From NCBI RefSeq assembly GCF_020172685.1, contig NZ_CP083986.1:3753861-3817860 (forward strand): a stretch of 64,000 nucleotides of DNA, read 5' to 3'. The notes beneath the pieces are model-generated. The model did not search any database, was not told the DNA's origin, and saw nothing but the letters and a program-made list of their open reading frames with translations. A program made the position numbers and the translations under genes. Source of the stretch: [Mycobacterium] nativiensis (GTDB lineage: Bacteria > Actinomycetota > Actinomycetes > Mycobacteriales > Mycobacteriaceae). Positions 1 through 64,000 of this stretch are shown here, one piece after another. Each line of letters starts with the position of its first letter. Positions within the stretch are counted from its first letter, which is position 1.

Positions 1-1
1 C

Positions 2-100
2 GTCGGCATCCTGCACGGCTGCATACGCCACCACAGCACCTACGACGAACACAAAGCCTGGGCACACCGCCAAACCAACCCCGATACCCGGGCCGCTTGA
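2..100 (+). CDS. C-terminal end of a transposase, probably IS110 family (cut by window edge)
   Basis: An open frame enters from the left edge and stops at TGA 98-100, giving the last 32 residues of a protein. The tail contains VGILHGC and YDEHKAWAHRQ, which I recognise from the C-terminus of actinobacterial IS110/IS116-type transposases. No catalytic motif lies inside the window, so the family call rests on this short tail only. The next 280 bases hold a broken minus-strand gene and a 13E12 repeat gene, consistent with a mobile-element junction. Confidence 0.5.
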   Translation, partial: VGILHGCIRHHSTYDEHKAWAHRQTNPDTRAA

Positions 101-104
101 CAAC

Positions 105-299
105 TTACGACCCTGGGATGTCTAACCGCCGCATAGCGCGGGCCAGCGAGCGCACGTGCCGCCGCATGCCGGCCCACGGGTCGTCACGTTCGACCATCCG
201 CTTGGCCACGTCGCGCAGCGTGAACAGATCCGAGCGCATCCCGCGCTCGTCGAGTTCAGCCCACTCCAACGGGGTGGCCACCGGCGATAAACCGAACCT
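105..299 (-). pseudogene. C-terminal remnant of a LigD-type polymerase/primase
   Basis: On the minus strand one frame runs from about 299 to a TAA at 105-107 and encodes about 65 residues, including GLSPVATPLEWAELDE, FTLRDVAKRM and DDPWAGMRRH. These resemble the end of the LigD polymerase (archaeo-eukaryotic primase-like) domain family. There is no start codon, and an in-frame stop lies just upstream (306-308), so only the 3' end survives. It is probably the part left after insertion of the adjacent mobile sequences. The missing catalytic half means no function is expected. Confidence 0.55.
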
Positions 300-378
300 C
301 CTACGTCACGTTATTCTCTTGCGTCACAGTGGCTTTAGGGCGGAGATTCTTGTCGGTGCACGTCATTACTATTAGCAC

Positions 379-1743
379 ATGCGTTCGAATAACCGGGAGC
401 GGGCGGTCGAGGTCTTCGACGCACTGGCCGCCGACCTCGATCGGGCGCTCGAGTTGGACTTCGAGGCCCTGACACCCCGCGAATGCGTGGCCCTGCTGGC
501 GCGCTGCGAAATCCTGCGCCGCCGCTTGCCAGCCGTCGAACACCCCATGGTCAACCAAATTGCCGCGACCGACCCGGCCGAGTTGGGCGGCAAGCCCCGC
601 TGGGTACTCGCCGACGAACTGCACATCACCCGCGGTGAAGCCGGCCGCCGCATCAACGACGCCGCCGACTTAGGACCCCGCCGCACCCTCACCGGCGAAT
701 CCCTCGATCCGCTACTGCCGGCGGTCGCCGCGGCCCAGAAGAAGGGCCAGATAGGCACCGCTCACATCGCGGTGATCCGCTCGTTCTTCCATTACCTACC
801 CGACGAGATCGACGCAGGCACCCTGACCCAAGCCGAACACCACCTGACCGACCTGGCCGCCCACTACCGCCCCGAACACCTCGCCAAACTCGCCCAGCGC
901 CTCGCCGACCACCTACACCCCGACGGCAACTACACCGATGACGAGCGAGCCAAATGCCGCGGCCTGATCCTGGGCCCCCAAGACCGCGACGGCATGACCC
1001 CCATCAAGGGATATTTGGATCCCCAAGCTCGGGCCACTATCGACGCCGTCTTAGCCCGCTGGGCCGCCCCAGGCATGTGCAACCCCGACGACCCCACCCC
1101 CTGCACCAGCGGCACACCCACCCAAGAAGCCATCGAGGCCGATCAACGCAGCACCGCACAACGCAACCACGATGCCCTGACTGCCATGGCCCGCGCCCTG
1201 TTGGCCTCCGGAGAACTGGGCCAGCACAACGGACTACCGGCCACCATCGTCATCTCAACACCCCTGAGCGACCTGCTGGCCGGCACCGGCAAAGCCCACA
1301 CCGGCGGCGGCACCTGGCTACCCATCCGCGACGTCCTGCGCATGGCCGGCCATGCCCACCACTACCTACGCATATACGACGACGCCAAAGAGGTCGCGCT
1401 GTTCCACACCAAGAGGTTGGCTTCGCCAGGACAACGCATCGTGCTCTACGCCAAAGAACGAGGCTGCAGCCACCCGGGCTGCCCCATCCCCGGCTACCTC
1501 TGCGAAGTCCACCACGACACCAACTACGCCAACACCCACCAAACCGACATCGACGGGCTCACCCTGCGCTGCGGCCCCCACCATCAACTCATCACCACAG
1601 GCGGCTGGCGCACCCGCAAAAGCCACAACGGCACCACCGAAACCCTGCCACCGCCACACCTCGACCACGGCCAGCCCCGCACCAACTGCTACCACCACCC
1701 CGAAAAACTGCTTCAGGACAGCAAAGACGACGACGTGCCGTAA
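379..1743 (+). CDS. 13E12 repeat family protein (DUF222 domain plus HNH endonuclease)
   Basis: This 454-residue protein has the layout of the mycobacterial REP13E12 family. Residues about 20-330 form the helical DUF222 region ([19 protein letters not shown] near the N-terminus). A C-terminal HNH/McrA nuclease motif follows, with [17 protein letters not shown] and CGPHH supplying the zinc-binding Cys and catalytic His residues. The gene looks intact. 13E12 elements are multicopy in mycobacteria and in M. tuberculosis serve as integration sites for the phiRv1 prophage (family knowledge). The biological role is unsettled, and nuclease activity here is inferred from the intact motif. The start at ATG 379 fits the usual family N-terminus. 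Confidence 0.85.
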
Positions 1744-3704
<1,961 letters not shown>

Positions 3705-3711
3705 CCCGTCG

Positions 3712-4353
3712 GTGACGAGGCTTGTCCTCGGTTCGGCGTCGTCGGGCCGGCTGGCCGTACTGCGCGGCGCCGGGATCGAGCCACTGGTGGTGGTCTCCGG
3801 TGTCGACGAGGACGCCATCATTGCCGAGTTGGGCCCGAACGCCCCCGCCGGGCAAGTGGTGGTCGCCCTGGCGTCCGCCAAGGCTGAGGCCGTCGCCGCA
3901 GACCTCGATGCGGACGTGGCGAGCGATTGCGTTGTGGTGGGCTGCGATTCGATGCTGGAGATCGACGGCCGACTGTGTGGGAAGCCCGATTCGGCCGATG
4001 CCGCTCGCGCCCAGTGGAACTCGATGGGCGGGCGGGTCGGACTGCTGCACACCGGACATTGCGTGCTGCGACTTCGCTCCGGCTCGATCGTTCAGCGTGA
4101 GGCCCAAGTAGGTTCCACCACAGTGTTTTTCGCCAAGCCCAGCGCCGCGGACCTGGAGTCCTACATCGGCAGCGGCGAGCCGCTGTCGGTCGCCGGGGCC
4201 TTCACGCTCGACGGTCGCGGCGGTTGGCTGGTCGACCGAATCGAGGGCGACCCGTCGAACGTGATCGGCTTGAGCCTGCCGCTGCTGCGCCGGTTGCTGG
4301 ACGCCGCCGGCCTGTCGATCTCGCAGCTGTGGGCGTCCAACCCGCTGGTCTGA
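3712..4353 (+). CDS. maf: Maf family nucleoside triphosphate pyrophosphatase
   Basis: The Maf/HAM1-like fold hydrolyses non-canonical or modified nucleoside triphosphates to monophosphates. Diagnostic segments are the N-terminal [16 protein letters not shown] substrate loop, [15 protein letters not shown] around the catalytic Asp, and [14 protein letters not shown] at the C-terminus. From GTG 3712 it has 213 residues. The frame is open back to TTG 3679, but the family N-terminus (TRLVLGSAS) starts at GTG 3712, 7 bases after the accE5 stop. Mycobacterial genomes keep maf between accE5 and sseA, as here. Confidence 0.92.
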
Positions 4354-4412
4354 CCCGCGCGCCGCTACCTCCGGTTTCCCGCCGCCGCCGCGCCGCACTC
4401 CGGCAGGTTGAG

Positions 4413-4418
4413 TAGGCT
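4413..4418 (+). promoter_or_regulatory. Candidate -10 box of sseA (leaderless)
   Basis: TAGGCT is followed by 7 bases and then GTG 4426. No Shine-Dalgarno sequence is present, so a leaderless transcript starting at or next to the GTG is likely. This decides the sseA start over the longer TTG 4408 frame. Confidence 0.5.
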
Positions 4419-4425
4419 CGATACC

Positions 4426-5337
4426 GTGCCAGTTCCTGCTGACCCCAGCCCCGCCCTGCAGTCCTACGCCCACCCCGAACGGTTGGTGACCGCCGACTGG
4501 CTCGCCGGCAATCTGGGCAAGCCCGGCCTTGTCGTAGTCGAGTCCGACGAGGACGTATTGCTCTACGACGTAGGGCACATTCCCGGTGCGGTCAAGATCG
4601 ACTGGGTCACCGACCTCAACGACCACCCGGTCCGCGACTACATCAACGGTGAGCAGTTCGCCGACCTGATGAACCGCAAGGGCATCTCCCGCGACGACAC
4701 CGTGGTGATCTACGGCGACAAGTCCAACTGGTGGGCCGCCTACGCGCTGTGGGTGTTCACCCTGTTCGGCCACGAAGACGTGCGGCTGCTCGACGGCGGC
4801 CGTGACCTGTGGGTGTCCTCGGGCCGCGAGACCACGCTGGACGTGCCGTCGAAGACCACCACCGGCTACCCCGTGGTGCAGCGCAATGACGCCCCGATCC
4901 GGGCCTACAAGGACGACGTGCTGAAGATCATCGGCCAGCGGCCGTTGATCGACGTCCGCTCGCCGCAGGAGTACACCGGCGAGCGAACCCACATGCCGGA
5001 CTACCCAGAGGAGGGTGTGCTGCGCGGCGGTCACATCCCCACCGCGATCTCCATCCCGTGGAGCAAGGCGGCCGACGACGCCGGCCGGTTCCGCAAGCGC
5101 GAGGAGCTCGACGAGCTCTACGGCTTTCTCCAGCCCGGTGACAAGCCGGTGGCCTACTGCCGTATCGGGGAGCGCTCCAGCCACACCTGGTTCGTGCTGA
5201 CCCACCTACTCGGCATGGAGGGCGTCCGCAACTACGACGGCTCCTGGACCGAGTGGGGTAACACCGTGCGGGTGCCGGTCGTCGACGGCACCGAGCCGGG
5301 ACAGGCACCGGTGGCCGGGGTGGGCTCAGCCAGCTGA
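4426..5337 (+). CDS. sseA: Thiosulfate sulfurtransferase SseA (two-domain rhodanese)
   Basis: This 303-residue cytosolic sulfurtransferase has two rhodanese domains. The first (about residues 15-145) is an inactive-type domain with [18 protein letters not shown]. The second (about 160-290) carries the active-site loop [12 protein letters not shown] with the persulfide-forming Cys. It would move sulfane sulfur from thiosulfate or mercaptopyruvate to acceptors. The stop overlaps the next start (TGATG), pairing it with a SufE-like protein, so the two may form a sulfur-relay unit. The start was chosen because the family N-terminus (PADPSP) begins right after GTG 4426. Confidence 0.94.
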
Positions 5338-5753
5338 TGAGCCTGCCGGAGGGATTGGCGCAGGTTGCGTCCGACTTCGCCGAAGTCGAGGGCCAGGACA
5401 AGCTCCGGTTGCTGCTGGAATTCGCCGACGAGCTCCCAGAGCTTCCCGACGACCTGGCCGAATCGGCCATGGAGCCGGTTCCGGAGTGCCAGTCGCCACT
5501 GTTTCTGCACGTCGATGCCGAAGACCGTCAGCGGGTGCGGCTGTACTTCAGCGCGCCCCCCGAGGCCCCGACCACCCGCGGTTTCGCATCGATCTGGGCG
5601 GCGGGCCTCGACGGCCAACCGGCCGAGGTCATCTTGGGCGTGCCGGAGGATTTCGCCACCAGCCTGGGCCTGGCCGCGCTGATCAGCCCGCTGCGACTGC
5701 GCGGCATGTCGGCCATGCTGACCCGGATCAAGCGGCGGCTGCGTTCGGCCTGA
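5337..5753 (+). CDS. SufE-like sulfur acceptor protein
   Basis: This 138-residue SufE/CsdE-type protein receives persulfide sulfur from a desulfurase or sulfurtransferase. The conserved segment [10 protein letters not shown] holds the acceptor Cys at about residue 51, and the C-terminal helix [16 protein letters not shown] matches the family. It starts at ATG 5337, sharing one base with the sseA stop, and so is translationally coupled. The M. tuberculosis counterpart also lies between sseA and accA3 (Rv3284, from memory). SseA is the obvious partner. Confidence 0.9.
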
Positions 5754-5807
5754 GGGGCGCGTGGAACCCGTTCGGCTGTCTCGCCTTACACTGCCTGAGA
5801 TACATTC

Positions 5808-7638
<1,831 letters not shown>

Positions 7639-7676
7639 TCAACGCCGGTCCGGCGACGCGTCGGACACAGCAACGA

Positions 7677-7710
7677 TCGGCCCGTGGCATCTGCGGATGC
7701 CACGGGCCGA
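7677..7710 (+). terminator. Hairpin terminator after accA3
   Basis: A 14-bp perfect stem (TCGGCCCGTGGCAT with its complement) and a 6-base loop lie 38 bases after the accA3 stop. There is no long T run. The hairpin is symmetric and could also serve the minus-strand gene ending at 7749. Confidence 0.7.
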
Positions 7711-7748
7711 CGTGCGCGCGGGCGATCTTCCGGTTCGCCCGCGGCGCG

Positions 7749-8033
7749 CTAGGTCTGCCGGCGGTGGTGACCGCCGTGGGAGGCGTGGGCGGCGCGGTTA
7801 CGCCCGACGAACATCCAGGTCACGCCGCTGACCGCCAGCACCAGAACCGTGATCCCGAAGCCCAGCGCCCAGCCCACGCTGGCCTGCGCGGCAGCGCTCA
7901 TGAAGGCCACCAACGCCAGCGTCGCCATCACCAGCATGGCCAGGCCCGGCAGTTCGCGCCGGTCCTTGAACACCATGCCGGCCCGCGGCTGGGTGGTCCT
8001 CGCCTGATCGATCGGATCATCGGTATCGGTCAT
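7749..8033 (-). CDS. UsfY-like small membrane protein
   Basis: This 94-residue protein has two hydrophobic segments (about residues 30-48 and 54-75). Its N-terminal signature DDPIDQARTTQPRAG closely matches DPVDHVRTTRPHAG of the usfY product at 24122-24433, and both end in a His-rich tail (HASHGGHH here). It is therefore a UsfY paralogue. UsfY family function is unknown, but the gene normally precedes rsbW-sigF. A textbook SigF promoter (8044-8069) lies 10 bases before ATG 8033. It is the first gene of the accessory block that follows accA3. Confidence 0.75.
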   Translation of the reverse strand: MTDTDDPIDQARTTQPRAGMVFKDRRELPGLAMLVMATLALVAFMSAAAQASVGWALGFGITVLVLAVSGVTWMFVGRNRAAHASHGGHHRRQT

Positions 8034-8043
8034 GAATCCGCTG

Positions 8044-8069
8044 TACCCGTCGCGACAGGCACTGAAACC
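8044..8069 (-). promoter_or_regulatory. SigF promoter of the usfY-like gene
   Basis: Minus strand: GGTTT (8069-8065), 16 bases, GGGTA (8048-8044), an exact match to the mycobacterial SigF consensus, with ATG 8033 immediately downstream. Confidence 0.85.
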
Positions 8070-8070
8070 C

Positions 8071-9057
8071 TTACCGTGCGGCGCGCAGTGCGGCCAGCAG
8101 CGGCTCCGCGGCCTCCTTGAGAAACGCCTCCTGGGACTCTCCGCCGATCTGGATCAGCGCGACATCGGTGAACCCGGCCTCTTGGTAGGCGCGCACCGCG
8201 TCGATGATCGGCTCCAGATCGGGTCCGCACGGGATGGCCTCGGCGACGTCGCGCGGCTGCACGAACCGGGTGGCGGCCGCGAATGCCGCCGGTGTCGGCA
8301 GCTCGGAGTTGACCAGCCATCCGCCGCCGAACCAGCGGAACTGCTGGTGGGCACGCTGGACCGCGGTGTCGCGGTCGGGGTCCCAGCACACCGGCAGCTG
8401 TCCGATCACCCGGTCGCCGTCGCCGAGCCCGGCCGCCTGACGCGCGGTGTGCCAGGCGTGCACCAGGTCCTTGTCGGGCTGCACCGCGATCAGATGATCG
8501 GCGGCGGCGGCGAACCTGTCGATGCCCCGCTGACCGGACATCGCGACGGCCAGGGCGACCGGGATCTCCGGGAGGTCCCAGAGCCGCGCACCGTCGACCT
8601 GAAAGTACTCGCCGCGCAGGGTGACCGTGTCGCCCATCAGCAGTTCGCGGATGATCTTGATCGCCTCACCGAGCATGGCCTGCCGGTGCGACGCGTTCGG
8701 CCAGCCGGCCCCGGTGACAATGTGCTCGTTGAGGTTCTCCCCGCTGCCCAGGCCGAGGGTGAACCGGCCATCGGCAAGGATCTGCACCGTGGCGGCCTGC
8801 TGCGCCACCACCGCCGGGTGGTGGCGCATCGTCGGGCAGGTCACGTAGGAGTACAGCCCCACCTGCTCGGTTGCGTGCGCGACCGCGCCCAGCACCGACC
8901 AGGCATTCGGCGCGTGCCCCTGCGAGGTCAGCCATGGCGAGAAGTGGTCGCTGCACACCTCGAAGTCGAAACCGCATTCTTCAGCGCTGACGGCATAACG
9001 GACAAGGTCTTTGGGCCCGCTCTGCTCGGTCATCAGGGTGTAGCCGAACCGTGTCAT
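8071..9057 (-). CDS. F420-dependent luciferase-like oxidoreductase (glucose-6-phosphate dehydrogenase subfamily)
   Basis: This 328-residue LLM-class flavin/F420 enzyme has the family landmarks FEVCSDHFSPWL near the N-terminus, LGLGSGENLNEHI in the centre and FTDVALIQIG at the C-terminus. The arrangement is that of the F420-dependent G6PDH-like group (the TIGR03557 type, as I recall it) rather than methylene-H4MPT reductase. The substrate is unknown. ATG 9057 was chosen over upstream frames because a SigF-type promoter (9069-9093) ends 11 bases before it, which excludes starts further up. Many mycobacterial members act in redox stress. Confidence 0.85.
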   Translation of the reverse strand: MTRFGYTLMTEQSGPKDLVRYAVSAEECGFDFEVCSDHFSPWLTSQGHAPNAWSVLGAVAHATEQVGLYSYVTCPTMRHHPAVVAQQAATVQILADGRFTLGLGSGENLNEHIVTGAGWPNASHRQAMLGEAIKIIRELLMGDTVTLRGEYFQVDGARLWDLPEIPVALAVAMSGQRGIDRFAAAADHLIAVQPDKDLVHAWHTARQAAGLGDGDRVIGQLPVCWDPDRDTAVQRAHQQFRWFGGGWLVNSELPTPAAFAAATRFVQPRDVAEAIPCGPDLEPIIDAVRAYQEAGFTDVALIQIGGESQEAFLKEAAEPLLAALRAAR

Positions 9058-9068
9058 GCTCGGACGGG

Positions 9069-9093
9069 TACCCATCGGGCCGCCCCCAAAACG
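9069..9093 (-). promoter_or_regulatory. SigF-type promoter of the F420-dependent oxidoreductase
   Basis: Minus strand: CGTTT (9093-9089), 15 bases, GGGTA (9073-9069). It has one mismatch to GGTTT and a perfect -10, placed 11 bases before ATG 9057. Confidence 0.7.
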
Positions 9094-9459
9094 ACAGGCG
9101 TCGGCAGACCAGCTGCGGGATCGCCACCTTATTGGAACTGCGCGCGCATCCCGAGCACGCGTTCCCCGATAGTGTTCGGTGGGACGCCGGACGGTACCTT
9201 CGCCCACCACCGTGGATAGCGAAATGACTTCTGCAACAACCGCGCCGGAGCCGTGGTTCGCAGCGTTAGGCGTTAGGGTCGCTGACCTGCTGCGCCGTGG
9301 GCCTCGCCCGGTGACCGGCATGGCGTGGGATGAAGCCCGGCCGACTGGGAGTCCATCATTCCTCACGATCTGAGACTTAAGGTTTCACTGGGTTTTTCCC
9401 GAGTTTGTCACTTAAGCCTTTACCAACCGGAAGCCGCGTCGGTAACGTCTGGTTTCTCC
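9094..9459. other. Intergenic stretch without a convincing gene
   Basis: About 370 bases between the divergent oxidoreductase and STAS genes. The frames that stay open here (9179-9373 plus, and an upstream extension of the oxidoreductase) have no ribosome binding site and no family resemblance. Two direct copies of ACTTAAG flank about 30 bases at 9365-9416 and could be an operator or chance. No SigF promoter in the plus direction has a proper -10. Confidence 0.5.
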
Positions 9460-9559
9460 GGTTGAGTTCACAGCCGCAATGGACGTCACCGTGTTTTACA
9501 GAGGTCGGGACAAGATTACGCTGACGTGATCCAACAGCACGATTCGTCGACTGATGGAG
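9460..9559 (+). promoter_or_regulatory. Conserved leader of the first STAS gene
   Basis: Two blocks recur before the paralogous STAS gene at 17595. GGTTGAGTTCACAGCCGC (9460-9477) is identical there over 18 bases. A second block of about 32 bases (9528-9559, beginning GATCCAACAG and ending ACTGATGGAG) is nearly identical. The first block can fold into a short stem (GGTTG with CAGCC) around a 6-base loop. The second ends in the ribosome binding site. A one-base length difference between the copies shifts the frame, so the conservation is not of protein. Confidence 0.65.
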
Positions 9560-9567
9560 CCACCAGA

Positions 9568-10005
9568 ATGACTACGAGCAAGATTTCGGAAAACGCATTC
9601 GCCACTCCTGCAACGGAAGCCGCGCACGCATGGCAGAGCCACACCGCCAATTTCACTGTGCATTGGGGCAGGACCGGAGCGGTAATGGCCGCGAACGGGG
9701 AGATCGACGCAGCCAACGCCGGCCCGTTCGCCGACTACGTCAAGCGCTGCGCTGACTGCTGCGAATGGCTAATCCTGGACCTGTCCGCATTAGCATTCAT
9801 TGGCACCGTGGGGTTTTCGGCTCTGCAGTCGATCAGCACCCGGTGCATCAAGACGCGGATACAACTCATGGTGATACCAGGCCTGGCACTGACCACTGTG
9901 CTGCGGATCTGCGACCCTGACTCGCGCCTTCCGCTGGTGGGCTCGCTGGAGGCTGCCCTGGCGGCCGTCCAGAAATCCGGACGACCGCTGCACGCCGTGC
10001 CGTAA
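9568..10005 (+). CDS. STAS-domain protein (anti-anti-sigma factor-like)
   Basis: This 145-residue protein has a STAS fold over about residues 28-140: GAVMAANGEIDAANAG, then EWLILDLSALAFIGTVGFSAL. STAS proteins of this kind bind RsbW-type anti-sigma kinases and free sigma factors. The switch loop, usually D-S-S-G with a phosphorylatable Ser, reads G79-T80-V81-G82, so the phosphoacceptor position is Val. The protein may act without phospho-control. It is 8 kb from a paralogue at 17595-18029 and in the same block as rsbW-sigF. ATG 9568 was chosen because the leader alignment with the paralogue places the start there and GATGGAG precedes it. Confidence 0.85.
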   Translation: MTTSKISENAFATPATEAAHAWQSHTANFTVHWGRTGAVMAANGEIDAANAGPFADYVKRCADCCEWLILDLSALAFIGTVGFSALQSISTRCIKTRIQLMVIPGLALTTVLRICDPDSRLPLVGSLEAALAAVQKSGRPLHAVP

Positions 10006-10307
10006 GTCCCGGCAGACCCAGCGCCGACTGACCCGGCGGACGGCCCGGTGTTGTTCGGCCCGCCGCCGGCGGCCGGTCCGTCCGACGGGCCTCGCCTGCG
10101 CTTCGGCTCCCAATGGTCGCCGACCTTCTCGAAGCCGCGCTTGAGCGCGGCGTAGGCGACCCGGTGTGCGCGCTGCTCACTGCCGTATTCCGCGGCGGCC
10201 GCATCATGAACCTTGGCGAACGTGCGTTGCGCTTTGCTGCCGGAGCGTCGCAGTGTGCTCGGCAACTCGGCACGCTTGGGGGTGCCCCTCGCGGTTGTCT
10301 TTGGCAT
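9735..10307 (-). CDS. ChaB-family protein with abnormal C-terminus
   Basis: The first 75 residues are ChaB-like: ELPSTLRRSGSKAQRTFAKVHDAA, then YAALKRGFEKVGDHWEPK. In related actinobacterial proteins a GPSD...GG linker leads to a Rho-N/SAP-like helical domain. Here the linker begins (GPSDGPAAGGG), but homology stops near base 10010 and the frame runs 271 bases antisense into the STAS gene before stopping at 9735. The native 3' end seems to be lost and the tail is probably shadow sequence. The start at ATG 10307 has GGAGGGG upstream and a SigF-type promoter at 10333-10357. Function is unknown (ChaB was named for cation transport regulation). Confidence 0.7.
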   Translation of the reverse strand: MPKTTARGTPKRAELPSTLRRSGSKAQRTFAKVHDAAAAEYGSEQRAHRVAYAALKRGFEKVGDHWEPKRRRGPSDGPAAGGGPNNTGPSAGSVGAGSAGTYGTACSGRPDFWTAARAASSEPTSGRRESGSQIRSTVVSARPGITMSCIRVLMHRVLIDCRAENPTVPMNANADRSRISHSQQSAQRLT

Positions 10308-10332
10308 AACCCCTCCAATCGTGCTCGCTGTC

Positions 10333-10357
10333 TACCCGCGAGAGCGGGCCCGCAACC
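10333..10357 (-). promoter_or_regulatory. SigF-type promoter of the ChaB-like gene
   Basis: Minus strand: GGTTG (10357-10353), 15 bases, GGGTA (10337-10333). It has one mismatch in the -35. ATG 10307 follows with its own ribosome binding site. Confidence 0.7.
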
Positions 10358-10404
10358 ATCGCATGAGCCGAACCTGCCTTCGGCTGACGAGAGCACAGCG
10401 CGCA

Positions 10405-10430
10405 GGTTTCACTCGCCTGCGAAGTGGGAA
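10405..10430 (+). promoter_or_regulatory. SigF-type promoter of the 80-residue membrane protein
   Basis: GGTTT (10405-10409), 16 bases, GGGAA (10426-10430). The -35 is perfect and the -10 has one mismatch. The gene start is 28 bases downstream. Confidence 0.65.
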
Positions 10431-10457
10431 TCTGAACCGATGCACAAGGAGGACGAG

Positions 10458-10700
10458 ATGAGAGCTGGCGGGCTTCTCGGGGTTGTCATCTTGGTGTGGC
10501 TGGCGATCGGAGTGTTGGCAGCGTGGCAACGCGACTACTTCCGCGGCGGCCAAACCAGTTGCGCCACGGCAGGAACCCTTGCGCTGACTACGCTGGCCGG
10601 ACCTCTGAACTACTTCGGCGTCAACCCCATCGTCACGGACTGCCGTTTACCGGAGGCGCTTTCGGCTCTTGCCCAGTACCCGACGGCGAGAACGCCGTGA
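10458..10700 (+). CDS. Small membrane protein of unknown function
   Basis: This 80-residue protein has one N-terminal transmembrane helix (GGLLGVVILVWLAIGVLAAW) and then a predicted extracytoplasmic part with two Cys (residues about 37 and 67). The start is ATG 10458, fixed by AAGGAGG at 10446-10452. ATG 10440 and the much longer frame from 10113 are rejected. A SigF-type promoter precedes it, and a 51-residue DUF6131-type gene follows 25 bases later, probably in the same transcript. I recognise the general type from mycobacterial genomes but know no function. Confidence 0.75.
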   Translation: MRAGGLLGVVILVWLAIGVLAAWQRDYFRGGQTSCATAGTLALTTLAGPLNYFGVNPIVTDCRLPEALSALAQYPTARTP

Positions 10701-10725
10701 TCTCCTTAGACAGGAGGGACGAGTG

Positions 10726-10881
10726 ATGATTGTCCTCGGAGTGCTTCTACTTCTCCTGGGTTTCTTCCTCAACATTCAGGCGCTGTGGACGATCGGCGTC
10801 ATCCTGCTGGTTGTCGGCGCAGCGTTGTGGGTTCTGGGCGCCATCGGACGCCCGGTTGCGGGCCGGCGCTACTGGTACTGA
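10726..10881 (+). CDS. DUF6131-type 51-residue membrane protein (copy 1)
   Basis: A 51-residue, almost wholly hydrophobic protein: MIVLGVLLLLLGFFL, then LWTIGVILLVVGAALWVLGAIG, with a basic tail GRPVAGRRYWY. It is the same length as, and clearly homologous to, the minus-strand gene at 20336-20491, including the tail. The start is ATG 10726 with CAGGAGGGA upstream (GTG 10723 is also possible). It is likely cotranscribed with the preceding membrane protein from the SigF-type promoter at 10405. Two short transmembrane hairpins are predicted by eye; the function is unknown. Confidence 0.8.
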   Translation: MIVLGVLLLLLGFFLNIQALWTIGVILLVVGAALWVLGAIGRPVAGRRYWY

Positions 10882-10962
10882 TGACCACCGTGACGACAAG
10901 GGCTGCTCGCCTTCCAGAGGGAAGGCCGCGGCGCGCTGACTTCGGATGACAAGGGCAATGCG

Positions 10963-11925
10963 ATGAGGACCGCCGATGACTACGATCACGGCTCCTTCAG
11001 CCACATCGCACTGTTCTACCGTTCGGCGCAGGAGTATCTGGATTATCTGGTGCCGTTCATCGCCGACGGCGTAGCCGCCGGGCTCCCGGTCTTGGTGGCG
11101 GTGCCCGAACCCAACCTGTCACTGCTGCGCGCGGCCCTCGCTGGCATCGCGGGTAGGGCCGAGCCGGTGACCCTGACCGATATGGGCCGGGTGGGGCGCA
11201 ACCCCGGTCATATTCTCGGCGGGGTGTTGGGCACCTTCGCCGAACAACACCCGTCGGGCCCGGTACGGATGATCGACGAACCGGTCTGGAACGGTCGGTC
11301 GAAGGCGGAGTATGCGGCCTGCGTACAGCACGAGGCCCTCCTCAATCGAGCATTCAACGGTCGGGATATCACGGTGCAATGCCCTTATGACGCAATGCAT
11401 CTGGACTCAGACAGCCTCGCCGAGGCCGAGATCACCCATCCACGCCTGGGAAATGCCGGACACGCGGATAGAACCAGCCCGGGGTTCGCTCCCGACAGCG
11501 CGTGGGCGCGCTACAACAAGCCACTGCCCAGCAGTACGACTGCTGCGAGCTATACGCTGCACGGACTCACCGACCTCGCCGGTGCCCGGGCATTCGCGGC
11601 CAGGTACACCCGCTGGTTCGGCTTCTCCCCCAGCGGTATCGCCGATATGGAGCTGATCGTCAACGAGCTGACATCCAACGGTCTGCAGCACGGCCGGGGC
11701 CCGTGCACGCTGCTGCTGTGGGAGGCGAGCGGACAGTTGATCTGCCAGGTTCGCAGCTCCGGGCACCTGACAGATCCGATGGCCGGTCACTGGCCGATCA
11801 TCCGCGAGGGTGCTCGCGGACGCGGCCTGTTCGTGGTCAACGCGACCGCGGACCTGGTACGCGTTCACATTGCTGCGACCGGGACAACGGTCCAGGCCAA
11901 CCTTCGGATTCAGAGGTCGGCGTGA
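10963..11925 (+). CDS. RsbA-type regulator: MEDS sensory domain fused to an RsbW-like ATPase
   Basis: The N-terminal part (about residues 10-165) resembles the MEDS/DcmR sensory domain, with SHIALFYRSAQEYLDYLVPFI and a conserved VRMIDEPVW segment. The C-terminal part (about 190-318) is a GHKL ATPase like anti-sigma RsbW: ELIVNELTSNGLQHG is the N-box with the Mg-binding Asn, and EGARGRGLFVV is the G1-type loop. Such RsbA-like proteins act as anti-sigma factors or kinases in partner switching. Its presence with two STAS proteins and sigF-rsbW suggests a second switching pair. The start is ATG 10963 with AAGGG upstream. Confidence 0.85.
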   Translation: MRTADDYDHGSFSHIALFYRSAQEYLDYLVPFIADGVAAGLPVLVAVPEPNLSLLRAALAGIAGRAEPVTLTDMGRVGRNPGHILGGVLGTFAEQHPSGPVRMIDEPVWNGRSKAEYAACVQHEALLNRAFNGRDITVQCPYDAMHLDSDSLAEAEITHPRLGNAGHADRTSPGFAPDSAWARYNKPLPSSTTAASYTLHGLTDLAGARAFAARYTRWFGFSPSGIADMELIVNELTSNGLQHGRGPCTLLLWEASGQLICQVRSSGHLTDPMAGHWPIIREGARGRGLFVVNATADLVRVHIAATGTTVQANLRIQRSA

Positions 11926-11983
11926 TGTCACATAGCCGGCCCGCAGCGGCCCAGTTGAGTCCCAGCGATAGGAGTAGCGTGAG

Positions 11984-12862
11984 ATGTCGATGCGTGAGTT
12001 CGAACCCAAGTACGCTGAACTGCAGTCGATCTACGACATCTCGAACGAGTTCTTCGAGCTGTTCCTAGGTCCGACAATGGGCTATACATGCGGGTTTTAC
12101 GAACATCCGGACACCACCCGCGACGCGGCACAGAACGCCAAGTTCGACCTCGCACTGGGAAAGCTGGGGTTGGAGCCGGGCATGACGCTGCTCGATATCG
12201 GCTGCGGGTGGGGCGGCGGCATGCAGCGCGCCCTGGAAGCATTCGATGTCAACGTCATCGGACTGACACTCAGTGAGCGGCAACGTGAATACGCAGTCGC
12301 CAAGCTGGCAGGTGTCCCCACCCGGCGAACCGCGCAGGTACGCCTGCAAGGCTGGGAAGAATTCGATGAGCGGGTGGATCGCATCGTGAGCATCGGCGCT
12401 TTCGAACACTTCGGTCACAAGCGTTACCGCGCCTTCTTCGACATGGCCTACCGTGCCTTACCGCCCGACGGGGCGATGCTGCTGCACACCATCACCGCGA
12501 TCACCCAGGATGACGCCCAGCGATTGGGTCTCCCGCTGACCATGAGCATGGTTCGGTTCAACAGGTTCGTTATGACCGAGGTCTTCCCCGGCGGTCAACT
12601 GCCGACAGTGTCCATGGTCGCCGACCGCGCGACCGAGGCCGGTTTCACCGTCTCCCGCACCCACGAGATCGGACCCAACTACGTACGCACTCTGCAGGAT
12701 TGGGCCGCAGCGCTGGCCTCCAACAAAGCCAGGGCAGTCGCCGCGCAGTCCCAAGAGGTCTACGACCGCTACGACAAGTACCTCAACGGGTGCGTGAAAC
12801 TGTTCCGCGACGGCTACACCAGCGTCCACCAGTACACACTGGAGAAATCACGGCTCCGGTAG
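11984..12862 (+). CDS. Cyclopropane-fatty-acyl / mycolic acid synthase family methyltransferase
   Basis: This 292-residue S-adenosylmethionine-dependent enzyme is of the CmaA/MmaA/PcaA type. The SAM-binding motif LLDIGCGWGG is at residues 69-78. IYDISNEFFELFLGPTMGYTC near the N-terminus and SIGAFEHFGHKRY (catalytic bicarbonate-binding region) follow the family, and the length is normal. These cytosolic enzymes add cyclopropane or methyl groups to meromycolate or phospholipid chains; which one cannot be read from sequence. The start is ATG 11984 with ATAGGAG upstream, 58 bases after the RsbA-like gene, so cotranscription is plausible. Confidence 0.9.
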   Translation: MSMREFEPKYAELQSIYDISNEFFELFLGPTMGYTCGFYEHPDTTRDAAQNAKFDLALGKLGLEPGMTLLDIGCGWGGGMQRALEAFDVNVIGLTLSERQREYAVAKLAGVPTRRTAQVRLQGWEEFDERVDRIVSIGAFEHFGHKRYRAFFDMAYRALPPDGAMLLHTITAITQDDAQRLGLPLTMSMVRFNRFVMTEVFPGGQLPTVSMVADRATEAGFTVSRTHEIGPNYVRTLQDWAAALASNKARAVAAQSQEVYDRYDKYLNGCVKLFRDGYTSVHQYTLEKSRLR

Positions 12863-12903
12863 CCGACACCGTCAGCGATGTCGGCGCATCCGGCCCGCCT
12901 GAC

Positions 12904-13161
12904 TCAGTGCCCGCCCTCCGGGGCGGTCGTGGACGTGGTCTCCTCAACCGGCGTGGTGGTGGAGGTGGTCAAGGGCGCACTGGTCGACGAGGTGCTGACG
13001 GTCGTGGTGACGGCGTCCGGGTCGGGATCCGCGTTCGCCGGGCCTGCGAAGCCCGGGGCACCTGAAGACCCCATCAGGACGGCGAACGCGGCCGCCGTCA
13101 AAGCAGCGATCGCTGCCGTTGAGCCGAACCGCTCACCCGCAATCTGAATTCGCGCGCCCAT
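12904..13161 (-). CDS. Small secreted Thr/Ser-rich protein
   Basis: This 85-residue protein has a Sec-type signal (basic MGARIQIAGER, hydrophobic AAIAALTAAAFAVLMG, probable cleavage after ANA near residue 44). A short mature part is rich in Thr and Ser (TTTVSTSSTSAPLTTSTT). No family is recognised. It is accepted as a gene because GGAGG sits 5 bases before ATG 13161 and a SigF-type promoter lies at 13230-13254. The Thr-rich tail may be glycosylated or a flexible surface linker; that is a guess. Confidence 0.7.
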   Translation of the reverse strand: MGARIQIAGERFGSTAAIAALTAAAFAVLMGSSGAPGFAGPANADPDPDAVTTTVSTSSTSAPLTTSTTTPVEETTSTTAPEGGH

Positions 13162-13229
13162 GGTGTCCTCCGAGTTGATTGTTGACGTTGTTCATTGACA
13201 TGGCGCCCCTGCGGGCGCGTGAGGATGTT

Positions 13230-13254
13230 TACCCCCGAAGGCCAGGCATAAACA
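13230..13254 (-). promoter_or_regulatory. SigF-type promoter of the Thr-rich secreted protein
   Basis: Minus strand: TGTTT (13254-13250), 15 bases, GGGTA (13234-13230). It matches GTTT-N15-GGGTA exactly. The rest of the 13162-13542 gap shows no other feature I can support. Confidence 0.7.
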
Positions 13255-13542
13255 TCACAATCGATTCCAGTCCACAATCTTTTTATCCTCACGGTGGTGA
13301 CTCACATCGAGTCCCATCAGCGACATCCCGCTTTGCTGAAACCATTCACCCCACGCGCCACAATACTTTCGTGGGACCGTCGTCCGGGAATCACGATTTT
13401 CATCGCACAGCGCCGCGAAATTATGGACAGTGAGCTGGCTCCGCGCGTTCCGTGGACAACGACGTTGATTCCAGACCGCGGCTCGCCTGCCGGCGCTCGG
13501 AATTTGACTCATACTGTCTGAGTACGAGAAGGCGGGTGCTCG

Positions 13543-14211
13543 GTGGCCGGGGATGTCAACGCTCAGTTCGCGACGCCGTTGGGCGACGATTCCGAGGAGA
13601 ACAACGACCTCGACCTGGTCATTGGAAACGGCGAACCCCAGAGGGTGGGCCGCTTCCGTTACTGGCTCGATGAACAGCGCTGGGAGTGGTCGGACACGGT
13701 AGCCCGGATGCACGGCTACGAGCCGGGAACGGTGGAGCCCACCACCGACCTGCTCTTGCAACACAAGCACCCGGAGGATCGCCCACAGGTCGCCGAACTG
13801 CTGGAGCGAGTCGCCCAGGGCGGGCGGTTCAGCAGCCGGCACCGGATCATCGACACCTCCGGTCAGGTCCGCTGGGTGATCGTGGTGGGTGATCGGATGT
13901 TCGACGACGCCGGAATGGTGACCGGCACGGCGGGTTTCTACATCGACGTCACCGACGTGTTGCAGTCCGACGTCAGCGCCGCAGTCTCCGAGGTTGCCGA
14001 GTCACGGGCGGTGATCGAACAGGCCAAGGGCGTGTTGATGGTCGCCTACGGCATCCCCGCCGACCGGGCATTCGACGTGTTGGTCTGGCGTTCGCAGGAG
14101 ACCAACATCAAGGTGCGGACTTTCGCGGCCCGCTTCCTCGCGGCGCTGAGCGGTAGTTTCAGCCCCGACTCGGTGTCGTTGGTCGACCACACGCTGCTGA
14201 CCCTGACCTGA
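13543..14211 (+). CDS. PAS-ANTAR regulator (predicted RNA-binding antiterminator)
   Basis: This 222-residue protein has a PAS sensory domain (about residues 35-125: FRYWLDEQRWEWSDTVARM, then HRIIDTSGQVRWVIVVGDR). A short coiled linker joins it to a C-terminal ANTAR domain (about 145-205: SRAVIEQAKGVLMVAYGI, then ETNIKVRTFAARFL). ANTAR domains bind paired RNA hairpins and prevent termination. No histidine-kinase or receiver domain is fused, so the PAS ligand would be the direct signal. The start is GTG 13543. It converges with the GAF-ANTAR gene that ends at 14224. Confidence 0.85.
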   Translation: MAGDVNAQFATPLGDDSEENNDLDLVIGNGEPQRVGRFRYWLDEQRWEWSDTVARMHGYEPGTVEPTTDLLLQHKHPEDRPQVAELLERVAQGGRFSSRHRIIDTSGQVRWVIVVGDRMFDDAGMVTGTAGFYIDVTDVLQSDVSAAVSEVAESRAVIEQAKGVLMVAYGIPADRAFDVLVWRSQETNIKVRTFAARFLAALSGSFSPDSVSLVDHTLLTLT

Positions 14212-14223
14212 GGCGCGCGGGAC

Positions 14224-14925
14224 TCACCGACCGGAGGTCGGGCGCTCCGCCAGATGCTGAGCCACGCCCGCTAACGGCTTATTCGAGTTCTGCGACAATC
14301 GCTTGAGCAACTCGAATGCCTGTAACGCATCGATGTCGAACCGCTCCATGAGCATCCCCTTTGCCTGGCCGATGATGTCGCGGGAGGCCAATGCACTGCG
14401 GAACTGTTCGTCTCGGCGAACCATGTGCCAGGCCAGCGCGGCATGGGTGGCCAGGATCAAACCCAACTCCACTGCGTCGTCGTCGAAGGCGTTGGGGGTT
14501 TCGGCATAGAAATTCAGGGCTCCGGTCGTTTCCTGGCGGGTGAACAATTCGAACGCCAGGATGGATCGGATAGGTGTCGTCGCCGCCGCCTCCCGGCAAT
14601 AGGAAGGCCAGCGGTGTTCGCAGCAGATGTCATCGAGGCGAACGACGTGGTGCTCCCACGCCGCGGTCAGACACGGCCCCTCATGACGGCGCCGCTGAAT
14701 CTCATCGAGTACCGCCGGATAGCGATCGGTCGCCGACAGGGTCTGCACGTCACCGTCCGACGTCGTGACCGTGACCCCGGCATGCTGAGCGCAAGACATA
14801 TGGCCGATGAGATTGGCGGTCAGCGCATCCAGCGCACCGTCGGCATCGACATGTGCATGCTGGTCCAAAGTGCGCACCAGACCCTCAACATCACGCATCA
14901 CGTCGTTGCGGTTCGTCACCGCCAT
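14224..14925 (-). CDS. GAF-ANTAR regulator (predicted RNA-binding antiterminator)
   Basis: This 233-residue protein has an N-terminal GAF domain (about 15-165: AGVTVTTSDGDVQTLSATD, then LAFELFTRQETTGALNFYAE). A C-terminal ANTAR domain follows (about 168-225: ASRDIIGQAKGMLMERFDI, then AFELLKRLSQNSN). This is the common actinobacterial GAF-ANTAR layout. ATG 14925 has GGCGGAG eight bases upstream and is preferred to the longer frame from 15030. It is convergent with the PAS-ANTAR gene with only 12 bases between stops. Confidence 0.87.
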   Translation of the reverse strand: MAVTNRNDVMRDVEGLVRTLDQHAHVDADGALDALTANLIGHMSCAQHAGVTVTTSDGDVQTLSATDRYPAVLDEIQRRRHEGPCLTAAWEHHVVRLDDICCEHRWPSYCREAAATTPIRSILAFELFTRQETTGALNFYAETPNAFDDDAVELGLILATHAALAWHMVRRDEQFRSALASRDIIGQAKGMLMERFDIDALQAFELLKRLSQNSNKPLAGVAQHLAERPTSGR

Positions 14926-15077
14926 GTCATCTGCTCCGCCCAGGGCCCTCGACCGATGTGTCCATAGTCCTCTGCTCGGCAAGCGGTAACAATAACTCCG
15001 CGCTGGGAAGATCGTTCGGATTAACCCCAAGAATCCGCCAAACAGCGCTTAAGAGTTGCGCATTCGCAAATCGATCG

Positions 15078-16298
15078 TCAGACCGACGCCCGGATCGTTG
15101 CCCCGGTCGGATTTGCTGCCGGAACCAATCGGTCATACACCCGCAGAGTGTCGGTGGCGACACGATCCCACGCGTAACGCGAGCGAGCCCGCTCACGCCC
15201 GGCGGCGCCGAACCCGGACGCGGCACGCCGATCTCGGAGTATGGCGTTGACGGCGTTCGCGCAGGCACGCGGATCTCTCGGTGGTATCAGCAGACCCGTT
15301 ACGTCGTGGACAACAGTGTCGAGCATGCCGCCGACCGCAGAGGCCACCACCGGAACCCCGCAGGCCATCGCCTCCAATGGCACGATGCCGAACGGCTCAT
15401 GCCACGGCGTGCATGCAACCACATCGGCCGACCGCAGCAATGCCGGCATGTCCTCGCGTGACACCGATCCGTACCATGAAACCCGTTTCGCCACACCGAG
15501 GTCAGCAGCGAGCTTACGAAGTCGACAGATCTCTGGAACGGTGTCGAGTTCGGCGCGATCAGGGCCGCCGGCGATGATCAGCTCGGCAGCGGGAATGGTC
15601 GTCATAGCCTCGATCATGGTGGCGAATCCCTTGCGCGGCACGAACCGCCCGACGGTGAGGATGCGCCGCCGGCCGGACCGTGCGGTGGTCGGACCGTGCG
15701 GCGAGAACCGGTCCACGTCGACACCGGACGGCACCAAGGAGATTCGCAACCGGTCTCGGCCGAGACGGATCAGCTCGAATACCTCCTCGCTGCACCCGGC
15801 CGTCACCCAGTTCGCCTGACGCGCAACCAGCTTCTCCAGCCGGAGCCGTTCGGCGGGACTGGTGTCCCGGTGCCCCTCGTGCCGGCGCTTGACCACACCC
15901 AGTGCGTGAAATGTCTGCACAGTCGGCACGTGGCCGCGCCTGGCTGCCAGTTGAGTGGCAACCCCCGACATCCAGTAGTGAGCGTGTGCGACGTCGGGCC
16001 GCTCGCCGTCCCACTCTTCGGCCAAGTAACGACTGAATGCCGTCATATACTGCAGCAGTTCGTCTTTGGGCACATGGCGAGGTGGCCCCGCCGGCACGTG
16101 AACGACCGTGTAACCCTGCGGGGTGTGAACCTGGTCAGGCAGGTCTGGGCGGTCACGGCGGGTGTAGACCCGCACATCATGGCCGCGCCGGGCCAGGGCC
16201 GCCGACAATTCGGCGACGTGGACATTCTGGCCGCCGGCATCAGCTCTGCCGAAGGTGGCGAGCGGGCTGGCGTGTTCGGAGACCATCGCGATTCTCAC
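15078..16298 (-). CDS. Glycosyltransferase family 4 (GT-B fold)
   Basis: This 406-residue protein has the N-terminal acceptor domain (RIAMVSEHASPLATFGRADAG). The C-terminal nucleotide-sugar domain has LTVGRFVPRKGFATMIEA, the E-x7-E motif HEPFGIVPLEAMACG and SAVGGMLDTVV. It would transfer a sugar from an NDP donor; the acceptor is unknown. GTG 16298 was chosen because family members begin at RIAMVSEH. It lies 19 bases after another glycosyltransferase whose promoter is SigF-like, so the two probably form one stress-induced operon. Confidence 0.87.
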   Translation of the reverse strand: MRIAMVSEHASPLATFGRADAGGQNVHVAELSAALARRGHDVRVYTRRDRPDLPDQVHTPQGYTVVHVPAGPPRHVPKDELLQYMTAFSRYLAEEWDGERPDVAHAHYWMSGVATQLAARRGHVPTVQTFHALGVVKRRHEGHRDTSPAERLRLEKLVARQANWVTAGCSEEVFELIRLGRDRLRISLVPSGVDVDRFSPHGPTTARSGRRRILTVGRFVPRKGFATMIEAMTTIPAAELIIAGGPDRAELDTVPEICRLRKLAADLGVAKRVSWYGSVSREDMPALLRSADVVACTPWHEPFGIVPLEAMACGVPVVASAVGGMLDTVVHDVTGLLIPPRDPRACANAVNAILRDRRAASGFGAAGRERARSRYAWDRVATDTLRVYDRLVPAANPTGATIRASV

Positions 16299-16317
16299 GG
16301 CGATCCGCCCTTCGTAC

Positions 16318-17307
16318 TCAGAGCCCTGCCGCACACTGCTGCTGGATGACCTGCTCCCATTCGTGCAGGAATCGATCGAGGCCGAAATGCTCCGTCGCGT
16401 AGTCTCGAGCGGCCTTGCCGACCACCTCAGCCAGGTAGCGGTCGGCGATCAACCCGCTGAGCGCGGCCCGAAGGGTGTCAAGATCGGCGCTGACGATCCC
16501 CGCCTCAGGAGGCACCACCAACGGCGCCATGGTCGAGGCCACCGCCACCACCGGCATGCCGAGAAACATGGCTTCCAGCAGCGAGGAGTCCAGCGATGTC
16601 CACCGCGCGGTGTGCAGGTAGACCCGACGGTGCGCCAATTCCTTCATCAGCAGGTCTGTCCGCAGGTCACCGTGCCCGATCACCCCGGAACAGCGGCGGG
16701 CCGGGTCGTTGAGGTCTTCGGTACCGATGCCCCACACATCGACCGGCACCGATTCCGCGAACTGGCCCAACAGGTCAGCGCCCACTGTGCGCCACCGGCG
16801 CAGCGGCTCATTGACCACCGCACCCGCGGCCGCGACGTCCCCGGTGTACAGGTGCCCGGGGTCGGCGATCCCGTGGTTGATGACCGTGGTCGGAGCGCAG
16901 CCGTTGTCCCACATCAGCCGGTTGTAGTCGGTGACGTGGATCAACGGGATGTCGTCGCGTTCGCCGACGGGATGCGGGCTCTCCACCACGAACGGTCGCG
17001 GGGTGTTGTGCTCGACGTATACCGCCGGAACGTCGATTCCGGGCCGGCGGCCCGACAGCCGTGCGGTCAGCTCCAGTTCGTGCGGACGCTGCAGAACCAC
17101 CAGGTCGATGTCCTGATCGCGCAGCTCGTCCAACCGAATCTCCTCCGCCGCCGGCCAGTCATGACCGCACAGTCCGCGGCCATCTGGATCATGCGGAGTG
17201 TCGACCGGGATGAGGTAACGGTGACCACCGGCCACGAAGGAGTTCATCCAAGAACCGCGGACATGCCAGATGAGCACCGTACGACGGTTGGTCTGCGAAA
17301 ACGCCAT
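16318..17307 (-). CDS. Glycosyltransferase, GT-B fold
   Basis: This 329-residue protein has the features of a family 1/4-type glycosyltransferase: VLIWHVRGSWMNSFVAGGH at the N-terminus, YVEHNTPRPF and HVTDYNRLMWDNG in the middle, and TSLDSSLLEAMFLGMPVVAVAST (donor-binding E-x7-E region) at the C-terminus. The substrate is unknown. ATG 17307 was selected because a SigF-type promoter (17318-17342) ends 10 bases before it. It is the first gene of a two-gene operon with the family 4 glycosyltransferase. Confidence 0.82.
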   Translation of the reverse strand: MAFSQTNRRTVLIWHVRGSWMNSFVAGGHRYLIPVDTPHDPDGRGLCGHDWPAAEEIRLDELRDQDIDLVVLQRPHELELTARLSGRRPGIDVPAVYVEHNTPRPFVVESPHPVGERDDIPLIHVTDYNRLMWDNGCAPTTVINHGIADPGHLYTGDVAAAGAVVNEPLRRWRTVGADLLGQFAESVPVDVWGIGTEDLNDPARRCSGVIGHGDLRTDLLMKELAHRRVYLHTARWTSLDSSLLEAMFLGMPVVAVASTMAPLVVPPEAGIVSADLDTLRAALSGLIADRYLAEVVGKAARDYATEHFGLDRFLHEWEQVIQQQCAAGL

Positions 17308-17317
17308 ATCCGATTGT

Positions 17318-17342
17318 TGCCCGCAAGGCGGCCGTCTAAACG
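17318..17342 (-). promoter_or_regulatory. SigF-type promoter of the glycosyltransferase pair
   Basis: Minus strand: CGTTT (17342-17338), 15 bases, GGGCA (17322-17318). It has one mismatch in each box. The spacing and closeness to ATG 17307 are as in the other SigF promoters of the block. Confidence 0.55.
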
Positions 17343-17456
17343 TGGAAAAAATTGACGAAGTGGTTTGCTGCAACGAAATTCGCACGGGGTGCCGCTATCA
17401 GCGGGCTGTTACAGAATCGTTGCAGACGCGGGAAGATCGGCGTAGCTTCGTTGGCA

Positions 17457-17586
17457 GGTTGAGTTCACAGCCGCCCGGGAAACGTGTCACCCACGCAAGC
17501 CAGGGAGGCACACTCCCGAGCTTCTCATCCGTGAAGGTGTAACTCGCATCGATGCGATCCAACAGTACGAGTTTCGACTGATGGAG
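17457..17586 (+). promoter_or_regulatory. Conserved leader of the second STAS gene
   Basis: This repeats the two blocks found before the first STAS gene: the 18-base block (17457-17474), identical, and the ribosome-binding block (17556-17586), nearly identical over 31 bases. The distance between the blocks is about 81 bases here and 50 in the first copy. A 14-base palindrome TCGCATCGATGCGA lies at the front of the second block. Confidence 0.65.
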
Positions 17587-17594
17587 TAATCAAA

Positions 17595-18029
17595 ATGCCT
17601 GCTTTGAAAGCAGCCGGGTCGGTGTATTCGGCCCCGCGAATAGATACCCGCCCGCCCTGCGACACCTGGAAGTGCCACACCGCCCGTTCCGTCATCCGCT
17701 GGGGACGTTCCGGTGCGGTCATCAGCGTGCACGGCGAACTCGACGCCTCCAACTCCCGTCAACTGGCCGACTACGTGCAGCGCACCGCCAGATTCTGCGA
17801 ATGGTTGATCCTCGACCTGCATGCTCTGGAATTTATTGGCACCACCGGCTTATCTGCATTGAAGGCGATCGCAAGCCGGTGCACCGACACCAACGTCTAC
17901 TGCACAATGGTGCCCGGTGTCGCCGTCGCACGGCTGTTGCGAATCTGCGACCCCGCCAGCGTTCTGCCGACCACCACGTCGGTGACAGACGCACTGGCCG
18001 GGGTGCAAAGCTTCCGACCTGCCCTCTGA
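17595..18029 (+). CDS. STAS-domain protein (anti-anti-sigma factor-like), paralogue
   Basis: This 144-residue protein is homologous to the one at 9568-10005 throughout the STAS domain (about residues 30-140): SGAVISVHGELDASNSRQ, EWLILDLHALEFIGTTGLSAL. The switch loop reads G82-T83-T84-G85, so a phosphorylatable Thr occupies the usual Ser position, unlike the Val in the first copy. It is likely to bind RsbW or the RsbA-like ATPase. ATG 17595 has ATGGAG upstream. A convergent cutinase gene ends 5 bases beyond its stop. Confidence 0.85.
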   Translation: MPALKAAGSVYSAPRIDTRPPCDTWKCHTARSVIRWGRSGAVISVHGELDASNSRQLADYVQRTARFCEWLILDLHALEFIGTTGLSALKAIASRCTDTNVYCTMVPGVAVARLLRICDPASVLPTTTSVTDALAGVQSFRPAL

Positions 18030-18034
18030 CACAC

Positions 18035-18766
18035 TCATCTGCCGAAAGGCATCTCAGTCGCAGCCGAGGTTCCATGGCTCCGTAGTCGCCCGGCGGCGAA
18101 GTCCGCCGCCTGGTCGACCATGGTGCCGTCCGCGGCATAGCTGTCGTGTGCTGCGAAGTTGACACCGTCGGAGCAGACCGCGTCCTCAGGGGCGCACAAC
18201 TGCATGGTCTTGGCTTGATACAGCGGCCCGATCACGATCTTGGGTTCGTTGAGGAAGTTCATCGCTCGTTCGTTGGGCATGGCGAACAGCACCACTGCCG
18301 CAACGTGATCGGCGACGTTCGGATCCAGCGGCTTGGGCACCGTCGCCGGGTCGACGTCATCCGGCACCTGGGCCGAGGTGACGAAGCCCATCACCGCAGC
18401 ACCCTGGGAGTAACCGCCCAGCACCATCTTGGTCCTGGGGCACTCAGTCGCCCGGGAGACGACATGCGCACCCGCATCCCGGATGCCGTCGACACCGGTG
18501 TCCCACTGATCGATGGCCGGGTAGTTGACCGCGTAGACGGCCGGCTGCGCAGCGTCGACGCGTGCGCGCAGCGCGTTGACGAACGCCTGCCCGGTCGGCC
18601 CGATACCGGGCGGCTCACCGGTGCCGCGCGCGAACACCACTTCGGTGTCGGGGCACGGCGTCGCCGGCTCGGCTGAGGCGCCGGGAGGGAAAAGGACCGC
18701 GGCACACACACCGGGTGCCGCGATCAGTGCAGGGACAAGGGAGCAGACGACGTCACGCGCGGTCAT
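18035..18766 (-). CDS. Secreted cutinase-family serine esterase
   Basis: This 243-residue protein has a signal peptide ending near ASA (about residue 32). The cutinase/acetylxylan esterase fold carries VVFARGTGEPPG, the nucleophile motif GGYSQGAAV, and the C-terminal Asp-His pair in CAPEDAVCSDG and AAHDSYAADG. Paired Cys are present, as in CFP21-like mycobacterial cutinases. The exported enzyme would cleave lipid esters. ATG 18766 follows a SigF-type promoter by 11 bases. A second cutinase with its own SigF promoter is at 21498-22169. Confidence 0.9.
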   Translation of the reverse strand: MTARDVVCSLVPALIAAPGVCAAVLFPPGASAEPATPCPDTEVVFARGTGEPPGIGPTGQAFVNALRARVDAAQPAVYAVNYPAIDQWDTGVDGIRDAGAHVVSRATECPRTKMVLGGYSQGAAVMGFVTSAQVPDDVDPATVPKPLDPNVADHVAAVVLFAMPNERAMNFLNEPKIVIGPLYQAKTMQLCAPEDAVCSDGVNFAAHDSYAADGTMVDQAADFAAGRLRSHGTSAATEMPFGR

Positions 18767-18777
18767 GTCGATGTAGG

Positions 18778-18803
18778 TGCCCACATCCGACCCGGCTCAA
18801 ACC
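18778..18803 (-). promoter_or_regulatory. SigF-type promoter of the first cutinase
   Basis: Minus strand: GGTTT (18803-18799), 16 bases, GGGCA (18782-18778). The -35 is perfect and the -10 has one mismatch. ATG 18766 follows. Confidence 0.7.
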
Positions 18804-18959
18804 GCTTATTTCAATTGATCATTGGCAGCGGCGATCTCTGGACAACGGTCACCCGGTTTGTTAAGACAAGAAGGTTAGGCCTGTCTTCAGACTGTAGGGC
18901 GGCCATCCGGGGGCATTTCACAATGCCGAGGGATGGAATCGACGCCTCGCAAGTCCTGA

Positions 18960-19970
<1,011 letters not shown>

Positions 19971-20007
19971 TACTCCGACCGCCACCACACGACGGGAGGG
20001 CGGGCCG

Positions 20008-20313
20008 ATGACCCGCTACACAACGGGAGACGGCTTCCCGGACGTGGTGGTCACCGGTCTCGCGATGACGACGGCCCTGGCCACCGATGTGGACACCACC
20101 TGGAAGATGTTGCTGGACGGTCAGAGTGGGATTCGCAAGCTCACCGACCCGTTCGTCGAGAAGTATGACCTGCCGGTGCTGCATTCGCTCGACCCTCGGA
20201 TCGACCTCGACGTGGTGGCCGGCGGGCCGCGGCCGACTGACTACCGTTACGCGGTCAGCAACTCTTTCGGCTTCGGCGGCCACAACGTGGCGCTCGCGTT
20301 CGGAATGTACTGA
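20008..20313 (+). pseudogene. Internally deleted beta-ketoacyl-ACP synthase (KasA/KasB remnant), in frame
   Basis: This is a 101-residue frame with its own ribosome binding site (GGGAGG). Residues 1-56 match the start of KasB ([38 protein letters not shown]). Residues 57-101 match the very end of KasA/B ([28 protein letters not shown]). The roughly 330 residues between, with the catalytic Cys and both His, are missing, and the join is exactly in frame. It cannot condense acyl chains. It follows the antigen 85-like gene by 38 bases and is probably cotranscribed. It may be a decaying pseudogene, or a small protein that keeps the dimer or ACP-contact parts; I favour the first. Confidence 0.8.
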
Positions 20314-20335
20314 ACGGCAGTCCGAGTCCGCAGGG

Positions 20336-20491
20336 TCAGTACCAGTGGCGCCGGCCGGCCACCGGGCGTCCGACCGTCCCCAGCAGCCAGAACACCGCAC
20401 CGATGACCAGCAGGGCGATCCCGATCGCCCAGAGAACGTAGATCCCGAACACCAGCCCCAAGATCAGCAATACCAACCCGAGCCCGATCAT
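20336..20491 (-). CDS. DUF6131-type 51-residue membrane protein (copy 2)
   Basis: The minus strand encodes 51 residues: MIGLGLVLLILGLVFG, then LWAIGIALLVIGAVFWLLG, tail GRPVAGRRHWY. Length, hydrophobic pattern and tail equal copy 1 at 10726-10881. Below usual ORF cut-offs but well supported by the homology and by an exact SigF promoter at 20537-20562. It converges with the kas remnant, which ends 22 bases away. The function is unknown. Confidence 0.8.
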   Translation of the reverse strand: MIGLGLVLLILGLVFGIYVLWAIGIALLVIGAVFWLLGTVGRPVAGRRHWY

Positions 20492-20536
20492 GACGGGCCT
20501 CGGGTCTTGCATGCGGTCACTGTCATACGGGCGGGT

Positions 20537-20562
20537 TACCCATGCCGGGCTGCGGCAAAACC
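20537..20562 (-). promoter_or_regulatory. SigF promoter of DUF6131 copy 2
   Basis: Minus strand: GGTTT (20562-20558), 16 bases, GGGTA (20541-20537), an exact consensus, with ATG 20491 at 45 bases. It lies within an inverted repeat (CGGGTTACCC at 20532-20541 and its complement at 20571-20580). Confidence 0.85.
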
Positions 20563-20581
20563 CGTGCAGCGGGTAACCCGC

Positions 20582-20932
20582 TCAGCGCCTGAAGGCGACG
20601 AACAGTGCCAGCAGGTCGATCGACAACAGTGCCCAGCCCGCCAGGGGGACAAGGAATCCGCGCGGTCGCACCGCCGTGAAGAACGAGGCCAGGATGGTCA
20701 GCCCGGCGATGACCGGCGCGCCGTAGTACAGCACTCCGAACAGAACTCCGCTCGGTCCGAGGTCAGGGCACTCGACGGTGCTGCAGGCGGCGGTGCTCAT
20801 CACCGCCCCCACCGCGAAGGTCATCACCAGGGCGGCGCCGACTATGGTCAGCGCTGCCAGAACCCAGTTGACCCAGTACCGGGCAGGATGGGCGCCGGTC
20901 CCGCGCGGTACCGGCATCGGTTCTCCGGTCAC
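20582..20932 (-). CDS. Small membrane protein paired with a haem-binding protein (copy 1)
   Basis: This 116-residue protein has three to four hydrophobic segments, including WVNWVLAALTIVGAALVMTFAVG, GVLFGVLYYGAPVIAGLTILA and GWALLSIDLLALFVAF. Two Cys lie in ACSTVECPDLGPSG. It is homologous to the gene at 26458-26850 (matching Cys spacing and the FGLLFYGPA segment), and each copy neighbours a haem-binding-type protein. It starts at GTG 20932, 11 bases after the stop of the haem-binding gene, so it is probably read from that promoter. Function is unknown; a membrane partner for the exported protein is possible. Confidence 0.75.
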   Translation of the reverse strand: MTGEPMPVPRGTGAHPARYWVNWVLAALTIVGAALVMTFAVGAVMSTAACSTVECPDLGPSGVLFGVLYYGAPVIAGLTILASFFTAVRPRGFLVPLAGWALLSIDLLALFVAFRR

Positions 20933-20943
20933 TGAGCCATCAC

Positions 20944-21372
20944 TCAGTACTTGTCACAGGTCTTCGAGATCGGGCCGACCAGGTTGACGAACTCCGAGGC
21001 TTCCGGCACGCCCGCGGCCTGTTGGAGCATCTCTTCGCGCTGCTGCGGCGGCGCGGCGAGGAAATTCTGCAGGAAGGACTGCGCCATCGGTGTGGCGTTG
21101 AACTCTGCGGCCACTTTCGGTGACTGCGCGTTCATGGCGGCCATCACCTGCGAGTAGCTGCATGTGGTGCTGATCGCCGGGTTCTGGGACCACAGGCCCG
21201 GCTGAGCAGGCTGGCCCGGCTGAGCAGGTTGGCCCGGCTGAACAGGCTGGCCCGGCTGGGCAGGCTGACTCGGCTGGGCAGGTTCGGCGCTCGCCAGCCC
21301 GGCGCCGGCCGCCAGCGCCAGGGCGCAGCCGCCGGCAAAGGCGGCGATTCTGGTCAAAGGTGTTGTGCTCAT
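20944..21372 (-). CDS. Haemophore-like secreted protein with Pro/Gln repeats (copy 1)
   Basis: This 142-residue protein has a signal peptide to about residue 29 (GLASA), a QPGQPA repeat region (about residues 30-60), and a mycobacterial haem-binding-type domain: TTCSYSQVMAAMNAQSP, FLQNFLAAPPQQREEML, closing Cys in SKTCDKY. Two Cys at the domain ends presumably form a disulfide. The fold family includes Rv0203, which carries haem outside the cell; haem binding here is inferred. It is paralogous to 26009-26341. It is upstream of a membrane protein in the same operon. Confidence 0.85.
   Translation of the reverse strand: MSTTPLTRIAAFAGGCALALAAGAGLASAEPAQPSQPAQPGQPVQPGQPAQPGQPAQPGLWSQNPAISTTCSYSQVMAAMNAQSPKVAAEFNATPMAQSFLQNFLAAPPQQREEMLQQAAGVPEASEFVNLVGPISKTCDKY
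21196..21285 (-). repeat. 18-bp tandem repeat (5 units) inside the haemophore-like gene
   Basis: Five units of 18 bp (GCCCGGCTGAGCAGGCTG on the plus strand), the first four nearly exact. Each encodes QPGQPA on the minus strand. The paralogue at 26009-26341 lacks this region, so it is a recent expansion and likely to vary in copy number. Confidence 0.85.
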
Positions 21373-21430
21373 TGGTGTAAGTCCCCTTCAGTCGCTGCCG
21401 AACCGGATCGGTGACGGCACCGCAGTAGGC

Positions 21431-21455
21431 TTGCCGTTTTCGCCGGGGCTAAACC
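21431..21455 (-). promoter_or_regulatory. Degenerate SigF-type promoter of haemophore-like copy 1
   Basis: Minus strand: GGTTT (21455-21451), 15 bases, GGCAA (21435-21431). The -10 is poor, but the sequence aligns with the promoter of copy 2 (GGGAAAACGGGCAA there), having lost one base. It is back to back with the cutinase promoter at 21458. Confidence 0.4.
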
Positions 21456-21457
21456 AC

Positions 21458-21483
21458 GGTTTGCAGTTTGGCCTCAGTGGGTA
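21458..21483 (+). promoter_or_regulatory. SigF promoter of the second cutinase
   Basis: GGTTT (21458-21462), 16 bases, GGGTA (21479-21483). This is an exact consensus, with GTG 21498 fourteen bases downstream. It rules out the earlier starts (TTG 21468, GTG 21477). Confidence 0.85.
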
Positions 21484-21497
21484 TCGGACGAAATGCT

Positions 21498-22169
21498 GTG
21501 ATTGCACGGATACTCACCGCAGCGGGCCTGTGGGGCTCGATGCTGCTGCTCTGGCCCGCCGGCGATGCGGTCGCGTACGGTTGCCCCGATATCGAGGTGA
21601 TCTTCGCTCGCGGTACCACGGAACCGCCCGGCGTCGGGTGGATCGGCCAGCAGTTCGTCGACGCGCTGAGGTGGCGCGCCGGCGGTCGGCCGATGGACGT
21701 CTACCCGGTCGACTTCCCATCTGTGCCCGACTTCGCTCCCACCACTGCCGGTGTGGCCGACGCCGGCAGCCATATCCGCGACACCGCAGCGGCCTGCCCC
21801 GCGACGGCGATGGTTCTCGGCGGGTACTCCCGGGGTGCCGCCCTGATCGGGTACGCCACCGAGCCCACCGCTGCCGGGTTCGGCACCCCGTTACCGCCCG
21901 AGGTGGCCGGTCACGTCGCCGCCGTCGTGCTGCTGGGCAAACCGTCCGACGCGTACTTGGGCTCGATCGGTGCCCCGCCGGTGAAACTCGGCCCCGGATA
22001 CGCGGCCAAGAGCATCGACCTGTGCGCGCCCGGTGACCCGATCTGTTCGACGGGCGCCGACGGCGCCGCACACGCCGCCTACGCCGCGAACGGAATGACC
22101 GCGCAGGCGGCTGACTTCGCCATCGCACAGCTCAAACCGCCAGAACCCCTTCCAGCTCCGCCGATCTGA
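21498..22169 (+). CDS. Secreted cutinase-family serine esterase (second copy)
   Basis: This 223-residue protein has a signal peptide (IARILTAAGLWGSMLLLWPA, cleavage near AVA). Cutinase landmarks are VIFARGTTEPPG, the nucleophile motif GGYSRGAAL (Arg replaces the common Gln after Ser), CAPGDPICSTG with the catalytic Asp, and AAHAAYAANG with the His. The start GTG 21498 is set by the SigF promoter just upstream. It is similar in length and motifs to the cutinase at 18035-18766 but clearly diverged. A PPOX-type gene follows after 10 bases, probably in the same transcript. Confidence 0.9.
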   Translation: MIARILTAAGLWGSMLLLWPAGDAVAYGCPDIEVIFARGTTEPPGVGWIGQQFVDALRWRAGGRPMDVYPVDFPSVPDFAPTTAGVADAGSHIRDTAAACPATAMVLGGYSRGAALIGYATEPTAAGFGTPLPPEVAGHVAAVVLLGKPSDAYLGSIGAPPVKLGPGYAAKSIDLCAPGDPICSTGADGAAHAAYAANGMTAQAADFAIAQLKPPEPLPAPPI

Positions 22170-22179
22170 TTGGCGACCG

Positions 22180-22635
22180 GTGTGCATCATCGACCATGAC
22201 ATGCGCCAGATCGTGGCAAGCGCGCGACTGGCATTCGTCGCCACCGTCTGTGCGGACGGCTCGCCGAACCTGTCGCCCAAGGAATCGCTGTTGGTCTACG
22301 GCGACGAGCATCTGGCGTTCATGCACATGGCGTCGCCGAACACGGTGGCCGATCTGCGCCGCGACCCGCGTATCGAGGTGAACGTGGTGGACTTTCTCAA
22401 GCGCCGCGGGTACCGCTTCAAGGGCACCGCGCAGGTGCGCCCGCCCGGCGACGAGGTCTATGAGTGGCTGCGCCAGTGGGTCATCGACACTCTCGGGCCA
22501 CGGTTTCCGTGCCGCGAGGCGGTGTTGATCCGGGTCGAACGGGCATTGCCGATCGCCTCACCGGATTACATGTTCGGCGAGGCCCACGAAGCCGAACTCA
22601 TCCGGTCGTGGTCGACGATCTACGGGTTGCGCTGA
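22180..22635 (+). CDS. Pyridoxamine 5'-phosphate oxidase-fold flavin/F420-binding protein
   Basis: This 151-residue split-barrel protein has FVATVCADGSPNLSPKESLLVY at the N-terminus, NTVADLRRDPRIEVNVVDF and KRRGYRFKG in the middle. It belongs to the PPOX-like group that binds FMN or F420; cofactor and substrate cannot be told from sequence. Start GTG 22180 keeps the MRQIV segment at the distance seen in relatives; ATG 22201 is the alternative. It is downstream of the SigF-controlled cutinase by 10 bases and converges with sigF, which ends 6 bases beyond. Confidence 0.8.
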   Translation: MCIIDHDMRQIVASARLAFVATVCADGSPNLSPKESLLVYGDEHLAFMHMASPNTVADLRRDPRIEVNVVDFLKRRGYRFKGTAQVRPPGDEVYEWLRQWVIDTLGPRFPCREAVLIRVERALPIASPDYMFGEAHEAELIRSWSTIYGLR

Positions 22636-22641
22636 CCCGTT

Positions 22642-23430
22642 CTACTGCAACTGTTCCCGCATCCGCGCCAGCGACTTGGCCAGCAGGCGAGATACGTGCA
22701 TCTGGGAGATACCGACCCGCTCGGCGATCTGTGTCTGCGTCATCGACTCGAAGAAGCGCAGTACCAGCACGGTGCGCTCGCGCTCGGGAAGCGCGTTGAG
22801 CAAGGGCCGCAACGCTTCTCGATCATCAATTCGGACCAGGGCGGCGTCGACATCACCCAGCGTGTCGGCGATCGAGCGGACGTCGTCCTCGTCGGATTTG
22901 CCGCCACTGTCGATCGACAGCGTGTTGTAGGAGCTGCCCGCCACCAATCCTTCGACCACGTCGTCGCGGCTGATCTCCAGCTCTCGGGCCAGCTCTGAGG
23001 CCGTGGGGGCCCGGCCGAGTCGTTGTGACAGGTCGGCGGTCGCCGCCCCGAGCCTCAGATGCAGCTCTTTGAGCCGGCGGGGCACCTTGACCGACCAGCT
23101 GTTGTCGCGGAAATGCCGCCGGACCTCGCCCATGATCGTCGGCACCGCGAATGAGACGAAGTCCGAACCGGTCTCGACATCGAATCGGGTGACGGCGTTG
23201 ACCAGTCCGACCCGCGCGACCTGAACCAGGTCGTCGCGCAGCTCGCCGCGACCCTCGAAGCGACGCGCGATGTGGTCGGCCAGCGGCAGGCACCGCTCCA
23301 CGATCTTGTCCTTGCGGTTGCGGTGATCGGCTGAGTCGGAGTCGTATTGCGCAAGTTCGCGGAACAGGTCGCCGACATCGGAGTATTCCGAGCCGGACTG
23401 TGAGCCGCCGGGGGCGGCACGCCGGGTCAC
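22642..23430 (-). CDS. sigF: RNA polymerase sigma factor SigF
   Basis: This 262-residue group 3 sigma factor is almost identical in layout to M. tuberculosis SigF (261). Region 2 has QVARVGLVNAVTRFDVETG and SFAVPTIMGEVRRHFRDNSW, region 3 DLSQRLGRAPTASELAREL, and region 4 TQTQIAERVGISQMHVSRLL. SigF directs stress and stationary-phase transcription from GGTTT-N15/16-GGGTA promoters, 14 of which appear in this window. Start GTG 23430 overlaps the rsbW stop by 4 bases, so the anti-sigma and sigma are made together. In M. tuberculosis sigF abuts accA3; here 15 kb separates them. Confidence 0.97.
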   Translation of the reverse strand: MTRRAAPGGSQSGSEYSDVGDLFRELAQYDSDSADHRNRKDKIVERCLPLADHIARRFEGRGELRDDLVQVARVGLVNAVTRFDVETGSDFVSFAVPTIMGEVRRHFRDNSWSVKVPRRLKELHLRLGAATADLSQRLGRAPTASELARELEISRDDVVEGLVAGSSYNTLSIDSGGKSDEDDVRSIADTLGDVDAALVRIDDREALRPLLNALPERERTVLVLRFFESMTQTQIAERVGISQMHVSRLLAKSLARMREQLQ

Positions 23431-23864
23431 CGCCCGGCTTCCGCCCGTCGGGTTGTCAGGGTCACTCCGAATACCGCAACCGGGTTTCCGCCTTCATGAC
23501 CATCTCGGAACGTCCGCACGTCATCCACCAGCGACGTGAGCACGTGCCAACTGAAGCTGCCCGGCAACAGCACTTCGGCGCCGTCACAGGCGGCCGAGGC
23601 CTCGATCGTCACATCGTCGTCATGCGGATCGATGACCACTGTCAACGTCGCGTCCGGTGTCGCGCAACGGATCAGCAGGGTGCACAGCTCATCGATCGCC
23701 AGCCGCAGGTCGGCTACCTTGTCGACGTCGAGATCCTCGAAGGTGGCGATCGCACCGACCAACATGCGCACCACCGCCAGACTCTCGAGTCGCGGGGTCA
23801 CCCGCAGTTCGACGGCCCGTTCGCTACACGGCCGCGGAATCCGCTCGCTCTGAATGTCGGTCAT
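23427..23864 (-). CDS. rsbW: Anti-sigma-F factor RsbW (UsfX)
   Basis: This 145-residue GHKL-type anti-sigma factor is the same length as the M. tuberculosis protein. Features are RAVELRVTPRLESLAVVRMLVGA, the N-box region DLRLAIDELCTLLIRCA, and the C-terminal SFSWHVLTSLVDDVRTF. It binds SigF and releases it when STAS partners bind. ATG 23864 with GGGAGG upstream is preferred over ATG 23948. A SigF promoter at 24019-24043 makes the pair autoregulated, as in M. tuberculosis. Confidence 0.95.
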   Translation of the reverse strand: MTDIQSERIPRPCSERAVELRVTPRLESLAVVRMLVGAIATFEDLDVDKVADLRLAIDELCTLLIRCATPDATLTVVIDPHDDDVTIEASAACDGAEVLLPGSFSWHVLTSLVDDVRTFRDGHEGGNPVAVFGVTLTTRRAEAGR

Positions 23865-24018
23865 TGAGCCTCCCGGCGAAATCGGACCGAGACCACTGCT
23901 GGGCGCCAATCGACTGGTCACGGACGTCACCTGCCCGCACCGTCGCAAGTGTCGCTGTGACTCGAAATGGTCAACAGTCCATGACGGGCTGCCCGGAGAT
24001 CAGTCATGGGGGTGTCTA

Positions 24019-24043
24019 TACCCGGTCACCAGCGCATTCAACC
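24019..24043 (-). promoter_or_regulatory. SigF promoter of rsbW-sigF (autoregulation)
   Basis: Minus strand: GGTTG (24043-24039), 15 bases, GGGTA (24023-24019). It lies between usfY and rsbW and gives a leader of about 150 bases. Confidence 0.75.
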
Positions 24044-24079
24044 ACCAATTTCGACCAATTTCGACGCGGAGACGCAAAA

Positions 24080-24107
24080 CGGCCCGGCTGAAAAACCAAC
24101 CGGGCCG
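24080..24107 (-). terminator. Hairpin terminator after usfY
   Basis: An 8-bp GC stem (CGGCCCGG with its complement) with a 12-base loop lies 15 bases beyond the usfY stop. It separates usfY from the rsbW-sigF promoter. Confidence 0.65.
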
Positions 24108-24121
24108 CTTGACATCTCGGG

Positions 24122-24433
24122 CTAACTGGTCGAGTGCTGCCGATGTGCCTCCGGGTGAGCCAGGTGCCACTCATGATTCACCTTGCCGATCCGGCGGTGT
24201 TCGATGACCAGCCACAGTGCACCCAGTGCGGCGGCGATGACCGCGACGGCGGCCACCTCCACACCCTGGCGGTCGTGTCCGGTGCCGAACGCGGTCAGAC
24301 AGGCGATCCCGGTGACCATTCCCACCACCAGCAGCGTATAGCCGGGCCAGCCCATCACGTCGATGACGGCGCGGCCGGCATGCGGTCGGGTCGTCCGGAC
24401 GTGGTCAACAGGGTCGTGAAATGTATCGCCCAT
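24122..24433 (-). CDS. usfY: UsfY, SigF-locus membrane protein
   Basis: This 103-residue protein has two hydrophobic segments (WPGYTLLVVGMVTGIACLTAFG and VAAVAVIAAALGALWLVI) between a conserved N-terminus (DPVDHVRTTRPHAG) and a His-rich tail. It is the gene normally found just upstream of rsbW-sigF. ATG 24433 has CAGGAGAGGA upstream. The role is unknown. A paralogue lies at 7749-8033. Unlike the paralogue, no SigF promoter is visible directly before this copy. Confidence 0.88.
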   Translation of the reverse strand: MGDTFHDPVDHVRTTRPHAGRAVIDVMGWPGYTLLVVGMVTGIACLTAFGTGHDRQGVEVAAVAVIAAALGALWLVIEHRRIGKVNHEWHLAHPEAHRQHSTS

Positions 24434-24609
24434 TTGCAGTTCCTCTCCTGAATCGTCCGGCCAATCCGGAAGGCGTGCCCAGGAGATCGTCTTCGGTAAG
24501 CCGAACCTGCGCGCGCCCAAAAACTATCGTAGGCCGATGTGTTGTGCTTCGGGTTCGGCTTCCAGATGTTTCACAGGCATCTTGCAGTAAATCTGTGACC
24601 TGTCCGTAA

Positions 24610-24990
24610 TCAGCCCATACCGATGATCGGTGGGGCGCTCATCATCAAGACGAACAGCATCAACGACATCAGGAACCAGCCGGCGCCCTGCCAGCCCCAC
24701 CAGGTTCCACGTGCGCGCCACACCTGATATGTCCGCAGGAATGCCCGTACGCCGCCACCGGCCAGGATCACCGGCCCGCCCAGGCCGAGCACCGTCCGGT
24801 AAGGCCTCCCGCACGTAACGGTCACCGACAGCGGGTCGCAGGAGCCGGCCCAGAACGTCGCCAGCACAACGAACACCACGCCGACGGCGGTCATCACGCC
24901 GGCGAATCGAATCGCCGAGCGCACCTCCTCGTCCTCTTGCCCCAACCGGTCGCCGCCGGGGCCGGAGCGCGATGACATGCGGCGTTCCAT
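24610..24990 (-). CDS. Conserved membrane protein next to usfY
   Basis: This 126-residue protein has an Arg/Gly-rich N-terminus and three hydrophobic stretches (AGVMTAVGVVFVVLATFWAG; TVLGLGGPVILAGGG; FLMSLMLFVLMMSAPPIIG). In position and size it corresponds to Rv3289c of M. tuberculosis (from memory). The start could be ATG 24990 or ATG 24978; neither has a well-spaced ribosome binding site. No domain is recognised. No SigF promoter was found upstream. Confidence 0.65.
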   Translation of the reverse strand: MERRMSSRSGPGGDRLGQEDEEVRSAIRFAGVMTAVGVVFVVLATFWAGSCDPLSVTVTCGRPYRTVLGLGGPVILAGGGVRAFLRTYQVWRARGTWWGWQGAGWFLMSLMLFVLMMSAPPIIGMG

Positions 24991-25239
24991 GCCCCCTACC
25001 GTCCGCGCTGAAGAGCTCTGCGTCAAGGCGATTCACGTTTGGGCCGACGGCCCCGGCGGGAAACCCAGCGAGTGTGCCGGGCTGCAGATCGCGCGGGTCT
25101 GTCACATCCATGAATCCGGGGAGGGATTCCGAATCGGCTCGGGAGGGGGCCGAAGCCGCGGAGAAACGGGAACAGTCCCACCAGTAGGCAGATTGATGAC
25201 AGGCCCGGTCTGCCCAGCGGGCCGGGCCTATCGCGGCGC

Positions 25240-25264
25240 GGTTACCGGTGTTGCGTAACGGGTA
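25240..25264 (+). promoter_or_regulatory. SigF-type promoter of the GlnR-like regulator
   Basis: GGTTA (25240-25244), 15 bases, GGGTA (25260-25264). It has one mismatch in the -35. ATG 25306 follows with GGAGG. The rest of the 24991-25305 gap holds only a GC hairpin at 25202-25228 that I cannot assign. Confidence 0.7.
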
Positions 25265-25305
25265 GACGACTCTGGAGCGAAGCACCGAATGTTGGAGGCA
25301 AGCCG

Positions 25306-25980
25306 ATGGACATCGTGCTGCTGACGGATCGGGACGAGTTCGAACAGAAGCTGGCGGTTCTGCGGGCGTTTGGGCACTCGGTCACCCGCGCTCGGCTGGC
25401 CATCGACGCCCCGGACGAATGCCAGGGTGCCGCAGCCATTCTGGTGGACGGCTGTACCGACCTGCCGGCCACGCGCGAGACCTGCCGTCGGCTCAATGAA
25501 TGGGAACCGTCGGCCGCCGTACTGGTCGTGGTGACCGCTGAAGACTTGGTTGCGATAGACCCGGACTGGCAGGTGGACGACGTCCTGGTCGCTACCGCCG
25601 GCCCGGCCGAGGCGCATGCCCGGCTACGGTTGACGCTGGCCCGCCGACACCGCCCCTTCTGCAACGCTTTGCAATTCGGTGATCTCGTCATCTACCCGGA
25701 CAGCTATACCGCTGCGCTGGCGGACCATGATCTCGACCTCACCCTCACCGAGTTCAAGCTGCTCAACTATCTGGTCCAGCACGCCGGGCACGCGTTCACC
25801 CGCACCGAGCTGCTGCACGAGGTGTGGGGCCGCGAGGCCAAGCGCCGCACCGTCGACGTTCACGTGCAGCGCCTGCGCGCCAAGCTCGGCGTCGAGCACG
25901 AGTCGATAGTCGACACCGTTCGCGGCGTCGGGTACATGGTTGCGGAGTCACCTCAACGGCAACTGGCCATCGCCAACTAA
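25306..25980 (+). CDS. OmpR/GlnR-like DNA-binding response regulator
   Basis: This 224-residue protein has an N-terminal atypical receiver domain (about 1-110; VDGCTDLPATRETC occupies the usual phosphoacceptor strand). The C-terminal winged helix (about 120-215) has LTLTEFKLLNYLVQHAG, FTRTELLHEVWG and RTVDVHVQRLRAKLG. The pattern is that of the actinobacterial GlnR family, where the receiver often works without phosphorylation. It is smaller than, and distinct from, the housekeeping GlnR (Rv0818 type), so it is a paralogue with unknown targets. No kinase gene is adjacent. The SigF-type promoter makes it a possible second-tier regulator of the stress response. Confidence 0.87.
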   Translation: MDIVLLTDRDEFEQKLAVLRAFGHSVTRARLAIDAPDECQGAAAILVDGCTDLPATRETCRRLNEWEPSAAVLVVVTAEDLVAIDPDWQVDDVLVATAGPAEAHARLRLTLARRHRPFCNALQFGDLVIYPDSYTAALADHDLDLTLTEFKLLNYLVQHAGHAFTRTELLHEVWGREAKRRTVDVHVQRLRAKLGVEHESIVDTVRGVGYMVAESPQRQLAIAN

Positions 25981-26008
25981 GCCGGTCAACTAAGCCGGTT
26001 GAGCGAAT

Positions 26009-26341
26009 TCAGAATTTGTCGCAGCTGCTGGCCAGCGGGCCGAACAGCGCAACGTACTGGGCGGCGTCCGGCGAGGTCTGTGCCTCATCGACCATCTGCT
26101 GTCGCTGTGGCGGCGGCGCGGCGAGAAAGTTCTGCAACCAGGACTGCGCGGCCGGCGTCGCGTTGAACTGCGCGGCAACCCCCGGTGACTGCTCGTTCAT
26201 CGCAGCCACGACCTGCGAGTAGCTGCACGTGGTGTTGACGGCTGGATCCGTGGCCGGATCGGCGGACGCCGCTGCCAGGCCGGCAGTCAGCGCCAGCACG
26301 GCGCCCCCGCTCGCGGCGGCCAATCTCGTAAGGCCAGACAT
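26009..26341 (-). CDS. Haemophore-like secreted protein (copy 2)
   Basis: This 110-residue protein has a signal peptide to about residue 26 and the same haem-binding-type domain as 20944-21372: TTCSYSQVVAAMNEQSP, SWLQNFLAAPPPQRQQM, closing Cys in ASSCDKF. It lacks the Pro/Gln repeats of copy 1. ATG 26341 has AGAGAGG upstream, and a SigF-type promoter lies at 26410-26435. A paralogue of the membrane partner is immediately upstream rather than downstream, the reverse order of copy 1. Confidence 0.87.
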   Translation of the reverse strand: MSGLTRLAAASGGAVLALTAGLAAASADPATDPAVNTTCSYSQVVAAMNEQSPGVAAQFNATPAAQSWLQNFLAAPPPQRQQMVDEAQTSPDAAQYVALFGPLASSCDKF

Positions 26342-26409
26342 CACTCGGCAACCTCTCTTTTTCGTCTTTTTCGGGCGCCGGACACTCACCGGCGGCCTCG
26401 CCGAGGGAT

Positions 26410-26435
26410 TGCCCGTTTTCCCGGGCAGCCAAACC
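26410..26435 (-). promoter_or_regulatory. SigF-type promoter of haemophore-like copy 2
   Basis: Minus strand: GGTTT (26435-26431), 16 bases, GGGCA (26414-26410). The -35 is perfect and the -10 has one mismatch. Confidence 0.7.
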
Positions 26436-26457
26436 TGCACGGGCTGTAGTCGACAGT

Positions 26458-26850
26458 TCAGAACACCCAGGCCAGGACCGCCAGGTCGGCCAACACCATG
26501 GCAAAGCCGCCGGCCCATACCGCGATCCCTGCCCGATAGGTCGCGAAGAAGAACGCGAGAATCAGCGTCAAAGCCGCGACGGCAGCCGGTCCGTAGAACA
26601 GCAGCCCGAACACCAATCCGTTCATCTCGGGGTTCGGGCAGCCGGCGGTGGCGCACAGGGCGGTGCCCGCCGCCCTGGCCAATGCGAACGCCATCGTCAG
26701 CGCGGCGGCCGGGGCGACCAACAGCGACAACCCCCAGTTGAGCCAGGTCCACTCGCGCGGCGGTGGTTCAGGGGGTGCTACCGCGATGACGGGCGGCACA
26801 TCGGAGAAGATGGGCCGGATCGTCCGCGTCCTGTTGTACAGGATGGTCAT
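26458..26850 (-). CDS. Small membrane protein paired with a haem-binding protein (copy 2)
   Basis: This 130-residue protein has a Pro-rich cytosolic-looking N-terminus (APPEPPPREWTW) and hydrophobic segments LNWGLSLLVAPAAALTMAFAL, GLLFYGPAAVAALTLILAFFF and GGFAMVLADLAVLAW. Two Cys (LCATAGCPNPEMNG) align with copy 1 at 20582-20932. ATG 26850 was chosen inside a much longer spurious frame antisense to lhr; the exact SigF promoter at 26888-26913 supports it. The function is unknown. Confidence 0.75.
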   Translation of the reverse strand: MTILYNRTRTIRPIFSDVPPVIAVAPPEPPPREWTWLNWGLSLLVAPAAALTMAFALARAAGTALCATAGCPNPEMNGLVFGLLFYGPAAVAALTLILAFFFATYRAGIAVWAGGFAMVLADLAVLAWVF

Positions 26851-26887
26851 TGATCCGCCTCCGCTCGCCGCAGCCACTGTTGGCAGA

Positions 26888-26913
26888 TACCCGCCAACGG
26901 CGAACACAAAACC
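26888..26913 (-). promoter_or_regulatory. SigF promoter of membrane protein copy 2
   Basis: Minus strand: GGTTT (26913-26909), 16 bases, GGGTA (26892-26888), an exact consensus 37 bases before ATG 26850. It marks the right-hand end of the SigF-controlled block. Confidence 0.85.
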
Positions 26914-26956
26914 GCACCGCCCGACATCCCGGCCGGACAATTGGCACCATGGCGGA

Positions 26957-31431
<4,475 letters not shown>

Positions 31432-31432
<1 letters not shown>

Positions 31433-32181
31433 TGCCCGAGGGCGACACCGTCTTTCACACGGCCGCGGTGCTCGGTACCGCCTTGGCGGGAAAGGCCTTG
31501 ACCCGCTGCGATATCCGTGTCCCCCGCTACGCAACCGTCGACCTGACCGGTCAGCAGGTGGACCAGGTCGTCAGCCGCGGCAAGCATCTGTTCATCCGGG
31601 TGGGTACGGCGAGTATCCATTCGCATCTGAAGATGGACGGCAGTTGGCGGATCGGGCATCATCCGGTCGATCATCGGGTGCGAATCATCTTGGAGGCCGG
31701 CGATGTTCGCGCCGCGGGTATCGATCTGGGAACCCTGGAGATACTGGATCGCGACCGCGACGGCGACCCCGTCGCGGATCTGGGCCCGGACCTGCTCGGT
31801 CCGGACTGGGATCCGGACACGGCCGCCGCCAACCTGATCGCCGATCCGCAGCGCCCGCTGGCGGACGCACTGTTGGATCAATCCGTGCTGGCCGGTATCG
31901 GCAATGTCTACTGCAACGAATTGTGCTTCGTCGTCGGACGGTTGCCGACGGCACCGGTCGCCGCGCTGGCCGATCCGGTGCGGGTGGTGTCGCGGGCCCG
32001 CGAAATGCTGTGGGCGAATCGGCTGCGCTGGAACCGCTGCACCACCGGGGACACCCGGCGCGGCCGGCAACTGTGGGTGTACGGCCGGGCCGGGCTGCCG
32101 TGCCGGCGCTGCGGCACCCGCGTGGATTTCGACCGCGGCGCCGAACGAATCCGCTTCTGGTGTCCGGCGTGCCAGCAGTGA
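31432..32181 (+). CDS. nei: Endonuclease VIII-type DNA glycosylase Nei
   Basis: This 249-residue Fpg/Nei-family enzyme excises oxidised bases. The catalytic N-terminus [11 protein letters not shown] supplies Pro2 and Glu3. [11 protein letters not shown], the helix-two-turn-helix [14 protein letters not shown], and a C-terminal zinc finger (CRRCG and CPACQQ) are complete. It shares one base with the lhr stop, so a helicase-glycosylase repair operon is implied, as in other mycobacteria. Length and motifs are normal. Confidence 0.95.
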
Positions 32182-32216
32182 GCCGTCAGGGCGATCGGCG
32201 CGCCGACCTGGTCCCC

Positions 32217-32468
32217 TCAGCCGACGTGACTGCCCGGGATCACGCCACCAGTCGGGCCGCCGGGAGCTTCGGGGCCCGGGTATTCGGATTCTGTTTCACC
32301 GGGGACCGGCTCGGGCGCGACCGGCTCTGTGGTCGTGGTGGTCGTGGTCGTGGTCGTCGTCGTGGTGGTGCTGGTCGGCGCTTCTTCCTTGGTGCCGCTG
32401 CAACCTGCCGCCACCAGCATCGCCGCGCTGCCGAGCACCGCGATGGTGATTCTGCCGCTCGACTTCAT
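32217..32468 (-). CDS. Small lipoprotein with poly-Thr tract
   Basis: This 83-residue protein has a lipobox (LVAAGCSG; Cys at residue 23) after a hydrophobic signal. A run of about 14 Thr follows (encoded at about 32329-32372 by ACC/ACG codons), then a Pro/Glu/Gly-rich tail. GAGGGGAG stands upstream of ATG 32468. No enzymatic domain is present. The triplet tract is a likely slippage site. It lies where M. tuberculosis has lpqC and atsB, neither of which is present here. Confidence 0.75.
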   Translation of the reverse strand: MKSSGRITIAVLGSAAMLVAAGCSGTKEEAPTSTTTTTTTTTTTTTTEPVAPEPVPGETESEYPGPEAPGGPTGGVIPGSHVG

Positions 32469-32524
32469 CAGAATCAGACTCCCCTCTGCGCTGTTTCTGT
32501 CGTACGGACCTGTACCCGGGACGG

Positions 32525-33397
32525 TCACGGCTGAAACGCGCGCCGGCTCGTGAAGGAGCGCAGGCGTCCGGTGAGCGGATCCTCGAATTCCAGTCGCAGT
32601 GCCAGCAGCTGCAGCGGGGTGGAGAAGTCGTCGGGGGCGACCTCGACGACCTCTGGATACAGCGGATCGCCGTCGATCGGCAGGCCCAGCGAGGCCAGGT
32701 GCACCCGCAACTGGTGGGTGCGTCCGGTTCGCGGCGTCAGCCGGTAGCAACCGTCGCCCAGCGCCTCCACCAGGGTCTCGGCGTTGGGCTCACCGGCTTC
32801 CTCACGGGCCTGCAAACAGCCACGGCGTTTGACGATCCGGCTGCGGATCAGCCGCGGAAATTCGCCCGCCGTCTCCGCGGACGACCGGGCCAGGTACTGC
32901 TTGCGGACGGCGCCGCGGGCGAACAGCGTCTGATAGGGCCCGCGCAGCTCGCGGCGGGTGGTGAACAGCAGCACCCCGGCGGTGAGCCGATCCAGTCGGT
33001 GCGCCGGACTCAGCTCGGGCAGGTCCAGGTCGCGCCGGAGCCGTACCAGCGCTGTCTGGGCGACGTGCCGGCCCCGGGGCATGGTCGCCAGGAAGTGTGG
33101 CTTGTCGACCACCACCAGGTCCCGGTCGCGGTGCAGCACCGGGACATCGAAAGGCACCGGCACCTCATCGGGCAGGTCCCGGTACCAGAAGATGTGGGCG
33201 CCGGCCGGCAGCACGGTGGATTCGTCGACGACGACGCCGTCGGCGGTGACGACCTCGCCGGCGGCCACCTTCGCGGCCGCGACGGCGCCGAACCGGGCGC
33301 GCAGTTCGTCGGCGACCGGCCCGCCGTGCAGCCGTAGCCGGGCCGGGCCGAGTCCGTCGCGCACCGGTAACGGGGCGGGACGTCGGCGGGCAGGCAC
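32525..33397 (-). CDS. RluA-family pseudouridine synthase
   Basis: This 290-residue RNA pseudouridine synthase has the catalytic loop AHRLDRLTAGVLLFT (Asp nucleophile), VVDKPHFLATMPRG before it and TGRTHQLRVHLASLGLPI after it, as in the RluA group. The RNA target is not evident. GTG 33397 is chosen because a near-consensus -10 box (CATACT, 33410-33405) is 7 bases upstream, indicating a leaderless start; an in-frame GTG at 33430 is the alternative. It corresponds to Rv3300c in position. Confidence 0.88.
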   Translation of the reverse strand: MPARRRPAPLPVRDGLGPARLRLHGGPVADELRARFGAVAAAKVAAGEVVTADGVVVDESTVLPAGAHIFWYRDLPDEVPVPFDVPVLHRDRDLVVVDKPHFLATMPRGRHVAQTALVRLRRDLDLPELSPAHRLDRLTAGVLLFTTRRELRGPYQTLFARGAVRKQYLARSSAETAGEFPRLIRSRIVKRRGCLQAREEAGEPNAETLVEALGDGCYRLTPRTGRTHQLRVHLASLGLPIDGDPLYPEVVEVAPDDFSTPLQLLALRLEFEDPLTGRLRSFTSRRAFQP

Positions 33398-33441
33398 GGC
33401 CCCCAGTATGACCGGCCCCCGTATGACCACCGCAGAAAAGA

Positions 33442-33479
33442 CACATCGGCCACAACCGTCGGGGGTTGTGGCCGATGTG
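33442..33479 (-). terminator. Terminator after the secreted protein gene at 33506
   Basis: A perfect 16-bp stem (CACATCGGCCACAACC and its complement) with a 6-base loop, followed on the minus strand by TCTTTTCT. It is one of the strongest hairpins in the window. Confidence 0.85.
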
Positions 33480-33505
33480 GCTCTATTCAGTGCGGGCTAC
33501 TGCAC

Positions 33506-34429
33506 TCAGCTCAGGCCGAACATGCTGAAGATGTCCAGGCCAGCCAGGAAGTCGGTCACCGTGGTGGTGTCGGTCACCGCGGTGGCACCCGGCCCCAGCA
33601 GCTCGGTCAGCAGGGCGCCCAGGGTCTCGTCGCCCAGCAGTCCGGTGCCGGCCGGGTCGATGATCGTGCCGCCGACCGTGAGGCCGTCCACGAACTTGTC
33701 CCAGCCCGCTGCCAATTCGGTGGAGTCGATGCCCAGCAGGCCGCCGATGGTGGCGTTGCCCAACGTCTGCCCGCTACCGATCACCAGATCGTTCAGCGTG
33801 TCGTTGGGGGTGATCCCCAGGAAGCTGCTGAGCAGGCTGCCCACCGTGTCCGACGGCGACAGGCCGAACATCGGCAGGTTCAGCAGACCGACGTACGGGC
33901 CCAAACCGAGGGCCGTCAACACCGAGCCGATGCTCTGGTCGGCGCCGGTGCCGCCGATGAAGCCGCCGAGCAGCTGATCGATCGGCACCGACCCCAGCGG
34001 GACGGCGGTGTTGTTGGGTCCGGCGATCATCACCTTGGCCAGTAGCCCACTGATGTCGGTGGACAACAGCCCGCCGGTGGCCGTGTCCAGCGACACGCCG
34101 CTCGGGTTCAGGTCGGCCAGCAGGGCACTCAGCTGCGAGCTGGTGTTGATGCCCGTGCCGAATGTGCCCAGCACCTCGCCCATGTTGCCGACCTTGAGCG
34201 CGTCCAGCAGGTTCTGCAGGCTCGCCACGAAGCTGTCTTGTTCGGGGGCGGCGGTCAGCACGTAGTCGTGTTGCACCGAAGCGGCGAGGCCTTCGGTGAT
34301 CGTCGGCGCTACGACCGTTCCGCCGAATAGAACCGCACCGGCTAATGCGGTACCGGCCGCGAGTGCGCCGGCTTTCGCCACAAAGCCACGCGGCTCCATC
34401 GGCGCGGCAATGGTGGAAAGAGTGGACAT
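33506..34429 (-). CDS. Secreted protein of unknown function (paralogue 1 of 2)
   Basis: This 307-residue protein has a signal-like N-terminus (GALAAGTALAGAVLFGGTVVAP) and then a Gly/Leu-rich mature part: SLQNLLDALKVGNMGEVLG, GSLLSSFLGITPNDTLNDL, DKFVDGLTVGGTIIDPAGT. There is no Cys pattern or enzyme motif that I recognise. It is homologous to the next gene on the same strand (34928-36010), with matching SLQNLL and GGT-DP segments near both ends. ATG 34429 has GAAGGGGG upstream. The long AT-rich gap before it suggests a regulated promoter, but none is clear. Confidence 0.75.
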   Translation of the reverse strand: MSTLSTIAAPMEPRGFVAKAGALAAGTALAGAVLFGGTVVAPTITEGLAASVQHDYVLTAAPEQDSFVASLQNLLDALKVGNMGEVLGTFGTGINTSSQLSALLADLNPSGVSLDTATGGLLSTDISGLLAKVMIAGPNNTAVPLGSVPIDQLLGGFIGGTGADQSIGSVLTALGLGPYVGLLNLPMFGLSPSDTVGSLLSSFLGITPNDTLNDLVIGSGQTLGNATIGGLLGIDSTELAAGWDKFVDGLTVGGTIIDPAGTGLLGDETLGALLTELLGPGATAVTDTTTVTDFLAGLDIFSMFGLS

Positions 34430-34873
34430 GTACCAGCCCCCTTCAGAGTTCGAACAAAATGGTGGTGTGATGCGTACAACACTCATTAACTTATGTGGCA
34501 CTCAGTCTCGTGTCAACGGTTACATCGGTTAATTTTCCCGCATCAGCAACTTATATTGCCAGCAACTTCCCAGTTCAAAGCCGAGACAGCAAAAGCCTAG
34601 GCCTACCTGGCACGTCATCGTGAACAGCGAAAATCCGGCCTTTCGCTAAGAAACTTACTCAGCATTTTCCAGGAAATCCGGTCGCGCAGCCCGCACTTGA
34701 ACATCGCGCAAATATTCATGGGCGTTAACATCCGTAGAAATCCGTCAAACGGTATGCAATTGCCGCGTCGAAATACCGCCTCATTCCGACCGTGAGCTAA
34801 ATACGCACAATGCCGCAGGCGACTATCGCACCAGGCGCCATCTATTTGTCACGCTGCAATGCGAAATAAAGAC
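34430..34873. other. AT-rich non-coding region between secreted paralogues
   Basis: About 440 bases of markedly lower GC than the surroundings, without a supported gene on either strand. Many AATT/TTAA-type words (for example TTATATTGCC and CTAAATACGC) occur. It would hold the promoter of the gene starting at 34429. No exact SigF, TANNNT-near-start or tandem repeat signal was found. Confidence 0.6.
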
Positions 34874-34906
34874 ACACCCCGCAGTCGCCGAGCGGCTGCG
34901 GGGTGT
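34874..34906 (-). terminator. Terminator after the secreted protein gene at 34928
   Basis: An 11-bp perfect stem (ACACCCCGCAG and its complement), 11-base loop, followed on the minus strand by TCTTTATTTC. It separates the two secreted paralogues into different transcripts. Confidence 0.85.
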
Positions 34907-34927
34907 GGGGACTGAAGAACTTCGCTG

Positions 34928-36010
34928 CTACCAGTTCAGCAGGCCGAAGGCCTCCAGGATGTCGGTGATCGGCGTGTCGCCGGTGATCGCCAGGGTGCTG
35001 CCCTCGGGCAGGAAGCTGGCCAGGAATGTGCTCAAGGTCTGGGTGCCCCAGGTTTCACCGGAGGGGTCCAGCAGCGTCCCGCCGAACGGGAGGCCGTCGA
35101 GATACTGGTCCCAGGGTTGCGTGGGGGTCAGATTGAACAGCTGCGCCAGCGTCGCGGCGTCCATCATCGTCGTCGATCCCGTGCTGATCGGCAGGATGTG
35201 CAGGTACTCGCCCAGCGTCCAGGCGCTGTTCGGCACAACCGTGGCGGTGGGGTTGATGAGGCCGACATATTGGGTGACATCGGTGGTGGGCTTGCCCAGG
35301 ATGCCGCTCAGCCAGTCAACCAAGGAGCTGTTGAGAGTCAGATCGGGATTGGTGTTGACGCTGAGGATATTGCCGCACGACAAGGTGCAGTTGAGGACGT
35401 TCAGGTTCGGCAGGCCCAGCGCGGTGATCATGCTCCCGTACTGAGTGAGCATTGATCCCAGGTTCAGCGCGTTGGCCAGGTCGGTCAGCGAATGCGTGCC
35501 GGCGCCCGCCCCAAGAACGACGTTCACCAGGTCGCCGAGGTCGAGGTTGCCGATCGGCACGCCGTTCACCAGCCACACCCCGCCGGTGCCCAGCAGCGAT
35601 GGGATAGCGGCGTTGGCGCTGTACAGCGGCTCGGTGATCAATATCCCGAAGAGATTGCCCACTCCGGCCAATGTGGTGCCGTCCGGGTTGAAGGCCGCCA
35701 GCAGGTCCGAGACGTTCGAAGTGACGCTGAGCGGGGTGGTGGTCCCGGGCACGTCACCCAACGCGGCCAGCACCTGGTTGAGGTCGCCGACCCCCATCGT
35801 GTTGAGCAGGTTCTGCAGGCTCTCGGCGAACGTCGGGAACGCCGTCAGCGCGACGCTGTGGCTTGCCGGGGCCAGCGGGGCGCCGGAGATCTCCGGTCCG
35901 ACCGCCGCCACCCCGAACAGACCGGCACCGGCCAGGACGGTGGCCGCGGCCAGCGCAGCGCCCTTCGACGCCCCCACATGTGGGCGCGCGCCCATGAAGT
36001 GACCCGGCAT
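34928..36010 (-). CDS. Secreted protein of unknown function (paralogue 2 of 2)
   Basis: This 360-residue protein has a signal-like segment (GAALAAATVLAGAGLFGVAAVGP) near residue 15-40. The mature part is rich in Leu, Gly, Asn and Thr: SLQNLLNTMGVGDLNQVLAAL, GNLDLGDLVNVVLGAG, DQYLDGLPFGGTLLDPSGE. One Cys pair occurs (NCTLSCGN). The ends align with the gene at 33506-34429, but the centre is longer. ATG 36010 has GGGGAAGGGG upstream; ATG 35995 is an alternative. No function is recognised. Such exported paralogues are common in non-tuberculous mycobacteria. Confidence 0.75.
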   Translation of the reverse strand: MPGHFMGARPHVGASKGAALAAATVLAGAGLFGVAAVGPEISGAPLAPASHSVALTAFPTFAESLQNLLNTMGVGDLNQVLAALGDVPGTTTPLSVTSNVSDLLAAFNPDGTTLAGVGNLFGILITEPLYSANAAIPSLLGTGGVWLVNGVPIGNLDLGDLVNVVLGAGAGTHSLTDLANALNLGSMLTQYGSMITALGLPNLNVLNCTLSCGNILSVNTNPDLTLNSSLVDWLSGILGKPTTDVTQYVGLINPTATVVPNSAWTLGEYLHILPISTGSTTMMDAATLAQLFNLTPTQPWDQYLDGLPFGGTLLDPSGETWGTQTLSTFLASFLPEGSTLAITGDTPITDILEAFGLLNW

Positions 36011-36171
36011 TCCCCACCCCTTCCCCGCATCCGAATCGCCCATGCGATCCGGCTGACTAGGGAAAAAGTAATATCCGTCCAAGGATGCGTCAAAGCATTT
36101 GTTAACGCCTATGTCAGGAAAAACGGATGGAATGCCGACCGAATCGATGGTCATCGGTCCTGACAAACAGT

Positions 36172-37917
36172 TCAGTTAAGCGGAACCGGCTCCAGAATCT
36201 CGGCCCGTGCTTCCGGAGCGCTCGCCCGCAACGCATCCGCGGACTCGTCGTCCGGTTGCTCCTGCGACAGAATCTCCGCCTCCACCCGGGCGGCGTAGTT
36301 AGCCACCTCCCAGTCGACGGCGGCGTCGTCCCAGCCCAGTAGCGGGGCCATCACCTCGGCCACTTCGCGGGCACAGTTCACCCCGCGGTGGGCGTACTCG
36401 ATGGAGATCCGGGTCCGGCGCGCCAGCACGTCCTCCAGGTGCAGGGCACCCTCGGCGACGGCGGCGTAGGCGACTTCCACCTTGAGATAGGTGGGCGCCT
36501 CGGCGATCGGGTCCAGCAGGTCGGGCTGGCCGTCGGCCGCGGCCAGCACGTCGTGGAGCAGCGAGCCGTACCGGTCCAGCAGGTGCCGTACCCGGTAGGG
36601 GTGCAGGCCCTGGCGGGCGCCGACGTGCTCGGTCTGGTTGACCAGCGCGAAATAGCCGTCAGCGCCCAACAGCGGCACCTTCTCGGTGATCGACGGCGCC
36701 ACCCGCGTCGGGATGTACTCGGCGGCGGCGTCGATCGCGTCGGCGCCCATCACCCGGTAGGTGGTGTACTTGCCGCCGGCAATGGCCACCAGTCCCGGTG
36801 CTGGGACGGCCACCGCATGCTCGCGGGACAGCTTCGAGGTGTCGTCGTTCTCCCCTGCCAGCAGCGGCCGCAGGCCTGCGTACACGCCCTCGATGTCGGC
36901 GTGCGACAGCGGATTGGCCAGTGCGGTGTTGACGTGGGTCAGGATGTAGTCGATATCGGCCTTGGTCGCCGCCGGATGCGCCAGGTCCAGGTTCCAGTCG
37001 GTGTCGGTGGTGCCGATGATCCAGTGGGTGCCCCACGGGATGACGAACAGCACCGACTTCTCGGTGCGCAGGATGATCGCCGCCTCGGAGACGATGCGGT
37101 CGCGCGGCACCACGATGTGCACGCCCTTGGAGGCCCGGACATGGAAGCGGCCACGCTGGCGCGACAACGCCTGAATCTCATCGGTCCACACGCCGGTGGC
37201 GTTGACCACGACGTGCCCGTGCACCTCGGCGACCCGGCCGTCCTCGGAGTCACGGATCCGCACCCCGGTCACCCGGTCGCCTTCGCGTAGCAGCGCGACC
37301 ACCTGGGTGGAGGTCCTGATGACCGCGCCGTAGTGCGCCGCGGTGCGGGCGACGGTCAGGGTGTGCCGGGCGTCGTCGACGACGGTGTCGTAGTAGCGGA
37401 TCCCGCCGATCAGCGCGCTGCGCTTCAGCCCGGGCGCCAGCCTCAACGCCCCGGCTCGGGTCAGATGATGTTGCGGCGGAACCGATTTCGCACCGCCGAG
37501 CTGGTCGTAGAGGAAGATACCGGCCGCCACGTAGGGCCGCTCCCACCACCGGCGGGTCAGCGGGTACAGAAACGGCAGCGGCTTGACCAGGTGCGGCGCC
37601 AGCGTGGTCAGCGACAGCTCGCGTTCGTGCAGCGCCTCGCGCACCAGCCCGAACTCGAGCTGCTCGAGGTAACGCAGCCCGCCGTGGAACATCTTCGACG
37701 ACCGGCTCGATGTCCCGGCGGCGAAATCCCGGGCCTCGACCAGCGCCACCTTGAGGCCGCGGGTGGCGGCATCCAGCGCGCAACCGGCGCCCACCACGCC
37801 GCCGCCGATCACCACCACGTCGAACTGTTCGTCGCCCAGCCGCTGCCAGGCCTGTGCTCGTTGATCCGGGCTCAGCGTCGCGCCGTCCCAGGTGTCGTCG
37901 ATCTCGGGGCTGACCAC
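36172..37917 (-). CDS. glpD2: Aerobic glycerol-3-phosphate dehydrogenase GlpD2
   Basis: This 581-residue FAD-dependent, membrane-associated enzyme oxidises glycerol 3-phosphate to dihydroxyacetone phosphate and passes electrons to quinone. FAD binding is at FDVVVIGGGVVGAGCALDAATRG; GTSSRSSKMFHGGLRYLEQLEFGL and the substrate region with HWIIGTTDTDW follow. The C-terminal domain ends EARAEILEPVPLN, as in M. tuberculosis GlpD2. GTG 37917 is favoured because TAGCCT lies 7 bases before it. phoY1, which precedes glpD2 in M. tuberculosis order, is absent here. Confidence 0.96.
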   Translation of the reverse strand: MVSPEIDDTWDGATLSPDQRAQAWQRLGDEQFDVVVIGGGVVGAGCALDAATRGLKVALVEARDFAAGTSSRSSKMFHGGLRYLEQLEFGLVREALHERELSLTTLAPHLVKPLPFLYPLTRRWWERPYVAAGIFLYDQLGGAKSVPPQHHLTRAGALRLAPGLKRSALIGGIRYYDTVVDDARHTLTVARTAAHYGAVIRTSTQVVALLREGDRVTGVRIRDSEDGRVAEVHGHVVVNATGVWTDEIQALSRQRGRFHVRASKGVHIVVPRDRIVSEAAIILRTEKSVLFVIPWGTHWIIGTTDTDWNLDLAHPAATKADIDYILTHVNTALANPLSHADIEGVYAGLRPLLAGENDDTSKLSREHAVAVPAPGLVAIAGGKYTTYRVMGADAIDAAAEYIPTRVAPSITEKVPLLGADGYFALVNQTEHVGARQGLHPYRVRHLLDRYGSLLHDVLAAADGQPDLLDPIAEAPTYLKVEVAYAAVAEGALHLEDVLARRTRISIEYAHRGVNCAREVAEVMAPLLGWDDAAVDWEVANYAARVEAEILSQEQPDDESADALRASAPEARAEILEPVPLN

Positions 37918-37924
37918 GTCTGCC

Positions 37925-37930
37925 AGGCTA
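37925..37930 (-). promoter_or_regulatory. Candidate -10 box of glpD2 (leaderless)
   Basis: Minus strand TAGCCT, 7 bases, GTG 37917. There is no ribosome binding site. It separates glpD2 from lpdA together with the hairpin at 37946-38001. Confidence 0.5.
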
Positions 37931-37945
37931 CGTGGTCCCCCGCCA

Positions 37946-38001
37946 CGAGTGGGAAGCTCACGCCACGCGCGGCGGCGTGTCCGACGTGAGGTTCCCACTC
38001 G
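37946..38001 (-). terminator. Hairpin terminator after lpdA
   Basis: CGAGTGGGAAGCTCACG (37946-37962) pairs with 37985-38001 over 17 positions with one mismatch, around a GC-rich 22-base loop. It lies 20 bases beyond the lpdA stop and before glpD2. Confidence 0.7.
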
Positions 38002-38020
38002 GCGCGAAGCCGCGGAGGAT

Positions 38021-39445
38021 TCAGTCCAGATCGTCGTGGGTCATCAGCCGCCGGGCGGCCTCGGTGAGCGAGCCCGACAGCGACGGGTACACCGCCAGCG
38101 TCTGCGCCAGGTCGGCGACCGTGATCCGGTTCTGCACCGCCAGCGCGATCGGCAGGATCAGCTCCGAGGCGATCGGCGCCACCACCACACCGCCGATCAC
38201 CGTTCCGGTGGCCGGCCGGCAGAACAGCTTGAGGAAACCGTGGCGCATCCGCGACATCTTGGCCCGGGCGTTGGTCTGCAGCGGAAGCATCACCGTGCGG
38301 GCCGGCACCGTGCCGTCGTCGATCTGGGACTGCGGCACCCCGACCGCGGCGATCTCCGGCCGGGTGAACACCGCCGCGGCCACCGTCCGCAGCCGGATCG
38401 GGGCCACGGCCTCCCCCAGCGCGTGATACATCGCGATCCGGCCCTGCATGGCCGCCACCGACGCCAGCGGCAGCAGCCCGGTGCAGTCTCCAGCGGCGTA
38501 GATCCCGGCCACCGAGGTCCGCGACACCCGGTCCACCTGCAGGTAGCCTCCGGGCCCCAGTTCGATCCCGACCCGCTCCAGGCCCAGCCCCTCGGTGTTG
38601 GGCACCGACCCGACCGTCATCAGCGCGTGGCTGCCCACGACGGTGCGCCCGTCGGTCATGGTGACCATCACCCCGTCTCCGTCGCGGGACACCGAGGCGG
38701 CCCGGGCGTTCTTGACCAGCGTGACGCCGCGTTCGGCGAACGAGCGCTCCAGGACCCGGGCGGCGTCGGGGTCCTCGTGCGGCAGCACCCGGTCGCGGCT
38801 GGCCACCACGGTCACATGCACGCCGAGTTCGGTGTAGGCGTTGGCGAATTCCGCGCCGGTCACCCCGGAGCCGACGATCACCAGGTGCTCGGGCAGGGCG
38901 CTCAGGTCATAGATCTGACGCCAGTTCAGGATGCGCTCGCCATCCGGCTCGGCGCCGGGCACCACCCGCGGGCTGGCGCCGGTCGCGATCAACACCACGT
39001 CGGCCTCGATCACCCTCCGGGTGCCGTCGTGTGCGGTCACCTCGATGCGGTGATGAGCCAGACCGTGATGCTTGTCGGTCAGCTGGGCCCGCCCGGCGAT
39101 CACTTCGACGCCGGCCGCGACGAGCTGGGCTTTGATGTCGTCGGACTGCGCCGCTGCCAGCGTCTTGACCCGGTCCTGAATCTTCTCCAGCTCGATCTCG
39201 GCATCGGTGAAGTGGATGTCGAAGCCCAGATGGGGGGCCCGGCGCAGTTCAGTGCGGACCCCGGACGAGGCGATGAAGGTCTTGGAGGGCACACAGTCCC
39301 AAAGAACGCAGGCACCACCGATGCCGTCGGAGTCGACCACGGTCACCGTGGCGACCTCGGGGCCGCGGGCTGCCGCCACCAACGCGGCCTCGTATCCGGC
39401 CGGGCCGCCGCCAAGGATCACAATGCGCGTGGAGGGAGAAGTCAC
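38021..39445 (-). CDS. lpdA: Flavoprotein disulfide reductase-family protein LpdA
   Basis: This 474-residue FAD/NAD(P)-dependent protein is orthologous to Rv3303c. FAD motif: VILGGGPAGYEAALVAA. NAD(P) motif: VIVGSGVTGAEFANAYTELG. FAD end motif: TSVAGIYAAGDCTG. The redox region reads GGACVLWDCVPSK, so two Cys with four residues between are present. As I recall, M. tuberculosis LpdA has only the second. The C-terminal His-Glu pair of true lipoamide dehydrogenases is missing (YPSLSG instead of HPTLSE). Quinone or similar reduction is therefore more likely than lipoamide oxidation. GTG 39445 has TAGGTT 7 bases upstream. Confidence 0.95.
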   Translation of the reverse strand: MTSPSTRIVILGGGPAGYEAALVAAARGPEVATVTVVDSDGIGGACVLWDCVPSKTFIASSGVRTELRRAPHLGFDIHFTDAEIELEKIQDRVKTLAAAQSDDIKAQLVAAGVEVIAGRAQLTDKHHGLAHHRIEVTAHDGTRRVIEADVVLIATGASPRVVPGAEPDGERILNWRQIYDLSALPEHLVIVGSGVTGAEFANAYTELGVHVTVVASRDRVLPHEDPDAARVLERSFAERGVTLVKNARAASVSRDGDGVMVTMTDGRTVVGSHALMTVGSVPNTEGLGLERVGIELGPGGYLQVDRVSRTSVAGIYAAGDCTGLLPLASVAAMQGRIAMYHALGEAVAPIRLRTVAAAVFTRPEIAAVGVPQSQIDDGTVPARTVMLPLQTNARAKMSRMRHGFLKLFCRPATGTVIGGVVVAPIASELILPIALAVQNRITVADLAQTLAVYPSLSGSLTEAARRLMTHDDLD

Positions 39446-39452
39446 AGCGACT

Positions 39453-39458
39453 AACCTA
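39453..39458 (-). promoter_or_regulatory. Candidate -10 box of lpdA (leaderless)
   Basis: Minus strand TAGGTT, 7 bases, GTG 39445. It is divergent from the plus-strand box at 39475-39480, the two being 16 bases apart. Confidence 0.5.
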
Positions 39459-39474
39459 TCGGCGACGCGACGTT

Positions 39475-39480
39475 TAAGCT
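39475..39480 (+). promoter_or_regulatory. Candidate -10 box of the cyclotransferase-like gene (leaderless)
   Basis: TAAGCT, 7 bases, GTG 39488, with no ribosome binding site. Confidence 0.5.
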
Positions 39481-39487
39481 TTCTGCC

Positions 39488-39979
39488 GTGCCGCTCTACG
39501 CCGCCTACGGGTCGAACATGCATCCCGAGCAGATGCTCCAGCGCGCACCACATTCCCCGATGACCGGGACCGGCTGGGTGCACGGCTGGCGACTGACGTT
39601 CGCCGGCGAGGACATCGGCTGGGAAGGCGCCCTGGCCACCGTGGTCGAGGACCCGGAGTCCAGCGTCTTCGTCGTCCTCTACGACGTGACGTCCGAGGAC
39701 GAGAAGAACATGGACAGCTGGGAAGGCTCGGACTTCGGTATCCACAAGAAGATCCGCTGCCGGGTCGACCGGGTGGACGGCATCACTTCGGATCCCACCG
39801 ACGCCGCACCCACGCCGGTGCTGGCCTGGTTGTACGTGGTGGACGCCTGGGAGCGCGGCCTGCCGTCGGCGCGCTATCTGGGGGTGGTCGCCGAGGCGGC
39901 CCAGATCGCCGGCGCACCAGACGAATACGTGCGCAACCTGCGCACCCGCCCGGCCCGCAACATCGGGCCCGGCAGTTAG
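39488..39979 (+). CDS. Gamma-glutamylcyclotransferase-fold protein
   Basis: This 163-residue protein has the GGCT/AIG2 signature at the N-terminus (LYAAYGSNMHPEQM). EGALATVVEDPESSVFVVLYDVTSEDEKNMDSWEG in two blocks carries the catalytic-type acidic residue. The family cleaves gamma-glutamyl dipeptides to 5-oxoproline, but many bacterial members are uncharacterised. It corresponds to Rv3304 in position, divergent from lpdA. The start is GTG 39488, set by the leaderless promoter. Confidence 0.87.
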   Translation: MPLYAAYGSNMHPEQMLQRAPHSPMTGTGWVHGWRLTFAGEDIGWEGALATVVEDPESSVFVVLYDVTSEDEKNMDSWEGSDFGIHKKIRCRVDRVDGITSDPTDAAPTPVLAWLYVVDAWERGLPSARYLGVVAEAAQIAGAPDEYVRNLRTRPARNIGPGS

Positions 39980-40031
39980 CAAGGCTCGACGGAGGAGAGG
40001 CGAAGCTGGACCGCCGAATCAACCCCGGAAG

Positions 40032-41222
40032 CTAGCTGGCGCCGGCCTGCGCCGCGGCCTGATCGAGGACGCCGGCCATCACCTGCACCCCGATCGCCAG
40101 CGCCCGCTCGTCGAGATCGAACGTCGGCTGATGCAGGTCCAGTTGCGGCCCGGTGCCCGGCCACACCCCGAGGCGGCCCATCGCGCCGGGTACCTGCTCG
40201 AGGTACCAGGAGAAGTCTTCACCGCCGCCGGACTGCCGGGTGTCGGCCAGCACCCCGGGGCCCATGGCTTCGATCGCGTGGGTGAGTATCCGCGTCGAGA
40301 CCTCTTCGTTGACCACCGGCGGAACCCCGCGGTAGTAGTACAGCGTGTGGTCGACGTTCAGCGGCGCCAGCAGGGACGACACCGCGTCCTCGACGATGCC
40401 CTGCATCGCCACCCAGGTGTCGCGGCTGGCGGTGCGCACCGTTCCGGCCAGCCGGCCGGCCTGCGGAATCGCGTTGGCGGCCGCGCCCGCACTGACCGCG
40501 CCCCACACCATCACGGTGCTGTTGCGCGGGTCGATGCGCCGCGACAGCACCCCCGGCAGCCCGGTGATCAGGGTTCCCAGCCCGTAGACCAGGTCGGAGG
40601 TCAGGTGCGGCCGTGAGGTGTGCCCACCGGGGCCGTTGACGCTGATCTCGATGGTGTCGGCCGCCGACGTGATCGGTCCTGGGATGGTGGCCACCCGGCC
40701 GACCTCCAGGCGCGGATCGCAGTGCAGCGCGAAGATCCGGCTGACCCCGGTCAACACCCCGGCCGCGATCGCGTCGATCGCTCCGCCCGGCATCAGTTCC
40801 TCGGCAGCCTGGAACACCAGCCGCACTCCGACCGGCAGCTCCGGCGCCGAAGCCAGCGCCAGCGCGGCCCCCAGCAGGATCGCGGTGTGCGCATCGTGGC
40901 CGCAGGCGTGCGTCACCCCGGGCACCACCGAGGCGTACGGCGCTCCCGTCTGCTCGGTCATCGGCAGTGCGTCGATGTCGGCTCGCAACGCGATACGCGG
41001 CCCGTCCTCCGGACCGAAATCGCAGGTCAGACCGGTTCCCGACGGGAGGACCTTGGGGTTGAGACCGGCACCGGCCAACCGTTCGGCGATGAACTGGGTG
41101 GTGGCGAACTCCTGGCGGCTCAGCTCCGGATGGCGGTGCAGGTGCCGTCGCCAGGTCACCAGCTCGTCGGCGTTGGCGGCGAGCCACGCCTGGGCGGCCC
41201 GGGACGCAGGAGCTGGAGGCAT
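40032..41222 (-). CDS. M20-family metal-dependent amidohydrolase (AmiA1 type)
   Basis: This 396-residue M20D peptidase/amidohydrolase has [16 protein letters not shown] at the N-terminus, the metal-site segments [16 protein letters not shown] (with Cys and His ligands), [12 protein letters not shown] and HCDP, and the dimerisation lid [10 protein letters not shown]. Relatives hydrolyse N-acyl or aryl amino acids such as hippurate or p-aminobenzoyl-glutamate. ATG 41222 lies 6 bases after a near-consensus GATACT box. M. tuberculosis has two adjacent genes (amiA1, amiB1). Only one is here, so the assignment to amiA1 rather than amiB1 is tentative. Confidence 0.9.
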
Positions 41223-41251
41223 TAACGCAGTATCCCACCGCAGCACACCGC

Positions 41252-41257
41252 TAAGCT
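41252..41257 (+). promoter_or_regulatory. Candidate -10 box of deoD (leaderless)
   Basis: TAAGCT, 8 bases, GTG 41266. The amidohydrolase starts divergently 43 bases away. Confidence 0.5.
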
Positions 41258-41265
41258 CGGGGGCT

Positions 41266-42054
41266 GTGACGGTTCCGCTCGCAACCCAGGCGGCGGCGGT
41301 CGTGGCCCGACGCACCGGCGTCGACAGCCACGACGTGGCGATCGTGCTCGGTTCCGGGTGGGCGCCCGCGGTGGCGGCCCTGGGCACGGCCACCGCGACG
41401 TTGCCGATGGCCGACCTGCCAGGGTTCAGTTCACCGACCGCGGCAGGACACAGCGGCGAAGTCGTGTCGATGGCGATCGGCACCCACCGCGTACTGGTGC
41501 TGGTCGGCCGGATCCACGCCTACGAAGGCCACGAGCTCGCCGACGTGGTGCGCCCGGTGCGCATGGCCATCGCCGCGGGGGCCAACACCGTGGTGCTGAC
41601 CAACGCGGCCGGCGGCCTGCGCGACAGCTTCGAGGTCGGCGAGCCGGTGCTCATCAGCGACCACCTGAACCTGACCGGACGCTCTCCGCTGCAGGGCGCA
41701 CACTTCGTCGACATGGTCGACGCCTACACCCCGGCGCTGCGTGCCCTGGCCATGCAGGTCGACCCGACGCTGGCCGAGGGCGTCTACGCCGGAATGCCCG
41801 GCCCGCAATACGAGACGCCGGCGGAGATCCGGATGCTGCGCACCCTGGGCGCCGACCTGGTGGGTATGTCGACCGTGCACGAGGCGATCGCTGCCCGGGC
41901 GGCCGGCGCGCAGGTGCTGGGCCTGTCCCTGGTGACCAACCTGGCGGCCGGGATCACCGGCGAGCCGCTCAGCCACGCCGAGGTGTTGGCTGCCGGCCGG
42001 GAGTCAGCGGCCCGGATGGGCACGCTGCTCGCCGACGTCGTGACCCGGCTGTGA
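41266..42054 (+). CDS. deoD: Purine nucleoside phosphorylase
   Basis: This 262-residue trimeric-type purine nucleoside phosphorylase splits (deoxy)inosine and (deoxy)guanosine with phosphate. Motifs are [12 protein letters not shown], the phosphate-binding [44 protein letters not shown], and [14 protein letters not shown]; the base-contact Asn is in [12 protein letters not shown] 41266 was selected by the leaderless box and by M. tuberculosis length. It is called deoD in M. tuberculosis nomenclature although the fold is the PunA type. It overlaps pmmB by 4 bases (GTGA). Confidence 0.95.
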
Positions 42055-43670
42055 CCCCTGATGAGTGGATCGCCCACGACCCCGATCCGGTGACCGCAGC
42101 CGAGGTGGCGGGCTGGGACGCCGCCGAGTTGGCCGAGCGCTTCGCGGCACCGCTGCGGTTCGGCACCGCCGGCCTGCGTGGCCCGGTGCGGGGCGGTCCG
42201 GACGCGATGAACCTCGCCGTGGTGCTGCGGGCGAGTTGGGCGGTGGCCCAGGTGCTCGTCGCACACCGACGGGCCGGCTCTACGGTGGTGGTAGGCCGCG
42301 ACGCACGCCACGGCTCTGAGGACTTCGCGATGGCAACAGCCGAAGTGCTTGCCGCCGCTGGCTTTTCAGTGCTGCGTTTGCCCGATCCGCTGCCGACACC
42401 GGTGGTGGCGTTCGCGGTGCGCGAGACCGGCGCCGCAGCCGGCATCCAGATCACCGCCTCGCACAATCCGGCCGCAGACAACGGTTACAAGGTGTACTTC
42501 GACGGCGGCATCCAGATCATCTCGCCGATCGACGCCGAGATCGAGGCCGCGATGGCCGCTGCTCCCCCGGCCGATCAGATCCCCCGACGGCCCGTCCCGC
42601 CGGGCGGGGGCGAGCTGCTGGCGCGCTACATCGGGCGGGCAGCCATGGTGCGGCGATACCGCGGGCAGGTCCGGGTGGCGCTGACCCCGCTGCACGGGGT
42701 GGGCGGCGCGACGGCGGTCGCGGTGTTGCGGGCCGCCGGCTTCACCGATATCCACACCGTGCCAAGCCAATTCGATCCGGATCCGGACTTTCCCACGGTG
42801 ACTTTCCCCAACCCGGAGGAGCCCGGCGCCGCCGACGCGCTGCTGGCACTGGCCGCCGCCGTCGACGCCGACATCGCGATCGCCCTGGACCCCGACGCCG
42901 ACCGGTGCGCGGTCGGTATCTGCGGACCGGACGGCTGGCGGATGTTGACCGGAAACGAAACCGGCTGGCTCCTTGGCGATTACCTGCTTTCGCGACTTCC
43001 GGCGGGCCGGGCGGCGGGCGCGGTGGTGGCCAGCAGCGTGGTCTCGTCGCAGATGCTGGCGGACATTGCGCAACGCCATGGGGCCCACCATGTCGAGACG
43101 TTGACCGGGTTCAAGTGGCTGGCGCGCGCCGACATGCCGCCCATCGGGCGGCAGGGCGCGGCCCTGGTCTACGCCTACGAAGAGGCGATCGGTTACTGCG
43201 TCGACCCGGATGCGGTCCGGGACAAGGACGGCATCAGTGCCGCGGTACTGGCCTGTGATCTGGTGGCGGCGCTGCGCGACCGGGGCACTTCGGTGCTCGG
43301 GGAGCTCGACGAGTTGGCCCGCCGGCACGGCGTGCACGTCACCGACGCGGTGTCACGCCGGGTGGCGGACATCGACGAGGCGGCCGAGGTGATGACACGG
43401 CTGCGGGCCGCCCCGCCGAGGCTGCTGGCCGGTTTCACTGTCACCGCAACCGATCTGCTGCACCGCTGCGGGCCGACCACCGACGCGCTGCAGTTCACCG
43501 GCGAACGCGACGGCACCTCGGTACGGGTGGTGGTGCGACCGTCGGGGACCGAACCGAAGCTCAAGTGCTACCTGGAAGTCTCCCGGGCTCCCTCGGATGA
43601 CGTGACCGGGAATCGCGCGCAGGCCTCGCGGGTCTGCGCGGCGCTCGAGGATGCGGTGCGCGCCTGGTAA
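42051..43670 (+). CDS. pmmB: Phosphohexomutase PmmB (phosphomannomutase/phosphoglucomutase family)
   Basis: This 539-residue alpha-D-phosphohexomutase has the phosphoserine loop [20 protein letters not shown], metal site [11 protein letters not shown], sugar-binding [11 protein letters not shown] region and AYEEAIGYC, and C-terminal phosphate site [16 protein letters not shown]. It interconverts hexose or pentose 1- and 6(5)-phosphates. Placement directly after a nucleoside phosphorylase fits use of (deoxy)ribose 1-phosphate, so phosphopentomutase activity is a reasonable inference. GTG 42051 overlaps the deoD stop. Confidence 0.94.
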
Positions 43671-43869
43671 TGCCTCATTCGCCCGATCCGTCACCAGCCG
43701 CCGCACCCGCACCACCTGCCACCAGCCCGACGGGGTGCGATGTTTGCCCGCCTCTGAGCGACAACGGGTGTCGGGTGGGCTGAATCCAGCAACGCAAGAA
43801 CATTTGTCGCGCAAAGGCGGGCAACAACCACATATCCGCCCGCCGGTTTCCGATGTGACAGTTGAGAAC

Positions 43870-44493
43870 TCAGCGCGGCCCGAACTGCCGGTCGCCGGCA
43901 TCCCCCAGGCCCGGCACGATGAAGGCGTCGGCGTTGAGCCCCTCGTCGACAGCCGCGGCGATCAGCCGAACCCGGGGCTCCGCCTTCTCCAACGCCGCAA
44001 CGCCTTCCGGGGCGGCCACCACGCACAGCACGGTGATGTCGGTGGCGCCGCGGCCGGCGAGCAGTCCGACGGTGTGCACCAGCGAGCCGCCGGTGGCCAG
44101 CATCGGGTCGAGGACCATGACCGGCCGGGCACTCAGGTCTGCCGGCAGCGACGCCAGGTACGGCACCGGAAGGTGGGTGGTCTCGTCACGCGCCACGCCG
44201 ACGAACCCGACCTGCGCTTCCGGGATCAGCGCGTGCGCGGCATCGACCATGCCCAACCCGGCGCGCAGCACCGGCACCAGCAGCGGTGGCCTGGCCAGCC
44301 GCGCCCCGGCGGTGTCGGTCAGCGGGGTGCGCACGGAGATCTGTTCCCGGGGCGCATCACGGGTCGCCTCGTAGACCAGCATCCAGGTCAGATCGCTCAG
44401 CGCCGACCGGAACGTCGCGCTGTCGCTGCGCTCGTCACGCAGCGTGGTGAGCCGCGCCGCAGCCAGCGGGTGGTCGACGACGCGCACTTGCAC
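43870..44493 (-). CDS. upp: Uracil phosphoribosyltransferase
   Basis: This 207-residue enzyme makes UMP from uracil and PRPP. Diagnostic segments are [35 protein letters not shown], the PRPP loop [13 protein letters not shown], and [14 protein letters not shown] at the uracil site. GTG 44493 lies 7 bases after a TAGGGT box. It is 17 bases downstream of a PE-PPE-domain gene, but the leaderless promoter inside that gap suggests independent expression. Confidence 0.95.
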
Positions 44494-44500
44494 GCCTGCG

Positions 44501-44506
44501 ACCCTA
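44501..44506 (-). promoter_or_regulatory. Candidate -10 box of upp (leaderless)
   Basis: Minus strand TAGGGT, 7 bases, GTG 44493. Confidence 0.5.
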
Positions 44507-44510
44507 CGGG

Positions 44511-45902
44511 TCATGCGCCGAGGAAGTTGAGGATCTCGAAGACCACGGCGCCCGCCTCGAGCATCGGCGCAAGCGAGATCAACGGTTCCCCGTTGAATAC
44601 CGCGTCCGGTCCGAGCCAGTCGACCACGTCCAGCGACACCGCCAGCTCGTTCCACGCACCCAGCAGGTAGGCGTCGACCTCATTGGTGAAGTGGTAGCCG
44701 GCCAGCAGCGCCTCGACGAACGAATCCGGCAGCGGATCACGTCCGGCGAAGCCGAGCAGATCGTTGACCGGGTCGACGAAGCCGCGCACCGCGGCGTACT
44801 GCAGGCCGGCCAGCATCTGCAGCGGGTCCATCCGCGCCATGAACCCGGCGACACCGGAGCCCTCGGCCAGTTGGCCGCTCGCGGTGACCGCCCAGGGCCC
44901 AGCTCTGCCGATCGGGTCGACACCGTCGACCGTGACGAACGGGTCGCCCGGGTTGCCGTATCCCCAGTCGATGACCAGCTTGAGTCCCGGCGCCAGGGCG
45001 TCGCCGAGGACCTTGCCGAGATCACCGAGCTGGTAGATCGGCCACAGGATCGGCAGCTGCTGCGGGATCAGGTAGAAGTCGGTGTCGCCGATCCTGCCGA
45101 GATCGACTGTGTCGGAGAGGTTGTCGAAGTCGACGTAGGAGAAATGCACCGTCGCCGTCCCGATCAGCGCGTTGACCATGGCCAGCAGGTTGCCCGGGTC
45201 CTGCGGGAAGTTGGCCAGGCCGTCGTATTCGCCGGTGTAGCTGTCGATTTCGAATCCGCCGGTCGGCGTGGGTCCGATGCTCAGTGGGATACCCAAGAAC
45301 GGTAGGTGCACCGGCTGGTCGCCCAACAGCGGATATGCGGGAAACCGGGTCAGGACTCCACCGAGCGGGTTGTTGGGGTTGCCGATCAGCACGAACCGCA
45401 GGTCGTCGGGGTCAAAGCCGGCGCCGCCGCCGGACGCCCCCGTGAGCAGGTCGACCATCTCCTGGGTGGCGATGGTGGCGCTCTGCGAGTAGCCGAACAC
45501 CGTGACGTCATCGCCGGCCTGCAGTTGCGGCTCAAGAACACTGTGCAGGATGTCGACACCGCGGGCCACCGACTCGGCGAAGGTCAGATAGGGGTTCGGC
45601 GGGGGCAGGCACACCAGCGGGCAGAACTGTTCGGGGGTGACCAGCGGCTCGAACCGGTAGCCGGGAAACGTCGGCTGCCCACCGAACCACGGCGATGCGG
45701 GCTGCAGGAACCGCTGCAGCACCGCGTCCATGTACCCGCCGACCGTGGGGTCGGGGATGCTGGTCGGCCCCATGATCCAGCCTTCGGCCCCCAGCAGCGC
45801 CACGTCAGGATCGGAGCCCTGCCAGGACTGCGGCCCAGGGGCGACCGCCAACACCGACGCCGCTGCGAGCAGTGCTGCCCCCAGCGGACGCCAGCGAGAC
45901 AC
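44511..45902 (-). CDS. PE-PPE-domain serine hydrolase (tandem copy A)
   Basis: This 463-residue secreted alpha/beta hydrolase of the PE-PPE domain family has no PE or PPE N-terminus; instead a signal peptide ([17 protein letters not shown]) leads into [16 protein letters not shown]. The nucleophile elbow is [34 protein letters not shown] and [16 protein letters not shown] follow, and the tail is [13 protein letters not shown]. The family includes esterases. It is third in a run of three homologues; GTG 45902 begins 4 bases after copy B ends, so cotranscription is likely. Confidence 0.87.
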
Positions 45903-45906
45903 CGGG

Positions 45907-47322
45907 TTAGGCGTCGAGGTAGTTGACGATGCTGAAGCCCAGTCCGAGCAGGTCCAGCAGCGGCTGGGCGGAGATCAGCGGCGCGCCGTTGAAGATGGCG
46001 TCCGGCCCCAGCACGTCGAGGACGTTCCACTCGGTGGCCAGGTCCTGCCAGCCGGTGAGCAGCGCCTGGTCCAGGCCGATCGTCAGGTTGTAGCCGGTCA
46101 GCAGCGTGTCCACGATCGACTGCGACAACGGGTCCTGCCCGGCGAAGTCCAGCAGGTGGTTGATGGTGTTGGTCAGGCTCTGCACGCCGGCGTACTGCAT
46201 GCCGGCGAGCATCTGCAGCGGGTCCATCCGCAGCAGGAACCCGGCGACACCGGTGTCATCCGACAGGTGCCCGGTGGCGGTGACCGCCCAGGGGCCGGCC
46301 TGAGCGATCGGGTCGACACCGTTCACGGTGATGCCGGCGCCCGGGGCACCCGGATTGCCGTAGGACCAGTCGATGGTCGTCTTCAGGATGGGCGCCACGG
46401 CGTCAGCGACGAACCTGCCGATGTCCCCCATCCCGTAGAGCGGCCCCAGGATCGGCAACTCGTTGGTGGGCAGCATGTAGAAGTCGTTCGCCCCGATCGA
46501 GCCAAGCTCGATCGCGTTGCCGAGGTTGTCGTTGAAGTAGGAGCCGTGCACCGCCATGATGCCCATCAGCGCGTTGAGTACGGCCACCAGGTTGGTGAAT
46601 TCCCGCGGGAAGTTCGACCAACCGTCGTACTCGGTGCTGTAGATGCTGGCCGAGAAGTCGGTCGGGGCCGCGCCGATGCCCACCGGGATGCCGAGGAACG
46701 GGATGTGCTGCATGCCCCCGTCCAAGCCGTTGGCGAAGTCCAGGCGGCTCAGGATGCCGCCGATCGGGCTGTTCGGGTCACCGATCAGCACGAAGTGCAG
46801 GTTGTCCGGGTCGTAGGCACCACCGGGTGCGTCGGCGAGCAGCATCTGCATCACCAGGGTGGAGACCACCGCGCTCTGCGAGTAGCCGAACACCGTGACT
46901 TCGTCGCCGGCCTCCAGCTGCGGGCGGATCGCGGCGTCGAGGCTGGCGGCGCCCACCGCGAGCGAGTCGCCGAAGTTGAGCTGCGGGACCGGCAGCGGCT
47001 GGCAGACGATCGGGCAGAACTGCTCCGGGGTGACCAGGCCGTCGAACGTGAAGTCCGGGAACATCGTCTGCCCGGCGAACCACGGTGTTGTGGGCTGCAG
47101 GTAGAAGGCCCGGACCACGTCCATGTAGTTGCCGATGGTCGGGTCGGCCTGGCCGGTGCCGGTCATGATCCAGCCCTCGCCGGCCAGCAGCGAGATGTCG
47201 GCGACCAACTTCTCCAGCCGGAGCCCCAGCGCGGGAGGCAGCAGCGAGGACACACCGAGGACGGCGGCGCACAGCGCGGCCAACATTGTTACCGCCAGCG
47301 GATGTAGTCGCTTCGCCGTCAT
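45907..47322 (-). CDS. PE-PPE-domain serine hydrolase (tandem copy B)
   Basis: This 471-residue protein has the same architecture as copies A and C: a signal peptide (LAVTMLAALCAAVLGVSSLLPP), GEGWIMTGTGQADPT, nucleophile motif [32 protein letters not shown], and C-terminal GPDAIFNGAPLIS. ATG 47322 has GGGGAGG six bases upstream; the frame is open to 47349. The conserved Cys pair in QFCPIVC recurs in all three copies. Likely an exported lipid esterase; substrates are unknown. Confidence 0.87.
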   Translation of the reverse strand: MTAKRLHPLAVTMLAALCAAVLGVSSLLPPALGLRLEKLVADISLLAGEGWIMTGTGQADPTIGNYMDVVRAFYLQPTTPWFAGQTMFPDFTFDGLVTPEQFCPIVCQPLPVPQLNFGDSLAVGAASLDAAIRPQLEAGDEVTVFGYSQSAVVSTLVMQMLLADAPGGAYDPDNLHFVLIGDPNSPIGGILSRLDFANGLDGGMQHIPFLGIPVGIGAAPTDFSASIYSTEYDGWSNFPREFTNLVAVLNALMGIMAVHGSYFNDNLGNAIELGSIGANDFYMLPTNELPILGPLYGMGDIGRFVADAVAPILKTTIDWSYGNPGAPGAGITVNGVDPIAQAGPWAVTATGHLSDDTGVAGFLLRMDPLQMLAGMQYAGVQSLTNTINHLLDFAGQDPLSQSIVDTLLTGYNLTIGLDQALLTGWQDLATEWNVLDVLGPDAIFNGAPLISAQPLLDLLGLGFSIVNYLDA

Positions 47323-47485
47323 CACAGACCTCCCCGGTCGCCTCGTCACGCCATTTGCCGAACTGTGTTCCGCCTAATAATCGAACACTTCTTTGTCAGG
47401 CGAATTTAAGGCTTTACCCTGAATGAGAAAACGTGCGTTGTCAAATGGGACACGCAGCGGCCGACGGCCGACCCCCGGACGAGCG

Positions 47486-48964
47486 TTATGCGCCGAAGGT
47501 GTTGAAGATGTCGAAGCCCACCCCGACCAGCGCCAGCAACCCGTCGCCGGGGATACCCACCCCGCTCAGCACGGCGTCGGGGCCCAGCACATCGCCCAGG
47601 TCCAGCGAAGTGGCCAGGCTGGTCCAGCCGTCGAGAATGAACTTGTCGACCGTGTTGACCAGGTCGTAGCCGGTGATCATCTGCAGGAAGTCGGTGATAC
47701 CGGTGATGGTGCTGATGTCGCCGGCCGACAGGGTGCCCCCGCTGGCGGCGGCCGCAACATCGGCCCACGGACCGACCAGGCTCTGGATCAGTGCGTTCTG
47801 GGTGCCGGCCAGCATCTGCAGCGGGTCCATCTTCGAGAACAGGCCCATGACGCCCGAACCGTCAAAGAGCTCTCCGGTCGGGGTCATCGCCCACGGCCCC
47901 CCGGCCACCCCGAACGCCTGCTCGTAGGGGCTGCCGCTGATGAAGTCGCCGGCCGGAATCTGGTGGAACCCGTTGACGGCCGGATCGCCGGCATTGCCGT
48001 AGCCCCAGTCGATGGCCAGCCTGGCCCACGGCGAGAACAAGTCGCCGAAGAACTGTCCGGGAATCCCGCCGTTGTACATGAACTGCAGGATCGGGAGATT
48101 CTCCGGAATCATGTAGAAGTTGGCGTCGCCGATGGTGCCGATATTGATCGCACTGGCCAACTGGTCGGCGCTGTAATCCGGGTAATACCCGTGCACGGTG
48201 GCGATACCGATCAGGGCGTTGATCACGGCCAGGATGTTGGTCGGGTCCTGCGGGAAATTGGCCCAGCCGTCATATTCACCGGTGTAGATGTCGGTCGAGA
48301 TGTGATCGGTGGGCGTGGGCGCCAGGCTCACCGGGATATTGACGAACGGCACGTGCTGGTCGTCGGGAAACTGGAAACGGTCCAGGATGCCGCCGATCGG
48401 GTTGTTGGGGTCACCGATCAGCACGACGTGCAGATTGCCCAGCTGATCCAGGGTCGGATTACCCGCGGTGCCGGCGTTGGCGATCAGGTTGTTCATCTCG
48501 ATGGAGGCGATGGTGGCGCTCTGCGAGTAGCCGAACACCGTGACGTTGTCGCCGGCCAGCAGCTGCGGCAGGATCGCCTGATTCAGATCGCCGACCCCGG
48601 CGTTCAGCGATTGCCCGAAGTTGAGCGGCGGCTGACCCGGGATGCACACGAACGGGCAGAACTGCTCCGGGGTGAGCAGGCCCTGGAAGTCATAACCGGG
48701 GAACGTCGGCTGACCGGGGAAGTGCGGCGACGACGGCTGCAGGTAGTTCGCGAGGATCTGACTGATGTAGGGACCGACAGTGGGGTCGGGCACACCGGTG
48801 CCGCTCATGATCCAGCCCTCGTCGGCCAGCAGTCGCAGTCGGGCGGTCAGCTGCTCCAGCCCATACCCGACCACCGACGACACCATCGATGTCACGCCCA
48901 GCACGACGGCGCACAGCACCGTCAACACCATCGCGCCCAGCGGACGTAGCCGTTCTGTCGTCAT
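47486..48964 (-). CDS. PE-PPE-domain serine hydrolase (tandem copy C)
   Basis: This 492-residue protein is the first of the tandem run in transcription order. Signal peptide (MVLTVLCAVVLGVTSMVSSVVG), DEGWIMSGTGVPDPT, the QFCPFVC Cys pair, nucleophile motif [32 protein letters not shown], and C-terminal GPDAVLSGVGIP. ATG 48964 has GGAGG six bases upstream. A 163-base gap separates it from copy B, larger than the B-A gap, so B may have its own promoter. Confidence 0.87.
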   Translation of the reverse strand: MTTERLRPLGAMVLTVLCAVVLGVTSMVSSVVGYGLEQLTARLRLLADEGWIMSGTGVPDPTVGPYISQILANYLQPSSPHFPGQPTFPGYDFQGLLTPEQFCPFVCIPGQPPLNFGQSLNAGVGDLNQAILPQLLAGDNVTVFGYSQSATIASIEMNNLIANAGTAGNPTLDQLGNLHVVLIGDPNNPIGGILDRFQFPDDQHVPFVNIPVSLAPTPTDHISTDIYTGEYDGWANFPQDPTNILAVINALIGIATVHGYYPDYSADQLASAINIGTIGDANFYMIPENLPILQFMYNGGIPGQFFGDLFSPWARLAIDWGYGNAGDPAVNGFHQIPAGDFISGSPYEQAFGVAGGPWAMTPTGELFDGSGVMGLFSKMDPLQMLAGTQNALIQSLVGPWADVAAAASGGTLSAGDISTITGITDFLQMITGYDLVNTVDKFILDGWTSLATSLDLGDVLGPDAVLSGVGIPGDGLLALVGVGFDIFNTFGA

Positions 48965-49151
48965 GATGGTCCTCCCCGACCCTCGGGCTGTGTCCTGGCT
49001 CACACCTCCCGGCGCTATGACCCTAACCATCTGATGAATATCGCGCCAAGACCCACCACAGAAAATTCAGAATTCTCAAATAGAACGGCGGGGGTGCCAC
49101 GCCGGTAATCCCGGCGCTAATCCCGGCTCCGGGGCCCCGGGGGTGCCTCGT

Positions 49152-49157
49152 TATTCT
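49152..49157 (+). promoter_or_regulatory. Candidate -10 box of the Rv3311-type gene (leaderless)
   Basis: TATTCT, 7 bases, ATG 49165, with no ribosome binding site. Confidence 0.55.
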
Positions 49158-49164
49158 GTGCCGC

Positions 49165-50436
49165 ATGGCAGCTGACCTCGTACCGATCCGCGTTGCAGTG
49201 ACCGCTGGTGACCGCTACACCCTGTGGGCGCCGCGCTGGCGCGACTCCGGCGACGAGTGGGAGGCGTTCCTCGGCAAGGACGAGGACCTGTACGGCTTCG
49301 CCTCCGCCGCCGACCTGGCGGCCTTCGTCCGGACCAACACCGACAACGACTTGGCAGATCACCCGGGCTGGGAGGCGCTGACCGAGGCCAACGCCCACCG
49401 GCTCAATCCGCGCCGCAGCCACCGGTACGACCTGATCGCGGTGGAAGAACTGCTCACCGAGAAGCCGACCGAGAAGTCCGTCCGGACGGTGGCCGACGCG
49501 ATGGAGATCGTCTCGGCGATCGGATCGGTCTGCGACCTGACCACGGTGACGAAGTTCTTCAACGGCAACCCCAGCCTGGGAACCCTGGCGGGTGGCGTCG
49601 ACAACTTCAGCGGCCGAGCCGGACGCAAGCGATGGAACGCCATCGCCGAGATCATCAACCGCGGCTGGGGCAACGTGCTGGCCGCGGTCGAAGAAGTGAT
49701 CAGCACACCCGACGTCGACGCCGCGGCGTCGTCTCGCGCGGCCGACGAACTGGCCGCCGAAGCCCCGGCCGAGCCGGAGCCGCCGGCCCCCGAAGCCACC
49801 GACGAGACCGAAGGCTCCGCCGACGCCGACGCCGACACGACGAAGACCGAAGAGCGGGCCACCGGCGACCGGGTGGTGCTCGGCGGCGACAAGAACTTCT
49901 GGGCCAAGGTCGGAATCGACCCGATCCGGATCATCACCGACAACGGCACGGTCTTCTCGCTGCGCTGCTACCTCGGCGACCAGCCGGTGTTCCTCGGCCG
50001 CAACGGCCGGATCAGCGTCTTCGGCTCCGAGCGCGCGCTGGCCCGCTACCTGGCCGACGAACACGATCACGACCTGTCGGACCTGAGCACCTACGACGAC
50101 ATCCGGACTGCCGCCACCGACGGCTCGCTGTCGATCGACATCACCGACGACAACGTCTACGTGCTGTCCGGGATGGCCGACGACCTGACCGACGGGCCGG
50201 ACGCGGTGGACCCCGAGCAGCTTGAGCTGGCCGTCGAGTTTCTGCAGGACGTGGGCACCTACGCCGAAGACGGCGTGGTCGCCGAAACCCTCAAACCGGA
50301 ACGCCCGCTGGGCCGGCTGGTGAGCTATGTGCTCGACCGGGAATCGGTGGCCGAGCCCCAGCGCCCATTTGCGCCCGCAATCAAGGAATGGGAACAACTC
50401 GAACAGTTCGTGCAGTCACGGCTGCGGCGCGAGTAA
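49165..50436 (+). CDS. Conserved actinobacterial protein of unknown function (Rv3311 type)
   Basis: This 423-residue acidic protein has two similar halves: residues about 1-190 (YTLWAPRWRDSGDEWEAFLG, DLAAFVRTNTDNDLADHPGW) and about 230-423 (GTVFSLRCYLGDQPVFLGRNG, RALARYLADEHDHDLSDLST). A low-complexity Ala/Glu/Pro/Asp linker joins them. The position between the upp region and the add operon and the length match Rv3311 (about 420). No catalytic motif is recognised. Each half looks like a small alpha/beta unit read twice, suggesting an internal duplication. Confidence 0.82.
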   Translation: MAADLVPIRVAVTAGDRYTLWAPRWRDSGDEWEAFLGKDEDLYGFASAADLAAFVRTNTDNDLADHPGWEALTEANAHRLNPRRSHRYDLIAVEELLTEKPTEKSVRTVADAMEIVSAIGSVCDLTTVTKFFNGNPSLGTLAGGVDNFSGRAGRKRWNAIAEIINRGWGNVLAAVEEVISTPDVDAAASSRAADELAAEAPAEPEPPAPEATDETEGSADADADTTKTEERATGDRVVLGGDKNFWAKVGIDPIRIITDNGTVFSLRCYLGDQPVFLGRNGRISVFGSERALARYLADEHDHDLSDLSTYDDIRTAATDGSLSIDITDDNVYVLSGMADDLTDGPDAVDPEQLELAVEFLQDVGTYAEDGVVAETLKPERPLGRLVSYVLDRESVAEPQRPFAPAIKEWEQLEQFVQSRLRRE

Positions 50437-50579
50437 CGCGCGATCAAAGCTTTTTCACATACTTCCACGAGCGCACTCACGCGGAGGGTGCCCTGCAAGG
50501 CAGCTTATGCGGATGCCTCGGGAATTCACCGGAATTGCAGCATCCATTTGCCCGATTTCATTGCGGAGTGGTCGTATCC

Positions 50580-50609
50580 CCGATAACGTCTGGCCCGATA
50601 ACCTCTGGC
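50580..50609 (+). repeat. 15-bp tandem repeat upstream of the LGFP lipoprotein gene
   Basis: Two copies of CCGATAACGTCTGGC (second copy with C for G at position 9) lie back to back about 45 bases before the lipoprotein start. It may be an operator or part of the promoter. The remainder of the 50437-50653 gap shows nothing else firm. Confidence 0.6.
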
Positions 50610-50653
50610 CGGGCCGTGTGGTTTGTGGCCCTTCCCATTCGAAAGGACTACAC

Positions 50654-51217
50654 ATGCGCAAGGCGACGCAACGAGCCGCAGCGGTGTCCGCCGCAGTCTT
50701 GGGGATCGCGCTGATCGGCACCGGTTGCAGCACGACGAAGGAGAAGACCAGCGAGGCGTTGAGCTCGGCCAGCTCGGTTGCATCCTCGGCGAGCTCGGTG
50801 ATCTCGTCCGCGGTCAGCGGTCCGGCCGAGGAGAGCGGCGCGGCCAGCTCCACCGAGATGACCGGCGCCGACGGCAAGGAATACACCGTGTCCGGCCCGA
50901 TCCTGGCCAAGCTCGACTCGCTGGACGCGACCGCCAAGCAGGACCTGGGCGAGCCGACCGGTAGCGAGCAGAAGAACCCCGACGGCGGCACCTACCAGCA
51001 GTTCGACGGCGGCGTGATCGTTCACACCACCCGTTCCTACGTGGTGTGGGGCAAGATCCGCGACAAGTGGAACGAGCTGGGCGGTTCGCAGGGCAAGCTC
51101 GGTTACCCGACCAGCGACGAGACGACCAACGCCGACGGTTCCAAGCAGACCACGTTCGAGCACGGCATCGTGAGCTGGAAAGACGGCGACACCGAAGCCA
51201 CTGTCACCGAGCACTGA
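50654..51217 (+). CDS. LGFP-repeat lipoprotein
   Basis: This 187-residue protein has a lipobox (LIGTGCST; Cys at residue 25). A Ser/Ala-rich linker (SSASSVASSASSVISSAVS) is followed by two LGFP-type repeats (GGVIVHTTRSYVVWGKIRDKW, then ELGGSQGKLGYPTSDE). LGFP repeats are thought to bind cell-wall components in corynebacteria and mycobacteria. ATG 50654 has GAAAGGA upstream. The gene stands alone and ends at the shared terminator 51232-51261. Confidence 0.88.
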   Translation: MRKATQRAAAVSAAVLGIALIGTGCSTTKEKTSEALSSASSVASSASSVISSAVSGPAEESGAASSTEMTGADGKEYTVSGPILAKLDSLDATAKQDLGEPTGSEQKNPDGGTYQQFDGGVIVHTTRSYVVWGKIRDKWNELGGSQGKLGYPTSDETTNADGSKQTTFEHGIVSWKDGDTEATVTEH

Positions 51218-51231
51218 TCCAACTGTCGAAG

Positions 51232-51261
51232 GCCGGGCAGTCGCAACCGCGATTGCCCGGC
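51232..51261 (+). terminator. Bidirectional terminator between the LGFP lipoprotein and add
   Basis: An 8-bp stem (GCCGGGCA with its complement), 14-base loop, followed by TTTCG on the plus side and CCTTCG on the minus side. It lies between convergent stops. Confidence 0.75.
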
Positions 51262-51271
51262 TTTCGCCGTT

Positions 51272-52360
51272 TCAGCCGACCAGCACCGCATAGCGCGGTT
51301 TGATCACTTCTTCGATGATCTCCACGCGCTGGTCGAACGGAATGAACGCAGACTTCATCGCATTCACCGTGAATCGCTGCAGATCGGTCCAGCCGTAGCC
51401 GAATGTCTCGGCGAGCACCAGCATCTCCTTGCTCATGGTGGTGTCGCTCATCAACCGGTTGTCGGTGTTGACCGTCACCCGCAGCCGGGCCCGGGCGAGC
51501 AGATCGAACGGGTGCTCGGCGATGCTGTCGACCGCACCGGTCTGCACATTGGAGCTCGGACACAATTCCAGCGGGACCCGCTTGTCGCGCAGGATCGCCG
51601 CCAGCCTGCCCAGCCGCACCGTCCCGTCCTCGTCGACGGCGATGTCGTCGGTGATCCGTACCCCGTGCCCCAGCCGGTCGGCACCGCAGAACGCGATCGC
51701 CTCGTGGATGGACGGCAGCCCGAACGCCTCACCGGCGTGAATGGTGAAGCGGGCGTTGTGGTCTCGCATGTACTCGAAGGCGTCCAGGTGCCGGCTCGGC
51801 GGGTAGCCCGCCTCCGCGCCGGCGATGTCGAAGCCGACCACGCCCTTGTCGCGGAACCGGATGGCCAGCTCGGCGATCTCGCGGGACAGCGCGGCGTGAC
51901 GCATCGCGGTGACCAGGCAGCGCACCGTGATCTCCCGGCCGGTCGCAGCGGCGGCGCGCTCCCCGTCGGCGAAACCCGCCAGCACCGCATCGGTCACCTC
52001 GTCGAAGGACAGTCCACCCTCGATGTGCAGTTCCGGCGCGAAGCGCACCTCGGCGTAGACCACCGCGTCGGCGGCCAGATCCTCGACACACTCCCGGGCC
52101 ACCCGGTGCAGGGCCTCGGCGGTCTGCATCACCGCCACGGTATGGCTGAACGGCTCGAGGTAGCGCTCCAGCGAACCACTGTGCGAGCGGGTGCGAAACC
52201 AGGCCGCCAGCTCCTCGGGGTCGGTCGCCGGCAGCCCGTCGTAGCCGACCTTCCCGGCGATGTCCACGACGGTGGCCGGACGCAGGCCGCCGTCCAGGTG
52301 GTCGTGCAACAGCGCTTTGGGGGCTTTTCGGATCGCCTGCAGATTCAGTGGTGTGCTCAT
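51272..52360 (-). CDS. add: Adenosine deaminase
   Basis: This 362-residue enzyme converts (deoxy)adenosine to (deoxy)inosine. Zinc-site and catalytic segments are [25 protein letters not shown] (catalytic Glu), DRLGHGVRI and [11 protein letters not shown] (Asp). ATG 52360 overlaps the deoA stop by 4 bases (ATGA). It is the last gene of the cdd-deoA-add salvage operon; its product feeds the purine nucleoside phosphorylase encoded 10 kb away. Confidence 0.96.
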
Positions 52361-53679
52361 GCCTTCATTCCTGGGTCTCCGGCGATGATCAGCGGCCGCG
52401 GCACCACCGGGGTGTCCGCGGCGCCGAGGATGCGATAGCCGCCGTCCAGCTCGGCGCACGCCGGCCCGAACCGCTCCGGTGTGTCGGTGTACAGCGTGAA
52501 CAGCGCCTCTCCGGCGCGCACCGGGTCACCCGGCCGCCGATGTATCCGCACGCCGGCCCCGGCCTGCACACCCTCACCGGGGCGAGCCCGGCCCGCTCCC
52601 AGCCGCCACGCCGTCATACCCACCGCCATCGCGTCGATTTCCCCCATTGTGCCGCCCCCAGGTGCGGTGACGGTCTCCGAACATGCCGCCACCGGCAGCG
52701 GCACCGCCAGGTCGCCGCCCTGCGCGGTGATCATCGCGGTGAACCGATCCATCGCGGTGCCGTCGGCCAGCGTGGCGGCCGGATCGCGCCGGTCCAGACC
52801 GGCCAGGGCGAGCATCTCGGCGGCCAGCGTCAGCGTCAGCTCCACCACATCGGCGGGGCCACCGCCGGCCAGCACCTCCAGCGCTTCGGCGACCTCGATG
52901 GCATTGCCGACGGTGGCCCCCAGCGGGGTGTTCATGTCGGTGAGCAGGGCACGAGTCGGCACGCCGTGCGCCGCACCGAGTTCTACCATCATGTCGGCCA
53001 ATTCCCGGGCCTGCGCCGGGGATTTCATGAACGCGCCCGACCCCACCTTGACGTCCAACACCAGAGCTGCGGCGCCCTCGGCCAGCTTCTTGCTCATCAC
53101 CGAGCTGGCGATCAGCGGCAGCGACTCCACGGTGGCGGTGATGTCCCGCAGCGCGTAGAGCTTGGCGTCGGCGGGCGCAAGGGCGCCGGCTGCGAAAATC
53201 GCCGCACCGACGTCGGTCAATTGCTCACGCAGCCGTGCGGTCGACAGCGCCGCATCGAAGCCGGCGATCGACTCCAGCTTGTCCAGGGTGCCGCCGGTAT
53301 GGCCGAGGCCGCGTCCAGAGGCCTGCGGCACCGCCGCGCCGCAGGCGGCGACGACGGCGACCAGCGGCAGCGTGATCTTGTCGCCCACCCCGCCGGTGGA
53401 GTGCTTGTCGACGGTGGGCACCGGGCGCCCGTCGCGACGCAGGTCGCCGAAGTCCATCCGCTCCCCCGAGGCGATCATCGCCGCGGTCCAGCGGGCGGTC
53501 TCGTGAGCGTCCATGCCGCGCAGGAAGATCGCCATCAGCAGCGCCGACATCTGCTCGTCGGCGAGGTGTCCGGCGGTATAGGACTCGATCAGCCAGTCGA
53601 TGGCGCCGTCGGTCAGCCGGTGGCCGTCGCGTTTGACCGCGATCAGTGTCGGTGCGTCGAAGGTCTGGTTCACGCCCAT
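52357..53679 (-). CDS. deoA: Thymidine phosphorylase
   Basis: This 440-residue pyrimidine nucleoside phosphorylase carries the signature [18 protein letters not shown] and [18 protein letters not shown], plus [15 protein letters not shown]. It splits thymidine or deoxyuridine into base and deoxyribose 1-phosphate. The start is either ATG 53679 (overlapping cdd by 10 bases) or GTG 53673 (a 4-base GTGA overlap, frequent in this genome). The frame remains open up to 54054, but that region is cdd. Middle gene of cdd-deoA-add. Confidence 0.95.
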
Positions 53680-54071
53680 GCGTCGGGTCCGAAGGCATCC
53701 GGCAACAGTTCGCCGAGCGGCCTGGCGCCGGCCGGGTGGTCGATCAGGAGCTGCGTCCCCCCGTGTTCGAGCAGCACCTGGCGGCAACGGCCGCACGGCA
53801 TCAGCAGCTTGCCGCCGGCATCGGTGCAAGACAGCGCCACCAGCCGACGGCTCTGCCCGGCCTCGGTTGCGTGCAAGACGCAGACCACCGCGCACTCGGC
53901 ACAGAGGCCCAGGCCATATGAGACATTCTCCACATTGCAGCCGGTCACCACCCGACCGTCGTCGGTCAGCGCGGCGGCGCCGACCCGCAGCCCCGAATAC
54001 GGCGCGTACGCGTTGGCGGCTGCGGATATAGCCTTGCGCCGCAACGCATCCCACTCGATTTCGACGGCCAT
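53670..54071 (-). CDS. cdd: Cytidine deaminase
   Basis: This 133-residue homotetrameric-type cytidine deaminase has VVTGCNVENVSYGLGLCAECAV with the catalytic Glu and first zinc Cys, and LMPCGRCRQVL with the other two zinc Cys. ATG 54071 gives a protein of M. tuberculosis Cdd size with WDALRRKAISAAANAYAPYS at the N-terminus. GGAGACGG is upstream. It is the first gene of the operon with deoA and add. Confidence 0.95.
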   Translation of the reverse strand: MAVEIEWDALRRKAISAAANAYAPYSGLRVGAAALTDDGRVVTGCNVENVSYGLGLCAECAVVCVLHATEAGQSRRLVALSCTDAGGKLLMPCGRCRQVLLEHGGTQLLIDHPAGARPLGELLPDAFGPDAWA

Positions 54072-54308
54072 CTCAGCCGTCTCCGTTTCGATCTGAGCGC
54101 ACCGAATCACCCCATCAACCCGTCTGGCCGGCCGGAAATCAGGGTAACCGCAGGCCGTTGCTACTCGCCGGTAACTTCGACGTGGTCGTTTCGACCCTGT
54201 GATTGGGTTTAGAGTCCAAGCCGAGGTTATTGACAGATGGCGTTGCGTAGCGACCGTCAGCGCGGCAAATCCGGGCAAAACGGGTCACTACAGATATTGG
54301 AGGCGCTG

Positions 54309-54734
54309 ATGACGGCGGATGCGACTGGTTTGCCGGGCACGCGGACAGACGCTCCGCGAAGCCGGCGGCAAAGTCTTTACAAGGGCGACCCCGGAATGTG
54401 GGCGTTCGCACTGCACCGGATCACCGGTGCGACCATCTTTTTCTTCCTGTTCGTGCATGTCCTCGACACGGCCCTGGTCCGGGTGAGCCCGCAGGCCTAC
54501 ACCGAGGTCATCGCGACCTACAAGACCCCGCTCGTGGGCCTGATGGAGCTGGGCCTGGTGGCCGCGGTGCTGTTCCACGGCCTCAACGGCGTCCGGCTGA
54601 TCCTGATCGACTTCTGGTGGCAGGGCTGCCGCTGGCAGCGCCAGATGCTGGTGGCGGTCGGCGCCATCTGGCTGGTCGTGATGGTCCCGGTGGTGGTTCG
54701 GATCGGAATGCACATGGCGGAGCGATTCTTATGA
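54309..54734 (+). CDS. sdhC: Succinate dehydrogenase cytochrome b subunit SdhC
   Basis: This 141-residue membrane anchor has three transmembrane helices (ATIFFFLFVHVLDTALV, LMELGLVAAVLFHGLNGV, QMLVAVGAIWLVVMVPVVV) and the SdhC signature MWAFALHRITG. His in HVLD and FHGLNG are candidate haem ligands. ATG 54309 has TGGAGG upstream. It is the first gene of sdhCDAB and overlaps sdhD by ATGA. It anchors the complex in the membrane and helps form the quinone site. Confidence 0.95.
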   Translation: MTADATGLPGTRTDAPRSRRQSLYKGDPGMWAFALHRITGATIFFFLFVHVLDTALVRVSPQAYTEVIATYKTPLVGLMELGLVAAVLFHGLNGVRLILIDFWWQGCRWQRQMLVAVGAIWLVVMVPVVVRIGMHMAERFL

Positions 54735-55204
54735 GCACACCTGACCTGCAACTTCAAGGCAGCAGAGGCCCGGTAGCCCCGGTGCGCGGCCTGGACCGTG
54801 ACCGCCCGGCCAGCCTGGGCGACCCGCGTGCGCCGTTCCGGCACTCGGGGATGGCCAACTTCGAGAAGTACACCTGGCTGTTCATGCGGTTCTCCGGCGC
54901 CGTGCTCATCTTCCTGGTGCTCGGCCACCTGTTCATCATGTTGATGTGGCAGGACGGCGTGTACCGGATCGACTTCAACTACGTGGCGGAGCGCTGGCGC
55001 TCGCCGTTCTGGCAGATCTGGGACCTGAGCCTGCTGTGGCTGGCCCAACTGCACGGCGGCAACGGCATGCGCACGATCATCGGCGACTACACCCGCAGCG
55101 GCCGTAGCCGGTTCTGGCTGATGAGCCTGCTGGCGGTGTCGATGATCTTCACGCTCGCACTGGGCAGCTACGTGCTGCTGAGCTTCGACGCGAACATTTC
55201 TTGA
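54731..55204 (+). CDS. sdhD: Succinate dehydrogenase membrane anchor SdhD
   Basis: This 157-residue protein has a polar N-terminus of about 45 residues and three helices (WLFMRFSGAVLIFLVLGHLFIMLMW; LSLLWLAQLHGGNGMRTIIGD; FWLMSLLAVSMIFTLALGSYVLL). His in GHLFIM and HGGNG lie where haem or quinone contacts occur in the family. The start is ATG 54731, overlapping the sdhC stop. Partner of SdhC in complex II. Confidence 0.93.
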   Translation: MSTPDLQLQGSRGPVAPVRGLDRDRPASLGDPRAPFRHSGMANFEKYTWLFMRFSGAVLIFLVLGHLFIMLMWQDGVYRIDFNYVAERWRSPFWQIWDLSLLWLAQLHGGNGMRTIIGDYTRSGRSRFWLMSLLAVSMIFTLALGSYVLLSFDANIS

Positions 55205-55236
55205 CGGCAGATCTCCTACGAACGGGTGATATCGCG

Positions 55237-56991
55237 GTGATTCAGGAACATCGATACGACGTGGTGATCGTCGGCGCCGGCGGCGCCGGGATGCGCGCGG
55301 CCGTCGAGGCGGCGCCCCGGGCCCGCACGGCGGTGCTGACCAAGCTCTACCCCACACGCAGCCACACCGGCGCGGCCCAAGGCGGCATGTGCGCGGCGCT
55401 GGCCAACGTCGAGGACGACAACTGGGAGTGGCACGCCTTCGACACCGTCAAGGGCGGCGACTACCTGGCCGACCAGGACGCGGTGGAGATCATGGCCAAA
55501 GAGGCCATCGACGCGGTGCTGGACCTGGAGAACATGGGCATGCCGTTCTCCCGCACCCCGGAGGGCCGCATCGACCAGCGCCGGTTCGGCGGCCACACCC
55601 GCGACCACGGCAAGGCCCCGGTGCGCCGCGCGTGCTACGCCGCCGACCGCACCGGCCACATGATCCTGCAGACGCTGTACCAGAACTGCGTCAAGCACGA
55701 TGTGGAGTTCTTCAACGAGTTCTACGTGCTGGACCTGGCCCTCACCGAAACCCCATCGGGTCCGGTGGCCACCGGTGTGGTCGCCTACGAGCTGGCCACC
55801 GGCGACATCCACGTCTTCCACGCCAAGGCGATCGTGTTGGCCACCGGCGGTTCGGGCCGGATGTACAAGACCACCTCCAACGCCCACACCCTCACCGGTG
55901 ACGGCATGGGCGTCGTCTTCCGCAAGGGACTTCCGCTGGAGGACATGGAGTTCCACCAGTTCCACCCGACCGGTCTGGCCGGGCTCGGCATTCTGATCTC
56001 GGAGGCCGTGCGTGGTGAGGGCGGCCGGCTGCTCAACGCCGACGGCGAGCGGTTCATGGAGCGCTACGCCCCGACGATCGTCGACCTGGCGCCCCGCGAC
56101 ATCGTGGCCCGCTCGATGGTGGTGGAGGTGCTCGAGGGCCGCGGCGCAGGGCCGAACAAGGACTACGTCTACCTCGATGTGCGCCACCTGGGCGAGAAGG
56201 TGCTCGAGGAGAAGCTGCCCGACATCACCGAGTTCGCCCGCACCTACCTGGGCGTGGACCCGGTCACCGAACTGGTGCCGGTGTACCCGACCTGCCACTA
56301 CGTGATGGGCGGCATCCCGACCACGGTGACCGGACAGGTGTTGCGCGACAACACCGCTACCGTGCCGGGTCTGTATGCCGCCGGCGAGTGCGCCTGCGTG
56401 TCGGTGCACGGCGCCAACCGGCTGGGCACCAACTCGCTGCTGGACATCAACGTGTTCGGCCGTCGGGCCGGTATCGCCGCAGCCGAGTACGCCGCCGCAC
56501 ATGACTTCGTCGAACTGCCGGAGAACCCGGCCGACACGGTGGTCAAGTGGGTCGCTGACATCTTGTCCGAGCACGGCAACGAGCGGGTCGCCGACATCCG
56601 CACCACCCTGCAGCAGTCGATGGACAACAACGCCGCGGTGTTCCGCACCGAGGAGACCCTCAAGCAGGCGTTGAGCGACATCCACCTGCTCAAGGAGCGT
56701 TACTCCCGGATCACCGTGCACGACAAGGGCAAACGCTTCAACTCCGACCTGCTGGAAGCCATCGAACTCGGTTTCCTGCTGGAGCTGGCCGAGGTCACCG
56801 TGCTGGGCGCGCTCAACCGCCAGGAATCCCGCGGCGGCCACGCGCGCGAGGACTACCCCAACCGCGACGACGTCAACTACATGCGCCACACCATGGCCTA
56901 CAAGCAGGGCCCCGAACTGATCGCCGACATCCGGCTGGACTACAAGCCGGTGGTGCAGACCCGCTACGAACCGAAGGAACGGAAGTACTGA
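55237..56991 (+). CDS. sdhA: Succinate dehydrogenase flavoprotein subunit SdhA
   Basis: This 584-residue protein oxidises succinate at covalently bound FAD. Features are YDVVIVGAGGAGMRAAVEA, SHTGAAQGGMCAAL (with the flavin-linking His region), FHQFHPTGLAG, ARSMVVEVLEGRG, CHYVMGGIPTTVTG and YAAGECACVSVHGANRLG. GTG 55237 gives MIQEHRYDVVIV, the usual mycobacterial start; TTG 55201, which overlaps the sdhD stop, is the alternative and would add 12 residues. It shares one base with the sdhB start (TGATG). Confidence 0.96.
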   Translation: MIQEHRYDVVIVGAGGAGMRAAVEAAPRARTAVLTKLYPTRSHTGAAQGGMCAALANVEDDNWEWHAFDTVKGGDYLADQDAVEIMAKEAIDAVLDLENMGMPFSRTPEGRIDQRRFGGHTRDHGKAPVRRACYAADRTGHMILQTLYQNCVKHDVEFFNEFYVLDLALTETPSGPVATGVVAYELATGDIHVFHAKAIVLATGGSGRMYKTTSNAHTLTGDGMGVVFRKGLPLEDMEFHQFHPTGLAGLGILISEAVRGEGGRLLNADGERFMERYAPTIVDLAPRDIVARSMVVEVLEGRGAGPNKDYVYLDVRHLGEKVLEEKLPDITEFARTYLGVDPVTELVPVYPTCHYVMGGIPTTVTGQVLRDNTATVPGLYAAGECACVSVHGANRLGTNSLLDINVFGRRAGIAAAEYAAAHDFVELPENPADTVVKWVADILSEHGNERVADIRTTLQQSMDNNAAVFRTEETLKQALSDIHLLKERYSRITVHDKGKRFNSDLLEAIELGFLLELAEVTVLGALNRQESRGGHAREDYPNRDDVNYMRHTMAYKQGPELIADIRLDYKPVVQTRYEPKERKY

Positions 56992-57857
56992 TGTCCGAAA
57001 CTGGTTCAGCCTGCTGCTCGTCCGAGGGCGGATGCTGCTCGCCGGGTCCGTCGAGCACGGCGCCGGCCGCGCTGGTCGACGGCGCCCCTGCCGGTGACCC
57101 GCCGCTGCCCCCGGTACCCGAGGGCGCGCAGATGGTCACGCTCAAGATCGCCCGGTTCAACCCGGAGAACCCCGACCAGTACGCCGCCACCGACGGCTGG
57201 CAGAGCTTCCGGGTGCCGGCGCTGCCGAGCGACCGCCTGCTCAATCTGCTGATCTATGTCAAGAGCTACCTGGACGGCACGCTGACCTTCCGCCGGTCCT
57301 GCGCGCACGGAGTGTGCGGCTCGGACGGGGTGCGGGTCAACGGCAACAACAAGCTGGCCTGCAAGCTGCTGATGCGCGACGTCCTGCCCAAGAAGCCGGG
57401 CAAGGAAGCGACCTTGACCATCGAGCCGATGCGCGGGCTGCCGGTGGAAAAAGATCTCGTGGTCGACATGGAACCGTTCATGGACGCCTACAAGGCGATC
57501 AAGCCGTACCTGATCACCTCCGGCAATCACCCCACCCACGAGCACATCCAGAGCCAGCACGACCGGCACCGCTACGACGACACCACCAAGTGCATTCTGT
57601 GCGGCATCTGCACCACCAGCTGCCCGGTGTACTGGAGCCAGGGTTCCTACTTCGGCCCGGCGGCGATCGTCAACGCCCACCGGTTCATCTTCGACTCGCG
57701 TGACGAGGGTGCGGCCGAGCGTCTGGACATCCTCAACGAGGTCGACGGGGTGTGGCGCTGCCGGACCACGTTCAACTGCACGGATGCCTGCCCTCGTGGC
57801 ATCGAGATCACCAAGGCGATTCAGGAGGTCAAGCGGGCGCTGATGTTCGCCCGCTGA
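56991..57857 (+). CDS. sdhB: Succinate dehydrogenase iron-sulfur subunit SdhB with Cys-rich N-terminal extension
   Basis: This 288-residue protein carries electrons from SdhA to quinone. The 2Fe-2S site is SCAHGVCGSD with a later Cys in KLACK. The second domain has CILCGICTTSCPVYW and CTDACPRGIEI for the 4Fe-4S and 3Fe-4S clusters. Before the conserved LPPVPEGAQMVTLKIARF there is an extra segment of about 35 residues starting MSETGSACCSSEGGCC, with four Cys in two pairs. As I recall, M. tuberculosis SdhB (263 residues) lacks it. The start ATG 56991 overlaps the sdhA stop, so the extension is probably real. Confidence 0.95.
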   Translation: MSETGSACCSSEGGCCSPGPSSTAPAALVDGAPAGDPPLPPVPEGAQMVTLKIARFNPENPDQYAATDGWQSFRVPALPSDRLLNLLIYVKSYLDGTLTFRRSCAHGVCGSDGVRVNGNNKLACKLLMRDVLPKKPGKEATLTIEPMRGLPVEKDLVVDMEPFMDAYKAIKPYLITSGNHPTHEHIQSQHDRHRYDDTTKCILCGICTTSCPVYWSQGSYFGPAAIVNAHRFIFDSRDEGAAERLDILNEVDGVWRCRTTFNCTDACPRGIEITKAIQEVKRALMFAR

Positions 57858-57887
57858 TTTCCCGCCGCCATTTTGCGCGAGCAGTCG

Positions 57888-57925
57888 CGAAAGCCCCCAT
57901 TTCAGCCCGGAATTGGGGGCTTTCG
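57888..57925 (+). terminator. Terminator of the sdhCDAB operon
   Basis: A 12-bp stem (CGAAAGCCCCCA and its complement), 14-base loop, ending GGGGGCTTTCGTG. It lies 30 bases after the sdhB stop. Confidence 0.85.
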
Positions 57926-57969
57926 TGTCTGCTCGCCACGTGGAGAACCGGACGTGATAGGACACAGGG

Positions 57970-58761
57970 ATGCATTGGTACACCGGCCACACCGGCTATG
58001 ACACCGTCCTGACCGCTGCGTTCGCCTTCGCCGCGTTCGTGATCATCGGGGGTTTCTTCGGCCAGAGTTCCTACGGACGGTTCTCGTCGGCCAAGCTCGG
58101 CTTCAACCTGAACCCGAAATTCGGCTGGTGGCTGATGGAGATTCCCGCCACCGTCGTATTCCTGGTCGCCTACCTGAGTGGGCCGGCACGATTCGAGCCG
58201 ACGTCGCTGGTGCTGGCCGGTATCTGGGCCCTGCACTACTCCAACCGCGGCTGGTTCTTTCCGCTGGCGATCCGTCAGGTGCCCGGCAAGCGCAGCACGT
58301 TCAACATCTCGGTGGTGGTGATGGGCATGCTCGTCACCTCGATGCACGGCTACCTCAACGGGGCGCTGTTCAGCCACGACTACTTCGGGCGCTACGGCAC
58401 CGCCTGGTTGACCGACCCACGCTTCCTGGTGGGGCTGGCGATCTACCTGTGCGGATTCGCGCTGATCGTGAACTCCGAGTCGATCGTGCGCAACCTGCGT
58501 GACAAGAACAATCCGGGCGCGACCGAGTACCGGATTCCGATCGGCGGTGGCTTCCGGTTCGTCACCAGCCCGGCCTACCTGGGCGAGATGATCGCCTGGA
58601 CCGGTTTCGCCGTCTTGACCTGGGCACTGCCCGGGGTGGCGATCCTGCTGATCACCGCCGGCAACCTGATCCCCCGGGCCCTGCAGACCCACCGGTGGTA
58701 CCGGGAGAAGTTCGTCGACTACCCCACCGACCGCAAGGCGCTGGTCCCCTTCGTGATCTGA
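57970..58761 (+). CDS. 3-oxo-5-alpha-steroid 4-dehydrogenase-family membrane protein
   Basis: This 263-residue protein has about six transmembrane segments and the C-terminal steroid reductase signature: YRIPIGGGFRFVTSPAYLGEMIAWTGFA in two blocks, then HRWYREKFVDYP. The mid-part NRGWFFPLAIRQVPGK and conserved Tyr/Glu fit the SRD5A family, which reduces delta-4 double bonds of 3-ketosteroids or enoyl lipids with NADPH. The substrate is not known. No operon partner is clear; the sdh terminator is just upstream. Confidence 0.85.
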   Translation: MHWYTGHTGYDTVLTAAFAFAAFVIIGGFFGQSSYGRFSSAKLGFNLNPKFGWWLMEIPATVVFLVAYLSGPARFEPTSLVLAGIWALHYSNRGWFFPLAIRQVPGKRSTFNISVVVMGMLVTSMHGYLNGALFSHDYFGRYGTAWLTDPRFLVGLAIYLCGFALIVNSESIVRNLRDKNNPGATEYRIPIGGGFRFVTSPAYLGEMIAWTGFAVLTWALPGVAILLITAGNLIPRALQTHRWYREKFVDYPTDRKALVPFVI

Positions 58762-58810
58762 GGCCCGCGTCTGCTCGTCACACTTTCCCGGGCTGTCCCG
58801 TCTAAGGGGT

Positions 58811-59407
58811 ATGACTACGAAACCTCGCATCGAACCGCTGCCCCCGAAGCGCACCAACATGCTGGTGCGCGCCATGTATCGCTACGCCAAGCGCCGCTTC
58901 GGTGAGGTCCCCGAGCCGTTCGCCGTCGCCGCGCATCATCCCCGGCTGCTGGTGGCCAATGCCGTGCACGAAGGCCTGCTGCAGTCCGCGTCGCGCAAAC
59001 TGCCCGCCGGCCCACGGGATCTGGCGGTGTTCTGGACCGCCCGTACCGTCGGCTGCTCGTGGTGCGTGGACTTCGGGTCCATGCTGCAACGCCTGGAGGG
59101 CATCGACACCGACCGGCTGAAGCAGATCGACGACTACGCGACCTCCCCGCTCTACAGCGACGACGAACGGGCCGCGATCGCCTACGCCGACGCGATGACC
59201 ACCAACCCGCATACCGTCACCGACGAGCAGGTCGCCGACCTGCGGGACCGATTCGGCGACGCCGGGGTGATCGAGCTGACCTACCAGATCGGCGTGGAGA
59301 ACATGCGCTCCCGGATGTACGCCGCGCTCGGCATCACCGAGCAGGGCTTCAATTCCGGGGATGCCTGCCGGGTGCCCTGGCTCACCGAGGCCGATCAGCA
59401 GGGGTGA
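58811..59407 (+). CDS. AhpD/carboxymuconolactone decarboxylase-family protein
   Basis: This 198-residue all-helical protein carries the redox motif VGCSWCVDFGS (Cys-x-x-Cys with a following acidic residue), as in AhpD-like peroxidase proteins. SDDERAAIAYADAMTTNP and ELTYQIGVENMRSRMYAALG complete the fold. A role in peroxide reduction is possible; the gene is not next to ahpC. ATG 58811 has AAGGGG directly upstream. The 3' end overlaps the convergent PPOX gene by 26 bases. Confidence 0.85.
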   Translation: MTTKPRIEPLPPKRTNMLVRAMYRYAKRRFGEVPEPFAVAAHHPRLLVANAVHEGLLQSASRKLPAGPRDLAVFWTARTVGCSWCVDFGSMLQRLEGIDTDRLKQIDDYATSPLYSDDERAAIAYADAMTTNPHTVTDEQVADLRDRFGDAGVIELTYQIGVENMRSRMYAALGITEQGFNSGDACRVPWLTEADQQG

Positions 59408-59873
59408 TCTCCAGGTAGCTGATCGAGATCCCCACCGCCGCGCTGCCCTTGTCCAGGCTGCGCTCGAAGAGCCGCATCGGCAGGCTCCAGTTGCCGGCGA
59501 TCACCCGCTCGGCGTGGGCGTGTTCGGACTCCGGCAGGATCCTGGCGACCCCCGCCACCGGCTGCCCCTTGGGTTTGCCACGCAGACCGCAGGGCACCAC
59601 CACGACGTTCGGGTTGTTGCGGATTCGCTTGACCTTGCCGGTGGAGGGGTCGGTGCGCACATAGATCCGGCCGTCGGCGACACCGTGGTTGATCGGGCTG
59701 GGCATCGCCTCACCGGAGCGCTTGAACGTCACCAGCACGATCTGGCGGGCTGCGTCGAAGCCGGTGAAGTCTGTGCTGGTGGGGGCGCCGATGTCGAAGA
59801 CAGCGCGGTCGCGCATCTTGTCCATGGCGCGAAACATCAACGCGCTCAGTCGCTCCGCGGCAGACATGCTCAT
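59382..59873 (-). CDS. PPOX-class F420/FMN-dependent oxidoreductase
   Basis: This 163-residue split-barrel protein has FKRSGEAMPSPINHGVADGRIYV, VKRIRNNPNVVVVPCGLRGKPKG and SLDKGSAAVGISISYLEI. These match the TIGR03666-like F420-binding branch as I remember it. ATG 59873 overlaps the sigJ stop by 4 bases (ATGA), so it is translated with sigJ. Substrate unknown. Linkage to an ECF41 sigma factor suggests a partner or target in the sigJ response. Confidence 0.82.
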   Translation of the reverse strand: MSMSAAERLSALMFRAMDKMRDRAVFDIGAPTSTDFTGFDAARQIVLVTFKRSGEAMPSPINHGVADGRIYVRTDPSTGKVKRIRNNPNVVVVPCGLRGKPKGQPVAGVARILPESEHAHAERVIAGNWSLPMRLFERSLDKGSAAVGISISYLEITPADRPR

Positions 59874-60778
59874 CCCCCGATCGGCTCACGCAGCGGAGTG
59901 CCGCTGAATTTCTCCGGGTTGGCGATGTCCCAGATCGCCACGACGCGGCCATCGCGCACCGTCATCGCGGTGACACGCGGCAGCAGCTCGGCGAATCCCT
60001 CTGCACCGGGCGCCCCGGGTGTGTAGGTGCCGAGTTCGCCGTTGACCAGCGCCAGCTGTTGGGCACCTGCCAGGGTCGGGCCGTAGCGTCGCGCCAGACC
60101 GAACAGGAACCGGGCCACCTTGTCCGCGCCGTGGATGACCCGCGCGGCGGTCGGAGCCCGGCGGTTGGAGTCCCCGGTGAACGTCACGTCGGGGTGCAGC
60201 AATGACACCACCGCATCCAGATCACCGGCCGCCATGGCCGCCATCAGGATGCCGACCACCTCGGCGTGCCCCGGATCGGGTTGCGGCGGCGGATCCGCCG
60301 CGACGGCCTTACGCGCTCGCGACGCCAGCTGGCGGGCCGCGGCAGCAGTGGTGCCCAGCGTGGCGGCCACGTCGTCGAACGGCACCGCGAACCCGTCGTG
60401 CAGCACGAACGCCACCCGCTGATCCGGATTGAGCCGCTCGAGCACCACCATCGCGGCAAACCGGGCGTCCTCGCCGGCCACCACCGCAGACAGCGGATCA
60501 TCGTCGCCGAACCGGGTCACCACCGGCTCCGGCAGCCATTCGCCGACGTACGACTCGCGCCGGCGCGACGCGGACCGCAGCCGGTCCAGCCCGAGCCGGC
60601 TCACCACCGTCGTCAACCAGGCCCTGGGGTCGGCGATGTGATCACGCTCGGTGGCGGCGTAGCGCAGCCAGGCGTCCTGCACGATGTCCTCGGCGTCGGC
60701 GAACATGCCGGTAAGCCGGTAGGCCACCGCCAGCAGGTGCGGCCGCAATGCCTCGAAGTCGTCCACCTGGGCCGTCAT
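59870..60778 (-). CDS. sigJ: ECF41-type sigma factor SigJ
   Basis: This 302-residue protein has sigma region 2 (HLLAVAYRLTGMFADAEDIVQDAWLRY), sigma region 4 (LERLNPDQRVAFVLHDGF, then AATLGTTAAAARQLASRAR) and a SnoaL-like C-terminal domain (about residues 180-300; LLHPDVTFTGDSN and WDIANPEKFSG). The fused SnoaL domain acts as an internal modulator in ECF41 factors instead of a separate anti-sigma. ATG 60778 is chosen because TAGTCT lies 6 bases before it; GTG 60781 is next to it. It is orthologous to Rv3328c, linked to peroxide resistance. Confidence 0.94.
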   Translation of the reverse strand: MTAQVDDFEALRPHLLAVAYRLTGMFADAEDIVQDAWLRYAATERDHIADPRAWLTTVVSRLGLDRLRSASRRRESYVGEWLPEPVVTRFGDDDPLSAVVAGEDARFAAMVVLERLNPDQRVAFVLHDGFAVPFDDVAATLGTTAAAARQLASRARKAVAADPPPQPDPGHAEVVGILMAAMAAGDLDAVVSLLHPDVTFTGDSNRRAPTAARVIHGADKVARFLFGLARRYGPTLAGAQQLALVNGELGTYTPGAPGAEGFAELLPRVTAMTVRDGRVVAIWDIANPEKFSGTPLREPIGG

Positions 60779-60784
60779 CACACC

Positions 60785-60790
60785 AGACTA
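60785..60790 (-). promoter_or_regulatory. Candidate -10 box of sigJ (leaderless)
   Basis: Minus strand TAGTCT, 6 bases, ATG 60778. Confidence 0.5.
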
Positions 60791-60804
60791 GGCGCGGGGA
60801 TTGC

Positions 60805-61242
60805 TCAGCGCGGTGCGTCGGCTCCGGGCCGCAGGCCCACCAGCGCGATGACGCACACCGCCAGCATCGCCACGCTCAGGCTGTACAGGCCGGCGTCGAC
60901 GAGGTTCTCCTGCCACGCCGCGGCGTGGTGGCCGGCGCCCGCGATCGGAGTCATGCGACCGGTGCCGAAGATCGCCGCCGCCAGGGTGCTGGCCCAGTTC
61001 ACGTACGTGCCGTAGAGCGCCAGCCAGAACAGGGCGGTCAGCCAGCGCGCCGAGAGCCGCAGTCGGCCCCACACCAGACCGAGCGCCAACAGGAACAGTC
61101 CGTTCATCACGCCTTCGAGGTGCGAGGACAGCCCCATCCGGGGATTGTTCATCAGCCCGGTGGTCAGGCCGGTGAGCAGGCCCAGCAGGAACAGGAAGAT
61201 GCCGTGCCACAACAGAGCTCGGCCTTTGTCGGCACCCATCAT
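60805..61242 (-). CDS. HabA/HabB-like (hydroxylaminobenzene mutase family) membrane protein
   Basis: This 145-residue protein has four transmembrane helices (LLWHGIFLFLLGLLTGLTTG; LEGVMNGLFLLALGLVWG; LTALFWLALYGTYVNWAST; SLSVAMLAVCVIALVGL). The motifs NPRMGLSSHLEGVMNG and GAGHHAAAWQE match hydroxylaminobenzene mutase-type proteins. Whether it has mutase activity is unknown; many mycobacteria carry it as a membrane protein of unclear role. TACTCT (61249-61254) is 6 bases before ATG 61242. Confidence 0.8.
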   Translation of the reverse strand: MMGADKGRALLWHGIFLFLLGLLTGLTTGLMNNPRMGLSSHLEGVMNGLFLLALGLVWGRLRLSARWLTALFWLALYGTYVNWASTLAAAIFGTGRMTPIAGAGHHAAAWQENLVDAGLYSLSVAMLAVCVIALVGLRPGADAPR

Positions 61243-61248
61243 CGGCCG

Positions 61249-61254
61249 AGAGTA
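61249..61254 (-). promoter_or_regulatory. Candidate -10 box of the HabA/B-like gene (leaderless)
   Basis: Minus strand TACTCT, 6 bases, ATG 61242. Confidence 0.45.
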
Positions 61255-61309
61255 GACCCCGGCAACGCCGCGGGACGGCCGAACGCGGCAATCGGCGCGG
61301 CCGCGGCCT

Positions 61310-61315
61310 TAAAGT
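61310..61315 (+). promoter_or_regulatory. Candidate -10 box of the strictosidine synthase-like gene (leaderless)
   Basis: TAAAGT, 7 bases, ATG 61323, with no ribosome binding site. Confidence 0.5.
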
Positions 61316-61322
61316 CGCCAAC

Positions 61323-62315
61323 ATGAGCCGCAAGCCGCGCATCGACCCTGTCCGCTGGCAGCCTCCGCCGTCGCGGCCGCTGCCGCCACCCGATCCCACC
61401 CCCGAACTGACCGTCGTCGAGATCCCCGGCACCGCTCCAGAAGACGTCGTCGTCGACGCCGACGGCACCATCTGGACCGGAGTCGAGGACGGGCGGATCA
61501 TCGCGGTCGGTGCCGACGAAGCGCCCCGAGTCATGACCGACACCGGTGGGCGCCCGCTGGGGCTGGCCTTCACCCGCGATCACCGGCTGCTGATCTGTGA
61601 CAGCCACCGCGGGCTGCTGCGCTTCGACCCGGTAACCGGGCAGCTGGAGACCCTGGTCGACGAGGTGGCCGGGCGGGCGCTGACGTTCTGCTCCAATGCT
61701 GTCGAATCTTCCGACGGCACAATCTATTTCACCGAGTCCACCGACCGGTTCCGGTATGAGCATTACAAGGCCTCGGTGATCGAGGCCCGCGGCAGCGGGT
61801 CGCTGATGCGGCGTGATCCCGACGGCACGGTGAGCGTGCTGGTCACCGGCCTGCACTTCGCCAACGGCGTGACGCTGACCGCCGACGAATCGGCGGTGGT
61901 GTTCGCCGAGAGCACCGGGCGCCGATTGTCCAAGTACTGGCTGACCGGGCCCCGGCGCGGCTCCATCACCCCACTGGTGACCGAACTGCCCGGCCATCCC
62001 GACAACATCTCCACCGGGCGCGACGGCCGGATCTGGGTGGCGATGGTGTCCGATCGCAACGCGCTGTCGGACTGGCTGAGCCCGCGCGCGCCGGTGTTGC
62101 GCACGCTGCTGTGGCGACTGCTGCCGTATCGCTGGCTGCCGGACGTGAACTCGGGGGCATGGGTGGTCGCCTTCGACGCCGACGACGGGCGGGTGCTGAG
62201 CCAGTTCCGCAGCCATGATCCGAGGTTCGGCCTGGCCACCGGCGTGGTCGAGACCGGCGACCGGCTGTGGCTGGGCCGCATCGGCGGGCCCGGCCTGGCG
62301 TACTTCCCGTTGTAA
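61323..62315 (+). CDS. Strictosidine synthase/SMP-30-like beta-propeller protein
   Basis: This 330-residue six-bladed beta-propeller has PEDVVVDADGTIWTGVEDGRII, CSNAVESSDGTIYFTESTDRF, ANGVTLTADESAVVFAEST and GHPDNISTGRDGRIWVAM, the repeating blade pattern of the strictosidine synthase-like group. These are usually lactonases or other hydrolases; true strictosidine synthase activity is not expected in bacteria. No signal peptide is seen. The last codons and stop are duplicated just downstream (62303-62338). Confidence 0.85.
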   Translation: MSRKPRIDPVRWQPPPSRPLPPPDPTPELTVVEIPGTAPEDVVVDADGTIWTGVEDGRIIAVGADEAPRVMTDTGGRPLGLAFTRDHRLLICDSHRGLLRFDPVTGQLETLVDEVAGRALTFCSNAVESSDGTIYFTESTDRFRYEHYKASVIEARGSGSLMRRDPDGTVSVLVTGLHFANGVTLTADESAVVFAESTGRRLSKYWLTGPRRGSITPLVTELPGHPDNISTGRDGRIWVAMVSDRNALSDWLSPRAPVLRTLLWRLLPYRWLPDVNSGAWVVAFDADDGRVLSQFRSHDPRFGLATGVVETGDRLWLGRIGGPGLAYFPL

Positions 62316-62338
62316 CCCCGCTTCCCGTTGTAACCCCG
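62303..62338 (+). repeat. 18-bp tandem duplication across a stop codon
   Basis: CTTCCCGTTGTAACCCCG occurs twice in perfect tandem. The first copy contains the TAA of the strictosidine synthase-like gene; the second lies after it. It is a recent slippage or duplication event. Confidence 0.9.
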
Positions 62339-62407
62339 CCGAGCGGGGACGTAACTTGCGTATCACCAGCCACAGCGTGGCTCCCGGGTTTCGCGGCGCC
62401 GTTCGCC

Positions 62408-62413
62408 TAACCT
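62408..62413 (+). promoter_or_regulatory. Candidate -10 box of dacB1
   Basis: TAACCT, 9 bases, ATG 62423. The spacing is slightly long for a leaderless start but there is no ribosome binding site. Confidence 0.4.
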
Positions 62414-62422
62414 GCACACACG

Positions 62423-63646
62423 ATGACTTTTGCGCGCTCGGTGTCAGCCCTGGTGGCGGTGGGTTTTCTCGTGGCCTCCGCTCCCCTGGCGGCCGCTGAT
62501 CCCACCCCGGGGCGGGGTGCCGGGCCGGTCAACTGCCCCTACAAGGTCAGCACCCCGCCGGCGGTGGACGCCTCGGAGGTCCCGCTGGCCGGAGATCCGC
62601 CGCTGCCGCTGCCGGTCCCGGCCACTCCGGTCGGCGGTCAGGCGCTGAGCGGCTGCGGGATCGTCGCCGCACCCGACACCCCGCCGGTGCCCGGTGAGAT
62701 CTCCGCCGAGGCGTGGCTGGTGGCCGACCTGGACAGCGGCGCGGTGATCGCCGCCCGCGACCCGCACGGCCGGCATCGGCCCGCCAGCGTCATCAAGGTG
62801 CTGACCGCGATGACGTCGCTGAACGAGCTGGACCCGAACAGGGTCGTCGTCGGCACCCAGGAGGACGCCAACGCCGAAGGCACCCGGGTCGGTGTCGGCC
62901 CCGGCGGCAACTTCACCGTCAACCAGCTGCTGCACGGGCTGCTGATGGGATCGGGCAACGACGCCGCCCACGCCCTGGCCGCCCAGCTGGGCGGCATGCC
63001 GGTCGCGCTGGAGAAGATCAACACGCTGGCCGCCAAACTCGGCGGCTACGACACCCGCGCCGCCACCCCGTCCGGGCTGGACGGGCCGGGTATGAGCACC
63101 TCGGCCTACGACATCGGGCTGTTCTACCGCTACGCCTGGAACAACCCGGCCTTCGCCAATATCGTCGCCACCCGCACCTTCGACTTCCCCGGCTACGGCG
63201 ACGTACCCGGTTACGCCCTGGAGAACGACAACCAGCTGCTCTACAACTACCCGGGCGCCCTGGGCGGAAAGACCGGCTACACCGATGACGCCGGGCAGAC
63301 GTTCGTCGGCGCGGCCAACCGGGACGGACGGCGGCTGGTTGCGGTGCTGCTGCACGGCACCCGGCAGCCGATCGCGCCCTGGCAGCAGGCCGCCCAACTG
63401 CTCGACTACGGCTTCGCCACCCCGCCCGGCACCCGGGTCGGCACCCTGATCGAGCCCGACCCGGCACTGGTGGCGCCCCGCGCCCCGGCCGAGGGAGCGA
63501 ACCCCCAGGCCCTGGCCCTGGCCCCGGCCGACGACACGGTGCCGGTGCGCGTCGGGGTGGGCATCTTCGGCACCATCATCGTGTTCGCACTCATCATGGG
63601 CGCTCGGGCGGTGAATCGCCGGCCCGGCGTAGGGTCGGCCTGGTGA
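62423..63646 (+). CDS. dacB1: D-alanyl-D-alanine carboxypeptidase DacB1 (penicillin-binding protein 5/6 type)
   Basis: This 407-residue exported serine peptidase trims the terminal D-Ala of peptidoglycan stem peptides. Signal peptide to about residue 25 (LAAADPT); catalytic motifs PASVIKVLT (Ser-x-x-Lys), GSGND (Ser-Gly-Asn) and GGKTGYTD (Lys-Thr-Gly). A C-terminal hydrophobic segment ([17 protein letters not shown]) anchors it in the membrane. It corresponds to Rv3330. The stop overlaps the next start by GTGA. Confidence 0.95.
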
Positions 63647-64000
63647 TCAACGCTCTGCGAGCATTCGGCTGGCTCACCGGCCTGCTGCTGATCGGGCTGG
63701 GGATCAGCCGGATGGCGTTCGCCCTGGACTCCATTCCGGACGGCCAAGACGTCAACGCGACCGTGGACAGCGAGACCCGGGCGGCCGGCGCCCTGTTGAT
63801 CGGCTTCGGAGTCGGCTACCTCGAGGCGTTTCGTCGCTCGCCCATTCCGGCCGGGGCGGTGCGCCTGCTGGCCGGCACCATGGCGCTGCTCGGGGTGTCC
63901 CGGCTGATCTCGATGACCAACGCCGGGATGCCACACCCGGCCTTCACCGCGGCCTGCGCCGTGGAGTTCGCCGCGGCCGGGTTGACCTATTGGTATGCGA
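63643..64000 (+). CDS. DUF4345-type membrane protein (cut by window edge)
   Basis: 119 residues are visible from GTG 63643, which overlaps the dacB1 stop. Hydrophobic segments [56 protein letters not shown] and [18 protein letters not shown] give four helices. [14 protein letters not shown] and the helical pattern suggest the DUF4345 family of small bacterial membrane proteins. The end lies outside the window, and function is unknown. Confidence 0.75.

Follow-up and report, generated by a model that had tools for sequence, protein, structure and literature searches.

The accA3-lhr interval of [Mycobacterium] nativiensis raises the question of whether the 14 SigF-type promoters, read by eye around sigF in an initial annotation, form a genuine cluster, and of how such a cluster could have come to lie beside its own sigma factor. 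The window analysed comprises 64,000 nt of assembly GCF_020172685.1 (contig NZ_CP083986.1, forward-strand positions 3,753,861-3,817,860), in which the island occupies 19 kb of a Mycolicibacter chromosome of 5.28 Mb.

All 14 sequences are present at the positions reported, and the four designated as exact (8044, 20537, 21458 and 26888) each read GGTTT-N16-GGGTA. GGTTT- and GGGTA-type boxes, 15-17 spacer bases and a position before genes are common to the whole set, and 10 sites are found again ahead of the corresponding gene in Mycolicibacter relatives (7-20 loci). The comparison of site density inside and outside 7.7-26.9 kb, proposed in the same annotation, identifies the stretch as the densest SigF-type cluster in the genome, at 27-fold the genomic motif density. 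GGTTT-N14-17-GGGTA matches 16 times genome-wide (the backward-read pattern, six times) and four times within 7749-26913; four of the seven GGTTT-N16-GGGTA matches lie inside the island (P 6e-9). The island also holds six of the 39 genome matches to GTTT-N15-17-GGGTA, as against 0.14 expected (backward control, 12 genome-wide), and GGTT-N15-18-GGGTA matches the genome 66 times as compared to 38 for its backward control. For the union of these two patterns, 9 of 91 matches fall in the island where 0.33 are expected (P 7e-11); the best equal-sized segment more than 20 kb distant contains three relaxed matches only.

An artefact of base composition or of the by-eye search is hardly credible as the origin of this cluster. 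The sites were originally picked by eye and the relaxed patterns often match by chance, as evident from the genome-wide controls; however, this island alone gives 9 sites and no backward control, and eleven accA3-lhr intervals (448,570 bases; lhr not reached in one) give 164 sites and 7 controls, while twelve background stretches from the nativiensis genome, each of 20 kb, give 1 site and 3 controls. Chance or composition was rejected on these controls and on footprinting across orthologues, in which ten sites are conserved. The published Y after GGGTA was dropped as independent support, since T and C make up 58% at island sites and 61% after any island GGGTA.

Recurrence of the individual sites is given in Table 1 as the fraction of orthologues, from up to 20 Mycolicibacter loci including the window, whose best upstream site scores at least 16.5 (the 99% level of random 200-mers); these loci share kinship and are therefore not independent, G022 and L014 carrying identical sites in places. 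Boxes are 98-100% identical and spacers 50-59% in four aligned site sets. The -10 box of site 10405 is GGGAA or GGGGA across 11 orthologues, and that of site 17318 is GGGTA in seven and GGGCA in two of nine. Three of the 14 sites (20537, 21431 and 26410) are weak or unconserved, the CGGCAA variant of 21431 being seen again in 7 of 11 orthologues though below the score level, and 13230 scored in the window alone.

Table 1. Genes and SigF-type sites of the island in window coordinates, with domain or family matches and recurrence of sites
Feature	Position	Strand	Evidence
SigF island	7749-26913		Between accA3 (end 7638) and lhr (start ~26957)
UsfY-like small membrane protein	7749-8033	-	NF041247, 61.6 bits, under cut-off 100
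SigF-type promoter, exact	8044-8069	-	9/9; start codon of UsfY-like gene 11 nt on
F420-dependent LLM-class oxidoreductase	8071-9057	-	TIGR03557, 475.9 bits, over cut-off
SigF-type promoter	9069-9093	-	10/10; start codon 12 nt on
STAS protein 1, possible anti-anti-sigma factor	9568-10005	+	PF01740; SigF site 0/11
ChaB-family gene	9966-10307	-	PF06150; 5' part of ORF 9735-10307
SigF-type promoter of chaB	10333-10357	-	9/10
SigF-type promoter before 10440-12862	10405-10430	+	11/11 first-gene orthologues; -10 GGGAA here
Possible operon: small protein, 51-aa membrane protein and the next two entries	10440-12862	+	
RsbA-family anti-sigma	10963-11925	+	NF041045, 318.7 bits
CMAS-type methyltransferase	11984-12862	+	PF02353
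Small protein, Thr/Ser-rich tail, predicted secreted	12904-13161	-	Translated sequence
SigF-type promoter before 12904-13161	13230-13253	-	1/1, window only
PAS-ANTAR protein	13543-14211	+	PF03861, PF08447; SigF site 0/14
GAF-ANTAR protein	14224-14925	-	PF03861, PF13185; 1/11 at score level
Two glycosyltransferase genes (16318-17307, 15078-16298)	15078-17307	-	NCBIfam glycosyltransferase matches under cut-offs
SigF-type promoter	17318-17342	-	9/9; -10 GGGCA here; start codon 11 nt on
STAS protein 2	17595-18029	+	PF01740; 1/13 at score level, window alone
Cutinase 1	18035-18766	-	PF01083
SigF-type promoter, -10 GGGCA	18778-18803	-	7/7; start codon 12 nt on
Esterase, presumably antigen-85 type	19029-19970	+	PF00756; SigF site 0/7
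51-aa membrane protein	20336-20491	-	Sequence; NCBIfam search without match
SigF-type promoter, exact	20537-20562	-	2/10 only
Small membrane protein, paired with next gene (20582-21372)	20582-20917	-	
Hemophore-related protein, haem binding putative	20944-21372	-	TIGR04529
Weak SigF-like site before 20944-21372, -10 CGGCAA	21431-21455	-	0/11 at score level
SigF-type promoter of cutinase 2, exact	21458-21483	+	19/19
Cutinase 2	21492-22169	+	PF01083
PNPOx-type protein	22180 or 22198 to 22635	+	PF01243
sigF	22642-23430	-	SigF 96% to Mycolicibacter sp. MYC098
rsbW, likely anti-SigF gene	23427-23864	-	Overlaps sigF; orthologues in 20/20 loci
SigF-type promoter of rsbW-sigF	24019-24043	-	Recurs in 20/20 loci, 9 above 16.5
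UsfY	24122-24433	-	NF041247, 127.4 bits, over cut-off; SigF site 0/19
Membrane protein	24610-24990	-	Pfam search without match; SigF site 0/16
SigF-type promoter of regulator gene	25240-25264	+	18/18
GlnR-type response regulator	25306-25980	+	PF21695, PF00486
Hemophore-related protein 2	26009-26341	-	TIGR04529
SigF-type promoter before 26009-26341, -10 GGGCA	26410-26435	-	3/14, one being another site
Small membrane protein, paralogue of 20582-20917	26458-26850	-	Sequence; tblastn cross-hits
SigF-type promoter, exact	26888-26913	-	14/14

The sites do point into gene starts, as the initial annotation held, and cutinase, glycosyltransferase, hemophore-related, membrane and regulator genes lie behind them, in agreement with the envelope, haem-binding, small membrane and regulatory functions it had listed. 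A promoter cluster around sigF, far denser than the genome, is thus upheld, but the description as self-contained is too strong, as most SigF-type matches of the genome fall outside and seven scanned island genes (both STAS, both ANTAR, Ag85-like, UsfY and the 24610 membrane protein) have no recurrent SigF site. When five non-island sites were checked, four had an ORF start (at least 60 aa) within 300 nt and one did not, such ORFs being possibly spurious. The gene directly before sigF, behind the promoter at 24019, we take to be rsbW from its position beside sigF and its similarity to known RsbW/UsfX, the NCBIfam match of its product being only weak. The 3' part of ORF 9735-10307 overlaps the first STAS gene. 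The genes of 10440-12862 may be co-transcribed, and the two glycosyltransferase genes probably form one operon.

In blocks 101-120 and 221-240, SigF shares 100% and 97% identity with its counterparts in 12 other mycobacteria, which suggests that this SigF probably reads the same motif as theirs. Reading of the promoters by another GGGTA-type sigma factor is highly improbable: in certain relatives, between two and four SigF-like proteins reach E 1e-80 or better, but sigF, inside the cluster, encodes the single one at this level here. From these sequences we infer that the island genes depend on SigF.

The accA3-lhr interval is the home of the island in ten further Mycolicibacter loci as well. 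The gap from sigF to the accA3 side is 15-66 kb in 9 genomes and 9.5 kb in MYC098; across 96 other genomes its median is 1.6 kb. A large accA3-side island is peculiar to Mycolicibacter and near kin, and the block in the window is a small version of an island reaching ~60 kb in relatives, where catalase, Hsp20, CsbD, hemerythrins, decarboxylase and others are additionally held. From the 164 sites of the eleven intervals, 129 are intergenic and at most 300 bp upstream of a same-strand ORF (random positions, 10.6%), and 35 are not upstream of any called gene. About a quarter of the gene-linked sites (34 of 129, 26 of them at 11 nt) lie 10-12 nt before the start codon, and leaderless mRNAs are therefore predicted. 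A tree of SigF, RsbW and Lhr groups the window with MYC098, next to MYC123 and MYC017, and places M. arupensis (14.9-kb gap) among large-island species, so that the island likely shrank in M. arupensis; that it also shrank in the lineage of the window is a guess.

Left of the window, 4.5-12.8 kb out, five further SigF-type matches occur. They were rejected as part of the island, because four sit, amid N gaps and adapter remnants, in foreign-looking pieces that match the M. heraklionensis island at 92-99.5% identity, and the fifth in the outermost piece. The FAD oxidoreductase gene of the islands, present in 4 of 9 genomes, occurs in the genome of the window only within this contaminated flank.

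The initial annotation regarded SigF targets as scattered in most mycobacteria, a view not supported, given the sigF-adjacent clusters in 20 non-Mycolicibacter genomes (69 sites and 3 controls within 20 kb of sigF towards rsbW) and in M. smegmatis, in which 27 of 137 commonly sigF-dependent genes fall within a run of 39 consecutive locus tags, the last being sigF (PMC4694148, Table 1). The M. smegmatis cluster, MSMEG_1766-MSMEG_1804, resembles the present one in its SigF-type promoters beside rsbW-sigF; its named products include UsfY, ChaB, RsbW and a methylase, and the UsfY and ChaB families (NF041247, PF06150) are shared, as judged from product names in that paper only (PMC4694148). By locus-tag order, however, it lies on the rsbW side; SigF-type sites are likewise enriched next to sigF here, but 10 of 14 fall towards accA3. 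The cutinases, glycosyltransferases and hemophore-related genes present here are unnamed in the M. smegmatis block, for which expression has been demonstrated (PMC4694148), while SigF dependence in the window is predicted from promoter sequence.

Within-block paralogue pairs involve 12 of 28 island genes as compared to 11 of 179 across ten background stretches (those containing N left out), a single one of which accounts for 10 of their 13 pairs; such pairs also occur in two further stretches of the window (4 and 3). The island likely grew by within-block duplication and gene gain. Drift alone, in which the interval tolerates insertions and duplications, copies keep their promoters and nearness to sigF is functionless, is conceivable but rather doubtful. 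It accords with the paralogue pairs, with the lack of a tRNA gene in the window and in 24 island stretches, and with the rarity of SigF sites before genes limited to one to three islands (4 of 84 and 0 of 42), a rarity on which the proposal that each insertion brings SigF promoters was rejected. Against drift, the SigF-site genes of sister islands belong to unrelated families, including FAD oxidoreductase, TPP enzyme, hemerythrin and alcohol dehydrogenase, so that duplication alone is insufficient, and clustering beside sigF is seen again in other mycobacteria and M. smegmatis.

A mobile genomic island that carried in its own sigma factor and targets is very unlikely. Its length differs widely between species and its base composition is slightly under the window average (65.2% vs 67.6%); but its place between accA3 and lhr is constant in the eleven intervals, save one in which lhr was not reached, sigF, rsbW and accA3 are vertical genes of the genus, and the same search for tRNA genes gave none at its borders. 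Integrase or transposase domains had no match among the 30 of 157 island families scanned, the window's own genes apart. Our tentative reading is that Mycolicibacter may have a regulon-collecting locus, stress genes being gathered beside their own sigma factor in a ~60-kb island that would hold much of the stress response, with many leaderless mRNAs, in one place. Amino-acid decarboxylase, FAD oxidoreductase, dehydrogenase, hemerythrin, MPT63-like protein and catalase could be among the genes so gathered, their M. smegmatis counterparts lying chromosome-wide.

The stretch is very probably the species' copy of a Mycolicibacter-wide accA3-lhr island in which SigF likely co-activates many genes after stress frees it from RsbW. 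In M. smegmatis, RsbW inhibits SigF and inhibited respiration induces it, according to PMC7693655 and PMC10950880; sigF with rsbW, and STAS-type and RsbW-like regulators nearby, are shared with the partner switching outlined there, the two STAS genes and the RsbA-type protein here being putative SigF regulators. RsbW would keep SigF inactive as in that species, and under stress, e.g. inhibited respiration, STAS-type antagonists, whether from the block or from other loci, may free it. SigF-RNA polymerase would then start transcription at its own rsbW-sigF promoter and at the other nine conserved sites of the block, mRNAs from sites 10-12 nt before the start codon being presumably leaderless. 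The products (two cutinases, glycosyltransferases, F420 oxidoreductase, small membrane proteins, ChaB, response regulator and RsbA-type anti-sigma) may alter the envelope and adjust the response. In Bacillus, the SigB general stress regulon is likewise under RsbW-type control, and outputs of the CsbD and catalase type occur in the sister islands; unlike the SigB targets, which are spread over the chromosome, many predicted SigF targets here share one block.

SigF-type sites cluster beside sigF in other mycobacteria too; the large accA3-side island of Mycolicibacter and near kin likely permits stress and cell-envelope genes to be switched on jointly from one place. In one group, a global sigma-factor regulon has partly collapsed to a single chromosomal interval that is nearly empty in most relatives. 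This makes it testable whether a regulator benefits from adjacent targets or such clusters arise via duplication and drift, and it yields a large number of SigF-type promoters that can be compared with one another, with many leaderless stress mRNAs predicted in a little-studied group.

All 14 SigF-type motifs listed by the initial annotation were found as described on inspection of the block between accA3 and lhr. In the window's genome (5.28 Mb, single scaffold), GGTTT-N14-17-GGGTA gave 16 matches against 6 backward controls (the same pattern read in reverse), with 4 in the block; restricted to a 16-base spacer, 4 of the 7 genome matches lie there. The published core GTTT-N15-17-GGGTA gave 39 matches (12 controls, 6 in the block) and GGTT-N15-18-GGGTA 66 (38 controls, 7 in the block). 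The union of relaxed patterns amounts to 91, and the block holds 9 against 0.33 expected, so the equal genome-wide density that would speak against clustering is not seen. At distances of over 20 kb, no block-sized window has more than 3 union matches, and 12 background stretches of 20 kb gave 1 site and 3 controls.

The window (G000:C1:3753861-3817860) is free of N runs, which are present in the surrounding scaffold. The 20 kb to its left (G000:C1:3733861-3753860) contain 11 N runs and 5 adapter remnants, and 5 of 10 pieces match the M. heraklionensis island at 92-99.5% identity; in stretches L087 and L089-L091, N runs and adapter remnants recur in the same pattern. The scaffold likely includes foreign contigs, and the contaminating pieces left of the window account for 4 of the 91 relaxed matches.

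Conservation of the sites was assessed by footprinting, in which 200 bp upstream of each target gene's orthologues were scored. The level applied was 16.5, a score that 99% of some 600 random 200-mers stay below (their maximum is 18). Recurrence was recorded for 10 of the 14 sites. In four aligned site sets, with repeats and rows of other length excluded, identity is 98-100% at the ten box positions and 50-59% in the spacers.

SigF-type sites (named by first coordinate) and other features, with recurrence in up to 20 Mycolicibacter loci, the window included in n
Feature	Position	Strand	Gene or description	Recurrence
Block	7749-26913		accA3-lhr interval
sigF	22642-23430	minus
Site	8044		UsfY-like	9/9
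Site	9069		F420 oxidoreductase	10/10
Site	10333		ChaB	9/10
Site	10405			11/11
Site	13230			testable in window alone
Site	17318		glycosyltransferases	9/9
Site	18778		cutinase 1	7/7
Site	20537			2/10, not recurrent
Site	21431			0/11 at level, not recurrent; CGGCAA variant nonetheless in 7
Site	21458		cutinase 2	19/19
Site	24019		rsbW-sigF	20/20 (9 above 16.5)
Site	25240		GlnR-type regulator	18/18
Site	26410			3/14, one a different site; not recurrent
Site	26888			14/14
STAS proteins	9568-10005; 17595-18029
STAS 5' leaders	~9450-9567; 17455-17594
KasA/KasB remnant	20008-20313	plus	matches first 57 and roughly last 40 family positions; middle missing
PNPOx-type gene	22180-22635	plus	behind cutinase 2	own SigF site in 7/8 species, none in window
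Short ORF	23927-24007	minus	26 codons; MTDLRAAGVRC-like, mostly 11-16 codons elsewhere
Membrane gene run	L101 ~11339-13224; L112 ~9745-13900		small genes apparently resembling a multisubunit Na+/H+ antiporter set

The scan of block genes, the KasA/B remnant excepted, detected no SigF site at the 16.5 level in the 200 bp upstream for STAS1 (0/11), the RsbA-family gene (0/10), the CMAS-type gene (0/2), the 51-aa protein gene at 10726 (0/10), or the PAS-ANTAR (0/14), Ag85-like (0/7), UsfY (0/19) and 24610 membrane protein (0/16) genes. A single site was obtained for GAF-ANTAR (1/11), the membrane protein gene at 20582 (1/15) and STAS2 (1/13, namely the window, barely at level). The RsbA and CMAS genes may be read from site 10405 as an operon.

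Among 118 genus genomes, SigF was found at threshold in 110, AccA3 in 114 and both on one contig in 105. In the 9 genomes with an AccA3 of 94% or higher identity to that of the window, accA3 and sigF lie 14.9-66.3 kb apart (median 39 kb); in the remaining 96 this gap ranges from 15 bp to 12.9 kb, with a median of 1.6 kb. SigF is at least 88% identical in 8 of these 9, as in Mycolicibacter loci; the ninth, G098 (79%), may be a member of a neighbouring genus. MYC123, MYC017 and M. longobardus have a gap of about 25 kb and MYC098 one of 9.5 kb, and the smallest Mycolicibacter island therefore falls within the range of other genomes. Among 80 loci retained from 420 relatives, the window's SigF is closest to that of Mycolicibacter sp. 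MYC098 (96%). The 17 top-ranked loci belong to Mycolicibacter, except for one recorded as Mycobacterium sp. that clusters with the others. Relaxed sites around sigF, mostly within 10 kb per side, number 5-15 in L001-L017 and 0-6 in L018-L080. Eleven accA3-lhr intervals of 12-64 kb (lhr not being reached in M. algericus), 448,570 bases in total, contain 164 sites and 7 controls, a site density of 0.37 per kb compared to 0.017 per kb in the window's genome. While 129 of these sites are intergenic and at most 300 bp upstream of a same-strand ORF (random positions, 10.6%), the remaining 35 fall outside this class.

The start codon lies 11 nt past the last -10 base at 26 of the 129 gene-linked sites and at 10-12 nt, the sharpest peak, at 34, the gene caller being blind to the motif; the transcription start would therefore coincide with the start codon. 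Leaderless mRNAs make up about one quarter of mRNAs in M. smegmatis and M. tuberculosis (PMC6448022), and 16 rows of commonly down-regulated genes in Table 1 of PMC4694148, by our count, place the SigF site at 8-11 nt from the start codon. Of 20 Mycolicibacter loci, 18 have the short ORF upstream of rsbW starting 11-12 nt past that gene's -10 box, possibly as a leaderless leader peptide ahead of rsbW-sigF; in L002 and L003 it shares the reading frame of rsbW. In other mycobacteria, a start codon is at 14 nt in 13 of 21 loci with a site (the scan gave none in 61 of 82).

In M. smegmatis, SigF is inhibited by RsbW1 and relieved by RsfA, RsfB and RsbW3, its regulon being triggered by inhibited respiration (PMC7693655, PMC10950880). 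In the block, rsbW adjoins sigF and an RsbA-family protein is also encoded. Compared with 12 other mycobacteria, SigF blocks 101-120, 221-240 and 241-260, which read the -10 and -35 boxes, are 100, 97 and 88% identical. Freed SigF would fire the block, its own operon included. The two STAS genes, having no recurrent SigF sites, would fit better as inputs than as outputs. Both STAS proteins carry G-T-V/T-G at what is presumably the phosphorylated serine of RsbV-type proteins, and their phosphorylation control may therefore differ. The leaders of the two genes look alike by eye, with GGTTGAGTTCACAGCCGC present in both and a second shared stretch ahead of the start.

The block encodes an F420 oxidoreductase, ChaB, an RsbA-family anti-sigma factor, a CMAS-type methyltransferase, a GlnR-type regulator, two each of ANTAR proteins, glycosyltransferases, STAS proteins, cutinases and hemophore-related proteins, and two UsfY-type proteins, one scoring under its cut-off. 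Sister islands, for which 30 of 157 families were scanned (4 without match), add Hsp20, CsbD, catalase, a universal stress protein, ornithine/lysine/arginine decarboxylase, FAD oxidoreductases, a TPP enzyme, uracil-DNA glycosylase, two hemerythrins, DJ-1, a CDGSH protein, alcohol dehydrogenase, a family-15 glycosidase, a haem-oxygenase-like enzyme and others. Of 56 families found in at least four islands, 36 are absent from the window's gene calls, including ChaB, which is nevertheless present and was missed by the gene caller. By product name only, the decarboxylase, FAD oxidoreductase and dehydrogenase resemble the scattered SigF-dependent M. smegmatis genes MSMEG_0266, 0670 and 0671, as do the hemerythrins (2415, 6212), MPT63 (5617) and catalases (6213, 6232).

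Paralogues within the block involve 12 of 28 called genes, which form 6 pairs. Ten comparison stretches have 11 such genes out of 179, forming 13 pairs, of which a single stretch accounts for 10; elsewhere in the window, two parts have 4 and 3 pairs. Neither the window nor any of 24 stretches yielded a tRNA. SigF sites precede 4 of 84 genes of one-island families and 0 of 42 of families in two to three islands, as against 63/178 and 62/258 of commoner families, suggesting that genes driven by SigF belong largely to the shared core.

Titles and abstract openings of literature on SigF with Mycolicibacter, the Mycobacterium terrae complex, accA3 or gene clustering contained no description of this island. 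On the rsbW side of sigF, 20 kb in 20 other genomes, picked for long contigs, gave 69 sites against 3 controls (1-7 per genome). In M. smegmatis, MSMEG_1766-1804 contains 27 of the 137 commonly down-regulated genes (PMC4694148); about 0.8 would be expected among some 6,900 genes, and the runner-up 39-tag window has 9. The initial annotation's view that SigF targets are scattered in most mycobacteria is not supported by these counts, and clustering beside sigF is not unique. What is distinctive in Mycolicibacter is the size, side and content of the cluster.
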